A stretch of DNA of 64,000 bases from Phytohabitans maris (lineage in GTDB: Bacteria; Actinomycetota; Actinomycetes; Mycobacteriales; Micromonosporaceae). The stretch spans positions 62,001 to 126,000 of the forward strand of contig NZ_JAVHUY010000005.1 in NCBI RefSeq assembly GCF_031085175.1, written 5' to 3'. The position numbers and the translations under genes were made by a program. This document shows positions 1 through 64,000 of the stretch, one piece after another (the first letter of the stretch is position 1; the number at the start of each line of letters is the position of its first letter). The notes beneath the pieces are model-generated. The model saw only the letters and a list, made by a program, of their open reading frames with translations, was not told the DNA's origin and did not search any database.

Positions 1-804
1 TGGCTTGCGCCCCACACCTCCGTAGTTGAGCGCGGAGAGGCCGCTGGGCTTGTCGTCCGGCGAGTCGGGGCGCCACTCGTGCACCCAGACCAGGCCCGGC
101 TCGACCAGCTCGAACCCGTCGAAGAACCGCAGGATCTCGGCGTGCGTCCGCATCGCCAGCGGCGTGGGCGTGCGCTCGATCGCCTCCGCCGCCTCGCGGA
201 ACTCGTCCGGGTGACTCTCGTGGGTGCCGTGGCCGATCACCAGGTAGCTCCCCGGCGCCAGCCGCTGCTTGAGCACGGCCAGCGCGCCGTACGGATCGCG
301 GTCGTCGCGCACGGCGTGCAGGAGCGCGACCAGCAGCAGCGCCACCGGCCGGTCGAAGTCGATCAGCTCCACCACGGACGGGTGCTCCAGGACCGCGCGC
401 GGGTTGGCGAAGTCCTCGCGGATCGCCGTGGCGTACGGGTTGTCGGCCAGGATCTGCCGGCTGTGCGCCACCGCGATCGGGTCGATGTCCACGTAGGCCA
501 CCCGCGCCTCGGAGTCGACCTTTTGCGCGATCTCGTGGACGTTGCCGACCGTGGGGATGCCCGAGCCGATGTCGAGGAACTGCCGGACGCCCTGGTCGAG
601 GACGAACCGCGTGGCCCGGTGGAGGAAGGCCCGGTTGACCCGCGCCTGGACCTTCACATCGGGAAAGACGGAGATCAGCTGGCGCGCCAGCGCCCGGTCG
701 GCGGCGAAGTTGTGCGACCCGCCGAGCAGATAGTCGTACGCCCGGGCCACGGTCGCGCTGTCGTGATCGACGTCGTCGGGTGCCCAGTCCGGTCGGTCCG
801 TCAT
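1..804 (-). CDS. SAM-dependent methyltransferase, DUF574 type (C-terminus beyond window)
   Basis: The reading frame starts at ATG 804 and stays open to the left edge, giving 268 residues of a family usually about 270 long, so only the last few residues are missing. It begins MTDRPDWAPDDVDHDSATVA and carries the family signature YDYLLGG (about residue 27), the SAM-binding loop FLDIGSGIPT (about 75) and YVDIDPIAV (about 105). These are typical of the actinobacterial S-adenosyl methyltransferase family (PF04672). The substrate of the family is not established. AGAGGAG lies six bases before the ATG and a good promoter lies further upstream. The gene is followed to the right by non-coding repeats, so it looks monocistronic. 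The family call is firm; the function is unknown. Confidence 0.85.
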   Translation of the reverse strand, partial: MTDRPDWAPDDVDHDSATVARAYDYLLGGSHNFAADRALARQLISVFPDVKVQARVNRAFLHRATRFVLDQGVRQFLDIGSGIPTVGNVHEIAQKVDSEARVAYVDIDPIAVAHSRQILADNPYATAIREDFANPRAVLEHPSVVELIDFDRPVALLLVALLHAVRDDRDPYGALAVLKQRLAPGSYLVIGHGTHESHPDEFREAAEAIERTPTPLAMRTHAEILRFFDGFELVEPGLVWVHEWRPDSPDDKPSGLSALNYGGVGRKP

Positions 805-830
805 CGCGCTCCTCTGGTGATGGGACCCCA

Positions 831-859
831 AGTATCCTGTGTTCCGGCCCACGGCTCAA
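831..859 (-). promoter_or_regulatory. Promoter for the methyltransferase gene
   Basis: On the minus strand a -35-like TTGAGC (859-854) and a -10-like GATACT (836-831) are separated by 17 bp. They lie about 25 bp before the ATG at 804, with an AGAGGAG ribosome site between. This matches the housekeeping sigma consensus seen in actinobacteria. Confidence 0.5.
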
Positions 860-1084
860 TTCCGCGGTCGATACATTCGCATGCCCGCCCGCCGCGCGCG
901 GGGCTCCGGCCCAGCTCAGCGCCGTGCCACATCCGCCATGTTGATCAGGCATCCCGTGGCGTGTCGGCCCGCGCCGCGATCGAGAGATTTGCGCTACCGC
1001 GACGCCCGCGGTGGGTCCGAACGAAATGCCGCCCAGCTCAAGTCGATCATGGCTAGCCCGTCCCGCGCGGGGTCGACGTGCGGC

Positions 1085-1132
1085 GATCGTGGTATTCCTG
1101 TGCCCCTCCGAGGGCACCTCGATACCACGATC
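1085..1132. repeat. AGATCGTGGTAY hairpin, copy 1
   Basis: GATCGTGGTAT (1085-1095) and ATACCACGATC (1122-1132) are perfect inverted arms. Inside them a second stem pairs TGCCC with GGGCA. The same two-tier design recurs at 23862-23910. Confidence 0.7.
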
Positions 1133-1198
1133 TCAACGACCGCCCGGTGCTCGCCGGCCAAAGCCGGTGAGAGGAGCTCGACAGTGGACCGTTCCAGC

Positions 1199-1248
1199 AG
1201 ATCGTGGTACGGATCCGCCCGCCCAGGGGCAGCGGCGTACCACGATCT
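1199..1248. repeat. AGATCGTGGTAY hairpin, copy 2
   Basis: AGATCGTGGTAC (1199-1210) and GTACCACGATCT (1237-1248) are perfect 12-bp arms around a 26-nt loop. The next line of sequence also contains a degenerate GTGATCGTGGCCC (about 1265), which may be a decayed half copy. Confidence 0.7.
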
Positions 1249-2197
1249 CGACCGCCGCCGCGGTGTGATCGTGGCCCGGCCCCACCCGGGGCCGGGCGGC
1301 GGCCTGACGCTCCCGAGCGCGCCCGGCTCACAGCCTCGATCGAACTGGCGTGAGTGGCATTTGGGTCCGGACCGTTGCTCCCGCGGCCTCACCCTCCGCC
1401 GTCCACAGTCCACCCGCCGCGGTCGGCGGGGCGCGCGCCGCCAGCGGGTCCGTGCGTCCTTGAAGCTCTCGAGCTGGGCGCACGGTCCGTCGATCAAGGA
1501 CCCGGGACCTTCCCGGTCCGGGCCGACCGCGCCGCATCAAGCCGAGGGCTCCGCCCACGGAGCTGCCGCCTGCCCGGCAGGAGGTCGTTCGCGCGGATCG
1601 CGGACGTCGGCGTAGCCGTGCCGGTGGGTGGGGTCACATCCAGCCGGCACCGGGGCCCGGCGGCCCGGACGGACAGGGCTCGACCCGGGACTCCGCCGAC
1701 GCCGTCCGGCGCGGCCGGCCGGCCCGTCACCCGAAGGGTGGGCGGATCCCATGATCGGCGCTGGGGTTGGTGATCGTGGTCTTTCGGGCATCGCGCGAGC
1801 GCCGGCGCCGGCCCAACGGCGCGGCCTGGGCGTGGGAGCCGCACCCTCCGCGTTCGGCCGCGGTGACCCCTCGCCGCCGCGCGGTCGCCGAGGTGCCCCG
1901 TCCGCGCGTGCAGCTCGAGAGCTCCGTAGGGCTCCGGCGGTGACGGGGCGAGGAACCCGGGCGGAGCTGGCAGCGGAGGCCGGGGAAGTCGGCGAGCGCC
2001 AGCTCGCCGCCGGGCGGAGCGGTGCCCGCGGGAAAGCACCCCAAGAAAACGCTCCGCTGCGCTCCACGTTTCCCCCGGGGGACCCCGCGCATGCGGTCCG
2101 CAGGTGAGGCGGACCGGGGTAAATCTGCTTCTGGGAACGCTCTGAGCTGCTGGTGGGGCGAGGGTTAGAAGGGGAATGGCCGGGTATCTCGCGGGTC

Positions 2198-3835
2198 ATG
2201 CGGGTGCTTGGGGTCAACTCGATCTTTCACGATCCGGCGGCGGCGATCGTCGTGGACGGGCGGGTGGTGGCCGCCGCGGAGGAGGAGCGGTTCAGCCGCC
2301 GGAAGCACGGTAAGCGGCCGGTGCCCTTCAGCGCCTGGGAGCTGCCCGAGCTGGCCGCCGCCTGGTGCCTGGAGCGGGCCGGGCTGGAGGCGGGCGACCT
2401 GGACGCGGTGGCGTACTCGTTCGACCCGGCGCTCTGCCGTGAGGATCTTGACGACAGCGACCCGTGGGACTGGCTGCGCGTCGAGTATGCCCAGCGTGCG
2501 CCGCAGTTTCTGGCCACCGCCCTGCCCGGGCTGGACCCGGGGATGGTCCGGTTCGTGCCGCACCACGTCGCGCACGCCGCCTCGGCCGGGCTCGCCATGC
2601 CGTACCGGGACGACGCCGCGGTGCTCGTGCTGGACGGGCGGGGTGAGTCGGCCAGTCACCTCGCCGGGGTGTACCGGGACGGCTGGATCACCGCGCTGCG
2701 CGCCCAGCGGCTGCCGCACTCGCTCGGGCTGCTCTACGAGGATCTGACCCGCCACCTGGGCTTCCAGCACTCCAGTGACGAGTACAAGGTGATGGCCCTC
2801 GCGTCCTACGGCGAGCCGAAGCACCTGCCGCTGCTGCGCCAGCTGGTCCGGGCGGACGGGGAGGGCGGGTTCACCGTCGAGCCGGTCGCCTGGGGCACCC
2901 TCGCCAAGCCCCGCGCGCCGGGCGGTGAGATGACCGGGGAGCACGCCGACCTGGCCGCCAGCGCGCAGGCGCGGCTGGAGGAGGTGCTGCTCGACCTGGC
3001 CCGCTGGACGTACGAGGCGGCCGGCGGCCCGCGAGTGCTGGCGATGGCCGGCGGCACCGCGCTCAACTGCGTCGCCAACGCCAGGATCGCGGCGGAGGGG
3101 CCGTTCGAGCACGTGTGGGTGCAGCCGGCGGCCGGCGACGCGGGCACCGCCCTCGGCGCGGCGCTGCACGTCGCCCGCGAGGAGGGAGCGCGGCCCGAGC
3201 CGATGCCGGGCGTGGCCCTCGGCCGCGGGTGGAGCGACGCCGACCTCGAAGCCGAGCTGCGCCGCGCCGCGCTCCCCTTCACCCGGGCGGAGTCGATCGC
3301 CGCGGAGGCGGCGCGGGTACTGGCCGGCAACGGCATCGTGGCATGGTTTCAGGGGCGCGCCGAGTACGGCCCGCGGGCGCTCGGCCACCGTTCGCTGCTC
3401 GCCCACCCCGGCGACCGGGACACCACCCGGCGGATGAACGACGTGAAGGGGCGCGAGCAGTTTCGCCCGATCGCGCCGATGGTGCGGGCCGAGCGGGCGG
3501 CCGAGGTCTTCGACGGGGTGCTGCCGAGCCCGTACATGCTGTTCGTCCACACCGTACGGCCACAGTGGCGGGACCGGATCCCGGCGGTGGTGCATGTGGA
3601 CGGTACCGCGCGGGTGCAGACAGTGGACGGTGCCCAGGAGCCGCTGGTGGCCGAGATGCTGGCCGAGTTCGACCGGCTGACCGGGCTGCCCGTCGTCGTC
3701 AACACCTCGCTCAACACCGCCGGGCTGCCCATAGTGGACACCCCGCGCGAGGCGATGGAGCTCTTCGGCTCGGCACCGGTAGACCTGCTCGCGATCGGGC
3801 CGTACGCGGTGCGCCGGGCCGAGGCGTTCCGTTGA
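2198..3835 (+). CDS. Carbamoyltransferase, NodU/CmcH family
   Basis: This 545-residue enzyme is expected to transfer a carbamoyl group from carbamoyl phosphate (through carbamoyl-adenylate) to a hydroxyl of a sugar or natural product. The start chosen is ATG 2198, where the family N-terminus MRVLGVNSIFHDPAAAIV begins; an in-frame GTG at 2153 adds only a non-conserved extension. Visible motifs are AAAEEERFSRRKHG, the metal-binding HHVAHAASAG (about residue 125), AMAGGTALNCVAN (about 283) and the C-terminal AEYGPRALGHRSLLAHP (about 388). It is the first gene of the sugar operon and its TGA overlaps the next start. A likely substrate is a heptose or other sugar of the glycan built by its neighbours, by analogy with the carbamoylated heptose of the Pseudomonas aeruginosa LPS core; this is inference. 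Confidence 0.88.
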   Translation: MRVLGVNSIFHDPAAAIVVDGRVVAAAEEERFSRRKHGKRPVPFSAWELPELAAAWCLERAGLEAGDLDAVAYSFDPALCREDLDDSDPWDWLRVEYAQRAPQFLATALPGLDPGMVRFVPHHVAHAASAGLAMPYRDDAAVLVLDGRGESASHLAGVYRDGWITALRAQRLPHSLGLLYEDLTRHLGFQHSSDEYKVMALASYGEPKHLPLLRQLVRADGEGGFTVEPVAWGTLAKPRAPGGEMTGEHADLAASAQARLEEVLLDLARWTYEAAGGPRVLAMAGGTALNCVANARIAAEGPFEHVWVQPAAGDAGTALGAALHVAREEGARPEPMPGVALGRGWSDADLEAELRRAALPFTRAESIAAEAARVLAGNGIVAWFQGRAEYGPRALGHRSLLAHPGDRDTTRRMNDVKGREQFRPIAPMVRAERAAEVFDGVLPSPYMLFVHTVRPQWRDRIPAVVHVDGTARVQTVDGAQEPLVAEMLAEFDRLTGLPVVVNTSLNTAGLPIVDTPREAMELFGSAPVDLLAIGPYAVRRAEAFR

Positions 3836-4788
3836 TTTCGATCGTCGTGCCGACCGTGGGGCGGCCCAGCCTCGCCGTGCTCCTCGACCGCCTGGCTCCG
3901 TCCACAGCGGAGGGTGCGGAGATCCTGGTGGTGGACGACCGCCCCGGCCGGTCGAGCTCTCCGGGGCTCCCGGTGCGGGACGGCGCGTACCCGAAAATGC
4001 TGGCGGGACGCGGCCGCGGGCCGGCGGCGGCGCGCAACACGGGCTGGCGGGCCGCCCGGTTCCCGTGGGTCGCGTTTCTGGACGACGACGTGGTGCCGGA
4101 CCCGGACTGGTTCGCGCGGCTCCGCGCGGACCTGGACGTGCCCGCGCGGGTCGGCGGCGTGCAGGGGCGGATCCGTGTGCCGCTGCCGCGCGACCGGCCG
4201 CCCACCGACTGGGAGCGCGCCACTGCGGGCCTCGAGGAGGCCCGCTGGATAACCGCGGACATGGCCTACCGGCGGACCGCGCTGGCCGGCGTGGGCGGCT
4301 TCGACGAACGCTTTCCGCGCGCGTACCGGGAAGACGCCGAGCTGGCCTACCGGGTGCGGTGCGCGGGCTGGGAGCTCGTGCGCGGCGCGCGGCGGGTGAC
4401 CCACCCGGTGCGGCCGGAAGGGCCGTGGGTGAGCCTGCGGGCCCAGCGCGGCAACGCGGACGACGCGCTGTTGCGGCGCTTGTACGGGCCGCGGTGGCGG
4501 GCGCGCGTGGAGGGGTTGCCCGGGCGGCGTCCGCGTCACGCGGTCATCACCGCGGCGCTCGTCGTGGCCGCCACCGTGCCGCGCCTGCGGATGGTGGCGG
4601 GGGCGGCCTGGTTGGCGGGTACGGCGGAGTTCGCGGCCGCCCGCATCAAGCCCGGCCCGAAGGCACCCCGCGAGATCGCCGCCGCGCTCCTGACGAGCGT
4701 GCTCATCCCTCCACTGGCGACCGTGCACTGGCTGCGCGGCTGGTGGCGCTGGCGTGGCGCGCGCCCGCTCGGGGGCGGGTCCAGTTGA
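3832..4788 (+). CDS. Glycosyltransferase family 2
   Basis: This 318-residue inverting glycosyltransferase starts at TTG 3832, overlapping the carbamoyltransferase stop in TTGA, and its first residues already belong to the fold (ISIVVPTVGRPSLAVL). The nucleotide-sugar site shows ILVVDDRPG (about residue 30) and the DXD-type FLDDDVVPDPDW (about 82). The acceptor side shows YREDAELAYRV (about 165), the usual ED motif. A hydrophobic C-terminal stretch (about residues 240-300, with HAVITAALVVAATV and LLTSVLIPPLATV) suggests membrane association. The product ends at TGA 4786-4788, which shares an A with the next ATG. It probably adds one sugar to an envelope glycan; donor and acceptor are not visible from sequence. 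Confidence 0.85.
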   Translation: MISIVVPTVGRPSLAVLLDRLAPSTAEGAEILVVDDRPGRSSSPGLPVRDGAYPKMLAGRGRGPAAARNTGWRAARFPWVAFLDDDVVPDPDWFARLRADLDVPARVGGVQGRIRVPLPRDRPPTDWERATAGLEEARWITADMAYRRTALAGVGGFDERFPRAYREDAELAYRVRCAGWELVRGARRVTHPVRPEGPWVSLRAQRGNADDALLRRLYGPRWRARVEGLPGRRPRHAVITAALVVAATVPRLRMVAGAAWLAGTAEFAAARIKPGPKAPREIAAALLTSVLIPPLATVHWLRGWWRWRGARPLGGGSS

Positions 4789-6380
4789 TGTTTACTTCTT
4801 CTGACCTCGGGAACCAGCGTCATGTGCGAAGCCATCTGTTCGATGCGGTGCTTTTCGACCGCGACGGCACGCTCGTGCACGATGTGCCGTACAACGGGGA
4901 TCCAGCCCTCGTGCGCGCGGTAGCGGGCGCACGGGCCGCGCTGGACCGGCTTCGCGCGGCCGGGTTCCGGCTCGGTGTAGTGACCAATCAGTCAGGAATC
5001 GCCCGCGGGCGGCTGGCGCCCGAGGACGTGGCGAAGGTCAACGCCCGGGTGGAGGAGCTGCTTGGGCCGTTCGACACCTGGCAGGTGTGCTCGCACGGAG
5101 AGCGCGACGGGTGCCGGTGTCGCAAGCCACAGCCTGGCATGATCGTCGATGCCGCCGCGGCGCTGGGGACCACACCCCAGCGCTGCGTGGTCGTTGGCGA
5201 CATCGGCCGCGACATGGCGGCGGCCGGAGCGGCGGGCGCCGCCGGCATCCTGGTGCCCACCGAGGTCACCCGACCCGAGGAGGTTGCCGCCGCGCCCACC
5301 GTGGCCGGCGACCTGGATGCCGCGGTACGCCAGATCCTGCGCCGCTCCCGACTCGTACCCGCGGGCACCACCCGGCCCCGCCGCGGCACCGTGCTCGTGG
5401 CCCGCCCCGACTCCGCCGGCGACGTGCTGGTCACCGGCCCGGCGATCCGGGCCGTCTCGGCCGGCGCCGAGCGGGTCGTCATGCTCTGCGGGCCGCGCGG
5501 CCGGCGCGCCGCCGAGCTGCTGCCCGGCGTCGACGAGCTGATCGAGTGGCGGCTGCCGTGGATCGACCCCAGCCCGGAGCCGCTGGCCCGGTCCGAAGTG
5601 GACGCCATGGTGGACCGCCTCGCGGCGGCGGCGCCGGAGGAGGCTGTGCTGTTCACCTCGTTCCACCAGTCGGCGCTCCCGCTCGCACTGGTGCTGCGGA
5701 TGGCCGGCGTGCGCCGGATCGCCGCGATCAGCGACGACTACCCGGGCTCCCTTCTGGACGTACGGCACCGCGTGCCGCTCGGCATCCCCGAGCCGGAGCG
5801 GGCGCTCTCGCTGGCCGCCGCGGCCGGCTTTCCACTCCCGCCCGACGACGTGCCGGAGCTGCGGCTGCGCGACGTCGAGGGCGGACCGGACCTGGCTCCC
5901 GGGTACGTCGTGGTGCACCCCGGCGCCTCCGTGCCGGCCCGGGCCTGCCCGCCCGAGCGGTACGCCGAGATCGTCGCCGCGCTCACCGGCGCCGGACACC
6001 GCGTGGTGGTCACCGGCGGACCGGAGGAGCTGCCGCTCAGCGCCCGGGTCGCCGGCGCCTCCGCGCTCGACCTCGGCGGGCAGACCTCGCTCAGCGCGCT
6101 GGCCGCGGTCATCGCCCGGGCCGCCTGCCTCGTGGTCGCCAACACCGGCCCCGCACACCTGGCCGCCGCGGTCGGTACGCCGGTGGTGAGCCTCTTCGCG
6201 CCGACCGTCCCGTTCGGACAGTGGGGGCCGTACCGGGTGCCGTGGGTGCGCATCGGCGACGCGACCGCCCCGTGCCGCAACACCCGGGCGGCTGTCTGCC
6301 CGGTCGCCGGCCATCCCTGCCTGTCCACGGTGGACCCGCTCGCGGTGGTGGAGGCGGTCCGCCGGGTCGGTGCGCCGTGA
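4788..6380 (+). CDS. HAD-IIIA (GmhB-like) phosphatase fused to GT9 heptosyltransferase
   Basis: One 530-residue frame joins two enzymes. Residues about 18-175 are a HAD-IIIA phosphatase: catalytic FDRDGTL (Asp24, Asp26), TNQSG, the GmhB zinc loop (VCSHGERDGCRCRKP, with a CxH and a CxC pair) and VVGDIGRDM. This is the profile of D-glycero-D-manno-heptose-1,7-bisphosphate phosphatase. Residues about 205-530 are a GT9 glycosyltransferase of the ADP-heptose:LPS heptosyltransferase type, with VVVHPGASVPARACPPERY, LGGQTSLSALAAVI and VVANTGPAHLAAAVG. The ATG at 4788 overlaps the previous TGA and the end overlaps the next GTG. There is no stop or frameshift between the parts and composition is uniform, so the fusion is real in this assembly. 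It couples one step of ADP-heptose synthesis to its use. Confidence 0.87.
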   Translation: MFTSSDLGNQRHVRSHLFDAVLFDRDGTLVHDVPYNGDPALVRAVAGARAALDRLRAAGFRLGVVTNQSGIARGRLAPEDVAKVNARVEELLGPFDTWQVCSHGERDGCRCRKPQPGMIVDAAAALGTTPQRCVVVGDIGRDMAAAGAAGAAGILVPTEVTRPEEVAAAPTVAGDLDAAVRQILRRSRLVPAGTTRPRRGTVLVARPDSAGDVLVTGPAIRAVSAGAERVVMLCGPRGRRAAELLPGVDELIEWRLPWIDPSPEPLARSEVDAMVDRLAAAAPEEAVLFTSFHQSALPLALVLRMAGVRRIAAISDDYPGSLLDVRHRVPLGIPEPERALSLAAAAGFPLPPDDVPELRLRDVEGGPDLAPGYVVVHPGASVPARACPPERYAEIVAALTGAGHRVVVTGGPEELPLSARVAGASALDLGGQTSLSALAAVIARAACLVVANTGPAHLAAAVGTPVVSLFAPTVPFGQWGPYRVPWVRIGDATAPCRNTRAAVCPVAGHPCLSTVDPLAVVEAVRRVGAP

Positions 6381-7321
6381 ACGTCCTGCTCTGGCACGTG
6401 CACGGATCGTGGACGACCGCGTTCGTGCACGGCAAGCACCGCTACCTCGTACCGGTCACCCCGGACCGGGGCCGGTACGGTCTCGGCCGCGCCCGCACGT
6501 ACGACTGGCCGGACACCGCCGAGGAGGTCCCGCCGGAGCGGCTCGCGGCCGAGGACGTCGACGTGGTGGTGCTGCAGCGCCCCGACGAGCTGGAGCTGGT
6601 CGACCGCTGGCTGGGCCGCCGCCCGCCCCTGGTCTTCGTGGAGCACAACACCCCGAAGGGGGACGTGCCCGACTCCCGCCACCCGATGGCGGACCGGGAC
6701 GACGTCCTGATCGTGCACGTGACCCACTTCAACGAGCTCTTCTGGGACACCGGCGGCACCCGTACGACCGTTGTCGAGCACGGCATCGTGCCGCCTGCGG
6801 CCCGCTACTCCGGTGAGCTGAGCCGCCTCGCCGTCGCCACCAACGAGCCGGTGCGCCGCGGCCGGGTGACCGGCACCGACCTGTTCCCGCGGTTCGCCGC
6901 CGTGGCGCCGCTCGACGTGTACGGGATGGGTGTCTCGGGGCTAGCACTGTCTGATGTGGATGCCCACGACGATCTGCCCCAGGCGCGGATGCACGCCGAG
7001 ATCGCTCGCCGCCGCGCGTACCTGCACCTGTGCCGGTGGACGTCGCTCGGGCTGAGCCTCGTCGAGGCGATGGCGATGGGGATGCCCGTCGCCGCGCTCG
7101 CCACCACCGAGGCGGTCGAGGCCGTGCCACCCGACGCGGGCGTGGTCTCCACCCGGGTGGAGACCCTCGTGGAGGCGGCGCGGTGGCTGCTGGAGGAGCC
7201 GGAGGAGGCCCGCCGGCTGGGCGACCGCGCCCGGGTGGCGGCTAATGAACGTTACGGGCTCGACCGGTTCCTGGCCGACTGGGACAGGCTGTTCGAGTCG
7301 ATCTGTGGTCGTGGGGGATGA
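6377..7321 (+). CDS. Glycosyltransferase, GT-B fold (GT4-like)
   Basis: This 314-residue protein starts at GTG 6377, overlapping the previous TGA by GTGA. The N-terminal half is poorly conserved, with VVLQRPDELELVDRWLG and LVFVEHNTPKGDVPD. The C-terminal half has the GT-B donor-site look: LGLSLVEAMAMGMPVAALAT (about residue 222), in which the Glu of SLVEAMAMG matches the EX7E region, followed by a helix typical of family 4 (ARWLLEEPEEARRLGDRAR). It is shorter than usual family-4 enzymes (350-400 residues), and donor and acceptor are unknown. Position between the HAD-GT9 gene and another GT4 gene places it in the same glycan assembly pathway. Confidence 0.78.
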   Translation: MNVLLWHVHGSWTTAFVHGKHRYLVPVTPDRGRYGLGRARTYDWPDTAEEVPPERLAAEDVDVVVLQRPDELELVDRWLGRRPPLVFVEHNTPKGDVPDSRHPMADRDDVLIVHVTHFNELFWDTGGTRTTVVEHGIVPPAARYSGELSRLAVATNEPVRRGRVTGTDLFPRFAAVAPLDVYGMGVSGLALSDVDAHDDLPQARMHAEIARRRAYLHLCRWTSLGLSLVEAMAMGMPVAALATTEAVEAVPPDAGVVSTRVETLVEAARWLLEEPEEARRLGDRARVAANERYGLDRFLADWDRLFESICGRGG

Positions 7322-7332
7322 GGAGGTTCGCC

Positions 7333-8550
7333 ATGCGCATCGCGATGATCTCGGAACACGCCAGCCCGCTGGCCGCGCTCGGGGGAGTCGACGCCGGCGG
7401 GCAGAACACCCACGTGGCGGAGCTGGCCACCGCGCTGGCCGGCGAAGGGCACGACGTTCGCGTGTACACCCGCCGGGACTCCACCGACCAGCCGGTGCTG
7501 GTGCCGATGGCAGACGGCGTGACGGTCGCGCACGTACCAGCCGGCCCGCCGGAGCCGCTGCCCAAGGACGAGCTCCTGCCGTACATGAAGGACTTCAGCC
7601 GCTGGCTCGTCGACCAGTGGCGCGGCGACGAGTGGGCGCCGAGCGTGGCGCACGCGCACTTCTGGATGAGCGGGCTCGCCGCCGTCACCGCGGGCCGCCA
7701 GACCGGCGTGCCGGTGGTGCAGACGTACCACGCGCTCGGCACGGTCAAGCGGCGGCACCAGGGCGCGGCGGACACCAGCCCGGCGCGGCGGATCGGGTAC
7801 GAGCGGGCGCTCGGCCGGGCCGTCGACCGGGTCGTCGCGCAGTGCCAGGACGAGGTGCGCGAGCTGGTCCGGATGGGTGTGCCGCGCAACCGCATGGCGC
7901 TCATCCCGTCCGGTGTGGACAGTGAGCGGTTCTCGCCCGAGGGTGCGGCGGAGCCGCGTGACCCGGACCGGCCACGGATCCTGACGGTGGGGCGGTTCGT
8001 GGAGCGCAAGGGTTTCGCCGACCTGATCCGCGCGCTGAAGATCGTTCCCGGCGCCGAGTGCGTCGTCGTGGGCGGGCCGCCACCCGACCGGCTCGACGGC
8101 GACCAGTTCGCCGGCAAGCTGCGCCGCCTCGCCGAGTCCACAAAGGTCGCCGACCGGCTGCGGATCGTCGGTGCCGTGCCGGCGAACGAGATGCCGCGCT
8201 GGTACCGCTCCGCGGACGTCCTGGCGACCGCCCCCTGGTACGAGCCGTTCGGGCTGACCCCGCTCGAAGCGATGGCCTGCGGCGTACCCGTGATCGGCAC
8301 CGCCGTCGGCGGCCTCACCGACACCGTCGTGGACGGGCTCACCGGCGACCTCGTACCGCCACGCGACCCGCGTTCGCTCGGCATGGCGCTGCGCCGGGTG
8401 CTCGGCGACCCCGTGCGGCGGTTCGCGTACGCCACCGCGGCGCTCGATCGGGCCCGCCAGTGCTACTCCTGGAAGCGGGCCGCGGAGCAACTGGGAGCCG
8501 TGTACGCCACGGTGAGCGGGCTGCGTCCGGCGACCGGGGCGGTGGCTTGA
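7333..8550 (+). CDS. Glycosyltransferase family 4
   Basis: This 405-residue retaining glycosyltransferase starts at ATG 7333, with GAGGAGG five bases upstream; an ATG at 7318 overlapping the previous stop is in frame but gives only five extra residues. The N-terminal Rossmann half shows MISEHASPLAALGGVDAGG and VAELATALAGEGHDVRVYTR. The C-terminal half shows ILTVGRFVERKGFADLIRAL, then the family-4 donor motif YEPFGLTPLEAMACGVPVIG with both Glu residues of EX7E. The GGVDAGGQNTHV loop resembles sucrose-phosphate-synthase-like and mycothiol MshA-like enzymes. It ends in TGATG, coupled to gmhA. It most likely acts on the heptose-containing glycan. Confidence 0.88.
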   Translation: MRIAMISEHASPLAALGGVDAGGQNTHVAELATALAGEGHDVRVYTRRDSTDQPVLVPMADGVTVAHVPAGPPEPLPKDELLPYMKDFSRWLVDQWRGDEWAPSVAHAHFWMSGLAAVTAGRQTGVPVVQTYHALGTVKRRHQGAADTSPARRIGYERALGRAVDRVVAQCQDEVRELVRMGVPRNRMALIPSGVDSERFSPEGAAEPRDPDRPRILTVGRFVERKGFADLIRALKIVPGAECVVVGGPPPDRLDGDQFAGKLRRLAESTKVADRLRIVGAVPANEMPRWYRSADVLATAPWYEPFGLTPLEAMACGVPVIGTAVGGLTDTVVDGLTGDLVPPRDPRSLGMALRRVLGDPVRRFAYATAALDRARQCYSWKRAAEQLGAVYATVSGLRPATGAVA

Positions 8551-9182
8551 TGGACGACGACGTCTCCGGCCGGGTGTCCGTGTTGGACAGTCACCTGGCG
8601 GGTCTGGCCTCGGCGTTGGTGCCGTACCGCCACGCCGCCAGCAAGCTCCACCGCTGGGGTGCCGAGCTGGCCGCGCTGCTGGTCGGCGGCGGGCGGCTGC
8701 TCGCGGCCGGCAACGGCGGCAGCGCGGCCGAGGCCCAGCACCTGACCGCCGAGCTCGTCGGCAAGCTCCGCGACGACCGGCCGGCGCTGTCCGCGATCGC
8801 GCTCACCGCCGAGACGTCCTCGCTCACCGCGGTCAGCAACGACTTCGGGTACGACGAGGTGTTCGCCCGGCAGGTACGGGCGCACGGCCGCCAGGGCGAC
8901 GTCCTGCTGCTGCTCTCGACGAGCGGGCGGAGCACCAACCTGCTCGCGGCCGCCGAGGCCGGCGCCGAGTGCGGGCTGCGGGTGCTGGGACTCACCGGCC
9001 CCAGCCCCAACCCGCTCGCCGAACTCTGCTCGGACGTGCTGGCGGTGCCGTCGCCGGACCAGCAGGTCGTGCAGGAGCTCCACCTGGTGTCGGTGCACGT
9101 GCTCTGCGAGTACGTGGACCTGGCGCTGCCGTCACTCCCCGCGCCCGCGTGGCGCGCCGTACCGGTGGGAGGGCTTCAATGA
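8550..9182 (+). CDS. gmhA: D-sedoheptulose-7-phosphate isomerase
   Basis: GmhA (210 residues) converts sedoheptulose 7-phosphate to D-glycero-D-manno-heptose 7-phosphate, the first step of ADP-heptose synthesis. The SIS fold is shown by LLAAGNGGSAAEAQHLTAEL (about residue 50; the NGGSAAEAQH motif is diagnostic of GmhA), ALTAETSSLTAVSNDFGYD, VLLLLSTSGRSTNLL and the late QVVQELHLVSVHVLCEYVD helix, whose Glu and His belong to the active site. The ATG at 8550 overlaps the upstream TGA, and the stop overlaps the hldE start in ATGA. Length and motifs match the family. The gene lies directly before hldE, so the two steps are translationally coupled. Confidence 0.92.
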   Translation: MDDDVSGRVSVLDSHLAGLASALVPYRHAASKLHRWGAELAALLVGGGRLLAAGNGGSAAEAQHLTAELVGKLRDDRPALSAIALTAETSSLTAVSNDFGYDEVFARQVRAHGRQGDVLLLLSTSGRSTNLLAAAEAGAECGLRVLGLTGPSPNPLAELCSDVLAVPSPDQQVVQELHLVSVHVLCEYVDLALPSLPAPAWRAVPVGGLQ

Positions 9183-10555
9183 TCGTCATCGTCGGAGACA
9201 CGCTGCTGGACCGGGACGTCGACGGCGCGGTGACCCGGGTCAGCCCGGACGCGCCGGTACCGGTGCTGGCCGAGCAGTCCACACTGGACCGTCCGGGCGG
9301 CGCGGGTCTGGCCGCACTGCTGGCCGCGCGGCGCGGAGAGTACGTCGCGCTCGTCACCGGGCTGGCCGACGACGCCGCCGGCGCCCGGCTGAGCGCGCTG
9401 CTGTCCGACGCCGGCGTCCGGCTGTACCCCCTGCGCATGACCGGCACCACCCCCGAGAAGATCCGGCTGCGCTCGCGCGGCCAGGCGCTGCTGCGGCTGG
9501 ACCGGGGCGACGCGGAGGTCGCCGGCGAACCGAACGCGGCCGCGCTGATGGCCATCGCGGAGGCCGACGCGATCCTGGTCAGTGACTACGGGCGCGGGCT
9601 GGCCCGGCAGCCGGCGCTGCGGGCCGCGCTCGCCGAGACGACCGCCCCGGTGGTCTGGGACCCGCATCCGCGCGGGCCGGCGCCGGTGCGCGGGGTGCGG
9701 CTGGCCACGCCGAACGAGGCCGAGGTCCGCCATCTGACCGGTGACTCAGCCGGCGGCCACCGGGTCGCGACCGCCGCCCGGGGCGGGCAGGAGCTGCGCC
9801 AGCGCTGGCGTACCGGCGCCGTCGCGGTCACGATGGGCGGCGACGGCGCACTCCTCTGCCACGGCCCTACCCCGCTGGTCGTACCGACGCCCGCCCGGGT
9901 GGGCGGCGACACGTGCGGTGCCGGCGACCGGTTCGCCGCCACGGCCGCGCTCGCCCTCGCCGGCGGCGCGCTCGTCTCCGAGGCCGTGCAGGCGGCCGTG
10001 CGGGAGGCGACCGCGTACGTGGCGAGCGGGGGAGTGCACGCCGCGCTCGCCCCGGAAGTGCCGGCGGTGAACGCCGCGGGCGTCGGCCGGGAGGCGGCCG
10101 GCGAGCTCGTCGGCCGGGTACGCGCCCGGGGCGGCCGGGTGGTCGCGACCGGTGGCTGCTTCGACCTGCTGCACGCGGGGCACATCGCCACTCTTGAGGC
10201 GGCTCGCCGGCTCGGCGACTGCCTCGTGGTCTGCCTCAACTCCGACAGCAGCGTCACCTCCCTCAAGGGGCCGGAACGGCCGATGGTCCGCCAGGACGAC
10301 CGGGCCCGACTGCTCGCCGCACTGTCCGCTGTGGACGCGGTCGTGGTGTTCGAGGAGTCCACACCGGACGCGGTGCTCTCCTGGCTCCGTCCGGACGTGT
10401 GGGTCAAGGGCGGCGACTACGGCAGCGACGGAGGTCTGCTTCCCGAGGCCGACCTCGTCCAGCGGTGGGGTGGGGAATGCGTGATCGTGCCGTACCTGGA
10501 CGGCCGCTCGACGACGCGGATGATCGCGGCGGCCCGGCATCTGGAGGGAGTCTGA
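9179..10555 (+). CDS. hldE: Bifunctional heptose-7-phosphate kinase / heptose-1-phosphate adenylyltransferase
   Basis: This 458-residue protein has the full HldE (RfaE) layout; the E. coli enzyme has 477. Residues 1-about 310 are a PfkB/ribokinase-type kinase (MIVIVGDTLLDRDVDG, VSPDAPVPVL, and the GDTCGAGDRFAATAALA anion hole with the catalytic Asp). Residues about 320-458 are a nucleotidyltransferase (VVATGGCFDLLHAGHIATLE with HAGH, LNSDSSVTSLKGPERPM, then a VKGGDY motif). Together with the HAD domain encoded at 4788 and GmhA, it completes ADP-D-glycero-beta-D-manno-heptose synthesis. It starts at ATG 9179, overlapping gmhA by ATGA. No HldD epimerase is recognised in the window, so the D,D-heptose may be used directly. 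Confidence 0.92.
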   Translation: MIVIVGDTLLDRDVDGAVTRVSPDAPVPVLAEQSTLDRPGGAGLAALLAARRGEYVALVTGLADDAAGARLSALLSDAGVRLYPLRMTGTTPEKIRLRSRGQALLRLDRGDAEVAGEPNAAALMAIAEADAILVSDYGRGLARQPALRAALAETTAPVVWDPHPRGPAPVRGVRLATPNEAEVRHLTGDSAGGHRVATAARGGQELRQRWRTGAVAVTMGGDGALLCHGPTPLVVPTPARVGGDTCGAGDRFAATAALALAGGALVSEAVQAAVREATAYVASGGVHAALAPEVPAVNAAGVGREAAGELVGRVRARGGRVVATGGCFDLLHAGHIATLEAARRLGDCLVVCLNSDSSVTSLKGPERPMVRQDDRARLLAALSAVDAVVVFEESTPDAVLSWLRPDVWVKGGDYGSDGGLLPEADLVQRWGGECVIVPYLDGRSTTRMIAAARHLEGV

Positions 10556-11241
10556 TGAAGGTCGTTCTGGTCAGCGGCGGGTCCAGTGGGCTCGGCGCCT
10601 CGGTCGTGGAGGCGGCGGCGAAGGAGGGCTGGCGGCCGTTCATCCTCGACCGGCGGCCGCCGGCCGCACCGGTCGACGGTGTGACCTGGGTGGAGTGTGA
10701 CCTGGCGGACACCGGAGCGGCCGAGGACGCCACCCGGCGGATCGTGGACGAGGCGGGCCGGCTGGACGCGGTGGTGACCGCGGCCGGCGTGGACGTGCCG
10801 GGCCGGCTGGCGGACGTACCGGCCGAGGTGTGGGAGCGGACGGTCACGATCGACCTGCTCGCCACCGCGGCGGTGGTCCGGGCCGCCCTGCCGTCCCTGG
10901 AGCGGGCGCACGGCACGGTCGTCACGGTGGCCTCAACGCTCGGCTTCAAGGCGGTCAGCGACGCGACCGCGTACTGCGCGGCGAAGTTCGGCGTGGTCGG
11001 CTTCACCCGGGCCCTCGCCGCCGAGCTGGCCGGCACGGTGGGCGTGACGCTGCTGGTGCCGGGCGGGATGCGCACGCCGTTCTTCGACGGGCGCGACGAG
11101 CAGTACAAGCCGGGGCCGGACGCCCAGCTCAACGACCCGGCGAACGTGGCGGCCGCGGCGATGTTCGCGCTCAACCAGCCGCCCGGCTCCGCGGTACGCG
11201 AGATCGTGGTCTGCGCCGAGCAGGAGTCGTCGTACCCATGA
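10555..11241 (+). CDS. Short-chain dehydrogenase/reductase
   Basis: This is a classical SDR of 228 residues. The cofactor loop is SGGSSGLGASVV (residues about 7-18), the NAG-like motif is TAAGVDVPG (about 79), the catalytic Ser lies in VVTVASTLGF and the YxxxK in AYCAAKFGVVGF (about 141). It is much shorter than HldD (about 310 residues, extended SDR), so it should not be labelled the heptose epimerase. Its place between hldE and a GT9 gene, with one-base overlaps on both sides, suggests oxidation or reduction of a sugar intermediate, possibly a modified heptose. The substrate is unknown. Confidence 0.87.
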   Translation: MKVVLVSGGSSGLGASVVEAAAKEGWRPFILDRRPPAAPVDGVTWVECDLADTGAAEDATRRIVDEAGRLDAVVTAAGVDVPGRLADVPAEVWERTVTIDLLATAAVVRAALPSLERAHGTVVTVASTLGFKAVSDATAYCAAKFGVVGFTRALAAELAGTVGVTLLVPGGMRTPFFDGRDEQYKPGPDAQLNDPANVAAAAMFALNQPPGSAVREIVVCAEQESSYP

Positions 11242-12125
11242 TCCTGGTGTTGCGGGCGCTGGGGATCGGCGATCTGGCCACGGGTGTGCCGGCGCTGCGC
11301 GCGCTGCGCCGGGCGTTTCCGGACCGGACGCTCGCGCTGGCCGCGCCCGCCTGGCTCGGCCCGCTGGCCGAGCTGGTCGGCGGGATCGACGCGCTGGTGC
11401 CGTGCGACGGCCTCGATCCCCGTGCGCTGCCGCGCGCGGACTGGGCGGTCAACCTGCACGGCAAAGGGCCGCAGTCGCACCGGCTGCTGCGCCGCTCCCA
11501 GCCCGCGCGGCTGGGCGGCTTCGCCTGCCCCGAGGCGGAGCATGTGGACGGTCCGCAGTGGAGCGACGACGAGCACGAGGTGCGGCGCTGGTGCCGGCTG
11601 CTGGAGTGGTACGGCGTCCCCACCGACCCCACCGATCTCGCGCTGCACCCGCCGCCCGCGCCGGCCCGCCGGGGCGTCGCGGTGGTGCACCCCGGCGCCA
11701 AGGCCCCGGAACGGCGCTGGTCGCCGCAGCGCTTCGCGGCGGTGGCCCGCGACCTGGCCGCCCGCGGCTTCGACGTGGCGGTCACCGGCTCCACGGCCGA
11801 GCGGCCGGTCGCCGAGTGCGTGGCCGCGCTGGCCGGCCTGCCCGAGGAGGCCGTACTGGCCGGCCGCACCGATCCGGCCGAGCTGGCCGGCACGGTGGGC
11901 CACGCGCGGCTCGTGGTCAGCGGGGACACCGGTGTCGCCCACCTCGCGACCGCGTACCGGGTCCCGTCGGTCGTCCTCTTCGGACCGGTCACGCCCGAGC
12001 TGTGGGGACCGCCCCCGGACCGGGCCGAGCACCGCGCCCTGTGGCGCGGGCCGACGGTCGCGTCGATCGGCGTCGAGGAGGTGCTCGCCGCCGTGGACGA
12101 GGTGACGTGTGCGGCTGCGGCGTAG
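11238..12125 (+). CDS. Glycosyltransferase family 9 (heptosyltransferase-like)
   Basis: This 295-residue stand-alone GT9 enzyme has an N-terminal MILVLRALGIGDLATGVPAL (family signature for the acceptor domain) and a C-terminal donor domain with VVHPGAKAPERRWSPQRF, LAGRTDPAELAGTV and VVSGDTGVAHLATAYRVPS. These are the positions used by WaaC/WaaF-type enzymes to bind ADP-heptose. The ATG at 11238 overlaps the SDR stop. It is the second GT9 domain in the operon, so at least two heptose (or related) residues may be added. The 3' end overlaps the start of the topoisomerase gene by 17 nt. Confidence 0.87.
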   Translation: MILVLRALGIGDLATGVPALRALRRAFPDRTLALAAPAWLGPLAELVGGIDALVPCDGLDPRALPRADWAVNLHGKGPQSHRLLRRSQPARLGGFACPEAEHVDGPQWSDDEHEVRRWCRLLEWYGVPTDPTDLALHPPPAPARRGVAVVHPGAKAPERRWSPQRFAAVARDLAARGFDVAVTGSTAERPVAECVAALAGLPEEAVLAGRTDPAELAGTVGHARLVVSGDTGVAHLATAYRVPSVVLFGPVTPELWGPPPDRAEHRALWRGPTVASIGVEEVLAAVDEVTCAAAA

Positions 12126-13065
12126 CGACCTGACCACGGCCGGCTACGGGCGGCGCCGGCGCGGGCGCGGGATCTCCTATGTGGACGAGCGGGGCGCGAA
12201 GATCACCGATCCAGAAACCCTGCGGCGGCTGCGCGAGCTGGTCATCCCGCCGGCCTGGAGCGACGTCTGGATCTCGCCGGACCCGCTCGGGCACATCCAG
12301 GCCACGGGCATCGACGCGGCCGGCCGCAAGCAGTACCTCTACCATCCACAGTGGAGGGCCGACCGCGACGCGGAAAAGCACGAGCACGTGCTCGACGTCG
12401 CCGCCCGCCTTCCGGCGCTCCGCCGCCAGGTCAACGCCGACCTGGGCCGGCGCGGCCTCGGGCGGGAGCGGGTGCTGGCCGCCATCGCCGCACTCCTCGA
12501 CTCCGGCGCGTTCCGGGTCGGCGGCGACGAGTACGCGAACGGCGACGACCCGACGTACGGGGTGGCGACGCTCCGCCCCGAGCACGTACGCGGCCGCAAG
12601 GGCGGTGTGGTGCTGGAGTTTCCGGCCAAGGGCGGCGTGGAGCAGGCCTGCGAGGTGACCGACGCGCGGGTCTGCGAGGTACTGCGCGCACTGCACCGCC
12701 GGCGAAAGGGGAGCGACCGGCTGTTCGGGTACTGGGACGGGCGCGGCTGGCACGACATGCGCAGCGACGACGTCAACGAGTACCTGCGGGCGGCGAGCGG
12801 CACCGACATGACCGCCAAGGACCTGCGTACCTGGCACGCGACGCTGCTGGCCGCGTGGAGCCTGGCGGGGGAGGGGCCGCAGGGCTCGGCGACGCGGCGC
12901 AAGCGCGCGGTGGCGGCGGTGATGCGCGAGGTGGCCGAGCTGCTGGGCAACACGCCGGCGGTCGCCAAGGCCTCCTATGTGGACCCGCGCGTGGTCGACC
13001 TCTACCACGACGGCCGGGTGGCCGCCGCACCGAGCGAGAAGGCCGTGCGCGACCTGCTTTCGTAG
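12109..13065 (+). CDS. DNA topoisomerase IB (eukaryotic/poxvirus type)
   Basis: This 318-residue protein relaxes supercoils through a 3'-phosphotyrosyl intermediate. Visible signatures are GISYVDERGAKI, the DNA-binding FRVGGDEYANGDDPTYGVATL region (in the order FRVGGDEYA, TYGVATL), FPAKGG, the active-site RTWHAT segment and the catalytic Tyr in NTPAVAKASYVDPR near the C-terminus. Length matches bacterial TopIB. The start is GTG 12109, inside the end of the GT9 gene, so it may be translated by coupling although its function is unrelated to sugars. A strong hairpin 16 nt after the stop probably ends transcription. TopIB is an accessory enzyme in bacteria and often occurs in soil actinobacteria. 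Confidence 0.9.
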   Translation: MRLRRSDLTTAGYGRRRRGRGISYVDERGAKITDPETLRRLRELVIPPAWSDVWISPDPLGHIQATGIDAAGRKQYLYHPQWRADRDAEKHEHVLDVAARLPALRRQVNADLGRRGLGRERVLAAIAALLDSGAFRVGGDEYANGDDPTYGVATLRPEHVRGRKGGVVLEFPAKGGVEQACEVTDARVCEVLRALHRRRKGSDRLFGYWDGRGWHDMRSDDVNEYLRAASGTDMTAKDLRTWHATLLAAWSLAGEGPQGSATRRKRAVAAVMREVAELLGNTPAVAKASYVDPRVVDLYHDGRVAAAPSEKAVRDLLS

Positions 13066-13081
13066 CGGGTGCGAGCTCTTG

Positions 13082-13135
13082 GTGATCAAAGCTCCCCTCA
13101 AGTCGTTCTAACGACGTGAAGGGAGCTTCGATCAC
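13082..13135. terminator. Repeat-family hairpin between topoisomerase and lacI (copy T1)
   Basis: GTGATCAAAGCTCCC (13082-13096) faces GGGAGCTTCGATCAC (13121-13135). The inner GTCGTT-CT-AACGAC extends the stem almost to the tip, making a hairpin of about 26 pairs. It lies between two convergent genes and so can stop transcription from both sides. The TGA stop of lacI (13134-13132) lies inside the right arm. Closely similar copies are at 33719 and 49761. Confidence 0.75.
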
Positions 13136-14163
13136 GGGTGTGGAGTGGCCGGCGGGCCGGTGGAGTCGCGGACGACCAGCCGGCACGGCTGGCGGATGAC
13201 GCCGGAGGCGGGCTGCCCGTCCAGCGCGGCGAACAGGTGGTGCACGGCCGTCTCACCCAGCTGCTGCAGGTTGAGGTCTACTGTGGTCAGTGGCGGCTGG
13301 CAGTCGGAGGCGAACTCGTGCCAGTTGTCGTACCCCACGATGGAGATGTCGTCGGGGACGTGGCGGCCCATCTCGCGAACGGTGTTGGCCACGCCGGTGG
13401 CGATCTGGTCGTTGCCGCAGAAGACCGCGTCGATGCCGGGGTGCGCGGTGAGGAGCGTGCGGGCGGCGTGGCGGCCCCAGCGCTGCGACCACTCGCCGAA
13501 GAGCGGGTCGCCGCCGGCCACCGGAAGGCCCGCGTCGGTCAGCACCTTGCGAAACGTGGCGGCGCGGTCGCGGGCGGCGCGGTAGGTCTCCGGGCCGGTG
13601 ATGTGCGCGATCTGCCGGCGCCCCAGCGACACCAGGTGCTCGGTGGCGAGGCGGGCGCCGTGCTCGTCGTCAGCGAGCACGGACAGGTCGCGCGGGTCGT
13701 CGGACTCGCCGTACACGTACACGACCGGGACCGGGATCTGGCGGGTCAGCGAGGGGCGCAGGTCGTTGGAGTCGCCGAGCACCACGAAGCCGTCGACCTG
13801 GCGGGCGAGCAGCGTGCGGATGTAGTGCTGGCGCCGGATCGCGTCACCACGCGCGTCGCAGAGCAGCACGGACATCTGGCCGCTCGCGAGGGCATCCTCG
13901 ACGCCGAGCAGGATCGGGATGGAGAACCGCCCGGCCAGCTCGTCGGTCAGCAGCCCGATGGTGCGGGTGCGGCCGGTCAGCAGGCCCCGAGCGAGTACGT
14001 TGGGCTGGAACGCGAGGTCGTCGGCCGCCTGGAGCACCCGCCGGCGGGTCTCCGGGGCGACCTCGTCGCGCGCGTTGAGCGCCTTGGACGCGGTGGCGAC
14101 GGACACGCCGGCGCGGCGAGCCACGTCGGTCAGCGTGACCGGTCTGGAACGCTGCCTGGCCAC
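13132..14163 (-). CDS. LacI-family transcriptional regulator
   Basis: This 343-residue repressor has an N-terminal LacI helix-turn-helix (TLTDVARRAGVSVATASKAL, residues about 9-28) with the hinge helix ending in FQPNVLARGL, then a periplasmic-binding-protein-like sensor domain (TIGLLTDELAGRFS, VDGFVVLGDS, DAVFCGNDQIATGVANTV, ISIVGYDNWHEFAS). It should respond to a sugar or oligosaccharide. The GTG at 14163 has AAAGGA upstream, and a CGAAA-N3-TTTCG palindrome overlaps this leader, suggesting autoregulation. The divergent promoter it faces has no recognisable gene (see findings). Its stop codon is embedded in the T1 hairpin. Confidence 0.92.
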   Translation of the reverse strand: MARQRSRPVTLTDVARRAGVSVATASKALNARDEVAPETRRRVLQAADDLAFQPNVLARGLLTGRTRTIGLLTDELAGRFSIPILLGVEDALASGQMSVLLCDARGDAIRRQHYIRTLLARQVDGFVVLGDSNDLRPSLTRQIPVPVVYVYGESDDPRDLSVLADDEHGARLATEHLVSLGRRQIAHITGPETYRAARDRAATFRKVLTDAGLPVAGGDPLFGEWSQRWGRHAARTLLTAHPGIDAVFCGNDQIATGVANTVREMGRHVPDDISIVGYDNWHEFASDCQPPLTTVDLNLQQLGETAVHHLFAALDGQPASGVIRQPCRLVVRDSTGPPATPHP

Positions 14164-14176
14164 CGAAATCCTTTCG
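14164..14176. promoter_or_regulatory. Possible LacI-family operator at the lacI leader
   Basis: CGAAA-TCC-TTTCG is a small palindrome directly before the lacI start and overlapping its ribosome site. A longer relative of it lies at 14243-14258. Occupation would give autorepression. Confidence 0.4.
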
Positions 14177-14211
14177 CGAGGCGTTTCGTCGGAGGGTACA
14201 CCAAGACACCC

Positions 14212-14258
14212 TTGACAGCGTTACAGCGACATCGCTAGATTGCCGAAAAGGTTTTCGG
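14212..14258 (+). promoter_or_regulatory. Divergent promoter with LacI-type operator
   Basis: A consensus-like TTGACA (14212-14217) and TAGATT (14236-14241) are 18 bp apart and point right. Immediately after the -10 lies CCGAAAA-GG-TTTTCGG (14243-14258), a palindrome placed where a repressor would block the start of transcription. The layout is that of a LacI-controlled catabolic operon. Confidence 0.6.
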
Positions 14259-14303
14259 GCCACCGGGCGGCCAGGTCCTGTCGGTACGTCAGAGGGTGCC
14301 CGC

Positions 14304-14447
14304 ATGTCCGGTCGTAGCTGGGTTCACGTTCACATAGACGGCGCCCTCCGTCCCGCCACCACCGACGACCCGGCCGCCCACCCGCGAGCGCACCGGGGCC
14401 CGGCTTCGATGCGGGCCTGGCCTCCGGTCGTGTCAACGACTCGGTAA
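14304..14447 (+). pseudogene. Possible relic of a LacI-controlled operon start
   Basis: A 47-codon frame (starting MSGRSWVHVHIDGALRPAT) runs from ATG 14304 to TAA 14447. The TAA overlaps a very strong ribosome site, AAAGGAGGGAGG (14446-14457), yet no start codon or gene follows: within 25 bp the sequence enters a terminator-like hairpin. The simplest reading is that the body of a downstream gene was deleted, leaving leader, ribosome site and terminator. The 47-codon frame itself has no recognisable family and may not be a gene. Confidence is low. Confidence 0.25.
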
Positions 14448-14478
14448 AGGAGGGAGGGCACCACACACCCCACGGTCA

Positions 14479-14526
14479 CCGGCTGGTGGCTCCGACCTGC
14501 GCCCGGCTAGTCGGGCCACCAGCCGG
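14479..14526. terminator. Terminator-like inverted repeat
   Basis: CCGGCTGGTGGC (14479-14490) pairs with GCCACCAGCCGG (14515-14526). A nested stem GCCCG...CGGGC lies inside the loop. It is placed just after the orphan ribosome site, as a terminator of a lost operon would be. Confidence 0.5.
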
Positions 14527-14570
14527 CACCCTCGAACCTCCACTATGGGATATGCCCCGGTCCGCATCAG

Positions 14571-14658
14571 CCGCGGAGCGTTTCCCCGGGGCCCCGCGCA
14601 GCGGTCTGGACCACGACGGACGTCGCGGTAGCTCCATCTTTGTCCTGAATGGATCGTC
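14571..14658 (-). repeat. Right end of intergenic element R2
   Basis: Read on the minus strand this contains GACGATCCATTC, then GGAGCTACCGCGACGTCC, GTGGTCCAGACCGCTGCGCG and the GGGGAAACGCTCCGC module, in the same order as at 24085-24000 and from 26970 onwards. No matching left end was found to the left, so this copy looks truncated. It covers most of the space between the orphan terminator and the DUF4180 gene. Confidence 0.6.
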
Positions 14659-14701
14659 GAGGCTCCTGAGCCGCGGCGCAGCCGACCGGTCAGGCCTGGC
14701 G

Positions 14702-15085
14702 TCAGGCTTCGGGGCTGACCGCCACCTCGCTGGCGAGCCGCTCCCGAAGCTCGTCGCGGCTGGCCAGGAACCAGTTCTGCTTGCGGCGGTTGCTCTCCCG
14801 GACGAAGTCACGCAGGGCGTTGCTCCCCTCGACGTGCGCGGAGACGTCGCCGACGATCGCCACCCGGAGCCGGTAGTTGACCAGCTTCTGCAGGAACTCG
14901 CCGGCCAGGCCGTTGCTGAGCGTGAAGAACGCGGGGTCGAGCCGCTCGACCGGGATGACGACGAACTCGGCCTGCTCCTCGAACGAGGCGGCGATGAGAT
15001 CCAGCGCATCGGCGCCGCCCCGGATGGCCGGCCCCTGCCCGGGGACGGTGAGCACGCGCACGCCGTGGATCTCTTCGACCGTCAT
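14702..15085 (-). CDS. DUF4180-type protein
   Basis: This 127-residue protein begins MTVEEIHGVRVLTVPG and shows features of the DUF4180 family: EFVVIPVERLDPAFFTLSNG (about residues 40-59), GEFLQKLVNYRLRVAIVGD (about 62-80) and WFLASRDELRERL near the end. The family's biochemical role is not established. It has no signal or membrane segment and is the last gene of a minus-strand run that includes a small protein (18 nt upstream) and a winged-helix protein. The family assignment comes from recalled sequence features and is fairly secure. Confidence 0.75.
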   Translation of the reverse strand: MTVEEIHGVRVLTVPGQGPAIRGGADALDLIAASFEEQAEFVVIPVERLDPAFFTLSNGLAGEFLQKLVNYRLRVAIVGDVSAHVEGSNALRDFVRESNRRKQNWFLASRDELRERLASEVAVSPEA

Positions 15086-15103
15086 AGGCCGGATCGTAGA
15101 GCG

Positions 15104-15298
15104 TCAGGCCCGCGCCCGCTCGATGATTTCCTCCGGAGTGAGCGGACTCTTCGGGTGGTGGGTCAGGCAGAGCGGGGCCTGCAGCTTCTGGAACTCGGCC
15201 CCCCTCGACCGCCACGACAGCACCGTACGCTTGTGGGACCCGGCGACGGGCGCGCGCTTCGCTCGATCCCGGTCCACCACCCGGCGCTGGCCTGCCAC
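15104..15298 (-). CDS. Small protein of unknown function
   Basis: From GTG 15298 a 64-residue frame ends in HHPKSPLTPEEIIERARA. Nearly all third codon positions are G or C, as in real genes of this genome, and the last 20 residues look like a short helix. The frame is open further upstream (to 15766), but there it overlaps the winged-helix gene on the same strand, so the short version is preferred. No family was recognised. It lies 50 nt after the winged-helix gene and 18 nt before the DUF4180 gene, so it is probably cotranscribed. Confidence 0.45.
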   Translation of the reverse strand: MAGQRRVVDRDRAKRAPVAGSHKRTVLSWRSRGAEFQKLQAPLCLTHHPKSPLTPEEIIERARA

Positions 15299-15348
15299 TG
15301 AGTCGACGGTGCACTCGTGCTCGCCCTCGACCTCGGCTGACCCAGCCC

Positions 15349-15744
15349 TCAGCCGCCGGCGCCCCGGAGGTCTTCGTTGCTCCGCAGCATCGTCCGAAGG
15401 CGGTGTCCCTTTGGGGTCAGGGTCCACCCGTGCTGGTCGGCTCTCTCCACAAGTCCTTCGCCCACGAGCCGGTCGAGGACGGGACGCACCTGATCGGGAC
15501 GGTAGCCGGAGATCGCAGCGAGCGCGCCCGCCGTGGGTGGGTCGGAGCCGAGGGGGAAGGACTCCAGCAGCGCGTGCTCGACCGACGGGAGCACGGCCGG
15601 CGGGATCGCGGTCTTCGCCCGCGCCGAAGTGCGGAGACGGCCGGGCATGCCGTCGCCGGCCGAGAGCAGGTCGCGCTCGAAGTCGTCCAGCAGGCGCAGG
15701 GCGGCCCGGTTGAGATAGACGCGGTTGCGGCGGCCGAGACTCAC
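15349..15744 (-). CDS. Winged-helix-like protein
   Basis: This 131-residue basic protein starts at GTG 15744 (SLGRRNRVYLNRAALRLLDD). Residues about 60-120 resemble a MarR/ArsR-type winged helix: LPSVEHALLESF, TAGALAAISGYRPDQVRPVL as the helix-turn-helix, then LVGEGLVERADQHGWTLT as the wing, and TPKGHRLRTML. The N-terminal 50 residues are unassigned. It sits 40 nt downstream of the membrane nucleosidase gene and could regulate or partner it. No exact family is recognised. Confidence 0.6.
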   Translation of the reverse strand: MSLGRRNRVYLNRAALRLLDDFERDLLSAGDGMPGRLRTSARAKTAIPPAVLPSVEHALLESFPLGSDPPTAGALAAISGYRPDQVRPVLDRLVGEGLVERADQHGWTLTPKGHRLRTMLRSNEDLRGAGG

Positions 15745-15784
15745 CTGCGGAAAACAGGATCAACATGGAGTATGGCTACCGTGG

Positions 15785-17695
15785 TCACCTGTCGCGGTTG
15801 GCGGCCGGGAGGGCGCCGTAGGTGAGCGCGCGGACGGTGAAGGCGGCCGCGGCCGTGGCGGCGGCTCGCCTCGTGTCGTCGGTGAGGCCGCCCGCGCCCC
15901 AGTCCGAGATGCCCTTCGCCATGATCCAGGCACAGCGCTGGTCGGCCGCTGCCGCGTACACGCCGGTCAGCTCCATCTCGCCGGCCGACGCCTCGGGAAA
16001 CTCGCGCCGCAGGCGGGCACGGAAGGGCGCGCTGTCGGCGAGGACGTTCGCCGACAGCACCGTGCCCACGTGCACGCGGGGTCCGTCCCATCCGTGTGTC
16101 GCCGCGCGGAACGCGGCCAGGAGCGTCCCGGTGGCCTGCACCCGCTCGCCCCGCCAGAGGATTCGCTCGACGCCGTGCTCGGTGGTGACCCGCCGGTGGT
16201 CCACGTTCTGGACGTACTCGGAGACGACCACGTCACCGAGCTGCTGGTCGCCGCCGTCCAGCTCGCGCGACCAGAGTCCGAAGCAGATGCCGGCGAGGAC
16301 GACGTAGTCCGGCCGAAGCCGCTCGATCAGCCGGTTCGCGGTGAGCATCATGGCCGCCGGGGTGACCGTGCCCTGGGTGGCCTGGGCGAGGACGACCTCG
16401 ACCTGCTCGATGCGCCCGAGCCGGAAGATCGCGTGGCCGCCTGCGGTGTCGGGTTGTGCGCCGGATCCGCCGGCCTCGGCCACCGCCTGGATGACCGCCT
16501 CCCGCTCGATGTCGAGTACCACCAGCACGAGCACCCGCACCGAACCCGCGAAGGTGTCGCGCAGATGCCGATACCGCAGCTCACGCCGTTTTCGGATGTA
16601 GCTTGCCCGCTGCCGGCCCGCGACGCCGAGACAGAGCACGAGCACGATGCCGAGTGCCGGCATGAGATGGCCGAGCCACTGCGCGAGCGAGGTGGCGGCG
16701 GCCAGGTCGCGGTTTTGGAAGACCATGCGGCTCAGCAGCCAGGACGCGGCATCGAGCCAGTTCGCGGGCCGTTCGGCACAATCCTGCGCTGAGCGGCATG
16801 CGGCCTTTTCGGCGTCCGCGACGATCAGGGCATTCGCCGCGATGGACATCGCCACAACTGCCAGGAGAAGCGGAATGATACTGATCGGGCGCTGCGCTCC
16901 GGGCTCTGGCGGCTGGAAGTCGTTGCCGTCGCGGACGACCAGGACACCGGAGCGGTCCGGGTCCGCCCGCACCACCGATGGCGCGGTCGCCGTTGCCTCG
17001 CGGGCCGCCGCCGTCGTAATGCACCGCTCCGGACACATCACGACGTGGGTACCGTCGGCGATATCTGGCCGCACATGCGCGGCGGCCAGCTCCTTCGACC
17101 GGTCGAGGGCGGCCCGGAGCAGCCGATCCAGATGTGAAGGTTCAGCTACATGGCACAACGTCACAGTCCAGTGGAAGCCACGTCCGCTGTCACCCGGCGA
17201 GGCGCGGAAGTGGAGCACCTGGTGGAGAAGCCCTACGGTTAGCTGTGCCGCGATCACGGCTACAGCTAGGAGGATCAGCAGCCCAGCGCCCACCAGGCCG
17301 ACCACCGGCACAACGGCGACCGGCACGGCGAGCAGCACGAGGATCAGCGGCGCTCCGGCGAGCACGACTTGCTCCCACCACCGGTCCAGCCTGGCGAGCC
17401 AGGTGCGGCCGGCGTCACTGCCGGCCCAGTCCCGCATCCGCGCGATCGGTGGCTCCAGCACGGCGAACTCGTCGGCCGAACGCCACACCAGCCGCCCGTC
17501 GCGAGCCGCCGCGTACAGCAGGAGGGCGAGAGGTGGGCGGGACCGGTGGATCGAGACCTCGCGCGGTCGTACCACGCCGCGGACCTGCCGCCAGTACGGC
17601 GAGGCGCGGACTGACCTCGCCGCCTCACGGCAGGTTTGCAGGTCGAGTGGACGAGAAGGGTCGTGCGGGGCGGGGGAGTCCGACACGACACACAT
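15785..17695 (-). CDS. Membrane protein with C-terminal nucleosidase (MTAN/PNP-fold) domain
   Basis: This 636-residue protein has two membrane hairpins and a soluble catalytic domain. Predicted helices lie at about 109-128 and 130-157, then 271-293 and 341-360. Residues about 390-630 match the nucleoside phosphorylase/MTA-SAH nucleosidase fold: VVLAGICFGLW, LGDVVVSEYVQNVD, VHVGTVLSANVLADS, GEMELTGVYAAAA (Glu573-Met-Glu575, the ribose-binding EME motif) and AKGISDWG (Asp598, the purine-protonating Asp). Catalytic residues are therefore present. Known soluble MTANs have about 230 residues and no membrane part. PNP-fold domains joined to membrane or signalling domains occur in bacterial conflict systems, so an effector that cleaves a nucleoside or nucleotide is possible; this is inference. 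The start is ATG 17695, 9 nt after the MBL gene. Confidence 0.8.
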   Translation of the reverse strand: MCVVSDSPAPHDPSRPLDLQTCREAARSVRASPYWRQVRGVVRPREVSIHRSRPPLALLLYAAARDGRLVWRSADEFAVLEPPIARMRDWAGSDAGRTWLARLDRWWEQVVLAGAPLILVLLAVPVAVVPVVGLVGAGLLILLAVAVIAAQLTVGLLHQVLHFRASPGDSGRGFHWTVTLCHVAEPSHLDRLLRAALDRSKELAAAHVRPDIADGTHVVMCPERCITTAAAREATATAPSVVRADPDRSGVLVVRDGNDFQPPEPGAQRPISIIPLLLAVVAMSIAANALIVADAEKAACRSAQDCAERPANWLDAASWLLSRMVFQNRDLAAATSLAQWLGHLMPALGIVLVLCLGVAGRQRASYIRKRRELRYRHLRDTFAGSVRVLVLVVLDIEREAVIQAVAEAGGSGAQPDTAGGHAIFRLGRIEQVEVVLAQATQGTVTPAAMMLTANRLIERLRPDYVVLAGICFGLWSRELDGGDQQLGDVVVSEYVQNVDHRRVTTEHGVERILWRGERVQATGTLLAAFRAATHGWDGPRVHVGTVLSANVLADSAPFRARLRREFPEASAGEMELTGVYAAAADQRCAWIMAKGISDWGAGGLTDDTRRAAATAAAAFTVRALTYGALPAANRDR

Positions 17696-17704
17696 GGTGC
17701 CCTA

Positions 17705-18358
17705 CTACCAACCCCTGGCGTGCCACTCCGGGAGCTGCGGGCGCTCGGCGCCGAGGGTCGAGTCGTTGCCGTGGCCGGGGTAGAACCAGGTGTCGTCCGG
17801 GAGGCGGTCGAAGAGCTTGCGCTCGACGTCGCCGATCAGGGATTCGAAGTTTTCCTTGTTGCCTCTGGTGTTTCCGACGCCGCCGGGAAAGAGGCTGTCG
17901 CCGGTGAAGAGGTGGTGGATGCCGGCCGGGTCGCCGTAGTGCAGGGCGATCGACCCGGGCGTGTGGCCGACCAGGTGGATGACCTCCAGCGGGCAGTCGC
18001 CCACCATGATGGTGTCTCCATCGTGGACGGTGTCGGAGGTGACCGGGAGCTCGCCCGCGTCGGCCTCGTGCGCCACCGACCTGGCGCCGGTCGCCGCTGT
18101 CACGGCCTCCAGGGCCACCCAGTGGTCCATGTGGCGGTGGGTGGTGACCACAGTGGACAGCTGATCGTCGCCGAGCAGCTTTAGCAGGCGGGGGGCCTCG
18201 TTGGCGGCGTCGACCAGCAGGAGCGCGCCGGTCGCATTGCAGCGCAACAGGTACGCGTTGTTGTCCATCGGGCCGACCGACAGCTTGGTGATGGTCAGCG
18301 CGCCCAGCCTGCGGACGTCGGGCGGGCCGCCGGGGGTGACGTCTCCGGTGTACGGCAT
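17705..18358 (-). CDS. MBL-fold metallo-hydrolase (glyoxalase II-like)
   Basis: This 217-residue hydrolase has the metal-binding signature THRHMDHW (about residue 72), where the canonical HxHxDH is HRHMDH, then VIHLVGHTPGSIALHY (His about 129), LFTGDSLFPGG (bridging Asp) and FYPGHGND (C-terminal His). The order and spacing match glyoxalase II and related hydrolases; with only about 215 residues it lacks the long C-terminal domain of true GloB. It lies 5 nt after the isomerase-type gene upstream. The substrate is unknown; a thiol ester is a reasonable guess from the family. Confidence 0.85.
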   Translation of the reverse strand: MPYTGDVTPGGPPDVRRLGALTITKLSVGPMDNNAYLLRCNATGALLLVDAANEAPRLLKLLGDDQLSTVVTTHRHMDHWVALEAVTAATGARSVAHEADAGELPVTSDTVHDGDTIMVGDCPLEVIHLVGHTPGSIALHYGDPAGIHHLFTGDSLFPGGVGNTRGNKENFESLIGDVERKLFDRLPDDTWFYPGHGNDSTLGAERPQLPEWHARGW

Positions 18359-18363
18359 GGGTA

Positions 18364-19086
18364 TCAGATCCAGGCGGGTGGTGTGGGCAGGGGGCCTTCG
18401 GGTGTGGCGTTGAGGTCCACACCGGACGATCGGCCGGCCAGCCAGGCGGCCAGCTCGAACGCGGGGCCGGCCACCACTGGCGTGTCCCGCTCCGTCTGGC
18501 CGATCGTGAGGTCGTGCTCGAGCTCGGTCGGGCGGAGGATCAGCGGGGTGACGCCGGTGCCGTCGTCGAGGTCGCTGACCACCTCGCGGAGCAGGTGCTG
18601 GCTGAAGGCTTCCGGCCAGTCGTCCGGCCGGTAGCCCGCGTCCAGGTCGACGTGGTGCACCTCGACCTCGCGCAGCCTGCCCCAGACGCAGGTGGCCGCC
18701 GGGGCCTTGCGCCCTCCGGTGCGTTCGACGATGGCGCCCCAGGCGTCCGCGGGCAGCTCGGCGGCCGACTCGGCCAGCCGCGTGGAGGCCGTCCGCAGGT
18801 CTTCCAACTGCTCGGCCAGCGGGCGCCCGGCGCCCTCCACGATGCCGGCCTCGCGGGCCTCGGCGCTCGGGTATCCCGGCGTGCGCACGCCGGTGCGGGC
18901 CCAGGTGAGCAGGTTGCGGTACGAGTCGGCGTTGCGGGCCAGGTGGGTGAGCACGTGGCCGCGGGTCCAGCCGGGCAGCAGGGACGGGCCGGCGACGGCG
19001 GCGTCGTCCAGGGCCTCCGCCGTGCGGAGCAGGCGGTCGGTGGCGCGGTCGAGCTCGGGCAGGAGTACGAGCGGGTCAGCCGTCAC
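18364..19086 (-). CDS. Maleylpyruvate isomerase family (mycothiol-dependent, DinB-like)
   Basis: This 240-residue protein has the DinB-like helical metal-binding domain: LLPGWTRGHVLTHLARNADS (about residues 36-55, the first metal His in HVLTHLA), CVWGRLREVEVHHVDLD (about 139, with EVEVHHVDL holding the second metal ligands), and a C-terminal domain with FELAAWLAGR. Members are mycothiol-dependent enzymes in actinobacteria; the specific reaction here is not known. The gene heads the minus-strand run, with a 167-bp divergent space to rsgA. Pairing with an MBL hydrolase suggests thiol-conjugate chemistry, but this is inference. Confidence 0.85.
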   Translation of the reverse strand: MTADPLVLLPELDRATDRLLRTAEALDDAAVAGPSLLPGWTRGHVLTHLARNADSYRNLLTWARTGVRTPGYPSAEAREAGIVEGAGRPLAEQLEDLRTASTRLAESAAELPADAWGAIVERTGGRKAPAATCVWGRLREVEVHHVDLDAGYRPDDWPEAFSQHLLREVVSDLDDGTGVTPLILRPTELEHDLTIGQTERDTPVVAGPAFELAAWLAGRSSGVDLNATPEGPLPTPPAWI

Positions 19087-19191
19087 ACTCCTGACCCTAC
19101 AGAAATGGCTTTCGCCCCACCGGCTTTGGCCCTTACGGTCTGGGGCAGACGCGTCACGACGAACGAGCCCGAGGAGAGGAGGTGGGGAGTC

Positions 19192-19227
19192 ATGACCGTC
19201 CTCGCCTCAAGCCGCGCGAGTTTCTGA
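19192..19227 (+). CDS. Eleven-residue leader peptide before rsgA
   Basis: ATG 19192 opens MTVLASSRASF and closes at TGA 19227. It is preceded by one of the strongest ribosome sites in the window (GAGGAGAGGAGGTGGGGAGT), stronger than that of rsgA itself, which begins 26 nt later. It is too short for a protein-coding call on its own. The ribosome site and position suggest a regulatory leader ORF or a tiny protein. Confidence 0.4.
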   Translation: MTVLASSRASF

Positions 19228-19253
19228 GTCTCTCTTCACAAAGGGTCATACCG

Positions 19254-20303
19254 ATGACGTTCGACCTCGCGTCCCTCGGCTGGGACGCCAGCCACCGCCT
19301 GCCCGACGACGCCCGGCCCGGCCGGGTCACCCGCGTGGACCGCGGGGTCTGCACGGTGCTCTGCGCCGACGGCACCGTACGCGCCAGCCTCGCCGGCGCC
19401 ATCCTGTCGGCGGCCGCCGCCGACCCGGTCAGGCTGCCCTGCGCGGGCGACTGGGTGGCGGTGCGGACCTGGCCCGACGAACGGATCACGGTCGAGGCGG
19501 TGCTGCCGCGGCGGACCGCGATCGTGCGCCGCACCTCGGACAAGGACTCGGTGGGCCAGGTGCTCGCCGCCAACGTCGATGCGGCCGCCGTGGTCGAGCC
19601 GATGCACCCCGAGCCCGACGTGGGGCGCATCGAACGGCTGCTGGCGCTCGCCTGGGAGTCCGGCGCGCAGCCCCTGGTCGTACTCACGAAATGTGACCTC
19701 GCGGCCGACCCGGGCGCGGTCGCCGCGGAGATCGCCCAGGTCGCGCCCGGTGCGGAGGTCCTGGCGGTCAGCGCGCAGCGCGGCGACGGGCTGGCGGCGC
19801 TCGCGCCGCACGTGGCGTGGGGGCGCACGCTGGCGCTGCTCGGGCCCTCCGGCGCGGGCAAGTCGACGCTGGTCAACGCGCTCGCCGGCGCGGTCGTGAT
19901 GGGCACCCAGGCGATCCGGCGGGCGGACGGCAAGGGGCGGCACACGACCACGTACCGGGCGTTGATCCCGATTCCGGACGGCGGGGCCGTCCTGGACACG
20001 CCGGGCATCCGGGCGGTCGGCCTCCTGGACGCGGAGGAAGGGTTGGAGCGGGCCTTCGCGGACGTGGCCGACCTCGCCGCGACCTGCCGGTTCGCGGACT
20101 GCCGGCACGAGGAGGAGCCGGGCTGCGCGGTGCGCGCGGCGTTGGAGGCCGGAGACCTCACACCGCGCCGGTACGAGAGCTGGCAGCGGCTGCAGCGCGA
20201 GATCGCGTACGAGACGCGGCGCAAGGACGTGCGGCTGCAGGCCGAGCAGCGGGCGATGTGGAAGCGGATCCACAAGGAGGCCCGCGGCCGCAGCCGTCCC
20301 TAA
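19254..20303 (+). CDS. rsgA: Ribosome small-subunit-dependent GTPase A
   Basis: RsgA (349 residues) is a circularly permuted GTPase that helps mature the 30S subunit. An N-terminal OB-like domain ([16 protein letters not shown]) is followed by the permuted G domain: LTKCDLA (G4, about 144), [11 protein letters not shown] (G5), [16 protein letters not shown] (G1, about 202), [10 protein letters not shown] (G2) and VLDTPGIR (G3). The C-terminal zinc-binding part is [14 protein letters not shown]. The ATG at 19254 begins the conserved protein; an in-frame GTG at 19182 would add only residues overlapping the leader ORF. uvrA follows 101 nt downstream. Confidence 0.93.
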
Positions 20304-20404
20304 AGAGGGTCGTTGAGCTGGGGGAATGCGGCGGCGCGGGAAAGTGTCATACCGGGGGTCTAGAGTCGTTGCGGCAGTCTGGACGTATCTCCCCGGGGGC
20401 AAGA

Positions 20405-23488
<3,084 letters not shown>

Positions 23489-23758
23489 GCCACCGCATCT
23501 CGCCCCGTTGATCTAGGGCGTATCCGCGTGAGTCGATCTCCAACTGCACGGGCACACCCTAGAGGATCCATTTCAAGGGATGGGCTACCGTTCCCGCGGC
23601 CTCACCCTCCGCGCTTGATGACCCCCGCCGGCCGGTCCCGCGCGGCAGCGGCCGGCGCGCGCGGTCGCAGAGGCCGGGCGGCCTCGAAGGGGAGCGACTG
23701 CTGCCAACGGGGTGAATGGGCAATGTCCGGGACATCGCCCGTTGCGAGCCGCTCCCAG

Positions 23759-23821
23759 TGATCGTTCGCCCAAAACCCGCGTCTTTCCCGGCGCGTCACG
23801 CGGAGAACGGGCGAACGATCA
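23759..23821. repeat. Inverted repeat inside R3
   Basis: TGATCGTTCGCCC (23759-23771) and GGGCGAACGATCA (23809-23821) are perfect 13-bp arms around a 37-nt loop. Confidence 0.6.
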
Positions 23822-23861
23822 TAGGCGCCCCTGCCGCGGCCCGAACCCGGCTTCGGCTGGT

Positions 23862-23910
23862 GATCGTGGTATTTCAGTGCCCCGCTGGGGGCACCTGGAT
23901 ACCACGATCT
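23862..23910. repeat. AGATCGTGGTAY hairpin, copy 3
   Basis: GATCGTGGTAT (23862-23872) and ATACCACGATCT (23899-23910) enclose TTCAG, a TGCCCC/GGGGCA stem and CCTGG. It is nearly the same as the copy at 1085. Confidence 0.7.
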
Positions 23911-24420
23911 GATTCCGCGTCCCGATGTCGAACCCGGACCGCTGCGGATCGGGGCGGGAGTGCCGACCGTGGAGGGTGAGGCCGCGGAAACGCGCCCAAG
24001 AAAACGCTCCACGTTCCCGGGGCCCCGCGCAACGGTCCGGACCGCGACGGACATCGCGGTAGCCCAAGTCTTGGAATAGATCCTCTTGATCAACGAGGCG
24101 AGAAGGGCCCTCCGCGGCGCGGGGTGGCTACGGACGGTTACTGTCCGTGCATCGCGGTGTCGCGAGGTGTCGGGCGGTGGCGAATGCCGGGAGAGGGAAC
24201 GCTGGATCGACGGGCGTGGGTTTCGTGCGGTCTGGACGGTCGGGATGTTGAGCTTTTGACGACTCGCTGGAGTCGCCTCTGACCAGGGATGACTCGGGTT
24301 CGCTCGGCTCGGCGAGGCGGTGACGCGACGTCCGAGGTGAACCGCAGCGGCGAGGCACTCGTGTGTACTGTCGTGGCCGCGGTCGACCCGACCGCGGGCC
24401 GAGGACAGGAAGGGTGAGGC

Positions 24421-24912
24421 ATGAGCGAGGAACAGCCGGTGACGCAGTCGGGGGTGACCACCCGCCGGGCGCTGCTGGTGGGTGCGGGAGCCGTCGGCAC
24501 GACCGCGGTACTGGCCGCGTGCGGCACCGACCCCGACGAGGACACCTCTTCCTCCGGCGGCACCCAGTCGAACGGCGGGAGCGACCCCTCCGCGGGCGCC
24601 GGTGACCAAGGCGGCGACTCGGGCGGCGGTGCGCTGACCCAGACCAGCAAGGTGCCGGTCGGAGGCGGGACGATCATCGCGGCGTCCAGCGTCGTGGTGA
24701 CGCAGCCGACCGAGGGCGAGTTCAAGTGCTTCGATTCGCAATGTACCCACCAGGGGTGCCCGGTGACGGCCGTCGAGGGCGGGACGATCAACTGCAGCTG
24801 CCACGGCAGTAAGTTTTCGATCGCGGATGGCTCGGTGAAGGGTGGCCCGGCCACCAAACCGCTGGCCGAGAAGCAGATCAAGGTCGACGGGGACAACATC
24901 ACGCTCGCGTGA
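24421..24912 (+). CDS. Rieske [2Fe-2S] lipoprotein with Tat-type signal
   Basis: This 163-residue exported iron-sulfur protein has a twin-arginine signal (TTRRALLVGAGAVG, residues about 14-27) ending in a lipobox (LAACG, Cys about 39), then a Gly/Ser/Asp-rich linker to about 75. The Rieske domain has ligands CTHQGC (about 111) and CSCHGSKFSIADG (about 129), both Cys-x-His pairs complete. It should be a membrane-anchored electron carrier. The C-terminal PATKPLAEKQIKVDGDNI is the usual end of stand-alone Rieske proteins. AGGAAGGGTGAGG precedes the ATG. It stands between uvrA and uvrC without an obvious link to repair. Confidence 0.9.
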   Translation: MSEEQPVTQSGVTTRRALLVGAGAVGTTAVLAACGTDPDEDTSSSGGTQSNGGSDPSAGAGDQGGDSGGGALTQTSKVPVGGGTIIAASSVVVTQPTEGEFKCFDSQCTHQGCPVTAVEGGTINCSCHGSKFSIADGSVKGGPATKPLAEKQIKVDGDNITLA

Positions 24913-24960
24913 CACCACGCCGGCCGGCCCGCGCCTCGCGGAATTGACAGGGGCGCGGGC

Positions 24961-24966
24961 TAGTCT
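24961..24966 (+). promoter_or_regulatory. -10 element for leaderless uvrC transcript
   Basis: TAGTCT ends six bases before the GTG start at 24973 and there is no ribosome site, so transcription would start at or next to the start codon. A TTGACA at 24944-24949 is present but only 11 bp from it. Confidence 0.4.
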
Positions 24967-24972
24967 TTTCGA

Positions 24973-26973
24973 GTGGCAGACCCCTCTACCTATCGTCCGG
25001 CGCCCGGCACCATCCCGGACGCGCCAGGGGTCTATCGCTTTCGTGACGCGAGCGGGCGGGTCATCTACGTCGGCAAGGCCAAGAGCCTGCGCAGCCGGCT
25101 GAATTCGTACTTCGGCGACCTGTGGCACCTGCACCAGCGCACCCAGCAGATGGTCACCACCGCGTCCTCTGTCGACTGGGTCACGGTGGGCAGCGAGGTC
25201 GAGGCGCTCCAGCTGGAGTATTCCTGGATCAAGGAGTACGACCCGCGCTTCAACGTGAAGTACCGCGACGACAAGTCGTACCCGTACCTTGCCGTGACGC
25301 TCGACGAGGAGTACCCGAGGCTCCAGGTCATGCGGGGGGCCAAGCGCAAGGGCGTGCGCTACTTCGGGCCGTACTCGCATGCCTGGGCGATCCGCGAGAC
25401 GCTCGACCTTCTGCTGCGCGTCTTCCCGGCGCGCACCTGTTCTTCCGGGGTTTTCAAGCGGGCCGGCCAGATCGGCCGGCCCTGCCTGCTCGGCGACATC
25501 GGCAAGTGCTCGGCGCCCTGCGTCGGGCGGGTCAGTGCGGTGGAGCACCGGGCGATCGTCGAGGAGTTCTGCGACTTCATGGCGGGCCGCACCGAGACGA
25601 TGGTCAAGCGGCTGGAGCGGGAGATGATGGCCGCCTCGGAGCGGCTGGAGTTCGAGCTCGCCGCCCGCCTGCGCGACGACGTCGTGGCGCTGCGGCGGGC
25701 GCTGGAAAAGCAGGCCGTGGTCTTCGGCGACGGGACGGACGCGGACGTGGTGGCGTTCGCCGAAGATCCGCTCGAGGCCGCGGTCCAGGTCTTCCACGTG
25801 CGCGGCGGGCGGGTGCGCGGCCAGCGCGGCTGGGTGGTGGAAAAGGTCGAAGACCTGACCACCGGCGACCTGGTGCATCACTTCTGCAGCCAGGTGTACG
25901 GCGGGGAGCAGGGCGAGAGCGACGTCCCCCGCGAGCTGCTCGTGCCCGCGCTGCCGCCGGACGCCGACGCGCTCGCCGACTGGCTGAGCCAGCACCGGGG
26001 GAGCCGGGTGCAGTTGCGGGTGCCGCAGCGCGGCGACAAGAAGGCGCTGCTGGAGACCGTCGCGCGCAACGCCGCCGAGGCGCTCACCCGCCACAAGCTG
26101 CGCCGCTCGGGCGACCTCACCACCCGCAGCAAGGCGCTTGAGGAGATCGCCGAGGCACTGGGGATGGCCACCGCGCCGCTGCGGATCGAGTGCTACGACG
26201 TCTCGCAGATCCAGGGCACCGACGTGGTGGCGAGCATGGTGGTCTTCGAGGACGGGCTGCCCCGCAAGAGCGAATACCGGCGGTTCGCGGTGCGCGGTGC
26301 CACCGACGACCTCTCCGCCTTGTCGGAGGTGCTGCGGCGCAGGTTCGCCCGATACCTGGAGGCCCGCGCGTCGATGGGCGAGCTCGACGCCGAGGAGGCC
26401 GAAGACCCGGAGCGGCCGGGCATCGACCCGACGACCGGGCGGCCGCGCAAGTTCGCGTACCCGCCGCAGCTCGTCGTCGTCGACGGCGGCCAGCCCCAGG
26501 TCAACGCCGCGGCCACGGTCCTGGCCGACCTGGGCATCGACGACGTGGCACTCTGCGGCCTGGCCAAGCGGCTGGAGGAGGTGTGGCTGCCGTCCGCCTC
26601 CGATGGCTCAGGCGACTTTCCTGTGATCCTTCCGCGCGCCTCGGAGGGGCTGTATATGTTGCAGCGCCTGCGCGACGAGGCCCACCGGTTCGCGATCACG
26701 TTCCACCGCGAGCGCCGGTCAAAGCGGATGACGGTGTCCAGTTTGGACTCGATCCCCGGACTCGGCGAGGTGCGGCGCAAGGCGCTGCTGCGCCACTTCG
26801 GCTCGCTCAAGCGGCTGAGCGCGGCGAGCGCCGACGAGATCACCGAAGTGCCGGGCATCGGCCGCCGCACCGCCGAGGCGATCGTCGAAGCGCTGGCCGA
26901 CCCGCCGGCCGCCGCTGGCCCCTCCCCGGAGGCGGAGCGGAGCGCCGCCTCCGGGGAGTCGATTCCTAAATAG
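24973..26973 (+). CDS. uvrC: Excinuclease ABC subunit C
   Basis: UvrC (666 residues) makes both incisions in nucleotide excision repair. The N-terminal GIY-YIG nuclease shows [20 protein letters not shown] (residues about 17-36). The UvrB-binding helix pair is [20 protein letters not shown] (about 214), the RNase H-like nuclease begins around [20 protein letters not shown] and [15 protein letters not shown], and the C-terminal (HhH)2 DNA-binding domain has [18 protein letters not shown] and [16 protein letters not shown]. The GTG at 24973 matches the family start ([20 protein letters not shown]). The last few codons (ESIPK, then TAG) lie in the left end of element R4, so the natural C-terminus was probably altered by insertion of the repeat. 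Confidence 0.96.
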
Positions 26974-27471
26974 AGATTCGAGCTACCGCGATGGCCGTCG
27001 TGGTCCGGACCGTTGCGCGGGGTCCCCGGGGAAACGTGGAGCGCAGCGGAGCGTTTTCTTGGGGTGCGTTCCCGCGGCCCCACCCTCCGCGCGTGGTCGC
27101 GGTCACCCCTTCGCGCGGCCCGCGACGCCAGAGGTCTCACCGCGGAGCTATCGAGCTGCCCCGTCTGTGCGTGCGGCGCGATAGCCTCCCGCGCGCATCC
27201 GTCACAGCCGGGTCGGTCCCGCGCGCCACCTCGACACCCCGGGACTTCGGTGGGGGTTTGTCCCCGACAATGCCCACTCACCCAGCGGACGGCAGGCTGG
27301 CTCCGCGATCACCGACACCGTCCGGGCCCCAGGGCCGCGGGCCCGGACGCTTACGGCGCAGCGTAAGTCGCGCGACCGTGACCAGACGCGAACGGTGAGG
27401 CCGCGGGAGCGACGGTCCAGACCACCGCGGGCGTCGCGGTAGCTCGGAATTCTGTCTTTTCGAGGATCCTC
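26956..27471. repeat. Intergenic element R4 with inverted ends
   Basis: The left end GAGTCGATTCC (26956) leads into GAGCTACCGCGATGGCCGTC and GTGGTCCGGACCGTTGCGCG. The right end, read on the minus strand, gives GAGGATCCTC (27471), then CCGAGCTACCGCGACGCCCG and GTGGTCTGGACCGTCGCTCC. These are inverted terminal copies about 515 bp apart. Internal modules include GGAGCGCAGCGGAGCG, CACCCTCCGCGCGTGGTCGC, AGCTATCGAGCTGCCCCGTC and GGGCATTGTCGGGGACA (minus strand), all with counterparts in R1, R3 or R5. It fills nearly all of the uvrC-rapZ space and contains no convincing gene. Confidence 0.7.
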
Positions 27472-27564
27472 CTGTCCGAGGTGGAGGCGGGCGTGCGGCG
27501 GAGGGTGACCAACCGGTGGGGTGGAGGCGGCCGTGCCGGCGGGGCGTTCGGTGCGCGGAGCGCC

Positions 27565-27570
27565 TAGGAT
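27565..27570 (+). promoter_or_regulatory. -10 element for leaderless rapZ transcript
   Basis: TAGGAT ends six bases before the GTG at 27577 and no ribosome site is visible, the same geometry as at uvrC. This also supports the chosen GTG start. Confidence 0.4.
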
Positions 27571-27576
27571 TCTCTG

Positions 27577-28467
27577 GTGCACGACGACTCCAGCGCGCCG
27601 CCCGACGACGACACCGAGCTTGTGGTGGTGACCGGCGTCTCCGGCGGCGGGCGCAGCACCGTGGCCCGGGCGCTGGAAAACGTCGGCTTCTACGTGGTCG
27701 ACAACCTGCCGCAGGCTCTCATGCTCGACATGGCCGAGCTGGCGCAAAAGGCCGGCGGCGCCGCCCGGCACACCGCGATGGTGCTCGACGTGCGCAGCCG
27801 CGCGTTCTCGACGGACCTGGTGGGTGCGATCAGGGCGCTCAAGGAGCGGGGCTTCCACCCGCGGGTGGTGTTCGTCGACGCGGACGACGAGGTGCTGATC
27901 CGGCGGTTCGAGAGCGTGCGGCGTTCGCATCCGCTGCAGGGTGACGGGCGGCTCGCGGACGGGATCGCGGCCGAGCGCAAGCTGCTCGAAGAGGCGCGTG
28001 ACCATGCCGACGTGATCATCGACACCAGCCACCTCAACGTCAACCAGCTGCGGCGGCGGGTGGAGGAGCTCTTCGGCGGCGAAGACGCGCGGCGGCTGCG
28101 GGTGACGGTGCTCTCGTTCGGCTTCAAGTACGGGCTGCCGCAGGACGCCGACTTCGTGCTGGACGCGCGTTTCCTCCCCAACCCGTACTGGGTGCCCGAG
28201 CTGCGCGAGCACAACGGGCAGGAGGAGGAGGTCAGCGGCTACGTGCTGGGGCAGCCGGGCGCCGGGGAGTTCGTCGCGACGTACGCCAGCCTGATCGGGG
28301 CCACCGCGCCCGGCTTCGAGCGGGAGGGCAAGCGCTACCTCACCGTGGCCGTCGGGTGTACCGGTGGAAAGCACCGCAGTGTGGCAATCGCCGAGGAACT
28401 GGCCGATCGGCTGAGACAGTCGCGCATCTCCGCCCACGCGTCGCACCGTGACCTGGGGCGCGAGTGA
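27577..28467 (+). CDS. rapZ: RNase adapter / nucleotide-binding protein RapZ (YvcJ)
   Basis: This 296-residue P-loop protein belongs to the RapZ/YvcJ family. The Walker A is VTGVSGGGRSTVARAL (residues about 16-31), followed by GFYVVDNLPQAL, VVFVDADDEVLIRRF, RRSHPL and the conserved VSFGFKYGLP-like VLSFGFKYGLPQDADFVLDA (about 171). The C-terminal domain shows GCTGGKHRSVAIAEELA (about 262), the RNA- or metabolite-binding end. In E. coli RapZ tunes RNase E cleavage of GlmZ; in Gram-positives the role is less clear. GTG 27577 appears to be leaderless. The gene overlaps yvcK by GTGA, and rapZ-yvcK-whiA is the conserved order in actinobacteria and firmicutes. Confidence 0.94.
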   Translation: MHDDSSAPPDDDTELVVVTGVSGGGRSTVARALENVGFYVVDNLPQALMLDMAELAQKAGGAARHTAMVLDVRSRAFSTDLVGAIRALKERGFHPRVVFVDADDEVLIRRFESVRRSHPLQGDGRLADGIAAERKLLEEARDHADVIIDTSHLNVNQLRRRVEELFGGEDARRLRVTVLSFGFKYGLPQDADFVLDARFLPNPYWVPELREHNGQEEEVSGYVLGQPGAGEFVATYASLIGATAPGFEREGKRYLTVAVGCTGGKHRSVAIAEELADRLRQSRISAHASHRDLGRE

Positions 28468-29468
28468 GCGAGCGCGAAACCTCAGCGGGCGGTGCCGCCG
28501 GCCCGCCGCAGCGGGTCGTGGCGTTCGGTGGCGGGCACGGGCTTGCCGCCTCGCTGCGGGCGCTGCGCCTGTGCCAGGCCGAGCTCGACCTGGACATCAC
28601 CGCCGTGGTGACGGTGGGTGACGACGGCGGCTCCAGCGGGCGGCTGCGGGCCGAGCGGGGTGCGCTGCCCCCCGGTGACCTGCGCCAGGCCCTGGCCGCG
28701 CTCGCCACGCCCGGGAAACAGATGCCCGGCACGAGCGTGGCCACCGCCGACCTCTTCCAGCACCGGTTCCGGCCGCCCGGGCCGCTGACCGGCCACACCG
28801 TGGGCAACCTGGTGCTGCTCGGCCTGATGGAGCTGCTCGGCGACCCGGTGGCCGCCCTCGACCACGCCGCCGCGATGGTGGGCGCGGCCGGGCGGGTGCT
28901 GCCGATGTCGTGCGAGCCGCTCGGGATCGAGGCCGAGGTGCAGGGCGCCGACCCGGCGGTACCCGACGACGTGCTGACCGTCCGCGGGCAGCACGCGGTC
29001 GCGGTGACCCGGGGGCGCGTGCTGTCGGTGCGGTTGACGCCACCGCGGGCGGCGGCCTGCCCCCAGGCGGTCGCGGCCATCGCGGCGGCCGACTGGTTGA
29101 TCTTCGGGCCGGGCAGCTGGTACACGAGCGTGATCCCGCACCTGCTCATGCCCGAGCTGGCCGCCGCGATCGTCGCCAGCCCCGCCCGCCGCCTGGTCAC
29201 CCTCAACCTGGCGGAGGAGAAGGAGACGCTGGGGCTCTCGGTCGCCGGCCATCTGGCGGCCCTGCGCTGGTACCTGCCGGAGCTGAAAGTCGACACGGTC
29301 GTCGCGGACGAGAAGGCCGTAGGCGACCCCGAACCCGTCCGGCATGCGGCAGAATCGCTGGGTGCGCGGCTCACCCTCGCCCCGGTGGCGATGTCCGACG
29401 GCAGCGCGCGGCACGATCCGGCGGCGCTCGGCGCCGCACTGGTGCCTGTCTTGGGCGCCGGTCGTTAG
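28464..29468 (+). CDS. Gluconeogenesis factor YvcK/CofD-like protein
   Basis: This 334-residue protein belongs to the YvcK (GlmR/CuvA) family, which in other Gram-positives is needed for cell-wall precursor supply during gluconeogenic growth and binds UDP-GlcNAc. It shows VVAFGGGHGLAASLRALR (residues about 18-35), VVTVGDDGGSSGRLRAERG (about 50), PPGDLRQALAAL and IFGPGSWYTSVIPHLL (about 213), all family hallmarks. The GTG at 28464 overlaps the rapZ stop. whiA follows after 43 nt. Its role may connect sugar-phosphate flux with envelope synthesis, which fits the glycolytic genes downstream. Confidence 0.92.
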   Translation: MSERETSAGGAAGPPQRVVAFGGGHGLAASLRALRLCQAELDLDITAVVTVGDDGGSSGRLRAERGALPPGDLRQALAALATPGKQMPGTSVATADLFQHRFRPPGPLTGHTVGNLVLLGLMELLGDPVAALDHAAAMVGAAGRVLPMSCEPLGIEAEVQGADPAVPDDVLTVRGQHAVAVTRGRVLSVRLTPPRAAACPQAVAAIAAADWLIFGPGSWYTSVIPHLLMPELAAAIVASPARRLVTLNLAEEKETLGLSVAGHLAALRWYLPELKVDTVVADEKAVGDPEPVRHAAESLGARLTLAPVAMSDGSARHDPAALGAALVPVLGAGR

Positions 29469-29511
29469 TCACAACTGAAGCACCCGCAACTGTCCAGGAG
29501 ATGACGACGAG

Positions 29512-30492
29512 ATGGCTATGACCGCGGCGGTCAAGGACGAGCTGAGCCGGGTCGACGTGCCGAAGCCGTGCTGCCGCCGATCGGAGATGGCCGCGCTGCT
29601 CCGGTTCGCCGGCGGCTTGCACATCGTCTCCGGCCGCGTCGTCGTGGAGGCCGAGCTGGACACCGGCGCGGTCGCCCGGCGGCTGCGGCGCGAGGTGGCC
29701 GAGGTGTACGGCTATCCGAGCGAGATACACGTTCTGGCTTCGGGCGGGCTGCGCAAGGGCAGCCACTACATCGTCCGCGTGGTCAAGGACGGCGAGGCGC
29801 TGGCCCGCCAGACCGGCCTGCTCGACGTGCGCGGCCGGCCGGTGCGCGGCCTCCCGCCGCACGTGGTCTCGGCCGGCGTGTGCTGCGCGGTGTCGGCGTG
29901 GCGAGGGGCGTTCATGGCGCACGGCTCGCTGACCGAGCCGGGCCGCTCGTGCGCGCTGGAGATCACCAGCCCCGGGCCGGAGTCGGCGCTCGCGCTGGTC
30001 GGCGCCGCGCGGCGGATCGGCGTCAGCGCCAAGCAGCGCGAGGTCCGCGGCGTCGACCGGGTCGTGGTCAAGGACGGCGACGCGATCGCCGCGCTGCTCA
30101 CCCGCATCGGCGCGCACTCCAGCGTGCTCTCGTGGGAGGAGCGCCGGGTGCGCCGCGAGGTCCGCGCGACCGCCAACCGCCTGGCCAACTTCGACGACGC
30201 CAACCTGCGCCGCAGCGCGCGGGCGGCGGTCGCCGCGGCGGCCAGGGTGACCCGCGCCCTGGAGATCCTCGCCGACGACGCCCCCAACCACCTGACGAGC
30301 GCCGGCCAACTGCGCCTGGAACACCGCCAAGCCTCACTGGAAGAGCTCGGCGCCTTGGCGGACCCGCCACTGACAAAGGACGCCATCGCGGGACGAATCC
30401 GCCGGCTCCTCGCATTGGCCGACAAGCGCGCGAGAGACCTCGGAATCCCCGACACTGAGGCCGCCGTCACACCCGAAATGCTCGTCGGATAA
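29512..30492 (+). CDS. whiA: Sporulation/cell-division regulator WhiA
   Basis: WhiA (326 residues) controls the switch from aerial growth to sporulation septation in filamentous actinobacteria and acts with WhiB. It begins [20 protein letters not shown] and has the LAGLIDADG-like N-terminal fold ([40 protein letters not shown], about residue 132) and a C-terminal helix-turn-helix ([20 protein letters not shown], about 270, then [10 protein letters not shown]). Length and both domains are complete. A 23-bp perfect inverted repeat follows the gene, before gap. Confidence 0.95.
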
Positions 30493-30577
30493 TCACGAGA
30501 GCCGCGAACCGGGTAACCATCCGCTGGGCGTAACGGCGCTGGGCGGGGAGGCGTCCGCAGGCAGGCTGACCAGGTCA

Positions 30578-31729
<1,152 letters not shown>

Positions 31730-31730
<1 letters not shown>

Positions 31731-32917
31731 TGAAAACGCTGGACGACCTCCTCGCCGAGGGAGTCGAGGGTCGCCGCGTGCTCGTGCGCGCCGACCTCAA
31801 CGTCCCTCTGGACGGCAAGACCATCACGGACGACGGGCGCATCCGCGCGGTGCTGCCCACGGTGCGTGCGCTCAGCGAGGCGGGCGCCCGGGTCGTCGTC
31901 GTCTCCCACCTGGGCCGGCCCAAGGGCGCGCCCGACCCGAAGTACTCGCTCGAACCGGTCGCCCAGCGCCTGGGTGAGCTGCTCGACCGGCCGATCGCGT
32001 TCGCGACCGACACGGTCGGCGAGGCGGCCAAGGTGGTGACCGCGAGCCTGGCCTCGGGCGACGTGGCACTGCTCGAAAACCTGCGCTTCAACCCGGGTGA
32101 GACCAGCAAGGACGACGCCGCGCGCGGCGCGTTCGCGGACGAGCTGGCCGCGCTCGCCGAGGCGTACGTCGACGACGCGTTCGGCGCCGTCCACCGCAAG
32201 CACGCCAGCGTGTACGACGTGCCGGCCCGACTCCCGCACTTCGCGGGTGGGCTGGTGCTGCGCGAGCTGGAGGTGCTGAGCAAGCTCACCGGGCAGCCCG
32301 AGCGGCCGTACGTGGTGGTGCTCGGCGGCTCCAAGGTCTCCGACAAGCTCGCGGTGATCGAGGCGCTGCTGCCCAAGGTCGACAAGCTGCTCGTCGGCGG
32401 CGGCATGTGCTTCACGTTCCTCAAGGCACAGGGGCACGAGGTCGGCAAGTCGCTGCTCGAAGAGGACATGGTCGACACCTGCCGCGACCTGCTCGACCGC
32501 GCCGCCGGCCGGATCGTGCTCCCGGTCGACGTGGTGGCGGCGACCGCGTTCGCGGCCGACGCCGAGCACGACGTGGTCGACGCCGGGGCGATCCCGGCCG
32601 ACCGGCTCGGCCTCGACATCGGCCCGGCCAGCACCGCGCTCTTCGCCGAGGCGCTCGCCCCGGCCAAGACCGTGTTCTGGAACGGCCCGATGGGCGTCTT
32701 CGAGCTCGCGCCGTTCGCGGCCGGCACCCGGGGCGTAGCCGAGGCGATCACCAAGGTCGACGGCTTCACCGTGGTCGGCGGCGGCGACTCGGCGGCGGCC
32801 GTGCGCACGCTCGGCCTCCACGAGGCGGCGTTCGGGCACATCTCGACCGGCGGGGGCGCCTCGCTGGAGTACCTGGAGGGCAAGACCCTCCCCGGTGTCG
32901 CCGCGTTGGAGCAGTGA
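31730..32917 (+). CDS. pgk: Phosphoglycerate kinase
   Basis: Pgk (395 residues) makes ATP from 1,3-bisphosphoglycerate. The N-terminal domain shows [20 protein letters not shown] (residues about 16-35), [14 protein letters not shown] and [12 protein letters not shown]. The C-terminal domain has [27 protein letters not shown]-like [23 protein letters not shown] and [11 protein letters not shown] with [16 protein letters not shown] at the end. Length matches bacterial Pgk. The ATG at 31730 overlaps the gap stop and the TGA overlaps the tpiA ATG. Confidence 0.96.
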
Positions 32918-33711
32918 TGGCAGCGAAGGCGTCGCGCCGGCCGCTGATGGCCGGCAACTGGAAGATGAACCTCAACCACCTCGAGGCCAACCTGCTCGTG
33001 CAGAAGCTGGCCGCGAGCCTCAACGAGCAGCAGCTCACCGACGTCGAGGCGGTGGTGCTGCCGCCGTTCACCGACATCCGTACGGTGCAGACGCTGGTCG
33101 ACGGCGACAAGCTCCTGCTCGGGTACGGCGCGCAGGACCTCTCGCCGCACCCGAAGGGCGCCTACACCGGCGACATCTCCGGGCCGATGCTGGCCAAGCT
33201 CGGCTGCCAGTACGTGGTGGTGGGGCACTCGGAGCGCCGGGAGTACCACCAGGAGGACGACGCGCTGGTCAACACGAAGGTCAAGGCCGCGCTGGCCAAC
33301 GACCTCGCGCCGATCATGTGCATCGGTGAGGGGCTGGAGATCCGCGAGGCCGGCGAGCACGTGGCGTACGTGATCGCCCAGCTCGACGCCGGCCTCGACA
33401 AGCTCACCCCGGCCCAGGTGGAGAAGGTCGTGGTGGCGTACGAGCCGGTGTGGGCGATCGGCACCGGCAAGACCGCCACGCCCGAGGACGCCCAGGAGGT
33501 GTGCGGAGCCATCCGCGCGCGGATCGGCGAGAAGTTCGGGGCGTCGACGGCCGAGGTCGTGCGCGTGCTGTACGGCGGCTCGGTCAAGGCGGCCAACGTC
33601 GCCAGCATCATGGCCCAGCCCGACGTCGACGGCGCCCTGGTTGGCGGGGCGAGCATCGACGCCGAGGAGTTCGTGCAGATCTGCCGCTTTCCGGAGCACA
33701 TCCAGCGCTGA
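32917..33711 (+). CDS. tpiA: Triosephosphate isomerase
   Basis: TpiA (264 residues) interconverts dihydroxyacetone phosphate and glyceraldehyde 3-phosphate. It shows [16 protein letters not shown] (Lys of the active site in NWKMN), [16 protein letters not shown] (catalytic His), [16 protein letters not shown] (catalytic Glu, flexible loop IGTGKTA) and [12 protein letters not shown] for phosphate binding. It starts at ATG 32917 inside the pgk stop. It ends the operon and is followed 8 nt later by the T2 hairpin. Confidence 0.96.
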
Positions 33712-33718
33712 CGCTTCT

Positions 33719-33772
33719 GTGATCAAAGCTCCCTTCAAGTCGTTCTAACAACTTGGCGGGAGCTTTGATCAT
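33719..33772. terminator. Repeat-family hairpin between tpiA and the SARP gene (copy T2)
   Basis: GTGATCAAAGCTCCC (33719-33733) and GGGAGCTTTGATCAT (33758-33772) form the outer stem and the inner AGTCGTT-CT-AACAACT extends it. It lies between convergent genes. The TGA stop of the regulator (33771-33769) is inside the right arm, as in the T1 copy. Confidence 0.75.
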
Positions 33773-36700
33773 GCGGGAGGAGGCAGGCCCGCCAGCTTGC
33801 CGCGGACCTCGTCCGCCTCGGGCTGGTCGAGCTCCTCCAGCAGCACCAGGGCCTGCCGCCACGCGCGGCGGGCCCTTTCGCGATCACCGGCCGCGTGGTG
33901 GGCGTCGCCGAGGCGGGTGAGCGTACCGGCCTCGTGCGACCGGTCGCCGGCCACCCGAAACATCTCCAGCGCCCGCCCGAAGCTCGCCACCGCCTCGCGC
34001 TGGTTGCCCAGATGGTGGTGGGCGTACCCGATGCTGTCCAGCGTCGCCGCCACGCCCGGCCGGTGGTCGATCTCGCGCAGCAGCGCCAGCGCCTGCTCGC
34101 AGTGCTCCAGCGCCTCCCGGTACTCGCCGTTCTGCGCGTGGTACCAGCCGACGTTGTTGAGCGCGTTCGCCTCGCCGACCCGGTGGCCGCCGGCCCGGTA
34201 CAGGTCGAGCGCCTTGCTCGCGTGGTAGAGCGCGTCCCGCTGGTGCCCCTGCGAGCCGCACATGAAGGCGAGGTTGCGGTGGGTGTTGGCCTCGCCGAGC
34301 CAGTCGCCGATCTCGCCGAAGACGTCGAGCGCCCGCCAGTAGTTCACGTGCGCGTCCACGAAGCGCCCCACCCGCGCGTACGCCCGGGCCAGCCCGCGGT
34401 GCGCGTCGGCCTCGTCCGGGCGGTGGCCCAGGCGGCGGGCGGCGGTGAGCGCCAGGTCCTGCACCCCGGCCCAGTCGTGCCAGTGCCCCTGCCGGTCGAG
34501 GTACGTGGTGAGCGCCCAGGCCAGCTGCCACGTGTGCGAGTCGCAGCCGGCGGTGGCGGTGTGCTCGACGACCGCGAGCAGCGTGGCGTGCTCGGCCGCG
34601 AACCAGGCCAGCGCCTGCCGCTGGTCACCCACCCCGTCGACCGTCACGCCCGGCTGGGCCGGTGTGCGGGTGATCTGGTCACGGTGCGGGTTGAGCCGCT
34701 CGTCCGCCGCGTACGCGGTGTGCAGGTAGTGGTCGAGCAGCCGGTGCAGCGCCGCCTGCCGCTCCTGGGGCGGGTTGGCCCGCGCGGCGAGCTCGGCCGC
34801 GTACGCGCGGAGCAGGTCGTGGAACGCGTACCGCTCGGGCGCCTGCTCGGCCAGCAGCCGGGCCCGGGCCAGCTCGGCCAGCAGCGGCCGCACCTGCGCG
34901 GGCGGTACGCCGGCGAGGCTGGCCGCGGCGGCCGTCGCCAGGTCGGGGCCGGGGTGGAGGCCGAGCAGCCGGAAGAGGCGCGCGGCCGGCTCGCTCAGCG
35001 ACCGGTACGACCAGGAGAAGACAGCGCGCACGTCGGTGGCCGGGTCGGCGCCGGAGAACGCGTCGAGCCCGCCGCGCGCCTGCCCCAGCTCGGCGGCGAG
35101 CGCGGCGAGGGAGAGGCCGGGCCGGGTCGCGGCCCGCGCGGCGACGATCACCAGGGCGAGGGGGAGGCCGGCGCAGGCCCGCACGAGCTCGGCCAGCGCC
35201 TCCGGCTCGGCCGCCACCCGGTCCGCACCCAGGCGGCGGGCGAGCAGGCGCACGGCCTCGTCGGGGTCCAGCAGATCCAGGGGTACCGGGTGCGCGCCCT
35301 CGGCCGCCACCAGGCCGGCGAGCTGGTCGCGGCTGGTCACGATCACCAGGCACCCGGGGGAGCCGGGCAGCAGCGGGCGTACCTGGTCGGCGTCGCGGGC
35401 GTTGTCGAGCACCACCAGCATCCGCCGCCCGGCCAGGAGGCTGCGGTAGAGCGCGGCCTGGGCGTCCAGCCCCACGGGCATCCGCTGCGCCGGGACGTGG
35501 AGGGCGTCGAGGAAGCCGCGTACCGCCTCGTCGGGCGGGACCGGCCCGGCCGGGTCGAAGCCGCGCAGGTTGACGTAGAGCTGCCCGTCGGGGAAGCGGT
35601 CGGCGACCCGGTGGGCCCAGTGCACGGCGAGCGCGGTCTTGCCCACGCCGGCGGTGCCGTCGATCGCCGAGATCACGACCGCCGTACCGGGGCCGGTGCG
35701 GGCGCTGGGCAGCAGCGCGTCGAGCCGTTCCAGCTGGGTGGCCCGCCCGGTGAAGCCCGGCACCGCGGCCGGGAGCTGGCGCGGTCGCGGGTCCGCGCGC
35801 CGGACGACCTGCTCCTGCCGCAGGATGCGCAGGTGGGTGTCGCGCAGCTCGGCGGAGGGCTCGACCCCGAGCTCGTCGGCGAGGCGGCGGCTCACCTCGG
35901 CGAAGAGCGAGAGCGCGGCGGCCCGCTCGCCGGAGCCGGAGAGCGCGACCATCAGCTTGGCGGCCACCCCCTCGTGCAGCGGCTCGTCCGGCGCGAGCTC
36001 CTGCAGCCGGGCCACGGCGGCCTCGTGGAGCCCCAGGTCGGCGGCGAGGTCCGCGTACGCCAGGGCGGCGCGCACCCGCCGCCGGGCCGCCGCGACCGCC
36101 GCCGGGTGGGAGCGGAGCCGGGGGCTCGCACCGGCCAGCACCGGGCCGCGCCAGCAGCGCAGCGCCCGGTCGAGCAGGTCGACCGCGGCGGCGGGATCGG
36201 GCTCGGCGGTGCCCCGCTCGACCAGCTCCTGGAACTGCGCCAGGTCGAGCTCGTCGGTGTCGAGGTCGATCGCGTACCCGTCGCCGGCCAGCCGGATGAC
36301 CTTGCCGGGGGAGCGCGGCTCGCGGTCCGGGTCGAGGCGCCCGCGCAGCCGCCCCACGTACGTCTGCACCATGCTCAGGCAGGTCTTCGGCGGCTGGTCG
36401 CCCCAGAGCACGTCGACGATCTCGTCGCGGCTGACCACTCGGCCGGGCTGGAGCGCGAGCAGGGCGAGCAGGTCGCGCTGGGGCGCCGGGCCGAGGTCGA
36501 CCGCCGCCGGGCCGGTCCGCACCGAGAGCGGCCCCAGCACCTCCACCCGCAGCGGGCGGCCGGCGTCGGGCTCCGGGCGGGGGCCGGGCAGCGCGGCGAG
36601 CAGCCGGTCACGGTCGAACGCGGCCAACCCGAGCGCCTCGGCGAGCCGGCGCAGCGAGGGGGCACGGGGCGCGTCGACCCGCTCGTGCTCGATGTCCCGG

Positions 36701-36816
36701 ATCGTGCGTACGCTGACGGCGGCGCCGGCCGCCAGCTCCTGCTGGGAGAGGCCGGCCGCCAGGCGGTATCGGCGCAGCAACGAGCCCACCGTCGCCTCGG
36801 CGTTCTGGGGCGCCAT
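33769..36816 (-). CDS. XRE-SARP-NB-ARC-TPR regulator (AfsR-like)
   Basis: The start at ATG 36816 gives 1015 residues; an upstream in-frame ATG at 36939 would add 41 residues of no known domain. An XRE helix-turn-helix comes first (LLRRYRLAAGLSQQELAAGA, about residue 13), then the OmpR-type winged helix of SARPs (about 90-165; VEVLGPLSVRTGPAAVDLG, VSRDEIVDVLWGD), the BTAD domain to about 330, an NB-ARC ATPase with Walker A DGTAGVGKTALAVHW (about 387) and ITSRDQL-like VIVTSRDQLAGL, and C-terminal TPRs (about 790-1000; HRNLAFMCGSQGHQRDALYH, ALNNVGWYHAQNGEYREAL). Such proteins activate secondary metabolism or development in response to unknown signals. XRE plus SARP is a less common combination than SARP alone. 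No biosynthetic cluster is visible nearby. Confidence 0.88.
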   Translation of the reverse strand: MAPQNAEATVGSLLRRYRLAAGLSQQELAAGAAVSVRTIRDIEHERVDAPRAPSLRRLAEALGLAAFDRDRLLAALPGPRPEPDAGRPLRVEVLGPLSVRTGPAAVDLGPAPQRDLLALLALQPGRVVSRDEIVDVLWGDQPPKTCLSMVQTYVGRLRGRLDPDREPRSPGKVIRLAGDGYAIDLDTDELDLAQFQELVERGTAEPDPAAAVDLLDRALRCWRGPVLAGASPRLRSHPAAVAAARRRVRAALAYADLAADLGLHEAAVARLQELAPDEPLHEGVAAKLMVALSGSGERAAALSLFAEVSRRLADELGVEPSAELRDTHLRILRQEQVVRRADPRPRQLPAAVPGFTGRATQLERLDALLPSARTGPGTAVVISAIDGTAGVGKTALAVHWAHRVADRFPDGQLYVNLRGFDPAGPVPPDEAVRGFLDALHVPAQRMPVGLDAQAALYRSLLAGRRMLVVLDNARDADQVRPLLPGSPGCLVIVTSRDQLAGLVAAEGAHPVPLDLLDPDEAVRLLARRLGADRVAAEPEALAELVRACAGLPLALVIVAARAATRPGLSLAALAAELGQARGGLDAFSGADPATDVRAVFSWSYRSLSEPAARLFRLLGLHPGPDLATAAAASLAGVPPAQVRPLLAELARARLLAEQAPERYAFHDLLRAYAAELAARANPPQERQAALHRLLDHYLHTAYAADERLNPHRDQITRTPAQPGVTVDGVGDQRQALAWFAAEHATLLAVVEHTATAGCDSHTWQLAWALTTYLDRQGHWHDWAGVQDLALTAARRLGHRPDEADAHRGLARAYARVGRFVDAHVNYWRALDVFGEIGDWLGEANTHRNLAFMCGSQGHQRDALYHASKALDLYRAGGHRVGEANALNNVGWYHAQNGEYREALEHCEQALALLREIDHRPGVAATLDSIGYAHHHLGNQREAVASFGRALEMFRVAGDRSHEAGTLTRLGDAHHAAGDRERARRAWRQALVLLEELDQPEADEVRGKLAGLPPPA

Positions 36817-37084
36817 ATCCGACTTGTTCCTCGCAAGCGTCCGGGCCGGTACCCGGGTCATCCTGCCGCTTTCTGCCGGCTGAGCAAACCCGCTTTCCGG
36901 CAGGAGCGCGTTTTCCCTGGTCAACGCCGGTGCGGCCACCGGTCCGGCCGGTTACCGCGCGTTGTGTCAGCGGCGGGCGGTGGTCCATATCGTCAGGCTG
37001 GCCGGTCGGGCCGGTTCGCACCGGATATGGGGGCGGTACGGGCCGGCCCGCCCGGATGCGCTTCCGCTATCCTTGGTGGGCTCC

Positions 37085-37112
37085 TTGGTGTCCATCGTCG
37101 ATGGGCTATCTT
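37085..37112 (+). promoter_or_regulatory. Candidate secG promoter in the 332-bp divergent region
   Basis: TTGGTG (37085-37090) and TATCTT (37107-37112) are 16 bp apart, 37 bp before secG. The rest of the intergenic space 36817-37148 holds a direct repeat CCGCTTTC (36866 and 36890, 24 bp apart) near the regulator start, possibly its own operator, and nothing else recognisable. Confidence 0.35.
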
Positions 37113-37148
37113 CGATGGGCTTCTGTGTCGAGAGGACTGAGCGCCACC

Positions 37149-37403
37149 ATGCCGATCGCGTTCGCATACACGTTGATCGTGTTGCTGGTCATCACCAGCT
37201 TCCTGCTGATGCTGCTGATCCTGCTGCACCGGGGCAAGGGCGGCGGGCTGTCGAGCATGTTCGGTGGCGGTGTGAGCACCAGCCTCGCCGGTTCGTCCGT
37301 CGCCGAGAAAAACCTCGACCGTTACACCATCCTGGTGGGAATCGTCTGGTTTGCCTGCATTGTCGGCCTGGGCCTTTGGCTCAAACTCGCGATGAACTCT
37401 TAG
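37149..37403 (+). CDS. secG: Preprotein translocase subunit SecG
   Basis: SecG (84 residues) is the small non-essential subunit of the SecYEG channel. It has two membrane helices (residues about 4-26, FAYTLIVLLVITSFLLML; and 58-80, YTILVGIVWFACIVGLGLW) joined by the conserved Gly-rich loop LLHRGKGGGLSSMFGGG. The start is ATG 37149, with AGAGGACTGAG upstream. The neighbourhood gap-pgk-tpiA-secG is the usual one in actinobacteria, here separated by an inserted convergent regulator gene. rbpA follows. Confidence 0.95.
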   Translation: MPIAFAYTLIVLLVITSFLLMLLILLHRGKGGGLSSMFGGGVSTSLAGSSVAEKNLDRYTILVGIVWFACIVGLGLWLKLAMNS

Positions 37404-37552
37404 GGCCCTCCGCACCGTACGTAGTCATAGACTCTGCGCGGTCTGATTTATCCGTGGTTCCCCTATGACGCGTTTCGGCCCTCTGCGGCACTTAGGGCCG
37501 GAGCGTCGATCGCGAACGTCGAACCCTCACTCGACGACAGGAGCGAAGAGCC

Positions 37553-37897
37553 GTGCCACATGGCAGCGCCATCCGCGGCACTCGCGTCGGATCGGGCCCT
37601 GTCCGGCCCACCGAGCGGTGTGACCCCGCCCCCCGCCGGCCCGTGACGTACTGGTGCGCCAAGGGCCACTCGATCGAGGTCCTGCTGGCGGCCGAGGCCG
37701 CGCCGCCGGCCCACTGGGACTGCCCCCGCTGCGGCCAGCCCGCGGGCCTCGACCAGCTCAACCCGCCCGGCCCGTCCCGCGCCGAGCCCTACAAGTCCCA
37801 CCTGGCGTACGTGAAGGAGCGCCGCTCCGACGCCGACGGTGAGGCACTGCTCGCCGAGGCGCTGGCCGCCCTCCGGCGCCGCCGCGGCGAGGCCTGA
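37553..37897 (+). CDS. rbpA: RNA polymerase-binding protein RbpA
   Basis: RbpA (114 residues) binds RNA polymerase and the principal sigma factor and stabilises open complexes in actinobacteria. The N-terminal tail HGSAIRGTRVGSGP is followed by a zinc-ribbon-like core (YWCAKGHSIEVL and WDCPRCGQPAG, with Cys, His, Cys, Cys) and the basic sigma-interaction region PGPSRAEPYKSHLAYVKERR. The GTG at 37553 has CAGGAGCGAAG upstream. A GGCCCT/AGGGCC stem (37477-37499) lies between secG and rbpA and may be a terminator. Confidence 0.95.
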   Translation: MPHGSAIRGTRVGSGPVRPTERCDPAPRRPVTYWCAKGHSIEVLLAAEAAPPAHWDCPRCGQPAGLDQLNPPGPSRAEPYKSHLAYVKERRSDADGEALLAEALAALRRRRGEA

Positions 37898-38187
37898 CCC
37901 ACCCCGCTCCGCAACGCCCGTACGGTCCGTGGCGCTCGGACGTCTGATCCTCCGAGGTCTGAGCTACCGCGATGTCCGCCGTGGTCCGGACCGCTGCTCC
38001 CGCAGCCTCACCCTCCGTGGTTTCACAACCCCACCTTGGCCCCCGGGGCCGGTTTGGCCCCTTTAGTTCGATGATCCAAGGGACACCGGGTGAGTAGATC
38101 TCCAACCACCTGGGTGTCCACCGGCCGATTTCGGCCCGGAACGGGCCGCCAGCCAAAGCAGTGGTCGAGTCGCTCCGCGACGCCTTG

Positions 38188-38217
38188 GATCGTGGTATTT
38201 CAGCGCCTCCGGGGGCA
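38188..38217 (+). repeat. Half copy of the AGATCGTGGTAY hairpin
   Basis: GATCGTGGTATTTCAG followed by GCGCCTCCGGGGGCA matches the left half and inner stem of the copy at 23862, but the right arm ATACCACGATCT is missing. It is probably a truncated copy. Confidence 0.55.
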
Positions 38218-38256
38218 CAAGGCCGGACGGCCGCTGGGCGGTTGGAGAGCGGCGGC

Positions 38257-38306
38257 AGATCGTGGTACGAAACCGCCGTTGGAAGGGCGGTTTCGTACCA
38301 CGATCT
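38257..38306. repeat. AGATCGTGGTAY hairpin with 21-bp perfect arms
   Basis: The arms 38257-38277 (AGATCGTGGTACGAAACCGC and one more base) and 38286-38306 are perfectly complementary over 21 bp around an 8-nt loop. It is the longest copy of the family in the window. Confidence 0.75.
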
Positions 38307-38673
38307 GCTGAAGAAGCGTGCTCGCGGGCGGTGGGCTCTGGCCCTGGACGTCACGGTTATCGGACAAATCGTCAGAAGGCGCCCATCTGGGTCCATGCCT
38401 TGCGCCGACGCACATGCGCATAGACGGGGCAGCTCGACAGCTCCGCGAATTTGTCGACCGACCACGACGCGGGCCGAGCGCGCTCAGCACCGTCGCTGCC
38501 CTGATTGTCCGGAGCGCTCCCGCCGGAGGCGAAGTGGGGTAACCGCGACCAAACGCGGAGGGTGAGGCCGCGGGAGCGACGGTCTGGACCACGGCGGACG
38601 TCGCGGTAGCCCAATGTGTTGGGAATAGATCCGCGGACCGCGCCCGGGCATGCGGGGCGGGCTGAAGGCCGCG

Positions 38674-39444
38674 TCAGCGGAGGCTGCGGAGCTTGGGCGC
38701 GACCGAGGCGGCCGCGGCGCGGTCGAGGAGCCAGAGGGTGCGCTCGACGCCCTGCACGCCGGAGGCGGGCACCTGCACGGGGCCGCCGCCGGCCATGGCC
38801 ATGCCCACCGCATTGGCCTTCTCCGGGCCGGCGGCCATCAGCCAGACCTCCTCGGCCGTGTTGATGGTCGGGAGGGTCAGGGTGATCCGGACCGGCGGGG
38901 GCTTGGGCGAGCCGCGGACGGCGCTGACCACGCGGGCCTCGTACGCGGCCGGGTGCTCCGGGAAGATCGACGCCACGTGCCCGTCCTCACCCACGCCGAG
39001 CATCAGCACGTCGAAGTGGGGGAGTTGGGCGGTGCCGGGCTTGGCGGCGGCGGCGAGCGCCTCGGCGTACCGGGCGGCGGCCGCCTCCGGGTCGTTGCCG
39101 TCGGGGCCGTCCGAGGGTGGCATCGGGTGGACCCGCGCCGGGTCGAGCGGGAGCGCCTCCAGCAGCGCCTCGCGGGCCTGGGTCTCGTTGCGGTCCGGGT
39201 CGCCGGAGGGCAGGAAGCGCTCGTCGCCCCACCACACGTCGACCCGCGACCAGTCCACGGCGTCGCGGGCTGGCAGGTCGCGGACGGCCTCGTAGACCGC
39301 CGCGGCGATCCTGCCGCCGGTCAGCACCACGCCGGCGAAGCCCCGGGCGGCCTGCGCGTCGATGAGCTTGACGACCAGGCGGGCCGCGGCGGCCTGGGCG
39401 AGCACCTTGGCGTCCGAGTGGACGACGACGTTGGTCTCACCCAT
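38674..39444 (-). CDS. pgl: 6-Phosphogluconolactonase
   Basis: Pgl (256 residues) hydrolyses 6-phosphogluconolactone, the second step of the oxidative pentose phosphate pathway. ATG 39444 begins MGETNVVVHSDAKVLAQ. Motifs are VVLTGGRIAAAVYEAV (residues about 40-55), VDVWWGDERFLPSGDPDRNE (about 67, the DERF signature) and LMLGVGEDGHVASIFPEHPA (about 146, GxDGHxAS). The start overlaps the opcA end by 8 nt, so it is coupled to opcA. It is the last gene of the pentose phosphate operon, followed by repeat R5. Confidence 0.94.
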   Translation of the reverse strand: MGETNVVVHSDAKVLAQAAAARLVVKLIDAQAARGFAGVVLTGGRIAAAVYEAVRDLPARDAVDWSRVDVWWGDERFLPSGDPDRNETQAREALLEALPLDPARVHPMPPSDGPDGNDPEAAAARYAEALAAAAKPGTAQLPHFDVLMLGVGEDGHVASIFPEHPAAYEARVVSAVRGSPKPPPVRITLTLPTINTAEEVWLMAAGPEKANAVGMAMAGGGPVQVPASGVQGVERTLWLLDRAAAASVAPKLRSLR

Positions 39445-40474
39445 CGGTGGAACCCCCCTCCGGCGTACTGGCGGCGGGTGCCGGTGCCGGGGTGGCGACC
39501 GGGGTACGGGACGCGAGCACCGGGTCCTTCCAGATGTGCACCCGCTTGTGCGGGCGACCGTCCAGATCGGACACACCGGCGTACGCGCTCAGCGCCTCGG
39601 CGTAGATCTGGTCCGAGTCGAGCCGGCGCAGCTCCTCCGCGAGCTCCTCGCCGGTGGGGCGGCGGACCAGCGGCAGGTTGCGCTCGGCGTGGCCGGTACG
39701 GGCGAACGTGGCCATGCTGTCCTCGCGGGTCAGCGTGAGCACCTCACCGTTCGCGCACTGGAGCGATACCGAGCGCATGCGCGGGAAGTCGGCCGTCGCC
39801 TCCAGCCTCGGCTGGATGCCCAGCCGCGCGGCGAGCCAGCCGCTCATCAGCGCCGCCGTCGGGTCGGACGCGGGCGCCACGATCGTCGCCCCGGTGACCT
39901 TCGTGTCGAGCGTGTCGAACGCCCCGGCCAGCAGCGTGCGCCACGGGGTGATGCGGGTCCACGCCAGGTCGGTGTCGCCCGGCGCGTAGTCGGCGGCCCG
40001 CTGCCGCAGCGCCGAGATCCGGTCGTCGGCCTGCCCGGTGTCGGTGATCCGCCGGTCGGCCACGACGCCGAGGAAGTCGTTGGCGATCAGCTCCGGCGGC
40101 TCGCCGTGCCACCAGGTGACCACCGGCACGTCCGGTACGAGCAGCGGCATCACCACCGACTCGGCGTGCAGGGCCAGCCGGCCGTACATCCGCATGACCA
40201 CCGCCTCGCACGGCCCCAGCCGCCCGCCGACCACGATCTCGGCGTCGAGGCGGTTGATCGGGCGCTCGAAGTCGGAGCGGACCACCATCAGCAGGCGGCA
40301 CGGGTGCTGGGAGGTGGCGATCGTGGCGGCCGCCTCCGCCTCGCGCACCCGCTTTTCGTCGACCACGACGATGAGCGACAGCGCCATGCCGCTGGCGACG
40401 CCGCCGGCGCTGCGCCGCTCCGCCGCGAGCGCCTTGACGACCTCGTTACCCGTGGTGTCCCACAACCCGATCAT
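39437..40474 (-). CDS. opcA: Glucose-6-phosphate dehydrogenase assembly protein OpcA
   Basis: OpcA (345 residues) is an activator or assembly factor of glucose-6-phosphate dehydrogenase in cyanobacteria and actinobacteria. It begins MIGLWDTTGNEVVKALAAER, shows LSLIVVVDEKRV, HPCRLLMVVRSD, LGPCEAVVMRMYGRLALHAE, the strongly conserved PDVPVVTWWHGEPPELIAND (about residue 112) and DLAWTRITPWRTLLAGAFD (about 168). A Pro/Ala-rich tail ends the protein. It directly follows zwf with no gap, which agrees with its role. Confidence 0.94.
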   Translation of the reverse strand: MIGLWDTTGNEVVKALAAERRSAGGVASGMALSLIVVVDEKRVREAEAAATIATSQHPCRLLMVVRSDFERPINRLDAEIVVGGRLGPCEAVVMRMYGRLALHAESVVMPLLVPDVPVVTWWHGEPPELIANDFLGVVADRRITDTGQADDRISALRQRAADYAPGDTDLAWTRITPWRTLLAGAFDTLDTKVTGATIVAPASDPTAALMSGWLAARLGIQPRLEATADFPRMRSVSLQCANGEVLTLTREDSMATFARTGHAERNLPLVRRPTGEELAEELRRLDSDQIYAEALSAYAGVSDLDGRPHKRVHIWKDPVLASRTPVATPAPAPAASTPEGGSTDG

Positions 40475-41992
40475 CTATGCACGCCTCCAGTGACGGCCCT
40501 CGCGGGCCAGCATCTCGTCGGCCGCGCGCGGCCCCCACTCGCCGGACCGGTACGGCTCCGGCTTGGTGCCCTGCCACGCCTCTTCCATCGGGTCGATGAC
40601 CTGCCAGCTCTGCTCGACCTCGGCCGCGTCCGGGAAGAGCGTGCGGTCGCCGATCAGCACGTCGAGGACCAGCCGCTCGTACGCCTCCGGGCTCTGCTCG
40701 GTGAACGCCTCGCCGTACTGGAAGTCCATCGCGATGTCGCGCAGCTCCATCGTGGTGCCGGGCACCTTGGAACCGAACTTGAGCACCACGCCCTCGTCCG
40801 GCTGCACCCGGATCACCAGCTGGTTGTGCCCCAGCGCCTCGACGTCGGTCGGGTTGAACGGCAGGTGCGGCGCCTTCTTGAACAGCACCGCCACCTCGGT
40901 GACCCGCCGCGGCAGCCGCTTGCCGGCCCGGATGTAGAACGGGACGCCGGCCCAGCGCCGGTTTTGGATGCCGAGCCGGACCGCCACGTACGTCTCCGTG
41001 GTCGAGTCTTCCGGCACGCCCTCCTCGTCCAGGTACCCCTTGGCCCGCTCGCCGGCCACCCAGCCCTGCAGGTACTGCCCGCGCACCGAGCCCTCGTGGA
41101 TGTCCTTGGGCAGGCTGATCGCGCGGAGCACCTTGAGCTTTTCCGCCCGGATCTCCGACGCGTCGAAGCTCGTCGGCTCCTCCATCGCGACCAGCGCGAG
41201 CAGCTGGAGCAGGTGGTTTTGCAGCACGTCGCGGGCGGTGCCGGTGGCGTCGTAGAAGCCGGCCCGGGTGCCGATGCCCACGTCCTCGGCCATCGTGATC
41301 TGCACCGAGTCGACGTACTTCGAGTTCCACACCGGCTCGAACAGGGAGTTGGCGAAGCGCAGAGCCATGATGTTCTGCACCGTCTCCTTGCCCAGGTAGT
41401 GGTCGATGCGGAACACGTCCTGCCCGGTGAAGACGTCGTCGACCAGGTCGTTGAGCGCCTTGGCCGAGGAGAGGTCGGTGCCGAACGGCTTCTCCACCAC
41501 CACCCGCCGCCAGCCGCCGCACTTTTCGTTGTCGGCCATGCCGGTGCGGGCGAGCTGCTTGAGCACGGTCGGGAAGGCCGCCGGGGGGATGGAGAAGTAG
41601 AACGCCGCGTTGCCGCCGATGCCGTGCGTGTCGCGCAGCTCGTCGAGCGTGCGGTCGAGCGTGTCGAACGCCGCGTCGTCGTCGAACGCGCCGCCGACGA
41701 ACTTCAGGTTGCCGGCCAGCCGCGCCCACACCTCCTCGCGCCACGGGGTGCGCGCGTGCGCCTTCGCGTGCTCGTACGCCATCTGCTCGAACGTGCCGTG
41801 GTCCCAGTCGCGGCGGGCGAAGCCGAGCACCACGAAACCGGGCGGCAGCAGCCCGCGGTTGGCCAGGTCGTAGACGGCCGGCAGGAGCTTCTTGCGAGCC
41901 AGGTCGCCGGTCACCCCGAAGATCACCAGAGCGCAGGGCTCGGGGATCCGCGGCAGCCGCCGGTCCTGGGGATCGCGCAACGGATTACCCAC
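40475..41992 (-). CDS. zwf: Glucose-6-phosphate 1-dehydrogenase
   Basis: Zwf (505 residues) oxidises glucose 6-phosphate with NADP, feeding the oxidative pentose phosphate pathway. The cofactor motif is LVIFGVTGDLARKKLLPAVY (residues about 22-41), the catalytic site RIDHYLGKETVQNIMALRFA (about 190, RIDHYLGK signature) and YIRAGKRLPRRVTEVAV follows near 340. GTG 41992 is preceded by AAAGGA, which overlaps the pgi stop. Length is typical (about 490-515). Its stop abuts the opcA start. Confidence 0.96.
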   Translation of the reverse strand: MGNPLRDPQDRRLPRIPEPCALVIFGVTGDLARKKLLPAVYDLANRGLLPPGFVVLGFARRDWDHGTFEQMAYEHAKAHARTPWREEVWARLAGNLKFVGGAFDDDAAFDTLDRTLDELRDTHGIGGNAAFYFSIPPAAFPTVLKQLARTGMADNEKCGGWRRVVVEKPFGTDLSSAKALNDLVDDVFTGQDVFRIDHYLGKETVQNIMALRFANSLFEPVWNSKYVDSVQITMAEDVGIGTRAGFYDATGTARDVLQNHLLQLLALVAMEEPTSFDASEIRAEKLKVLRAISLPKDIHEGSVRGQYLQGWVAGERAKGYLDEEGVPEDSTTETYVAVRLGIQNRRWAGVPFYIRAGKRLPRRVTEVAVLFKKAPHLPFNPTDVEALGHNQLVIRVQPDEGVVLKFGSKVPGTTMELRDIAMDFQYGEAFTEQSPEAYERLVLDVLIGDRTLFPDAAEVEQSWQVIDPMEEAWQGTKPEPYRSGEWGPRAADEMLAREGRHWRRA

Positions 41993-42004
41993 AGGACTAT
42001 CCTT

Positions 42005-43618
42005 TCAGTTCCCCAGGGACCGGGCAGCGTCCAGTAGCTGAACGATGCCCGACGCCCGGTCCGTCAGGTGGAGGCGTACCACCGGGCGCCCGCGGCGCGT
42101 CAGCGCCTGCCGGTCACCCGCGGCCTGCGCGGCCTGGAGCTGGCCGAACGTGTACGGCCGTCCGGGCACCGCCAGGTCGCTGGCGACCGCGCCGGTGATC
42201 TGGAGGAAGGCGCCGAGCGGCGGCCCGTCCTTGTGGTAGAGGGACGTGGAGTGCAGAAACCTCGGTCCCCAGCCGAACGTGACCGGCCGGCGGGCGATCG
42301 CGGCGAGGATCGGCCGCAGCAGCGCGGCGTCGGTGTCGGCGTCGCGGTCGAGGTAGGCCATCACCGCGACGTACCCGTGCGGCCGGGCATCGAGGAGGAC
42401 GGCGCTGAGCGCCCCGGCGAGCGTCGAGGTGCTGGTGCCGTAGACCTCGATCGCGCCCTCGACGAACGACGGCTCCTCGGCCGGCGGGCCCTGCGCGAGG
42501 ATCGCCGCCGCGTTGTCTTTGGACTCGCTCTTGCTGGGCATGCCGAGCGGGTCGACGCCGATCACCCGGCCGGCCAGCGCGGTGGCGAACTCCCAGGTCA
42601 GAAACTGGGCGCCGAGCGGGCCGTTGACCGCCACGTCGGGATGCACGCCGCCGCCGGGCACCGCGCCGGCCGGCAGCGAGCCGCCCAGCGTCACGGTGAG
42701 CACGTCGGGGCCGTCGACCGGGGCCCCCGGCGACTCGAGCACCACCGGCAGCATGCCGGTGCCCTCCTTGCCGGTGGACTCGGCGAGCAACTGCTCGGCC
42801 CACTCGTCGAGGCCGACGATGCCGGTCCCGTCCGGTACCAGGGCGATCTTGTCTTTGCCGGCGGTCGTCGCCGCGCCGAGCGCGGCGCCCAGCGCCAGCG
42901 CGGGGTTGTCACCCCCCGCGGAGAGCGCCGGCAGCAGCTCCTCGGCCTGGTCGAGCAGCTCGGCCACGTCGACACCGGCGAGAGCCGCGGGTACGAGGCC
43001 GAACGCGGTCAGCGCCGCGTAGCGTCCGCCGACCTCGGGGTCGGCGAGCACCACCGTCGCGCCCATCTCGCGGGCGGCCTCCTCCAGCGGGGAGCCGGGG
43101 TCGGTCACGATCACGAAGTGCCGCCCCGCCTCGGCCGGGGTGAGCCCGGCGTCGAGGAACGCGCCGAAGTAAGCCCGGCGGACGCTGTCGGTCTCGATCG
43201 TGGTGCCGGACTTGCTGGACACGACCACGACCGTGCGGTCGAGCCGGTCGGCGATGGCCCGGCCGATCTGTCCCGGGTCGGTGGTGTCGAGCACGGTCAG
43301 CGGCCGGCCGAGCGTACGGGCGATCACCTCGGCGGCGAACGACGAGCCGCCCATCCCGGCGAGCACCACGCGGTCGAGGTCGCCCAGCTCCGCCTTCAGC
43401 TCGGCGAGCAGCGGGAGCAGCGCGCGGCTGCGCCGGTGGGTGTCGATCCAGCCCAGCCGGATCTTGGCCTCGGCCTCCGCGTCCGGACCCCACAGCGTGG
43501 GGTCCTTGCGCGCGAGGAGCCCCGGGACCCCGTCTCTGACGAGGGCCGCCCGGGCCGCGGAGCCGACGGCGTCCGCGCCCCAGACGGCGAGTCCCGCGGC
43601 CGCCTCGACTTCACGCAT
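42005..43618 (-). CDS. pgi: Glucose-6-phosphate isomerase (actinobacterial long type)
   Basis: Pgi (537 residues) interconverts glucose 6-phosphate and fructose 6-phosphate. The SIS fold shows [20 protein letters not shown] (residues about 85-104), [20 protein letters not shown] (about 132, SKSGTT phosphate loop), [20 protein letters not shown] (about 262) and [19 protein letters not shown] near 475 (lysine of the active site). Sequence is of the divergent type found with transaldolase in Streptomyces and Micromonospora. ATG 43618 lies within the tal end (overlap 8 nt); ATG 43627 in frame is the alternative. Confidence 0.92.
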
Positions 43619-44723
43619 TGGTGGCATTGGAAAGCTGGTTCTCCACGGTCTGCAACAGCTCCAGCCAGCTCGCCTCGAACTTCTCCACGCCCTCGCGCTC
43701 CAGCGTATCGACCACGTCGTCGTACTCGATGCCGAGCTTGGCCAGGTCGTCGAGCACCTTGCGGGCGTCGGCGTACCTGCCGGTCACCGTGTCACCGCGG
43801 GTCTCGCCGTGGTCGGCGTACGCGTGGATGGTCGGCTCGGGCATCGTGTTGACGACACCGGGTGCGATGAGCTCCTCGACGTAGATGACGTCCCGGAAGT
43901 CCGGGTTCTTGGTCGAGGTGGATGCCCACAGTGGACGCTGCGGGTGCGCCCCCGCGTCGGCCAGCGCCTGCCAGCGGTTGGAGCTGAAGACCTCGGCGTA
44001 CCGCTCGTACGCCAGCTGGGCGTTGGCGATCGCCGCCTTGCCCTTGAGCGCCTTGGCCTCCTCCGAGCCGATCTTGTCGAGGCGCTTGTCGACCTCGGTG
44101 TCCACACGGGACACGAAGAACGACGCCACCGAACCGATCCGGGTCAGGTCGTGGCCGTTCGCCTTCGCCTGCTCCAGGCCGGCCAGGAACGCGTCCATCA
44201 CCTCGGCGTACCGCTGGAGCGAGAAGATCAGCGTCACGTTGACGCTGATGCCCTGGGCGAGCGTCGCGGTGATCGCCGGCAGCCCGGCCCGGGTCGCCGG
44301 GATCTTGATGAACAGGTTGGGGCGGTCGACCAGCCACCACAGTGACTTGGCCTCCGCGATGGTCTTCTCGGTCTCGTGCGCCAGGCGCGGGTCGACCTCG
44401 ATCGACACCCGGCCGTCGACGCCCGCGGACGCCTCGTACGCCGGCTTCATCACGTCGGCCGCCCACCGCACGTCGTACGTGGTCAGCATGCGTACCGCCT
44501 CCTCGACGGTGACCCCGCGCAGGGCGAGGTCGCGCAGCTGGCCGTCGTACGAGGAGGCGTCGCTGAGCGCCTTCGCGAAGATGGTCGGGTTGGTCGTCAC
44601 GCCCACCACGTGCTTCTCGCGGCGCAGCTGGTCGAGTCCGCCGGACTCCAGCCGCGGCCGGGACAGGTCGTCGAGCCATACCGCCACACCGGCGGCCGAC
44701 AGCTCACCAAGCCGGTCAGTCAT
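43611..44723 (-). CDS. tal: Transaldolase
   Basis: Transaldolase (370 residues) moves a dihydroxyacetone unit between sugar phosphates in the non-oxidative pentose phosphate pathway. Motifs are [37 protein letters not shown] (residues about 40-56), [36 protein letters not shown] (Schiff-base Lys in IKIPAT), INVTLIFS-like [12 protein letters not shown] and [20 protein letters not shown] 44723 is preceded by GGGAGA; a TTG at 44732 is the alternative. It lies between tkt and pgi on the same strand. Confidence 0.95.
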
Positions 44724-44753
44724 GAGTATCAATCTCCCTCAGTTCCCGTGTGC

Positions 44754-46886
44754 TTAGTTTCCGGTCGTGGAGCCAGTGATCTCGCCGACCCGGGCGAGCG
44801 ACGCGTGCGCGGCGGCCACCACGCGGTCGGCGGTGAAGCCGAACTGCTCGAACAGCACCGTGTACGGCGCGCTCGCCCCGTAGTGCTCGATGCTCACGGT
44901 CTCGCCGCAGTCACCGACCAGGTCGCGCCAGGACATCGCCACCGCGGCCTCGACGCTGACCCGCGCCCGTACCCCGCGCGGGATGACCGACTCGCGGTAG
45001 GCCTCGTCCTGCTCGCGGTACCACTCCTGGCAGGGCATCGAGACCACGCGGGTGGGCGTGCCGTCGGCCTCCAGCCGCTCCCGGGCGGTGAGCGCGAGCT
45101 GCACCTCCGAGCCGCTGGCGATGATGATCACCCGCGGCTGGCCGCCGGAGGCGTCGGCGAGCGTGTACCCACCCTTGGCGACGCCCTCGGCGCCGGCCAG
45201 CTGGGTGCGGTCGACGGTCGGCACCGCCTGCCGGGTCAGCGCCAGCGCGGTCGGGCGGTCGGTGTGCTCCAGCGCCAGCCGCCACGCCCACGCGGTCTCG
45301 TTGGCGTCGGCCGGGCGGACCACGTCGAGGCCGGGGATCGCGCGCAGCGCCGAGAGGTGCTCGATCGGCTGGTGCGTCGGGCCGTCTTCGCCGAGGCCGA
45401 TCGAGTCGTGCGTCCAGACGTAGATGGCCGGCAGCTTCATCAGCGCGGCCAGCCGCACCGAGGGGCGCATGTAGTCGCTGAAGACCAGGAACGTGCCGCC
45501 GTACGGCCGGGTGCCGCCGTGCAGCAGGATGCCGTTGAGGATCGCGCCCATCGCGTGCTCGCGGATGCCGAAGTGCAGCGTGCGGCCGTAGACGTCGCCG
45601 GGGAACTCCTTGGTGGCGTGCTCCGGCGGCACGAACGACGGCTCGCCCTTCATCGTCGTGTTGTTGCTCTCCGCGAGGTCGGCCGAGCCGCCCCACAGCT
45701 CCGGGAGGACCGGTGCGAGCGCCGAGAGGATCTTGCCGGAGGCGGCCCGGGTCGCGACCCCCTTGGCGTCCGCCGGAAACTCCGGCAGCGCCTCGGTCCA
45801 GCCGTCCGGCAGCGAACGGGTGGCGAGCCGGTCGAAGAGGGCCTTGCGCTCGGGGTTGGCGGCCGCCCACGCGTCGAAGCCGGACTGCCAGGAGGCGTGC
45901 GCGGCCCGGCCGCGGTCGACCACCTCGCGGGCGTGGGCGAGCACCTTCTCGTCCACGGCGAACGACTGCGCCGGGTCGAAGCCGAGCAGCTTCTTGGTCG
46001 CGGCGACCTCTTCGGCGCCGAGGGCCGAGCCGTGCGACTTGCCGGTGTTCTGCTTGTTGGGGGCCGGCCAGGCGATGATCGTGCGGAGCGCGATGAACGA
46101 CGGGCGCTCGGTCTCCGCCCGGGCCGCCTCGAACGCGGCGAACAGCGCCTGCACGTCTTCGTGGTACTCACCCTCGTCGGCGTGGTGGCCGGCCCGCCAG
46201 TCGACGGTCTGCACATGCCAGCCGTACGCCTCGTACCGCTTGGCGATGTCTTCGCTCTTGGCGATCCGGGTGTCGTCTTCGATCGAGATCTCGTTGTCGT
46301 CCCAGAGCAGGATGAGGTTGCCCAGCTTCTGGTGCCCGGCGAGCGCGCTCGCCTCGTGGCTGATGCCCTCTTCGAGGTCGCCGTCCGAGGCGAAGGCCCA
46401 GATGTGGTGGTCGAACGGGGACTGCCCCGGCTCCGCCTCCGGGTCGTACAGGCCCCGCTCGCGCCGCGCGGCGAACGCCATGCCGACCGCGTTGCCGACG
46501 CCCTGACCCAGCGGGCCGGTGGTGGTCTCGACACCGACCGTGTGCCCGTGCTCGGGGTGACCCGGCGTGAGGGAGCCCCACTGCCGCAGTGACTTGAGGT
46601 CGTCGAGGCTCAGCCCGTAGCCGCTTAGGTACAGCTGGATGTAGAGGGTGAGGCTGGAGTGCCCCATGGACAGGACGAAGCGGTCCCGGCCCGGCCACTG
46701 TGGATCCGTCGGATCGTGCCGCAGCAGCTTGTTGAACAGCAGGTACGCCGCCGGTGCCAGGCTCATCGCGGTGCCGGGGTGGCCGTTGCCGGCCTTTTCC
46801 ACGGCGTCCATGGCCAGGACCCGTACGGTGTCGACCGCTTTGCGGTCGAGCTCAGACCAGGGTAGTGAGGCTTCGTTCGCGGTCAC
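44754..46886 (-). CDS. tkt: Transketolase
   Basis: Transketolase (710 residues from GTG 46886) transfers two-carbon units with thiamine diphosphate. It shows KAGNGHPGTAMSLAPAAYLL (residues about 31-50), the ThDP-binding AFASDGDLEEGISHEASAL (about 155), WDDNEISIEDDT, and the central pyrimidine domain FGIREHAMGAILNGILL (about 425) and WTHDSIGLGEDGPTHQPIEHL. GAGGAG lies 8 bases before GTG 46886; an ATG at 46913 would add nine unlikely residues and disrupt that spacing. It heads the pentose phosphate operon and diverges from ctaB across 288 bp. It also supplies sedoheptulose 7-phosphate, the precursor of heptose. Confidence 0.96.
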   Translation of the reverse strand: MTANEASLPWSELDRKAVDTVRVLAMDAVEKAGNGHPGTAMSLAPAAYLLFNKLLRHDPTDPQWPGRDRFVLSMGHSSLTLYIQLYLSGYGLSLDDLKSLRQWGSLTPGHPEHGHTVGVETTTGPLGQGVGNAVGMAFAARRERGLYDPEAEPGQSPFDHHIWAFASDGDLEEGISHEASALAGHQKLGNLILLWDDNEISIEDDTRIAKSEDIAKRYEAYGWHVQTVDWRAGHHADEGEYHEDVQALFAAFEAARAETERPSFIALRTIIAWPAPNKQNTGKSHGSALGAEEVAATKKLLGFDPAQSFAVDEKVLAHAREVVDRGRAAHASWQSGFDAWAAANPERKALFDRLATRSLPDGWTEALPEFPADAKGVATRAASGKILSALAPVLPELWGGSADLAESNNTTMKGEPSFVPPEHATKEFPGDVYGRTLHFGIREHAMGAILNGILLHGGTRPYGGTFLVFSDYMRPSVRLAALMKLPAIYVWTHDSIGLGEDGPTHQPIEHLSALRAIPGLDVVRPADANETAWAWRLALEHTDRPTALALTRQAVPTVDRTQLAGAEGVAKGGYTLADASGGQPRVIIIASGSEVQLALTARERLEADGTPTRVVSMPCQEWYREQDEAYRESVIPRGVRARVSVEAAVAMSWRDLVGDCGETVSIEHYGASAPYTVLFEQFGFTADRVVAAAHASLARVGEITGSTTGN

Positions 46887-47011
46887 GGTGTGTGCTCCTC
46901 GGCAATGCGGCAACCCTCTTGCGATGACCCTATCTACCCGTGCTAAACGTGCGCGGGGTGACCGGCCGACGCGTGGGACAACAAGCTGTGACCGGCGGCA
47001 CGCTCCGGTAT

Positions 47012-47050
47012 GTCTACGTGTGGTCGTGGCGTCTATCTACGTGGGGTCGT
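47012..47050. promoter_or_regulatory. Direct repeats between tkt and ctaB
   Basis: TCTACGTGTGGTCGT (from 47013) and TCTACGTGGGGTCGT (from 47036) differ at one position and lie 23 bp apart, about two helical turns. They sit in the divergent tkt-ctaB region, about 125 bp before the ctaB start, and could bind a dimeric regulator. Regulator unknown. Confidence 0.4.
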
Positions 47051-47174
47051 AGTAGGTGGCGTTCTGCCAGCGCGTACCCTGTCGGACGGCGCGTTGACCT
47101 TGCCGGATCGCCGCGTCGCCGAGCCGCCTCGCAGGCGCGCGCGCCGCGCCGACGCCCGGAAGGTGACCCACCAC

Positions 47175-48164
47175 GTGAGTACGATCACCGAGCGCCCCCA
47201 TCCACCGGCCACCGCCCGGCCGCTGGTGCCGGTCGCCCCGCGCGACCTGGTTCCGCCCCGGCAGCGCGTGGGCGCGGGCGACGTGGCCGCCGTGATCAAG
47301 GCGTACGTGGCGCTGACCAAGCCGCGCATCGTCGAGCTGCTGCTGGTGACCACCGTGCCGGCGATGATGCTCGCGGCCGGCGGCGTCCCGTCGCTGTGGC
47401 TGATGGCCGTGGTGCTGGTCGGCGGCTCCCTCGCGGCCGGCGCGGCGAACGCGCTCAACTGCTACATCGACCGCGACATCGACCAGGTCATGAAGCGCAC
47501 GTCCCGGCGCCCGCTGCCGGCGCACCGGGTCTCGCCGCGCAGCGCGCTCGCGTTCGGCCTCGTGCTGGGCGTGGTGTCGGTGGCGCTGATGGCCGCGTTC
47601 ACCAACTGGCTGGCCACCGGGCTCACGCTCGCGGCGATCGTCTACTACGACGTGGTCTACACGCTGTGGCTCAAGCGCAGCACCCCGGCGAACACGTTCT
47701 GGGGCGGGGTCTGCGGCGCGGCGCCGGTGCTGATCGGCTGGGCCGCGGTGACCGGCGGGCTCTCCGCCACCGCGTGGGGCCTGTTCGCCGTCGTGTTCTT
47801 CTGGCAGATGCCGCACTTCTACGCGCTCGCCATCCGGTTCAAGGCCGACTACGCCCGCGCCGGCATCCCGATGCTGCCGGTGGTCGCCTCGCAGCGCCGG
47901 GTCAACGTGGAGATCCTGCTCTTCAGCTGGCTCACCGTGGCCGCCTCGGTCGCGGTGTGGCCGCTGGGGCGCGACGCGCTCGGCCTCAGCCCGATCTACG
48001 GGCTGACCGCGCTGGTCACCGGCGTGCTGCTGCTGCGCGAGGCGCACGCGCTGGTCGGCCGGGCCCGGCGGGGCGAGCAGATGCGCCCGATGCGGCTGTT
48101 CCACTGGACCATCACGTACCTGACGATTCTCTTCGTCGCGGTCGCCGCCGACGCATTGGTCTGA
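47175..48164 (+). CDS. ctaB: Heme O synthase (protoheme IX farnesyltransferase)
   Basis: CtaB (329 residues) farnesylates heme B to heme O for cytochrome oxidase. It is an integral UbiA-family protein with about eight membrane helices. The prenyl-diphosphate motif [18 protein letters not shown] (residues about 92-109, NxxxDxxxD) and the second motif [20 protein letters not shown] (about 210) are clear, and [19 protein letters not shown] marks the first helix. GTG 47175 has GGAAGGTG ten bases upstream. Its partner ctaA (heme A synthase) lies 5 kb further right on the same strand. Confidence 0.94.
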
Positions 48165-48255
48165 CGCCTTCGGGTGAATGGCGCGTCCGTTTCGAAGCTT
48201 TCGGTCCGCGAAACGCCGGATTAGTCGCGAGGCTGTTTGAGGCCCGAAATAGTGT

Positions 48256-48309
48256 CCCTTTTGCCCGGACTGATTGGCCTGATTTAGCCTCATAAATCGG
48301 GCAAAAGGG
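48256..48309. repeat. Inverted repeat in an A+T-richer patch after ctaB
   Basis: CCCTTTTGCCCG (48256-48267) and CGGGCAAAAGGG (48298-48309) are perfect 12-bp arms with a 30-nt loop. The surrounding 48200-48360 is visibly richer in A and T than the rest of the window (for example a run of seven A at about 48348). It may be a terminator for ctaB or part of a non-coding element. Confidence 0.5.
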
Positions 48310-48402
48310 CAAGGTTGTCGGGCTTAAACGTCGGGTAATTGGCATCACAAAAAAACGCGAGAGGACCGTCACCCGGCTGTGTGGCTGCTTAGGCTCGGGC
48401 TC

Positions 48403-48738
48403 ATGGCAGATGGTTCCGATACCAACATGACCGCTGGCCCGACGGCCACGGCGCAGGCCCCTAACGGCCTCGTCGCTGGTTTGCGGGCATTCGCCGCCGG
48501 TCACGGCGGCGCGAAGGCGGTCATCGAGTACGTCGGCAAGCGGGGAGCCCGGATCGTTCTCGTCGGAGGAGACGGCGAGTGGGCGGACCAGTTCGCCGAC
48601 GGCACCGACGTGGCGCGCCAGGCGTGCGCCAAGGCAGGCGTCGAGGTGGAAAACGAGTGGGAGCGCGAGCTCATGGACCAGATGCGCCCGAGCAACGACC
48701 TGTGGAGGTCGATGGGCCGGCGATCGCTCGCTCGTTAA
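48403..48738 (+). CDS. Conserved hypothetical small protein
   Basis: This 111-residue protein begins MADGSDTNMTAGPTATAQAP and then has a compact middle (GLVAGLRAFAAGHGGAKAVI, KRGARIVLVGGDGEWADQFA) and an acidic end (GVEVENEWERELMDQMRPSN). Codon bias is strong, so the gene is real. No family, signal or membrane segment is recognised. It follows ctaB after 238 bp and precedes the ATP-grasp gene; a strong hairpin lies just after its stop. An upstream in-frame ATG at 48379 exists, but the chosen start removes a non-conserved hydrophobic extension. Confidence 0.7.
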   Translation: MADGSDTNMTAGPTATAQAPNGLVAGLRAFAAGHGGAKAVIEYVGKRGARIVLVGGDGEWADQFADGTDVARQACAKAGVEVENEWERELMDQMRPSNDLWRSMGRRSLAR

Positions 48739-48744
48739 GCCGTT

Positions 48745-49764
48745 GTGTTGAACGAAAATTCTGTCCCAGCGACCCGGGAGCGATCCCGGGTCGCTCTCGT
48801 TACGTGTGACCGGATTCCCGAGCTCGACCACGACGACCGGCTGGTCGTACCGGCGCTGCGCGAGCACGGCGTCGAGGCCGTCTCGGTCGTGTGGGACGCG
48901 CCCGCCGTCGACTGGGCCTCCTTCGCCCTGGCCGTGATCCGCTCGCCGTGGGACTACGTGTCCCGGCGCGAGCAGTTCGTCGCCTGGGCCGGCACGGTGC
49001 CCCGCCTGGCCAACCCGGCCGACGTCGTCGCCTGGAACACCGACAAGCGCTACCTGCGCGACCTCGCCGCCGCTGACGTGCCCGTGGTGCCCACCACCTG
49101 GGTGGAGCCGAGCGACGCGTGGGAGCCGCCGCCGGGCGGCGAGGTCGTGGTCAAGCCGGCGGTCGGCGCGGGCAGCCTCGACTCCGGGCGGTACGACCTG
49201 GACCGGCCCGAGCACCGAGACCTGGCCGCCGCCCACGTGGCGCGGCTCCAGCTGGCCGGGCGGCTGGCGATGGTGCAGCCGTACCTGGCGGCCGTCGACA
49301 CGTACGGCGAGACCGCCCTGCTCTTCTTCCCGGCCGGTAGCGGTTCCGGGGCCGGCGACATCCGGTCCGAGGAGCGCGGCGACGGGGTCGGGCGGCGCCG
49401 GCCGCCCGGGACCCTCGGCGAGCGGAGCGAGCGCGGCCAGCAGGGGCTCGCGTTCAGCCACGCGGTCCGCAAGGGCGCGATGCTGACCGGGCCGGACGAG
49501 GGCACCGAAGGGCTGTACAAGGAGGAGACGATCCGCCCCCGCACGCCGCTCGACGCCGAGCTGGAGATCGCGCGCGCGGCGCTGGCGGCCGTGCCGGGCG
49601 GTGCCGACCGGCTGCTCTACGCGCGGGTCGACCTCATACCCGGCCCCGACGACCTGCCGGTGCTGGTCGAGCTGGAGCTCACCGAGCCGTCGCTGTTCCT
49701 GGGTACCGCGCAGGGCGCCCCCGAGCGGTTCGCGGAGGCCATCGCCGCGCGCCTCCTCGCGTGA
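48745..49764 (+). CDS. ATP-grasp protein (DcsG/RimK-like) with internal repeat insertion
   Basis: This 339-residue protein resembles the ATP-grasp ligases of the cycloserine-synthase DcsG type. The N-terminal domain is VALVTCDRIPELDHDDRLVV (residues about 16-35) and VVWDAPAVDWASFALAVIRS, then the ATP-grasp core WNTDKRYLRDLAAADVPVVP, EVVVKPAVGAGSLDSGRYDL (about 133), VQPYLAAVDTYGETALLFF (about 177) and RVDLIPGPDDLPVLVELELT (about 294, metal-binding Glu residues). Residues about 197-235 are an Arg/Gly/Glu-rich insert (GERSERGQQG) not expected between LLFF and FSHAVRKGAML. GTG 48745 is used because the conserved fold begins soon after. The TGA lies in the T3 hairpin. The substrate is unknown. 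Confidence 0.82.
   Translation: MLNENSVPATRERSRVALVTCDRIPELDHDDRLVVPALREHGVEAVSVVWDAPAVDWASFALAVIRSPWDYVSRREQFVAWAGTVPRLANPADVVAWNTDKRYLRDLAAADVPVVPTTWVEPSDAWEPPPGGEVVVKPAVGAGSLDSGRYDLDRPEHRDLAAAHVARLQLAGRLAMVQPYLAAVDTYGETALLFFPAGSGSGAGDIRSEERGDGVGRRRPPGTLGERSERGQQGLAFSHAVRKGAMLTGPDEGTEGLYKEETIRPRTPLDAELEIARAALAAVPGGADRLLYARVDLIPGPDDLPVLVELELTEPSLFLGTAQGAPERFAEAIAARLLA
48768..48795 (+). terminator. Strong hairpin over the start of the ATP-grasp gene
   Basis: AGCGACCCGGGA (48768-48779) pairs with TCCCGGGTCGCT (48784-48795) around a GCGA tetraloop. This 12-bp GC stem followed by CTCGTT can terminate the preceding gene. Because it lies within the first codons of the ATP-grasp gene it may also hold that start closed. 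Confidence 0.55.
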
Positions 49765-49814
49765 TCGAAGCTCCCGCCACGTCGCTAGAACGACTTGGCG
49801 GGAGCTTCGATCAC
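49761..49814. terminator. Repeat-family hairpin after the ATP-grasp gene (copy T3)
   Basis: GTGATCGAAGCTCCC (49761-49775) and GGGAGCTTCGATCAC (49800-49814) are perfect 15-bp arms; inside, CACGTCG-CTAGAA-CGACTTG adds an imperfect stem. The ATP-grasp stop TGA (49762-49764) is part of the left arm. It is the same family as at 13082 and 33719. Confidence 0.75.
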
Positions 49815-49825
49815 GGAAGTGCGTG

Positions 49826-49831
49826 TATAGT
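49826..49831 (+). promoter_or_regulatory. -10 element of the subtilase gene
   Basis: TATAGT (49826-49831) is close to the actinobacterial -10 consensus and lies 35 bp before the GTG at 49867, with GGTGGAGGTG as ribosome site. A -35 is not clear. Confidence 0.4.
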
Positions 49832-49866
49832 CATCCATCGATGTCCTTTTCGGTGGAGGTGACACA

Positions 49867-52800
49867 GTGCGGCGGGTTATCGGGCGAGCGGCGGCATTGG
49901 TGGTGCTGTGCGCGGCCGTCGGAGTCGTACCCGCTGCCGCCTCCGAAGAGAGGACGGCGCCGGCGCCGCGCGCGGCGGCCGACTCCCGCGGGGTCACGCT
50001 GGTCTCCGGCGACGCGGTCACCGTGACGGCCGGCGACAAGGCGTCGGTGCGGCCGGGGCCCGGCCGCGAGGCGATGCCGTTCGTCACCCGCCGCGACGAG
50101 CGGGGCCACATCCACGTGGTACCGGCGGACGCGCTGCCGCTGCTCCGCGCCGGTGACCTCGACCCGCGGCTGTTCGACGTGACCACCCTCCTGGAGTACG
50201 GCTACGACGGCCGGGCCGAGCTTCCACTGATCGTGGCGTACGCCAGCGACGACGAGCGGGCCCGGGTCGGCGAGCGGGTGGCCGAGGGCGGCGCCCGGGT
50301 GACCCGCGAGCTGCCCACCGTCGACGCGCTCGCGGTAGCGGCGCAGTCGGCGCTGCTCACCTCGTTCTGGGGCACGTTCACCGTCGGCGGGCCGGCCGAG
50401 CGGCGGCTGACCGTCGGCGTCGACACGATCTGGCTCGACGGCCTGCGCCAGCCCGCGCTCGCGCAGAGCGTGCCGCAGGTCGGCGCGCCGGCGGCGTGGG
50501 CGGCCGGCTACGACGGGACCGGTGTCAGCGTGGCCGTGCTCGACAGCGGCATCGACGCGACCCATCCGGCGCTGGCCGGCCGGGTGACCGCCCAGCGAAA
50601 CTTCACCGAGGAGAACGAGGACGACAAGGACCGCACCGGCCACGGCACCCACGTCGCCTCCACCGTCGCCGGTACCGCCGGCGTGGCCCCCGGCGCGCGG
50701 CTGCTCGACGGCAAGGTCTGCGTGGCCGGCGGCTGCGCCGAGTCGTGGATCCTCGCCGGCATGCAGTGGGCGGCCGAACAGGGCGCCACGGTCGTCAACC
50801 TCAGCCTCGGCGGCCCGGACACGCCCGGCCTCGACCCGGTCGAAGAGGCGGTCGGCACGCTGACCGCCGAGCACGGCACGCTCTTCGTGGTCGCCGCCGG
50901 CAACGTGCCGGGCGCCGGCACGATCGCCTCACCGGCCACCGCCGACGACGCGCTCTCGGTCGGCGCGGTCAGCAAGGCGGACGCGCTGGCCAGCTTCTCC
51001 AGCCGCGGCCCGCGCCTGGATGGCGTGATCAAGCCGGACCTCACCGCGCCGGGCGTCGACATCGTCGCCGCCCGCGGCGCCGACTCCGGGCTGCCGGGGG
51101 AGAGCGAGACAACCCTTTCGGGTACCTCGATGGCCGCCCCGCACGCCGCCGGCGCGGCCGCGATCCTCGCCCAGCAGCACCCCGACTGGACGGCGGCGCG
51201 GCTCAAGGGCGCCCTGATGACCTCGGCGCACCCGCTGACCGGCGACGTCTTCGCGGAGGGCGCGGGGCGGCTCGACGTGGGGCGGGCGGTGGCGCAGACG
51301 CTGACCGCGAGCCCGGCCAGCCTGAGCTTCGGCCGGTTCGCCTGGCCGCACGCCGACGACTCGCCCGTGTCCCGCACCGTCTCCCTGCACAACAGCGGCA
51401 CCGCGGCGGTCGACCTCGCTCCCGCCGTCGACGGACCCGGCGTGTTCACCGTCTCGCCGGCGTCGGTGACCGTTCCCGCGGGCGGCTCGGCAGAGGTGAC
51501 GGTCACCGCCGACGGGACGGTCGACGACGGCGAGGGGCTGCTCACCGGGCACCTCGTCGCCGGTTCGCTGCGGCTGCCGCTCGCCGTGGACCGCGAGGTG
51601 GAGAGCTACGACGTGACCGTCGCGCACCTCGGGCGGGACGGCGCGGCCGCCGACGGGTACGTGACCGTGCTCGCCTCCGCCGACGGCACGATCGCCCGAA
51701 ACCTGCCCGCCTCGACGGGCACCGTCACCACCCGGCTGCCCCGGGGGCGGTACTCGGTGCTCAGCGCGATCACCGGGCCGGACGGTGACGGGTACGCGAC
51801 GACGATCCTCGGCCAGCCCACCCTGGACGTGGCCGGCGCGACCACGGCGACCCTCGACGCCCGCCAGGGCGCGCCGATCTCGGTCACCGTGCCGCGGACC
51901 GACGCGGCGCAGGAGTTCGCCGAGGTGGCCGCCGTCTCGATCACGCCCGGCCGCACGGTCGAGGTGGGCACGCTGGGCCGCACGTTCGCCCGGCTGTACA
52001 CGGCGGGGATCGGCGCCACCGGGGCCGGCTTCGTCAACCGGGTCTCCGCGACGTACGGCTTCGACGGCGGGGCCTACCTGCTCGGCTGGCTCACCGAGGA
52101 CCGCATGCCGACCGGCTTCGGCCGTACGCTGACCGCCGCCGACCTGGCCACCGTCCGCGCCGACCACGGCCACGAGGCGTCGGGTACCACCGGGCAGAAG
52201 ATGGCCTGGCCGGTGCTGCCGGACACGGTGATGGGCGGCTTCGCGTACGCGATGCCGGTCACGCTCCCCTCGGCGCGCACCGAGTTCTACAACGTCGAGG
52301 GGCGGGTGCGGTGGTTCCGCTCGTTCGACGAGATGACCGCCGACCAGTACGTGACGTCCACCGTCGCGCCGCCGGTCGCGTACCGGGCCGGGCAGTCGTA
52401 CCAGGAGCAGTGGAGCCGTGGCGTCTTCGGTCCGACGGTGGCCTCCCCGGCGTACGAGCACCAGTGGGTGACCCGCCGCGGCGACACGCTCCTGGTGCTC
52501 GCCCCGCTGTACGGCGACGGCGCTGGCCGGGCCGGCTACTCCTCGATCGCGGCCGGGGAGATCACGCTCTACCGCGCCGGCGTTCGCGTCGCGTCGGTGG
52601 CGGAGCTGACCGGCGAGTTCGAGGTACCGCCGGAGGCGGCCGACTACCGGCTGGAGATGAGTGCCGAGCGGAGCGGCCCGGCGACGCTCTCCACGCGGGT
52701 GAGCGTGGCGTGGACGTTCCGCTCCTCGCACGTCTCCGGTGATGCCGCCGCGCGGCTGCCGCTCTCCACGGTGCGGTTCGCGCCGCGGGTGGACGAGCAG

Positions 52801-53067
52801 AACGCCGCCCCGGCCGGCCAGACCGTGACGATCCCGGTCAGCGTGGTGGCCCAGCCCGACTCGACCGCCGGCCGCAACACCAGCCTCACGGTCGACGTCT
52901 CGTACGACGACGGCGTGACCTGGGCGCGGGCCCCGGTGGCGGCCGGCGAGGCGACGGTCACCCACCCGGCCCGCGACGGCTACGTCTCGCTCCGCGCCAC
53001 CGCCGTCGACGCGGCCGGCAACACGGTCACGCAGACGGTGATCCGGGCGTACAAGCTGGCCGCCTGA
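49867..53067 (+). CDS. Secreted subtilisin-like serine peptidase (S8)
   Basis: This 1066-residue exported protease starts at GTG 49867 with a typical signal peptide (VRRVIGRAAALVVLCAAVGV, cleavage near residue 25). A propeptide-like region runs to about 200. The catalytic domain has Asp226 (VAVLDSGIDATHP), His259 (TGHGTHVAST), the oxyanion Asn346 (VVAAGNVPGA) and Ser421 (SGTSMAAPHAAGAAAIL). The catalytic domain ends near 475 (GAGRLDVGRAV). A Fn3-like region (SFSRF-type segment LSFGRFAWPHADDSPVSRTV and HNSGTAAVDLAPAVDG) and further beta-rich domains fill the remaining 560 residues. It is secreted, probably wall-associated. The architecture is common in Streptomyces and Micromonospora. Confidence 0.93.
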   Translation: MRRVIGRAAALVVLCAAVGVVPAAASEERTAPAPRAAADSRGVTLVSGDAVTVTAGDKASVRPGPGREAMPFVTRRDERGHIHVVPADALPLLRAGDLDPRLFDVTTLLEYGYDGRAELPLIVAYASDDERARVGERVAEGGARVTRELPTVDALAVAAQSALLTSFWGTFTVGGPAERRLTVGVDTIWLDGLRQPALAQSVPQVGAPAAWAAGYDGTGVSVAVLDSGIDATHPALAGRVTAQRNFTEENEDDKDRTGHGTHVASTVAGTAGVAPGARLLDGKVCVAGGCAESWILAGMQWAAEQGATVVNLSLGGPDTPGLDPVEEAVGTLTAEHGTLFVVAAGNVPGAGTIASPATADDALSVGAVSKADALASFSSRGPRLDGVIKPDLTAPGVDIVAARGADSGLPGESETTLSGTSMAAPHAAGAAAILAQQHPDWTAARLKGALMTSAHPLTGDVFAEGAGRLDVGRAVAQTLTASPASLSFGRFAWPHADDSPVSRTVSLHNSGTAAVDLAPAVDGPGVFTVSPASVTVPAGGSAEVTVTADGTVDDGEGLLTGHLVAGSLRLPLAVDREVESYDVTVAHLGRDGAAADGYVTVLASADGTIARNLPASTGTVTTRLPRGRYSVLSAITGPDGDGYATTILGQPTLDVAGATTATLDARQGAPISVTVPRTDAAQEFAEVAAVSITPGRTVEVGTLGRTFARLYTAGIGATGAGFVNRVSATYGFDGGAYLLGWLTEDRMPTGFGRTLTAADLATVRADHGHEASGTTGQKMAWPVLPDTVMGGFAYAMPVTLPSARTEFYNVEGRVRWFRSFDEMTADQYVTSTVAPPVAYRAGQSYQEQWSRGVFGPTVASPAYEHQWVTRRGDTLLVLAPLYGDGAGRAGYSSIAAGEITLYRAGVRVASVAELTGEFEVPPEAADYRLEMSAERSGPATLSTRVSVAWTFRSSHVSGDAAARLPLSTVRFAPRVDEQNAAPAGQTVTIPVSVVAQPDSTAGRNTSLTVDVSYDDGVTWARAPVAAGEATVTHPARDGYVSLRATAVDAAGNTVTQTVIRAYKLAA

Positions 53068-53106
53068 GCCCCGCGTCTCCGCGCGCCGCACCTACTACGT
53101 ACGATA

Positions 53107-54042
53107 GTGGCCGTGCTCCGCCGACTGGCCCTGGCTTCCATCGCCGCCAACGTCACGATCGTGGTGACCGGGGGCGCGGTCCGGCTGACCGACTCCGGGC
53201 TCGGCTGCCCCACGTGGCCGCGCTGCACCGACGCGTCGTACACGGCGACCGCCGAGATGGGCGTCCACGGCGCCATCGAGTTCGGCAACCGCCTCTTCAC
53301 GTACGTGGTCGGCCTGGTCGCACTGGCCGCCTTCGTCGCGGCGTGGCGGCGGCGGCCGAGGCGGCGGTCCCAGGTGCTGCTGGCCGGCGCGGTGCTGCTG
53401 GGCATCCCGCTGCAGGGCGTGATCGGCGGCATCACCGTGCTGACCGACCTCAACCCCTGGGTGGTCGGCCTGCACTTCCTGGCGTCGATCGCGATGCTCG
53501 CCGTGGCGTACGCCCTGTGGCGCTCCACCGGCGACCCGCCCGCGACCGCGAGCACCGTCCCGCCGCCGCTGCGCCCGCTGGTGTGGCTCGTCGCCGCCGC
53601 CAGTGCGGCCGTCCTGGTCGTGGGCACGTGGGTCACCGGCAGCGGCCCGCACTCCGGCGACCACGGCGCCGCCCGCAACGGCCTCGACCCGGAGACCATC
53701 TCCCAGGTCCACGCCGACCTGGTGTTCCTGCTGCTCGGCCTGACGGTCGCGGCGTGGTTCGCCTTCCGCGCGACCGGTCTCCAGGCCGCCGCCCGCGCCG
53801 CGCTGGTGCTGCTCGCCGTCGAGCTGGGGCAGGGGTTGATCGGCTTCGTCCAGTACTTCACCGACCTGCCGGTGGTGCTGGTCGGCGCCCACATGCTGGG
53901 GGCCTGCCTGGTCTGGCTGGCCACCCTCTCGGTCCTCTGGACCCTCCACACCACTCCGGCACCAGAAATCCCGCCCACCCCGGAGCCCCGCGGGACCACA
54001 CCCGCCCCGCACGACGAACTCACCCCCGCCCCGCTCCCTTAG
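53107..54042 (+). CDS. ctaA: Heme A synthase (COX15/CtaA)
   Basis: CtaA (311 residues) oxidises heme O to heme A for the aa3 oxidase. It is a polytopic protein with about eight helices, and the heme-ligand His residues sit in AEMGVHGAIEFGNRLFTY (residues about 52-69), GLHFLASIAMLA (about 121), DLVFLLLGL preceded by SQVHA (about 202) and VGAHMLGACLVW (about 260). The signature TGGAVRLTDSGLGCPTWPRC is at residue 20. A -10-like TACGAT (53100-53105) lies so close that the transcript may be leaderless, in which case GTG 53113, not GTG 53107, would be the first codon. The Pro/Thr-rich end is unusual but not disruptive. Confidence 0.94.
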   Translation: MAVLRRLALASIAANVTIVVTGGAVRLTDSGLGCPTWPRCTDASYTATAEMGVHGAIEFGNRLFTYVVGLVALAAFVAAWRRRPRRRSQVLLAGAVLLGIPLQGVIGGITVLTDLNPWVVGLHFLASIAMLAVAYALWRSTGDPPATASTVPPPLRPLVWLVAAASAAVLVVGTWVTGSGPHSGDHGAARNGLDPETISQVHADLVFLLLGLTVAAWFAFRATGLQAAARAALVLLAVELGQGLIGFVQYFTDLPVVLVGAHMLGACLVWLATLSVLWTLHTTPAPEIPPTPEPRGTTPAPHDELTPAPLP

Positions 54043-54084
54043 CCCGCCCCGCCCGCGCTCGCCGCGCGGCCCGACCTCCCTGCC

Positions 54085-54152
54085 GCAGTTGATCAGGGAG
54101 TTGGTGGAGTGGCGCGCCGACCGACACGCTCACCAACTCCCTGATCAACTGC
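54085..54152. repeat. Perfect 22-bp inverted repeat after ctaA
   Basis: The arms 54085-54106 (GCAGTTGATCAGGGAGTTGG and two more bases) and 54131-54152 are perfectly complementary over 22 bp with a 24-nt loop. It lies between ctaA and sufR and probably ends ctaA transcription. The remainder of 54043-54303 shows only a short frame MKVTARLIGRKRVTPVG (54208-54289), which is not supported as a gene. Confidence 0.65.
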
Positions 54153-54303
54153 GTGGTTGCCGCGGGCCTGCGCCGCGCGGCGGCGGCGTAGGATCGCGGG
54201 GCGGCATGAAGGTGACGGCGCGGCTGATCGGGCGCAAGCGGGTCACCCCGGTGGGGTGGATCACTTCGGGCCGGGTTTGCGGGCGCTGACGGAAATACGT
54301 AAC

Positions 54304-54996
54304 GTGGGCGTTGTGAAAAAAGCGGCGGCGCTCCCCGAGCAGCCGGTCGTGGTCGACGGGCGCACCCGTGACCGCGTTGCCCGGCTGTTGCTGGCGCATG
54401 GCTCGGCTACCGCCGCCGAGCTCGGCGCCGAGCTCGGGCTCAGCTCCGCCGCCATCCGCAAGCACCTCGACGCGATGCTGGCCGACGGCGTCGTGGTGTC
54501 GCGTGAGCGTCCGGTCCGGGCGCACCGGGGGCGTGGGCGGCCGGCCCGCGTGTTCGTGCTGACCGACGCCGGCAAGCAGGACTGCGGCACCCACTTCTAC
54601 GACGGCATGGCCACCGCCGCCCTGCGCTGGATCTCGCGAAAGGGCGGGTCGGCCGCGGTCGCGGAGTTCGCTGCGGAGCAGGTGTCCGGGCTGGAGGTGC
54701 GCTGCCGGGCGGCGCTTGCGGGGGCCGGTGACGACCCGCTCGCCCGCGCGGAGGCGCTCGCGGCCGCGCTGACAGCGGAGGGTTACGCTGCCAACGCTTC
54801 CACGATCGCGTCCGGCGGCCAGCTCTGCCAGCACCACTGTCCGGTGGCGCACGTGGCCGCCGAGTTTCCCCAGCTGTGCGAGGCCGAGACCGCGGTGATC
54901 TCCCGCCTGATCGGCACCCACGTGCAGCGGCTAGCCACCATCGCGCACGGTGACGGAGTGTGCACCACGCACATCCCGGCCCAGACAACACGGTGA
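54304..54996 (+). CDS. sufR: SufR-type iron-sulfur-sensing repressor
   Basis: This 230-residue protein has an N-terminal winged helix (VARLLLAHGSATAAELGAEL, then LSSAAIRKHLDAMLADGVVV, residues about 21-62) and a C-terminal cluster-binding part with Cys and His residues (GGQLCQHHCPVAHVAAEFPQ, then LCEAE, about 178-205). In SufR these carry an Fe-S cluster that signals cluster status and represses suf genes. It lies 11 nt before sufB, in the same direction. Starts at GTG 54304 or GTG 54313 are both possible, with no clear ribosome site, so the message may be leaderless. An autoregulated suf operon is the expected mode. Confidence 0.9.
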   Translation: MGVVKKAAALPEQPVVVDGRTRDRVARLLLAHGSATAAELGAELGLSSAAIRKHLDAMLADGVVVSRERPVRAHRGRGRPARVFVLTDAGKQDCGTHFYDGMATAALRWISRKGGSAAVAEFAAEQVSGLEVRCRAALAGAGDDPLARAEALAAALTAEGYAANASTIASGGQLCQHHCPVAHVAAEFPQLCEAETAVISRLIGTHVQRLATIAHGDGVCTTHIPAQTTR

Positions 54997-55007
54997 GGAC
55001 CTGATAG

Positions 55008-56426
55008 ATGACCGAGCAGATGACCCAAGCGGAGCAGCTCGCCGTCCTCGGCAACTACGAGTACGGCTGGGCCGACTCGGACATCGCCGGCGCCGCCGCC
55101 CAGCGGGGTCTCAACGAGGCGGTCGTCCGCGACATCTCGGCGAAGAAGAACGAGCCGGAGTGGATGCTCGACCTGCGGCTCAAGGGCCTGCGGCTGTTCG
55201 GCCGCAAGCCGATGCCCGCCTGGGGCGCCGACCTCACCGGGATCGACTTCGACAACATCAAGTACTTCGTCCGCTCCACCGAAAAGCAGGCGGCGACCTG
55301 GGACGACCTGCCCGCCGACATCAAGAACACGTACGACAAGCTGGGCATCCCCGAGGCGGAAAAGCAGCGCCTCGTGGCCGGTGTCGCCGCGCAGTACGAG
55401 TCCGAGGTGGTCTACCACAAGATCCGTGAAGACCTCGAAGAGCAGGGCGTCGTCTTCCTCGACACCGACACCGCGCTCAAGGAGCACCCGGAGCTCTTCA
55501 AGGAGTACTTCGGCACGGTGATCCCGGTCGGCGACAACAAGTTCGCCGCGCTCAACACCGCCGTCTGGTCCGGTGGCTCGTTCATCTACGTGCCGAAGGG
55601 CGTGCACGTGGAGATCCCGCTGCAGGCCTACTTCCGGATCAACACGGAAAACATGGGCCAGTTCGAGCGGACGCTGATCATCGTCGACGAGGGTGCGTAC
55701 GTGCACTACGTCGAGGGCTGCACCGCGCCGATCTACTCCTCCGACTCGCTGCACAGCGCGGTCGTCGAGATCATCGTGAAGAAGAACGCGCGCTGCCGGT
55801 ACACGACGATCCAGAACTGGTCCAACAACGTCTACAACCTGGTCACCAAGCGGGCCGTGGCGCACGAGGGCGCGACCATGGAGTGGATCGACGGCAACAT
55901 CGGCTCCAAGGTCACGATGAAGTACCCAGCGGTGTACATGACCGGCGACCACGCCAAGGGCGAGGTGCTCTCGGTCGCGATGGCCGGCGAGGGGCAGCAC
56001 CAGGACGCCGGCGCCAAGATGGTGCACGCCGCGCCCAACACCTCCTCCACCATCATCAGCAAGTCGATCGCGCGGGGCGGCGGCCGCACCTCGTACCGGG
56101 GCCTGGTCCAGGTGCTGGAGGGCTCGACCCACAGCAAGAGCACGGTGAAGTGCGACGCGCTGCTGGTCGACACGATCTCCCGCTCCGACACGTACCCGTA
56201 CGTGGACATCCGCGAAGACGACGTCGCGATGGGCCACGAGGCGACCGTCTCCAAGGTCAGCGAGGACCAGCTCTTCTACCTGATGAGCCGGGGCCTGACC
56301 GAGGACGAGGCGATGGCGATGATCGTGCGGGGCTTCATCGAGCCGATCGCCAAGGAGCTCCCGATGGAGTACGCGCTGGAGCTCAACCGCCTCATCGAAC
56401 TGCAGATGGAAGGAGCGGTCGGCTAG
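55008..56426 (+). CDS. sufB: Fe-S cluster assembly scaffold SufB
   Basis: SufB (472 residues) is the scaffold of the SUF system on which the new cluster forms with SufD and SufC. It begins [20 protein letters not shown], shows [16 protein letters not shown] (residues about 46-61), [20 protein letters not shown], the beta-helix core [20 protein letters not shown] (conserved Cys near residue 238), [20 protein letters not shown] and the C-terminal [10 protein letters not shown]-like [20 protein letters not shown]. Length is typical. Its TAG abuts the sufD ATG. Confidence 0.96.
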
Positions 56427-57560
56427 ATGACCGACACCCTCGCGGCGCCGTCCAAGACCAAGGCACAGGCGCTGCGTTCGTTCGACGTGGCCGATTTCCC
56501 GGCCCTGACGGGCCTGGAGGAGGAGTGGCGCTTCACGCCACTCAAGCGCCTGCGCGGCCTCACCGGCGACGTGGTCGGTGGTCCCGCCCCGGCCATCGGG
56601 TACGACGAGCTGCCCGCCGGGATCTCCGTGTCCACCGTGGACAAGAGTGACCCGCGGATCGGGAGCGTGCTGACGCCGTTCGACCGGATCAGCGCCCTCG
56701 CCTACGGCCGCGCCACGCAGGCTGCCCTGGTCGCGGTCGACGCCGAGACGGTGCTCGGCGCGCCGGCGGTGCTCACGCTGACCGGCGACGGCTCGGTGGG
56801 ATTCGGGCACACCTTCGTCGAGGTCGGGCGGTTCGCCGAGGCGACGATCGTGCTGGAGCAGACCGGCGCGGTCACGCTCGCCGACAACGTCGAGGTCGCG
56901 GTCGCCGACGGCGCCAAGCTCACGCTCGTCACGGTCGCCGACTGGGCGGCCGACGCGGTGCAGGCCCAGCACGTCCGCTTCCGGCTCGGGCGCGACGCGC
57001 GGGTGACGCACATCCAGGTGACGCTCGGCGGCGACCTGGTACGGCAGTTCACCAGCGTCGACTACACCGGGCGGGGCGGCGAGGCCGAGCTGTACGGGCT
57101 GTACTTCGCCGACGCCGGCCAGCACCTGGAGCACCGCCAGCTGGTCGACCACAGCGTGCCCGACTGCCGCAGCTACGTGGGCTACCGCGGGGCGCTGCAG
57201 GGCGAGGGCGCGCACACCGTCTGGGTCGGCGACGTGCTGATCCAGGTGCAGGCGACCGGCACCGACACGTACGAGATCAACCGCAACCTCGTCCTCACCG
57301 ACGGCGCGCGGGCCGACTCCGTACCGAACCTGGAGATCGAGACCGGCGAGGTCGCCGGCGCCGGCCACGCGAGCGCGACCGGCCGCTTCGACGACGAGCA
57401 GCTGTTCTACCTGATGGCCCGGGGCATCCCGGAGTCCGAGGCGCGCAAGCTCGTCGTGCGCGGCTTCTTCGCCGAGCTGATCAACAAGATCCCGGTCGAG
57501 GAGCTGCGCGAGCGGCTCGGCGCCTCGATCGAGGAGCGGCTCCTGAAGGCGGGGGCATGA
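56427..57560 (+). CDS. sufD: Fe-S cluster assembly protein SufD
   Basis: SufD (377 residues) pairs with SufB in the SufBC2D complex. After an N-terminal helical segment (TKAQALRSFDVADFPALTG; EEEWRFTPLKRLRGL) comes the beta-helix with GFGHTFVEVGRFAEATIVLE, LEHRQLVDHSVPDCRSYVGY (conserved His and Cys near residue 240) and a C-terminal YLMARGIPESEARKLVVRGF with FAELINKIPVEELRERL. The A of its TGA is shared with the ATG of the Rieske gene. sufB-sufD order is standard in actinobacteria. Confidence 0.95.
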   Translation: MTDTLAAPSKTKAQALRSFDVADFPALTGLEEEWRFTPLKRLRGLTGDVVGGPAPAIGYDELPAGISVSTVDKSDPRIGSVLTPFDRISALAYGRATQAALVAVDAETVLGAPAVLTLTGDGSVGFGHTFVEVGRFAEATIVLEQTGAVTLADNVEVAVADGAKLTLVTVADWAADAVQAQHVRFRLGRDARVTHIQVTLGGDLVRQFTSVDYTGRGGEAELYGLYFADAGQHLEHRQLVDHSVPDCRSYVGYRGALQGEGAHTVWVGDVLIQVQATGTDTYEINRNLVLTDGARADSVPNLEIETGEVAGAGHASATGRFDDEQLFYLMARGIPESEARKLVVRGFFAELINKIPVEELRERLGASIEERLLKAGA

Positions 57561-57901
57561 TGCCCTCCAGCTTGATCAAGGTCTGTTCGGTGGAGGACGT
57601 CCCCAAGGGCACCTCGGTCGCCGCCGACGTCGACGGCACCGAGATCGCCGTGGTGCACGCCGAAGACGACAACTTCTACGCCATCCACGACGTGTGCTCG
57701 CACGCCGAGGTGCCGCTGTCGGAGGGCGAGGTCGACGGCTGCACGCTGGAGTGCTGGCTGCACGGCTCCCGCTTCGACCTGCGCACCGGCGAGCCGACCG
57801 GCCTGCCGGCCACCGAGCCCGTCCCGGTCTTCCCCGTCGAGGTCCGCGACGGCGACGTCTACGTATCGCTCACGCCTAGCAATGGAGTACAGCCGTCATG
57901 A
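57557..57901 (+). CDS. Rieske-type ferredoxin of the suf operon
   Basis: This 114-residue soluble [2Fe-2S] protein is like the ferredoxin subunit of non-heme iron oxygenases. The ligands are CSHAEVPLSEG (residues about 51-61) and CWLHGSRFDLRTGEPTGLPA (about 72), the complete CxH and CxxH pattern. It lies between sufD and sufC, an arrangement found in actinobacterial suf operons. It may supply electrons or act as a client or intermediate carrier of clusters. ATG 57557 overlaps sufD; ATG 57560 is equally possible. Confidence 0.92.
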   Translation: MMPSSLIKVCSVEDVPKGTSVAADVDGTEIAVVHAEDDNFYAIHDVCSHAEVPLSEGEVDGCTLECWLHGSRFDLRTGEPTGLPATEPVPVFPVEVRDGDVYVSLTPSNGVQPS

Positions 57902-58671
57902 GCACCCTGGAGATCCGTGACCTGCAGGTGTCGGTCAAGCTGCCCGAGGGGGAGCTGAAGCCTATTCTGGCGGGCGTCAACCTGACCGTGAAGGCGGGCG
58001 AGACGCACGCGATCATGGGGCCGAACGGCTCGGGCAAGTCCACCCTGGCGTACTCGATCGCCGGCCACCCCAAGTACCAGGTCACCAGCGGCTCGGTCAC
58101 CCTCGACGGCGTCGACGTGCTCTCGATGACCGTCGACGAGCGGGCCCGCGCCGGCCTCTTCCTCGCGATGCAGTACCCGGTAGAGGTCCCCGGCGTCTCG
58201 GTGGCCAACTTCCTGCGTACCGCCAAGACCGCGGTCGACGGCGAGGCGCCCAAGCTGCGCACCTGGGCCGGCGAGCTGCGCGGCGCGATGGAGCGGCTGC
58301 ACATGGATCCGGCCTTCGCCCAGCGCAACGTCAACGAGGGCTTCTCCGGCGGCGAGAAGAAGCGCCACGAGATCGTCCAGTTGGAGCTGCTCAAGCCGAA
58401 GGTGGCGGTGCTGGACGAGACCGACTCCGGCCTCGACATCGACGCGCTGCGCGTGGTGAGCGAGGGCGTCAACCGGGTCCGCGCCACCGGCGAGACCGGC
58501 CTGCTGCTGATCACCCACTACACCCGCATCCTCCGCTACATCCAGCCCGACTTCGTGCACGTCTTCGTGGCCGGGCGGATCGTCGAGGAGGGCGGGCCCG
58601 AGCTCGCCGAAAAGCTCGAAGCCGAGGGCTACGAGCGCTACCTGGCAGGGGCCGGACCGGCCTCGGCCTGA
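57898..58671 (+). CDS. sufC: Fe-S cluster assembly ATPase SufC
   Basis: SufC (257 residues) is the ABC-type ATPase that drives conformational change of SufBD. It shows Walker A IMGPNGSGKSTLAYSIAGHP (residues about 39-58), the Q-loop AMQYPVEVPGVS, signature GFSGGEKKRHEIVQLELLKP (about 146, SGGEKKR) and Walker B VAVLDETDSGLDIDALRVVS (about 167; the Asp-Glu pair is LDETDSGLD, typical of SufC). ATG 57898 overlaps the Rieske stop. sufS follows after 9 nt. Confidence 0.96.
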   Translation: MSTLEIRDLQVSVKLPEGELKPILAGVNLTVKAGETHAIMGPNGSGKSTLAYSIAGHPKYQVTSGSVTLDGVDVLSMTVDERARAGLFLAMQYPVEVPGVSVANFLRTAKTAVDGEAPKLRTWAGELRGAMERLHMDPAFAQRNVNEGFSGGEKKRHEIVQLELLKPKVAVLDETDSGLDIDALRVVSEGVNRVRATGETGLLLITHYTRILRYIQPDFVHVFVAGRIVEEGGPELAEKLEAEGYERYLAGAGPASA

Positions 58672-58680
58672 GAGGTACCG

Positions 58681-59973
58681 ATGACCACCATCACGATCCC
58701 GGAGGGCATGCCGCAGTACGGCGACGTGCCCCGCTTCGACGTGGAGAAGGTGCGCGCCGACTTCCCGATCCTGGGTCGGGAGGTCAACGGCCACCCGATG
58801 GTCTACCTGGACAGCGGCAACACGTCGCAGAAGCCGCGCCAGGTGATCGACGCGATGCGGGAGCACTTCGAGCACCACAACGCCAACGTCGCCCGTTCGG
58901 TGCACCAGGTCGGCACCGAGGCGACCGAGGCGTACGAGGGGGCCCGCGCCAAGGTCGCCCGCTTCGTCAACGCCGCCAGCCCCGAGGAGATCGTCTTCGT
59001 CAAGAACGCCACCGAGGCGATCAACCTCGTGGCGTACGCGATCTCCAACTCGCCGGCCGCCTCGCGCCTCGCGCTCGGCCCGGGCGACGAGATCGTGATC
59101 TCCGAGATGGAGCACCACTCCAACATCGTGCCGTGGCAGCTGCTCTGCGAGCGCACCGGTGCGACGCTGCGGTGGTTCAAGGTGACCGACGCCGGCCGCC
59201 TCGACCTGGAAGACCTCGACGAGCTGGTCAACGAGCGCACCAAGCTCGTGTCGTACGCGCTGGTCTCCAACGTGCTCGGCACCGTCAACCCCACCTCGGC
59301 GATCACCGCGCGGGCGCACGAGGTGGGCGCGCTGGTGCTGCTCGACGCCTCCCAGGGCGTGCCGCACATCCCGGTCGACGTGGCCGACCTGGGCGCCGAC
59401 TTCCTGGCGTTCACCGGGCACAAGATGTGCGGTCCCACCGGCATCGGCGTGCTCTGGGGGCGGTACGAGCTGCTGGAGCAGATGCCGCCCGTGCTCGGTG
59501 GCGGCTCGATGATCGAGACGGTCACGATGGAGCGGTCGACGTTCGCGGCGCCGCCGGCCCGGTTCGAGGCGGGCACCCCGCCGATCGCCGAGGCCGTGGG
59601 GCTGGGCGCGGCCGTCGACTACCTCACCGGCATCGGCATGGAGGCCATCCGCTGGCACGAGAAGGAGCTCGCGGCGTACGCGCTGGACGCGCTCGGCACC
59701 GTGCCCGGACTGCGGATCTTCGGCCCCACCACGCCGGTGGGCCGGGGCGGCACGATCTCGTTCGGGCTCGACGGGGTACACCCGCACGACGTGGGACAGA
59801 TCCTCGACTCGGTCGGGGTGGAGGTCCGGGTGGGTCACCACTGCGCCCGCCCGCTTTGTGTGCGGTACGGCGTGCCGGCGATGACCCGCGCGTCGTTCTA
59901 CCTCTATACGACGACCGACGAGGTCGACGCGCTGGTGCGCGGCCTCGAGCAGGTGCGGAAGGTGTTCGGCTGA
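58681..59973 (+). CDS. sufS: Cysteine desulfurase SufS
   Basis: SufS (430 residues) is a group II, PLP-dependent desulfurase that supplies sulfur. Lys248 in LAFTGHKMCGPTG forms the internal aldimine. Cys388 in VRVGHHCARPLC is the persulfide-forming residue. VYLDSGNTSQKPRQVIDAM (residues about 41-59), ISEMEHHSNIVPWQLL and LLDASQGVPHIPVDV are also conserved. GAGAGGTACC precedes ATG 58681. The TGA is overlapped by the sufU start, in line with SufS and SufU working as a pair. Confidence 0.96.
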   Translation: MTTITIPEGMPQYGDVPRFDVEKVRADFPILGREVNGHPMVYLDSGNTSQKPRQVIDAMREHFEHHNANVARSVHQVGTEATEAYEGARAKVARFVNAASPEEIVFVKNATEAINLVAYAISNSPAASRLALGPGDEIVISEMEHHSNIVPWQLLCERTGATLRWFKVTDAGRLDLEDLDELVNERTKLVSYALVSNVLGTVNPTSAITARAHEVGALVLLDASQGVPHIPVDVADLGADFLAFTGHKMCGPTGIGVLWGRYELLEQMPPVLGGGSMIETVTMERSTFAAPPARFEAGTPPIAEAVGLGAAVDYLTGIGMEAIRWHEKELAAYALDALGTVPGLRIFGPTTPVGRGGTISFGLDGVHPHDVGQILDSVGVEVRVGHHCARPLCVRYGVPAMTRASFYLYTTTDEVDALVRGLEQVRKVFG

Positions 59974-60464
59974 TGGAGTTCGAGCAGCTGTACCAGGAGA
60001 TCATCCTGGACCACTACAAACATCCGCACGGCCGCGGCCTGCGCGAGCCGGTGACGGGCTCGTCCGTGGGCGAGGCGCACCACGTCAACCCGACCTGCGG
60101 TGACGAGGTGACCATCCGGGTCGCGGCCGATGGCGACGTGCTGGCCGACGTGTCGTACGACGGCATGGGCTGCTCGATCAGCCAGGCCTCGGCGAGCGTG
60201 CTGCACGAGCTGCTGCGCGGCCAGCACGCCGGGCAGGCGTTCAAAATCATGGACGGCTTCGTGGAGCTGATGGGCGGCCGCGGCCAGGTGACGCCGGACG
60301 AGGAGCTCCTCGGCGACGGCATCGCCTTCGCCGGCGTGGCCCGCTACCCGGCCCGCGTGAAGTGCGCGTTGCTACCGTGGATGGCGTTCAAGGACGCCGC
60401 GGTGCGAGCCGGCGTTGCCGGTTCTTCTCCGTCGGCCGCTGCTTCGGAGGTGCAGGGATCATGA
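59973..60464 (+). CDS. sufU: Sulfur-transfer protein SufU
   Basis: SufU (163 residues) accepts the persulfide from SufS in Gram-positive bacteria and binds zinc. It begins MEFEQLYQEIILDHYKHPHG and has Cys42 in VNPTCGDEVTI, Cys67 in YDGMGCSISQASASV and Cys131 in ARVKCALLPWMAFKDA, the three conserved Cys residues. An Asp (Asp44) after the first Cys completes the zinc site. It overlaps sufS by one base, and its TGA overlaps a 24-residue mini-ORF leading to sufT. The last 20 residues are Ser/Ala-rich and probably not conserved. Confidence 0.95.
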   Translation: MEFEQLYQEIILDHYKHPHGRGLREPVTGSSVGEAHHVNPTCGDEVTIRVAADGDVLADVSYDGMGCSISQASASVLHELLRGQHAGQAFKIMDGFVELMGGRGQVTPDEELLGDGIAFAGVARYPARVKCALLPWMAFKDAAVRAGVAGSSPSAAASEVQGS

Positions 60465-60535
60465 GCGAGCGAACCATCGGGCTCCGTGCGTTTGGAGCCT
60501 CGTCGTCGCCTGCGGCGAAGCGAGGACGGCGATGA
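60461..60535 (+). CDS. 24-codon coupling mini-ORF between sufU and sufT
   Basis: ATG 60461 overlaps the sufU stop (ATGA) and opens MSERTIGLRAFGASSSPAAK and four more residues, ending at TGA 60535, which overlaps the sufT ATG (ATGA). The ribosome can thus pass from sufU to sufT through this mini-ORF. The MSER start resembles the duplicated start units at 63899-64000. It is probably a coupling device or a duplicated start region and not a functional protein. Confidence 0.4.
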   Translation: MSERTIGLRAFGASSSPAAKRGRR

Positions 60536-60873
60536 GTGACGCCACTGCCAACACCGCGGTCGCGGACGTGGAAGAGGCGATGAAGGACGTCGTCGACCCC
60601 GAGCTGGGCATCAACGTCGTCGACCTCGGCCTCGTCTACGGCATCCACATCGACGACGAAAACGTCGCCACCCTCGACATGACCCTGACGTCGGCCGCCT
60701 GCCCGCTGACCGACGTGATCGAGGACCAGACGAGGTCGGCGCTGCTCAGCGGCCCCGGCGGCGGCCTGGTGAAGGACTTCCGGATCAACTGGGTCTGGCT
60801 CCCGCCGTGGGGCCCGGACAAGATCACCGACGAGGGTCGCGACCAGCTGCGGGCGCTCGGCTTCAACGTCTGA
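60532..60873 (+). CDS. sufT: Metal-sulfur cluster assembly factor SufT (MIP18/DUF59)
   Basis: This 113-residue MIP18-family protein assists Fe-S protein maturation. It shows MKDVVDPELGINVVDLGLVY (residues about 17-36, the DPE and DLGLVY signature), MTLTSAACPLTDVIEDQTRS (about 50-69, the conserved Cys in AACPLTD) and VWLPPWGPDKITDEGRDQLR (about 87). ATG 60532 begins MSDATANTAVADVEEAM and overlaps the mini-ORF stop. It ends the suf operon; only 52 bp separate it from the convergent regulator gene. Confidence 0.92.
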   Translation: MSDATANTAVADVEEAMKDVVDPELGINVVDLGLVYGIHIDDENVATLDMTLTSAACPLTDVIEDQTRSALLSGPGGGLVKDFRINWVWLPPWGPDKITDEGRDQLRALGFNV

Positions 60874-60925
60874 CCCACCGACGTATGAAACGGGGCGCCG
60901 CCGTGGGGAATCGGTCAGCCCGATG

Positions 60926-63874
60926 TCAGCCGCCCGGCGTCGCTCGTGGTGCGAGGTGGGTGATCCCGGTCGCGTTACCTGCCCCGGCCGTGGCGAGGTC
61001 AGCGCGGACCTCGTCGGCCTCGCGCACGCCGAGCGCCTCGAAGACCGCCAGCGCCCGCACCCACGCCGCCCGCGCCGCCGCCGGGTCGCCCAGCTCGGCG
61101 TGGGTCGTGCCCAGCTCGCGGAGGCAGACCGCCGCGCTGCGCCGCTCGTCTATCTTCTCGGCCAGCTCCAGCGCGGTGCCGAGCCGCTCCAGCGCCTCGC
61201 CGTGCCGGCCCCGGAGCCGGTGCACCCGGCCCAGTTGGGCCAGCACGGTCGCCTGTCCAATGGAGACGCCCAGGTCGACGAACATCGCGTAGCTCTCCTC
61301 GTAGCAGGCCTGCGCCTCCGGGTACCGGCCCTCCCGCTCGTGCACCTGGGCCAGGTTGTTGAGCGCGGCGGCCTGGCTGCGCCGGTTGCCGTTGTCGCGG
61401 AAGATGGCGAGCGCCTCGCGCAGGCTCGCCGCAGCCCGGTCGTACGACCCGAGTCCACAGTAGACGTCACCGAGGTTGTTGAGGCTGATCGCCTGGGCGT
61501 GCCGGTCGCCCTGGCCGCGGACGATGGCGAGGCTCCGCTCCAGCGCCTCGGCGGCCTCGGCGAGCCGGCCGAGGCTGTCGTACACGGTGCCGAGCCCGTT
61601 GAGGCAGGCCGCCTCGCCGGCCCGGTCGCCCGCGGCCGCGTACCGGTCGAGGGCCTCGCGCAGGCAGCCGAGCGCCTTCTGGTACTCGCCGCGCACCTCG
61701 AACGCCGCGCCCAGGTCGCGGTTGGCGTGCGCCTCGGCGATCGGGTCGCCGGCCCGGCGGGCGACGGCGCGGGCCACCTCGTTGACCTCGACCCAGTCGT
61801 TGAGGTAGCCGCGCACGTGGAAGAACGCGAACAGCGCGCGGGCCAGGCTGGTCGCGGCGGCGGCCGGCAGTGCCGGGGTTTCCGCGACCTGGTGTACGGC
61901 GGCCAGGAGGTTGGCCCGCTCGGACTCCAGCCAGTCGAGGGCACCGTCCACATCGGAGAACGATGTCCCGCCCTCCGCCCACTCCCCGGCGGTCGCCGGC
62001 CGCCCGTCGGCGGGGCGCAGCCGCCGGTACGCCTGCCACGCCGTGGCCGAGTACCAGCGCAGGAGCCGGACCAGCGCGCCAGTGTCCGATGTGGCCAGTG
62101 ACCTGCCGAAGAGCCGCAGCAGGTCGTGCAGCCGGAAGCGACCCGGCGCCGGGCAGGCCAGCAGCTGGGAGTCGACCAGCCGGTCGAGGATCCGCTCGGC
62201 CGCGGCGGGCGGCAGGTCGAGCAGCGCGGCGGCGGCCGGCACGCTCAGGTCGGCCGCGTCGGGGAGGGCGATCAGCGGGAACGCCCGTGCGGCCGCCCGG
62301 TCGTCCGCCTCCGCGCCGTCGTGCAGCAGTTCGTAGCTGACCTGGAAACTGGAGCGCACGCCCAGCTCGCCGATGCTCAGCTCGTCCAGCCGGCGGCGGG
62401 TGTCGGAGAGGCGCTCGGCCAGCTCCCGTACCGGCCACGAAGGGCGGGCGGCGAGCCGTGCGCCGGCGATCCGCAGCGCCAGCGGGAGGCAGCCGCACCA
62501 GGTGGCCACCCGCTGCGCGCCGCCCGGGTCGGCGGCCACCCGGTCGGCGCCGGCGAGGCGGCTCAGCAGCAGCATCGCGTCGACCGGCGAGAGCACGTCG
62601 AGGTGGAGGTGTGCCGCGTTGTCCAGGGTGGACAGTATCGGGCGGCTGGTGAGCAGTACCGCGGTGTGCGGGCCGGCCGGCAGCAGCGGGCGGACCTGCT
62701 CGGCGTCCTGCGCGTTGTCCAGCAGGACGAGCAGCCGGCGCCCCGCCGCGACCGCCCGGAACGCGGCGCTCGCTTCGTCCACCGTGGTGATGTCCGAGTC
62801 GCGGGCGCCGAGGGCGCGCAGGAACCGGCCGAGTACCTCCAGCGGCGGCAGCGGGCGCAGTCCGGCGGTGGCGCCCTGCAGGTCGACGTAGAGCTGCCCG
62901 TCCGGGAAGCGGTGCGCGAGCCGGTGCGCCAGGTACACGGCGAGGGCGGACTTGCCGACGCCGCCCGGCCCGGAGATGGCGACCAGCGGCGCGGGGCGCA
63001 GCGGGGAGATGGCGAGGCGGGCCCGGGCGGTGGTGACCTCGCGGTGCCGCCCGGTGAACGCGGCGATGTCCGGCGGCAGCTGCCGGGGCGCCGGCGGTCC
63101 CGCGCGTACGGCACCGGGCTCGCCGGGCGGGTCGAGTGCCGGGTCGGCGGAGAGGATCTGGCGCTGGAGCCGTTGCAGCGCCTGGCCGGGCTCGACGCCG
63201 AGGTCGGCCACGAGCCGCCGGCGCAGCTGGCGAAACGTCTCCAGCGCCTCGGCCTGCCGCCCGGACCGGTAGAGCGCGAGCATCGCCAGCTCGTGCAGCC
63301 GTTCGCGGAGCGGCTGCTCGGCGGCGGCCGCGGCGAGCGCGGGCAGCGTACCGGCGTGCTCGCCGAGTGTGAGCCGCGCCTGGGCCCAGTGCTCCAGCAG
63401 GGTGAGCCGCCGCTCGGCGATGTCGGCCAATGTGGACTCGGCCGCGGCGCCGAGCTCCAGCCCGTCGAGCGGCCGGCCGCGCCACAGGCCGAGCGCCCGC
63501 TCCCACCGGTCGGCCGCGCCGGCCAGGTCGCCGCGGGCCGCCGCGCGGTGCCCCTCGCCGGCGAGCCGGTCGAAGAGGAGCACGTCCAGGTCGTACGGGT
63601 CGACCTGGAGCTGGTATCCGGGCGGGCGCGCGGTCAGCCCGGTCAGCCCCAGCGAGGTGCGCAGGCTGGAGACGTGGGTGCGGAGCGCGCCGGCGGCCGT
63701 CCGGGGCGGCTTGAGCGGCCACAGCGCGTCGGTGAGCGTGCTGACCCCGACCGGCCGGTTGGCGTGGAGCAGCAGCAGGGCGAGCAGGGTGCGCGGCTTG
63801 GTCGCGGTGAGCGGCACGGTCCGGCCCTCCGCCCCCTCCACCTCCAGCGGACCGAGAATGCGGAACGTGACCAT
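60926..63874 (-). CDS. SARP-NB-ARC-TPR regulator (AfsR-like)
   Basis: This 982-residue protein starts at ATG 63874 directly with the SARP winged helix (VTFRILGPLEVEGAEGRTVP; LLALLLLHANRPVGVSTL, residues about 28-45). The BTAD domain spans about 95-240 (DVLLFDRLAGEGHRAA; GRQAEALETFRQLRRRLVAD). The NB-ARC ATPase has Walker A SGPGGVGKSALAVYLAHRLA (about 301) and LLVLLDNAQDAEQVRPLLP. The TPR array covers about 700-960 (GEAACLNGLGTVYDSLGRLA; AISLNNLGDVYCGLGSYDRA). Unlike the regulator at 33769 it lacks an XRE domain. Its start is preceded by tandem duplications that carry mini-ORFs with their own ribosome sites. Target genes are not visible here. Confidence 0.9.
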   Translation of the reverse strand: MVTFRILGPLEVEGAEGRTVPLTATKPRTLLALLLLHANRPVGVSTLTDALWPLKPPRTAAGALRTHVSSLRTSLGLTGLTARPPGYQLQVDPYDLDVLLFDRLAGEGHRAAARGDLAGAADRWERALGLWRGRPLDGLELGAAAESTLADIAERRLTLLEHWAQARLTLGEHAGTLPALAAAAAEQPLRERLHELAMLALYRSGRQAEALETFRQLRRRLVADLGVEPGQALQRLQRQILSADPALDPPGEPGAVRAGPPAPRQLPPDIAAFTGRHREVTTARARLAISPLRPAPLVAISGPGGVGKSALAVYLAHRLAHRFPDGQLYVDLQGATAGLRPLPPLEVLGRFLRALGARDSDITTVDEASAAFRAVAAGRRLLVLLDNAQDAEQVRPLLPAGPHTAVLLTSRPILSTLDNAAHLHLDVLSPVDAMLLLSRLAGADRVAADPGGAQRVATWCGCLPLALRIAGARLAARPSWPVRELAERLSDTRRRLDELSIGELGVRSSFQVSYELLHDGAEADDRAAARAFPLIALPDAADLSVPAAAALLDLPPAAAERILDRLVDSQLLACPAPGRFRLHDLLRLFGRSLATSDTGALVRLLRWYSATAWQAYRRLRPADGRPATAGEWAEGGTSFSDVDGALDWLESERANLLAAVHQVAETPALPAAAATSLARALFAFFHVRGYLNDWVEVNEVARAVARRAGDPIAEAHANRDLGAAFEVRGEYQKALGCLREALDRYAAAGDRAGEAACLNGLGTVYDSLGRLAEAAEALERSLAIVRGQGDRHAQAISLNNLGDVYCGLGSYDRAAASLREALAIFRDNGNRRSQAAALNNLAQVHEREGRYPEAQACYEESYAMFVDLGVSIGQATVLAQLGRVHRLRGRHGEALERLGTALELAEKIDERRSAAVCLRELGTTHAELGDPAAARAAWVRALAVFEALGVREADEVRADLATAGAGNATGITHLAPRATPGG

Positions 63875-63875
63875 A

Positions 63876-64000
63876 CCTACCCCGCTCCGTCGCTCGGCGT
63901 AGCCTCGCGACTCCCGCTCATTGCCTACCCCGCTCCGTCGCTCGGCGCTCGTCCGCCGCTGGCCTCAAGGTCCGTAGCCTCGCGACTCCCGCTCATTGCC
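63876..64000 (-). repeat. Tandem start-region duplications before the SARP gene
   Basis: Two units alternate. Unit V (24 bp, containing CCCCGCTCCGTCGCTCGGCG) is identical at 63876-63899 and 63924-63947. Unit U (28 bp, containing CTCGCGACTCCCGCTCATTG) is identical at 63898-63925 and 63973-64000. Read on the minus strand, U starts with GGCAATGAGCGGGAG, opening mini-ORFs MSGSREATPSDGAG and MSGSREATDLEASGGRAPSD..., each closing at the TAG of GGAGCGGGGTAG. The array reaches the window edge and may continue. Confidence 0.7.

Follow-up and report, generated by a model that had tools for sequence, protein, structure and literature searches.

Gene-end repeats of Phytohabitans as probable miniature elements of an IS982-family insertion sequence targeting CTAG

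Introduction

Cardinium, which belongs to a bacterial phylum other than that of Phytohabitans, carries a counterpart of the repeats studied here. Its MITECca01 is a transposase-less element of ~240 bp that stems from ISCca4, an IS982-family member, and has the ends of this parent, as is proposed here for the Phytohabitans element, which differs from the published description in its CTAG target and in long palindromic arms absent from the insertion sequence (PMC9769881). The IS982 family has elements of ~1 kb with one transposase of ~300 aa and ends mostly starting with AC, and direct repeats of 2–10 bp are reported (PMC7335449). The Phytohabitans insertion sequence shares the ~1-kb size, the single ~300-aa transposase and the AC ends, whereas its border is nearly always CTAG, the same holding for relatives from other genera, and its ends fit the consensus AC(N)6T(N)5TT at AC and T but not at the final TT, which is GG (PMC7335449).

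MITEPsy1 of Pseudomonas syringae is likewise miniature and duplicates CTAG or YTAA when it inserts. It is 100 bp long, with 6 copies and ends like those of ISPsy2 (listed as 'IS5?'), and no stop-codon link like that of the Phytohabitans element was found for it in the portion of the source available (PMC3189936). The REP/BIME repeats with RAYT resemble our case in their hundreds of palindromic intergenic copies (PMC2817692), but the Phytohabitans genomes are without a Y1 match and their repeats have CTAG borders and ends common with a DDE-type insertion sequence.

Here, we analysed a stretch of 64,000 nucleotides from Phytohabitans maris (the window) together with its relatives. Judged from sequence, its five noncoding regions R1–R5 are very probably copies of a Phytohabitans miniature inverted-repeat family that would be moved by a related IS982 transposase and insert at CTAG. 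Most of them have most likely decayed and been filled with other repeats.

Results

The 18-base arm motif with ≤3 mismatches has 8 matches in the window against 0.55 expected, and none of 100 shuffles reaches 8. Likewise, CTCACCCTCCGCG has 27 against 9.3 expected with 0/100 shuffles as high, while GAGGATCYATTC (9 against 3.0, 1/100 shuffles reaching 9) and GTGGTCCRGACC (38 against 26.8, 3/100 reaching the count) are weak alone. An arm profile scan located 7 arms across R1–R5. The preliminary description of five modular regions with inverted ends thus holds for the motif enrichment and the arms, but both arms are present within the window only in R4 and R5. The features are as follows.

981..1014, plus strand: R1 degenerate arm (profile match, 29.0 bits)
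1362..1400, plus strand: R1 second partial module block (module motif matches)
2026..2088, minus strand: further module copy, sharing its gap with R1, 90% complementary to 27015–27077 and overlooked in the preliminary description
14603..14642, minus strand: R2 single arm (profile match)
14643..14657, minus strand: R2 terminal-repeat remnant ACGATCCATTCAGGA, 11/15 positions and weak alone, adjoining CTCG
23559..24088, no strand: R3, the best-preserved window copy, 530 bp, with terminal repeats at both ends and borders CTAG (left) and CTTG (right)
23563..23577, plus strand: R3 left terminal repeat AGGATCCATTTCAAG (sequence checked)
23859..23910, no strand: hairpin repeat GATCGTGGTA...TACCACGATC within R3
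24034..24075, minus strand: R3 right arm (profile match)
24070..24084, minus strand: R3 terminal repeat on the right, reading AGGATCTATTCCAAG on this strand, 14/15 positions
26968..27011, plus strand: R4 left arm (profile match), overlapping the uvrC stop codon (uvrC ends at 26973)
27414..27457, minus strand: R4 right arm, before rapZ (profile match)
37953..37992, plus strand: R5 left arm (profile match)
38581..38618, minus strand: R5 right arm (profile match)
38619..38633, minus strand: R5 right terminal-repeat remnant CGGATCTATTCCCAA, 11/15 positions and weak alone

The two arms of R5 span 63 nt with 87% complementarity. The R3 inverted ends do not stand as first read, the left arm having lost its hairpin part (GGGCTACCG|TTCCCGCGGCC). 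R2 has a single arm, and the degenerate arm of R1 is joined by the second block in the same direction. Both terminal ends are preserved in R3 and one weak end each in R2 and R5, while the terminal-repeat search beside arms recognised none in R1 or R4. In contrast to the first reading, the five regions are for the most part decayed or mosaic and not intact.

No gene was called in the gaps holding R1–R5 with a codon-usage script, purpose-written and not a standard program, which agrees with the earlier reading that they encode no protein. Rfam families gave 0 matches in the window at the gathering score. R5 was rejected as a full-length multi-copy unit, as no full-length copy was seen elsewhere among the 40 of 422 candidates scored and only arm-sized and hairpin-sized pieces matched.

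Genome-wide matches to the arm motif number 227 in the host (132+95; control 0) and 7, 376, 403, 462 and 36 in the five Phytohabitans congeners, but ≤2 per genome in each of 63 other relatives. An arm-free ortholog stands at 21/24 comparable arm-bearing loci in four congeners, so the sequences are for most loci not kept at the same place in relatives. The region comparison behind this count, and behind the convergent-gap counts below, is free of the bias to well-kept arms that affects the 101 P. flavus/P. suffuscus loci, because these were drawn by exact motif matches among the matches listed.

The true ends are ACGATCTATTCCAAGG, bordered by CTAG, and lie further out than the inverted end motif first described, which is real as the arm. 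An intact copy would run CTAG, ACGATCTATTCCAAGG, spacer, palindromic arm (GAGCTACCGCGACGTCCGCGGTGGTCCGGACC...), core, arm, spacer, CCTTGGAATAGATCGT and CTAG. P. suffuscus has a uniform class of 8 copies of 372–385 bp with two arms each, at a mean identity of 89.8% (range 87.0–95.6%, 28 pairs), and all in the order CTAG-end-arm-core-arm-end-CTAG with nearly constant spacing. CTAG is on both sides of 7/8 and the remaining copy has CCAG/CTAG, a share that is selected for because the search pattern itself contained CTAG. This pattern has 1 match in G001 and 4 in G005, the two arm-poor genomes, and these are near background because the reversed-pattern control also matches once each in G001, G005 and G014 and twice in G034.

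Beside the arms, a terminal repeat at ≥12/15 positions was found for 33/263 against 0.2 expected, and at ≥11/15 for 48/263 against 4.6, expectations from flank shuffles that preserve base composition only. Since just 48/263 arms have the end at ≥11/15, most copies have worn ends or are of other origin. The traits of a MITE are seen in several respects. All 47 arm pairs of ≤1,547 bp are without a called gene, while 8/9 longer pairs have one (56 pairs in total, at least one locus being counted twice). The terminal inverted repeats are common with an autonomous element, ACGATCTATTCCAAGG being on both, and many similar full-length copies are represented by the 8 of P. suffuscus, though not by R5 itself.

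The same ACGATCTATTCCAAGG ends bound insertion sequences of ~1,024 bp encoding an IS982-family transposase. Four of them (L221–L224) measure about 1,021–1,024 bp between CTAGs on both sides and have ACGATC ends, and a fifth, L225, is bordered by CGAG and CGGG. All 4/4 proteins score 150.9–167.5 bits with the IS982 model NF033520 (cut-off 130), and D126, D213 and E257 are invariant in 6 sequences. The length and the ends starting with AC fall within those of the family (845–1282 bp). No relative of the transposase was found among solved structures at E 0.1.

The insertion sequence is present at ≥85% identity in G000, G002, G003 and G004, the four arm-rich genomes, and has no match at 1e-30 in the arm-poor G001 and G005. 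It is without an arm and has only the ends in common with the miniature copies. A protein-based rather than motif-based search gave IS982 relatives, and of their 17 loci with readable ends 15 are flanked by CTAG on either side. These common ends and CTAG borders support the earlier suggestion of a miniature element mobilised in trans, and the insertion sequence is a candidate for the transposase with matching ends that had been called for.

Target duplication is indicated by the CTAG flanks of the uniform copies and by the empty site of one miniature copy, L234, in the host genome, where CTAG stands once. The left junction of one copy in P. suffuscus reads GGACTAG followed by CGATCCATTCC, and arm-free P. 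flavus has GGACTAG. Among 8 joined flanks searched, with 40 candidates scored per genome out of 325–824, only L234 gave an empty site with CTAG itself. The comparison with relatives covers 4/8: four aligned relatives read GTAG at L222, 2/3 read TCAG at L231 and both align poorly at L237. L221 was aligned with its own copy alone, and no spanning row was among the candidates listed for L235, L239 and L229.

The right flank of L234 is itself a repeat, a second CTAG-bounded repeat abutting this copy. This fits a mosaic origin, in which repeated nested insertion and recombination between arms made the intergenic regions, the IS982 ends being one insert among several and the arms carried along. The interiors, which are mosaics, agree with it too, as they differ at orthologous loci, which also removes the fixed module order once claimed, and outside the uniform class they share pieces of ~30–270 bp. 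However, a uniform class of end-arm-core-arm-end with nearly constant spacing, and one whole uniform unit missing from an empty site, are against it, so we consider this origin unlikely for the family.

The preferred reading, miniature copies inserting at CTAG, bears on where the arms lie. CTAG is depleted 6–11-fold in these genomes and 20–30% of CTAGs are stop codons, which partly explains the gene-end positions. Stops beside arms are CTAG in 44/130 cases against 79/614 in the background, where the 130 are those of 188 arms with a gene 3′ end 0–130 nt away on the outer side and the 614 include arm-side genes from the same loci. Arms are in 26/138 convergent gaps and 19/704 other gaps. Most copies are between convergent genes and not inside operons, whose spacing they had been supposed to break up.

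Alternatively, the palindromic arms may be functional bidirectional terminators or mRNA 3′ ends, under selection between convergent genes, with mobility incidental. At motif-drawn loci, the outer side of the arm is toward a gene 3′ end in 107/128 cases and 86/128 arms are in convergent gaps, as this would predict. In tandem gaps of these loci, however, 21 arms have the outer side toward a 3′ end and 17 toward a 5′ start (10 and 7 in the host's own genome), unexpected for a gene-end signal, and such mixed orientation disfavours arms as strict 3′-end signals. With the arm-free orthologs at 21/24 loci, selection as terminators is a poor explanation of the family.

GTAG is a hallmark of REP sequences. 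An origin as REP/BIME-type repeats that a Y1 (RAYT) transposase disperses would match the palindromic arm, the GTAG beside a short hairpin, the many copies and the gene ends, but we consider it highly improbable, as PF01797 has no match in 6/6 Phytohabitans genomes while it is matched in 5/14 control genomes, and the CTAG borders and the ends are those of a DDE-type insertion sequence.

Discussion

Sequence comparison establishes the ends common with the IS982 insertion sequence, the CTAG borders, the presence or absence among species and the empty site. In the mechanism we propose, the IS982 transposase would bind the common ends of the insertion sequence and the miniature element and insert the latter at CTAG, duplicating the four bases. 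The duplication would restore the stop signal of the gene. Insertion just behind genes may thus be tolerated because CTAG is rare, is often a stop codon and is restored as such. Copies in promoters or operons would be lost, leaving most between convergent genes.

This offers a reason for hundreds of noncoding repeats behind genes of this genus, namely target choice and stop restoration followed by the loss of harmful copies. More tentatively, a CTAG-specific IS982 branch in Micromonosporaceae might have made the TAG stop codon a safe landing site, each insertion restoring the stop, and the Phytohabitans miniature element with long palindromic arms might thereby have reached hundreds of gene-end copies, its arms now separating convergent transcripts. 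The pair of a 1-kb insertion sequence and a 380-bp passenger, whose copies are fairly uniform, makes target choice and trans-mobilisation by IS982 directly testable. It also serves as a detailed example of the rebuilding of intergenic regions between related species.

As to strand, one-strand runs of the motif are visible in G004 but do not switch at dnaA (7.50 Mb). An apparent strand bias suggesting replichore polarity was an artefact of listing, and the exact sub-motif is on both strands, with 29 forward and 34 reverse matches in G004 and with 21 and 24, respectively, in G003.

The repeat family in the window

Our verdict is that the repeat family of the five intergenic regions R1–R5 comprises miniature elements of the IS982 type, with CTAG as a nearly fixed target and a tie to stop codons. 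The miniature element proposed in the preliminary description agrees with this, given the shared ends, the CTAG borders and the arm-free orthologs described below. The arm is the palindromic inverted module of these elements, the core lies between two arms, and the end is a 15-position terminal repeat outside the arm.

The motif noted earlier is truly recurrent, with 8 matches in the window versus 0.55 expected. Two of the single-module motifs are weak, GAGGATCYATTC occurring 9 times versus 3.0 expected and GTGGTCCRGACC 38 times versus 26.8. A profile built on 179 arm sequences, the window's own among them, finds 7 arms in the window. The inverted ends claimed for R3, R4 and R5 hold as paired arms in R4 and R5 and only partly in R3.

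R1: single weak arm
R2: single arm; one end kept at 11/15 positions, weak on its own
R3, 23559-24088: one whole arm and one without the hairpin part; terminal repeat at both ends, CTAG left and CTTG right
R4: two arms facing inward
R5: two arms facing inward; one end kept at 11/15 positions, weak on its own
2026-2088: additional module copy

A hairpin repeat, GATCGTGGTA...TACCACGATC, lies within and next to elements at 1082-1133, 1197-1248, 23859-23910 and 38255-38306. It is found 5 times in 226 kb of this genome, 13 times in 250 kb of P. suffuscus and 0 times in the compared regions of G002 and P. flavus.

Copy number and range

The window's own genome, G000, is a 9.87-Mb draft in which the window spans C45:62001-126000. 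The arm query was a 30-base inner motif with at most 3 mismatches. In G000 it matches 132 times on the forward and 95 times on the reverse strand, and the reversed control has no match. In a scan of 61 genomes, the six Phytohabitans genomes G000, G001, G002, G003 (P. suffuscus), G004 (P. flavus) and G005 have 227, 7, 376, 403, 462 and 36 matches, so we call G001 and G005 arm-poor and the others arm-rich. In the 55 other genomes of the scan the motif is matched once. A set of ten relatives bearing an IS982 relative, two of which the scan had already covered, includes one genome with 2 matches. Overall, matches are confined to 2 of the 63 genomes from other genera, with at most 2 per genome.

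True ends and target sites

End-to-end alignment of P. suffuscus copies with arms 262-266 bp apart revealed the termini. Eight copies of 372-385 bp (L233-L239 and L074), each with two arms, form a uniform class with 87.0-95.6% identity; seven are bordered by CTAG on both sides and one by CCAG and CTAG. The pattern CTAGACGATCTRTTCCAAGG with at most 3 mismatches has 33, 1, 11, 56, 16 and 4 matches from G000 to G005, versus 0, 1, 0, 0, 0 and 1 for the reversed controls. At least 12 of the 15 terminal positions are found near 33/263 arms versus 0.2 expected from shuffled flanks, and at least 11 near 48/263 versus 4.6; the ends are therefore worn at most arms. A second miniature subfamily in G000 (L229, L230, L231) has an arm at one end and a different subterminal stretch at the other.

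For 8 elements, the two flanks were joined and used as a query against the six Phytohabitans genomes, and four comparisons were inspected. At L234, of the 380-bp class, P. suffuscus reads AAACT-CTAG-element-CTAG-AGACC, the left CTAG being a stop codon, versus AAGCT-CTAG-AGACT in G000; P. flavus has TTAG there, and the comparison rests on the unique left flank, the right one being a repeat. At the insertion sequence L222, TTCCG-CTAG-IS-CTAG-GCCCG stands against TTCCG-GTAG in four relatives; the insertion is at a stop codon and the right flanks match for only a few bases. As read from these alignments, a putative four-base CTAG duplication is supported by L234, and L222 is consistent with it. 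L231 has CTAG and CTAA where 2/3 relatives have TCAG, and L237 aligns poorly. A further P. suffuscus copy, its right end worn, starts with GGACTAG followed by CGATCCATTCC; the arm-free sites read GGACTAG in P. flavus and GGACTAT in G000.

The right flank of L234 is itself a second CTAG-bounded repeat, CTAG AGACCTTYCGGGGTCRGGGT..., found in many places in P. suffuscus, with dozens of matches of ~115 bp (query 532-646) among the matches listed.

Of 36 arm-bearing loci, 24 allowed a comparison with one or more of the other arm-rich genomes. An arm-free ortholog exists for 21/24 and none for 3/24. One gap measures 884 nt in P. flavus versus 60, 9 and 8 nt in the other three arm-rich genomes; another is 554 nt in G002, 26 nt in G000 and a 19-nt overlap in G003 and G004. 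At the R3 locus, the window's genome carries arms that G002-G005 lack (G001 was not comparable); at the R4 locus, all four arm-rich genomes carry arms and neither G001 nor G005 does. Interiors at a single locus diverge strongly between species.

A probable IS982-type partner

The search for a transposase with matching ends yielded an IS982-type insertion sequence. Four end pairs lie 1,029-1,032 bp apart, CTAGs included, each around a 304-314-aa open frame.

L221 and L222 (G002), L223 (P. flavus), L224 (P. suffuscus): CTAG on both sides
L225 (G000): frame intact, borders CGAG and CGGG

The L222-L225 proteins all match DDE_Tnp_1 and score 150.9-167.5 bits against the NCBIfam IS982 model NF033520 (cut-off 130). 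All six transposases compared share D126, D213 and E257, which probably form the catalytic triad. Of 121 Micromonosporaceae genomes, a sample of a larger group, 22 have a match in a protein search at 1e-30; copies at least 85% identical occur in G000, G002, G003 and G004, and no match at this threshold in the arm-poor G001 and G005.

Thirty loci were fetched via the protein and not the end motif. Convincing ends are absent in 13, several of which are fragments or lie where a contig ends; of the 17 readable loci, 15 have CTAG on both sides. Eleven of these 15 belong to other genera, in seven genomes (L245, L246, L249, L250, L251, L254, L259, L264, L265, L268 and L270). The exceptions are L242, the same G000 copy as L225, and L252, with CTGG and CTAG. 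We infer that the IS982 transposase mobilises the miniature elements.

IS982 elements are ~1 kb long and mostly start with AC, and their direct repeats, where there are any, measure 2-10 bp (PMC7335449); Cardinium has a MITE derived from an IS982 parent (PMC9769881), and a Pseudomonas syringae MITE linked to ISPsy2 duplicates CTAG or YTAA (PMC3189936). Among the papers listed by literature searches on Micromonosporaceae repeats, IS982 targets, MITEs and stop-codon insertion, none was seen to report this family. The kind of element is already known and the combination appears new within the literature searched.

Another IS982 relative (54% identity) has six G000 copies, on contigs C59, C64, C66, C70, C74 and C88; at least four lie 60 bases or less from the end of a contig, and this relative may therefore interrupt the assembly. 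Besides dnaA, G003 and G004 carry 5 and 6 equal-scoring copies of DnaA-domain proteins (frames 325-497 aa), possibly, at a guess, mobile-element ATPases.

Position relative to genes

Copies do sit mainly behind gene ends, as first described. In P. flavus and P. suffuscus, 101 loci picked via an exact motif match gave 128 arms flanked by a called gene on either side; 107 of these arms turn their outer side towards a gene 3′ end, and 86 lie in a convergent gap. The corresponding counts in G000 are 52/60 and 42/60. Four genomes were also sampled via synteny and not the motif, with 226-258 kb from each; there, arms occupy 26/138 convergent, 18/565 tandem and 1/139 divergent gaps. Most copies thus lie between convergent genes, and not within operons as the suggested break-up of operon spacing would have it. 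Arm direction in tandem gaps is mixed (21 versus 17; 10 versus 7 in G000).

The stop codons just ahead of arms are CTAG in 44/130 cases versus 79/614. CTAG is rare, at 51-105 per 226-258 kb versus 572-679 predicted by base composition, and 10/51, 23/77, 19/77 and 22/105 of them serve as stop codons in the four genomes' regions. A CTAG stop codon adjoins one side in 6/14 complete elements, all found with a CTAG-containing pattern. Insertion at CTAG with duplication would frequently hit a stop codon and leave it restored, and copies in promoters and operons would be lost. Together the two would account for the convergent-gap bias, and we infer the share that is due to the loss.

A near-perfect hairpin repeat of another kind, GTGATCAAAGCTCCC...GGGAGCTTCGATCAC, is absent from 250-258 kb of each of three congeners and present 8 times in 226 kb of G000. 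It lies at gene 3′ ends, in the window at 13082-13136, 33719-33771 and 49760-49814.
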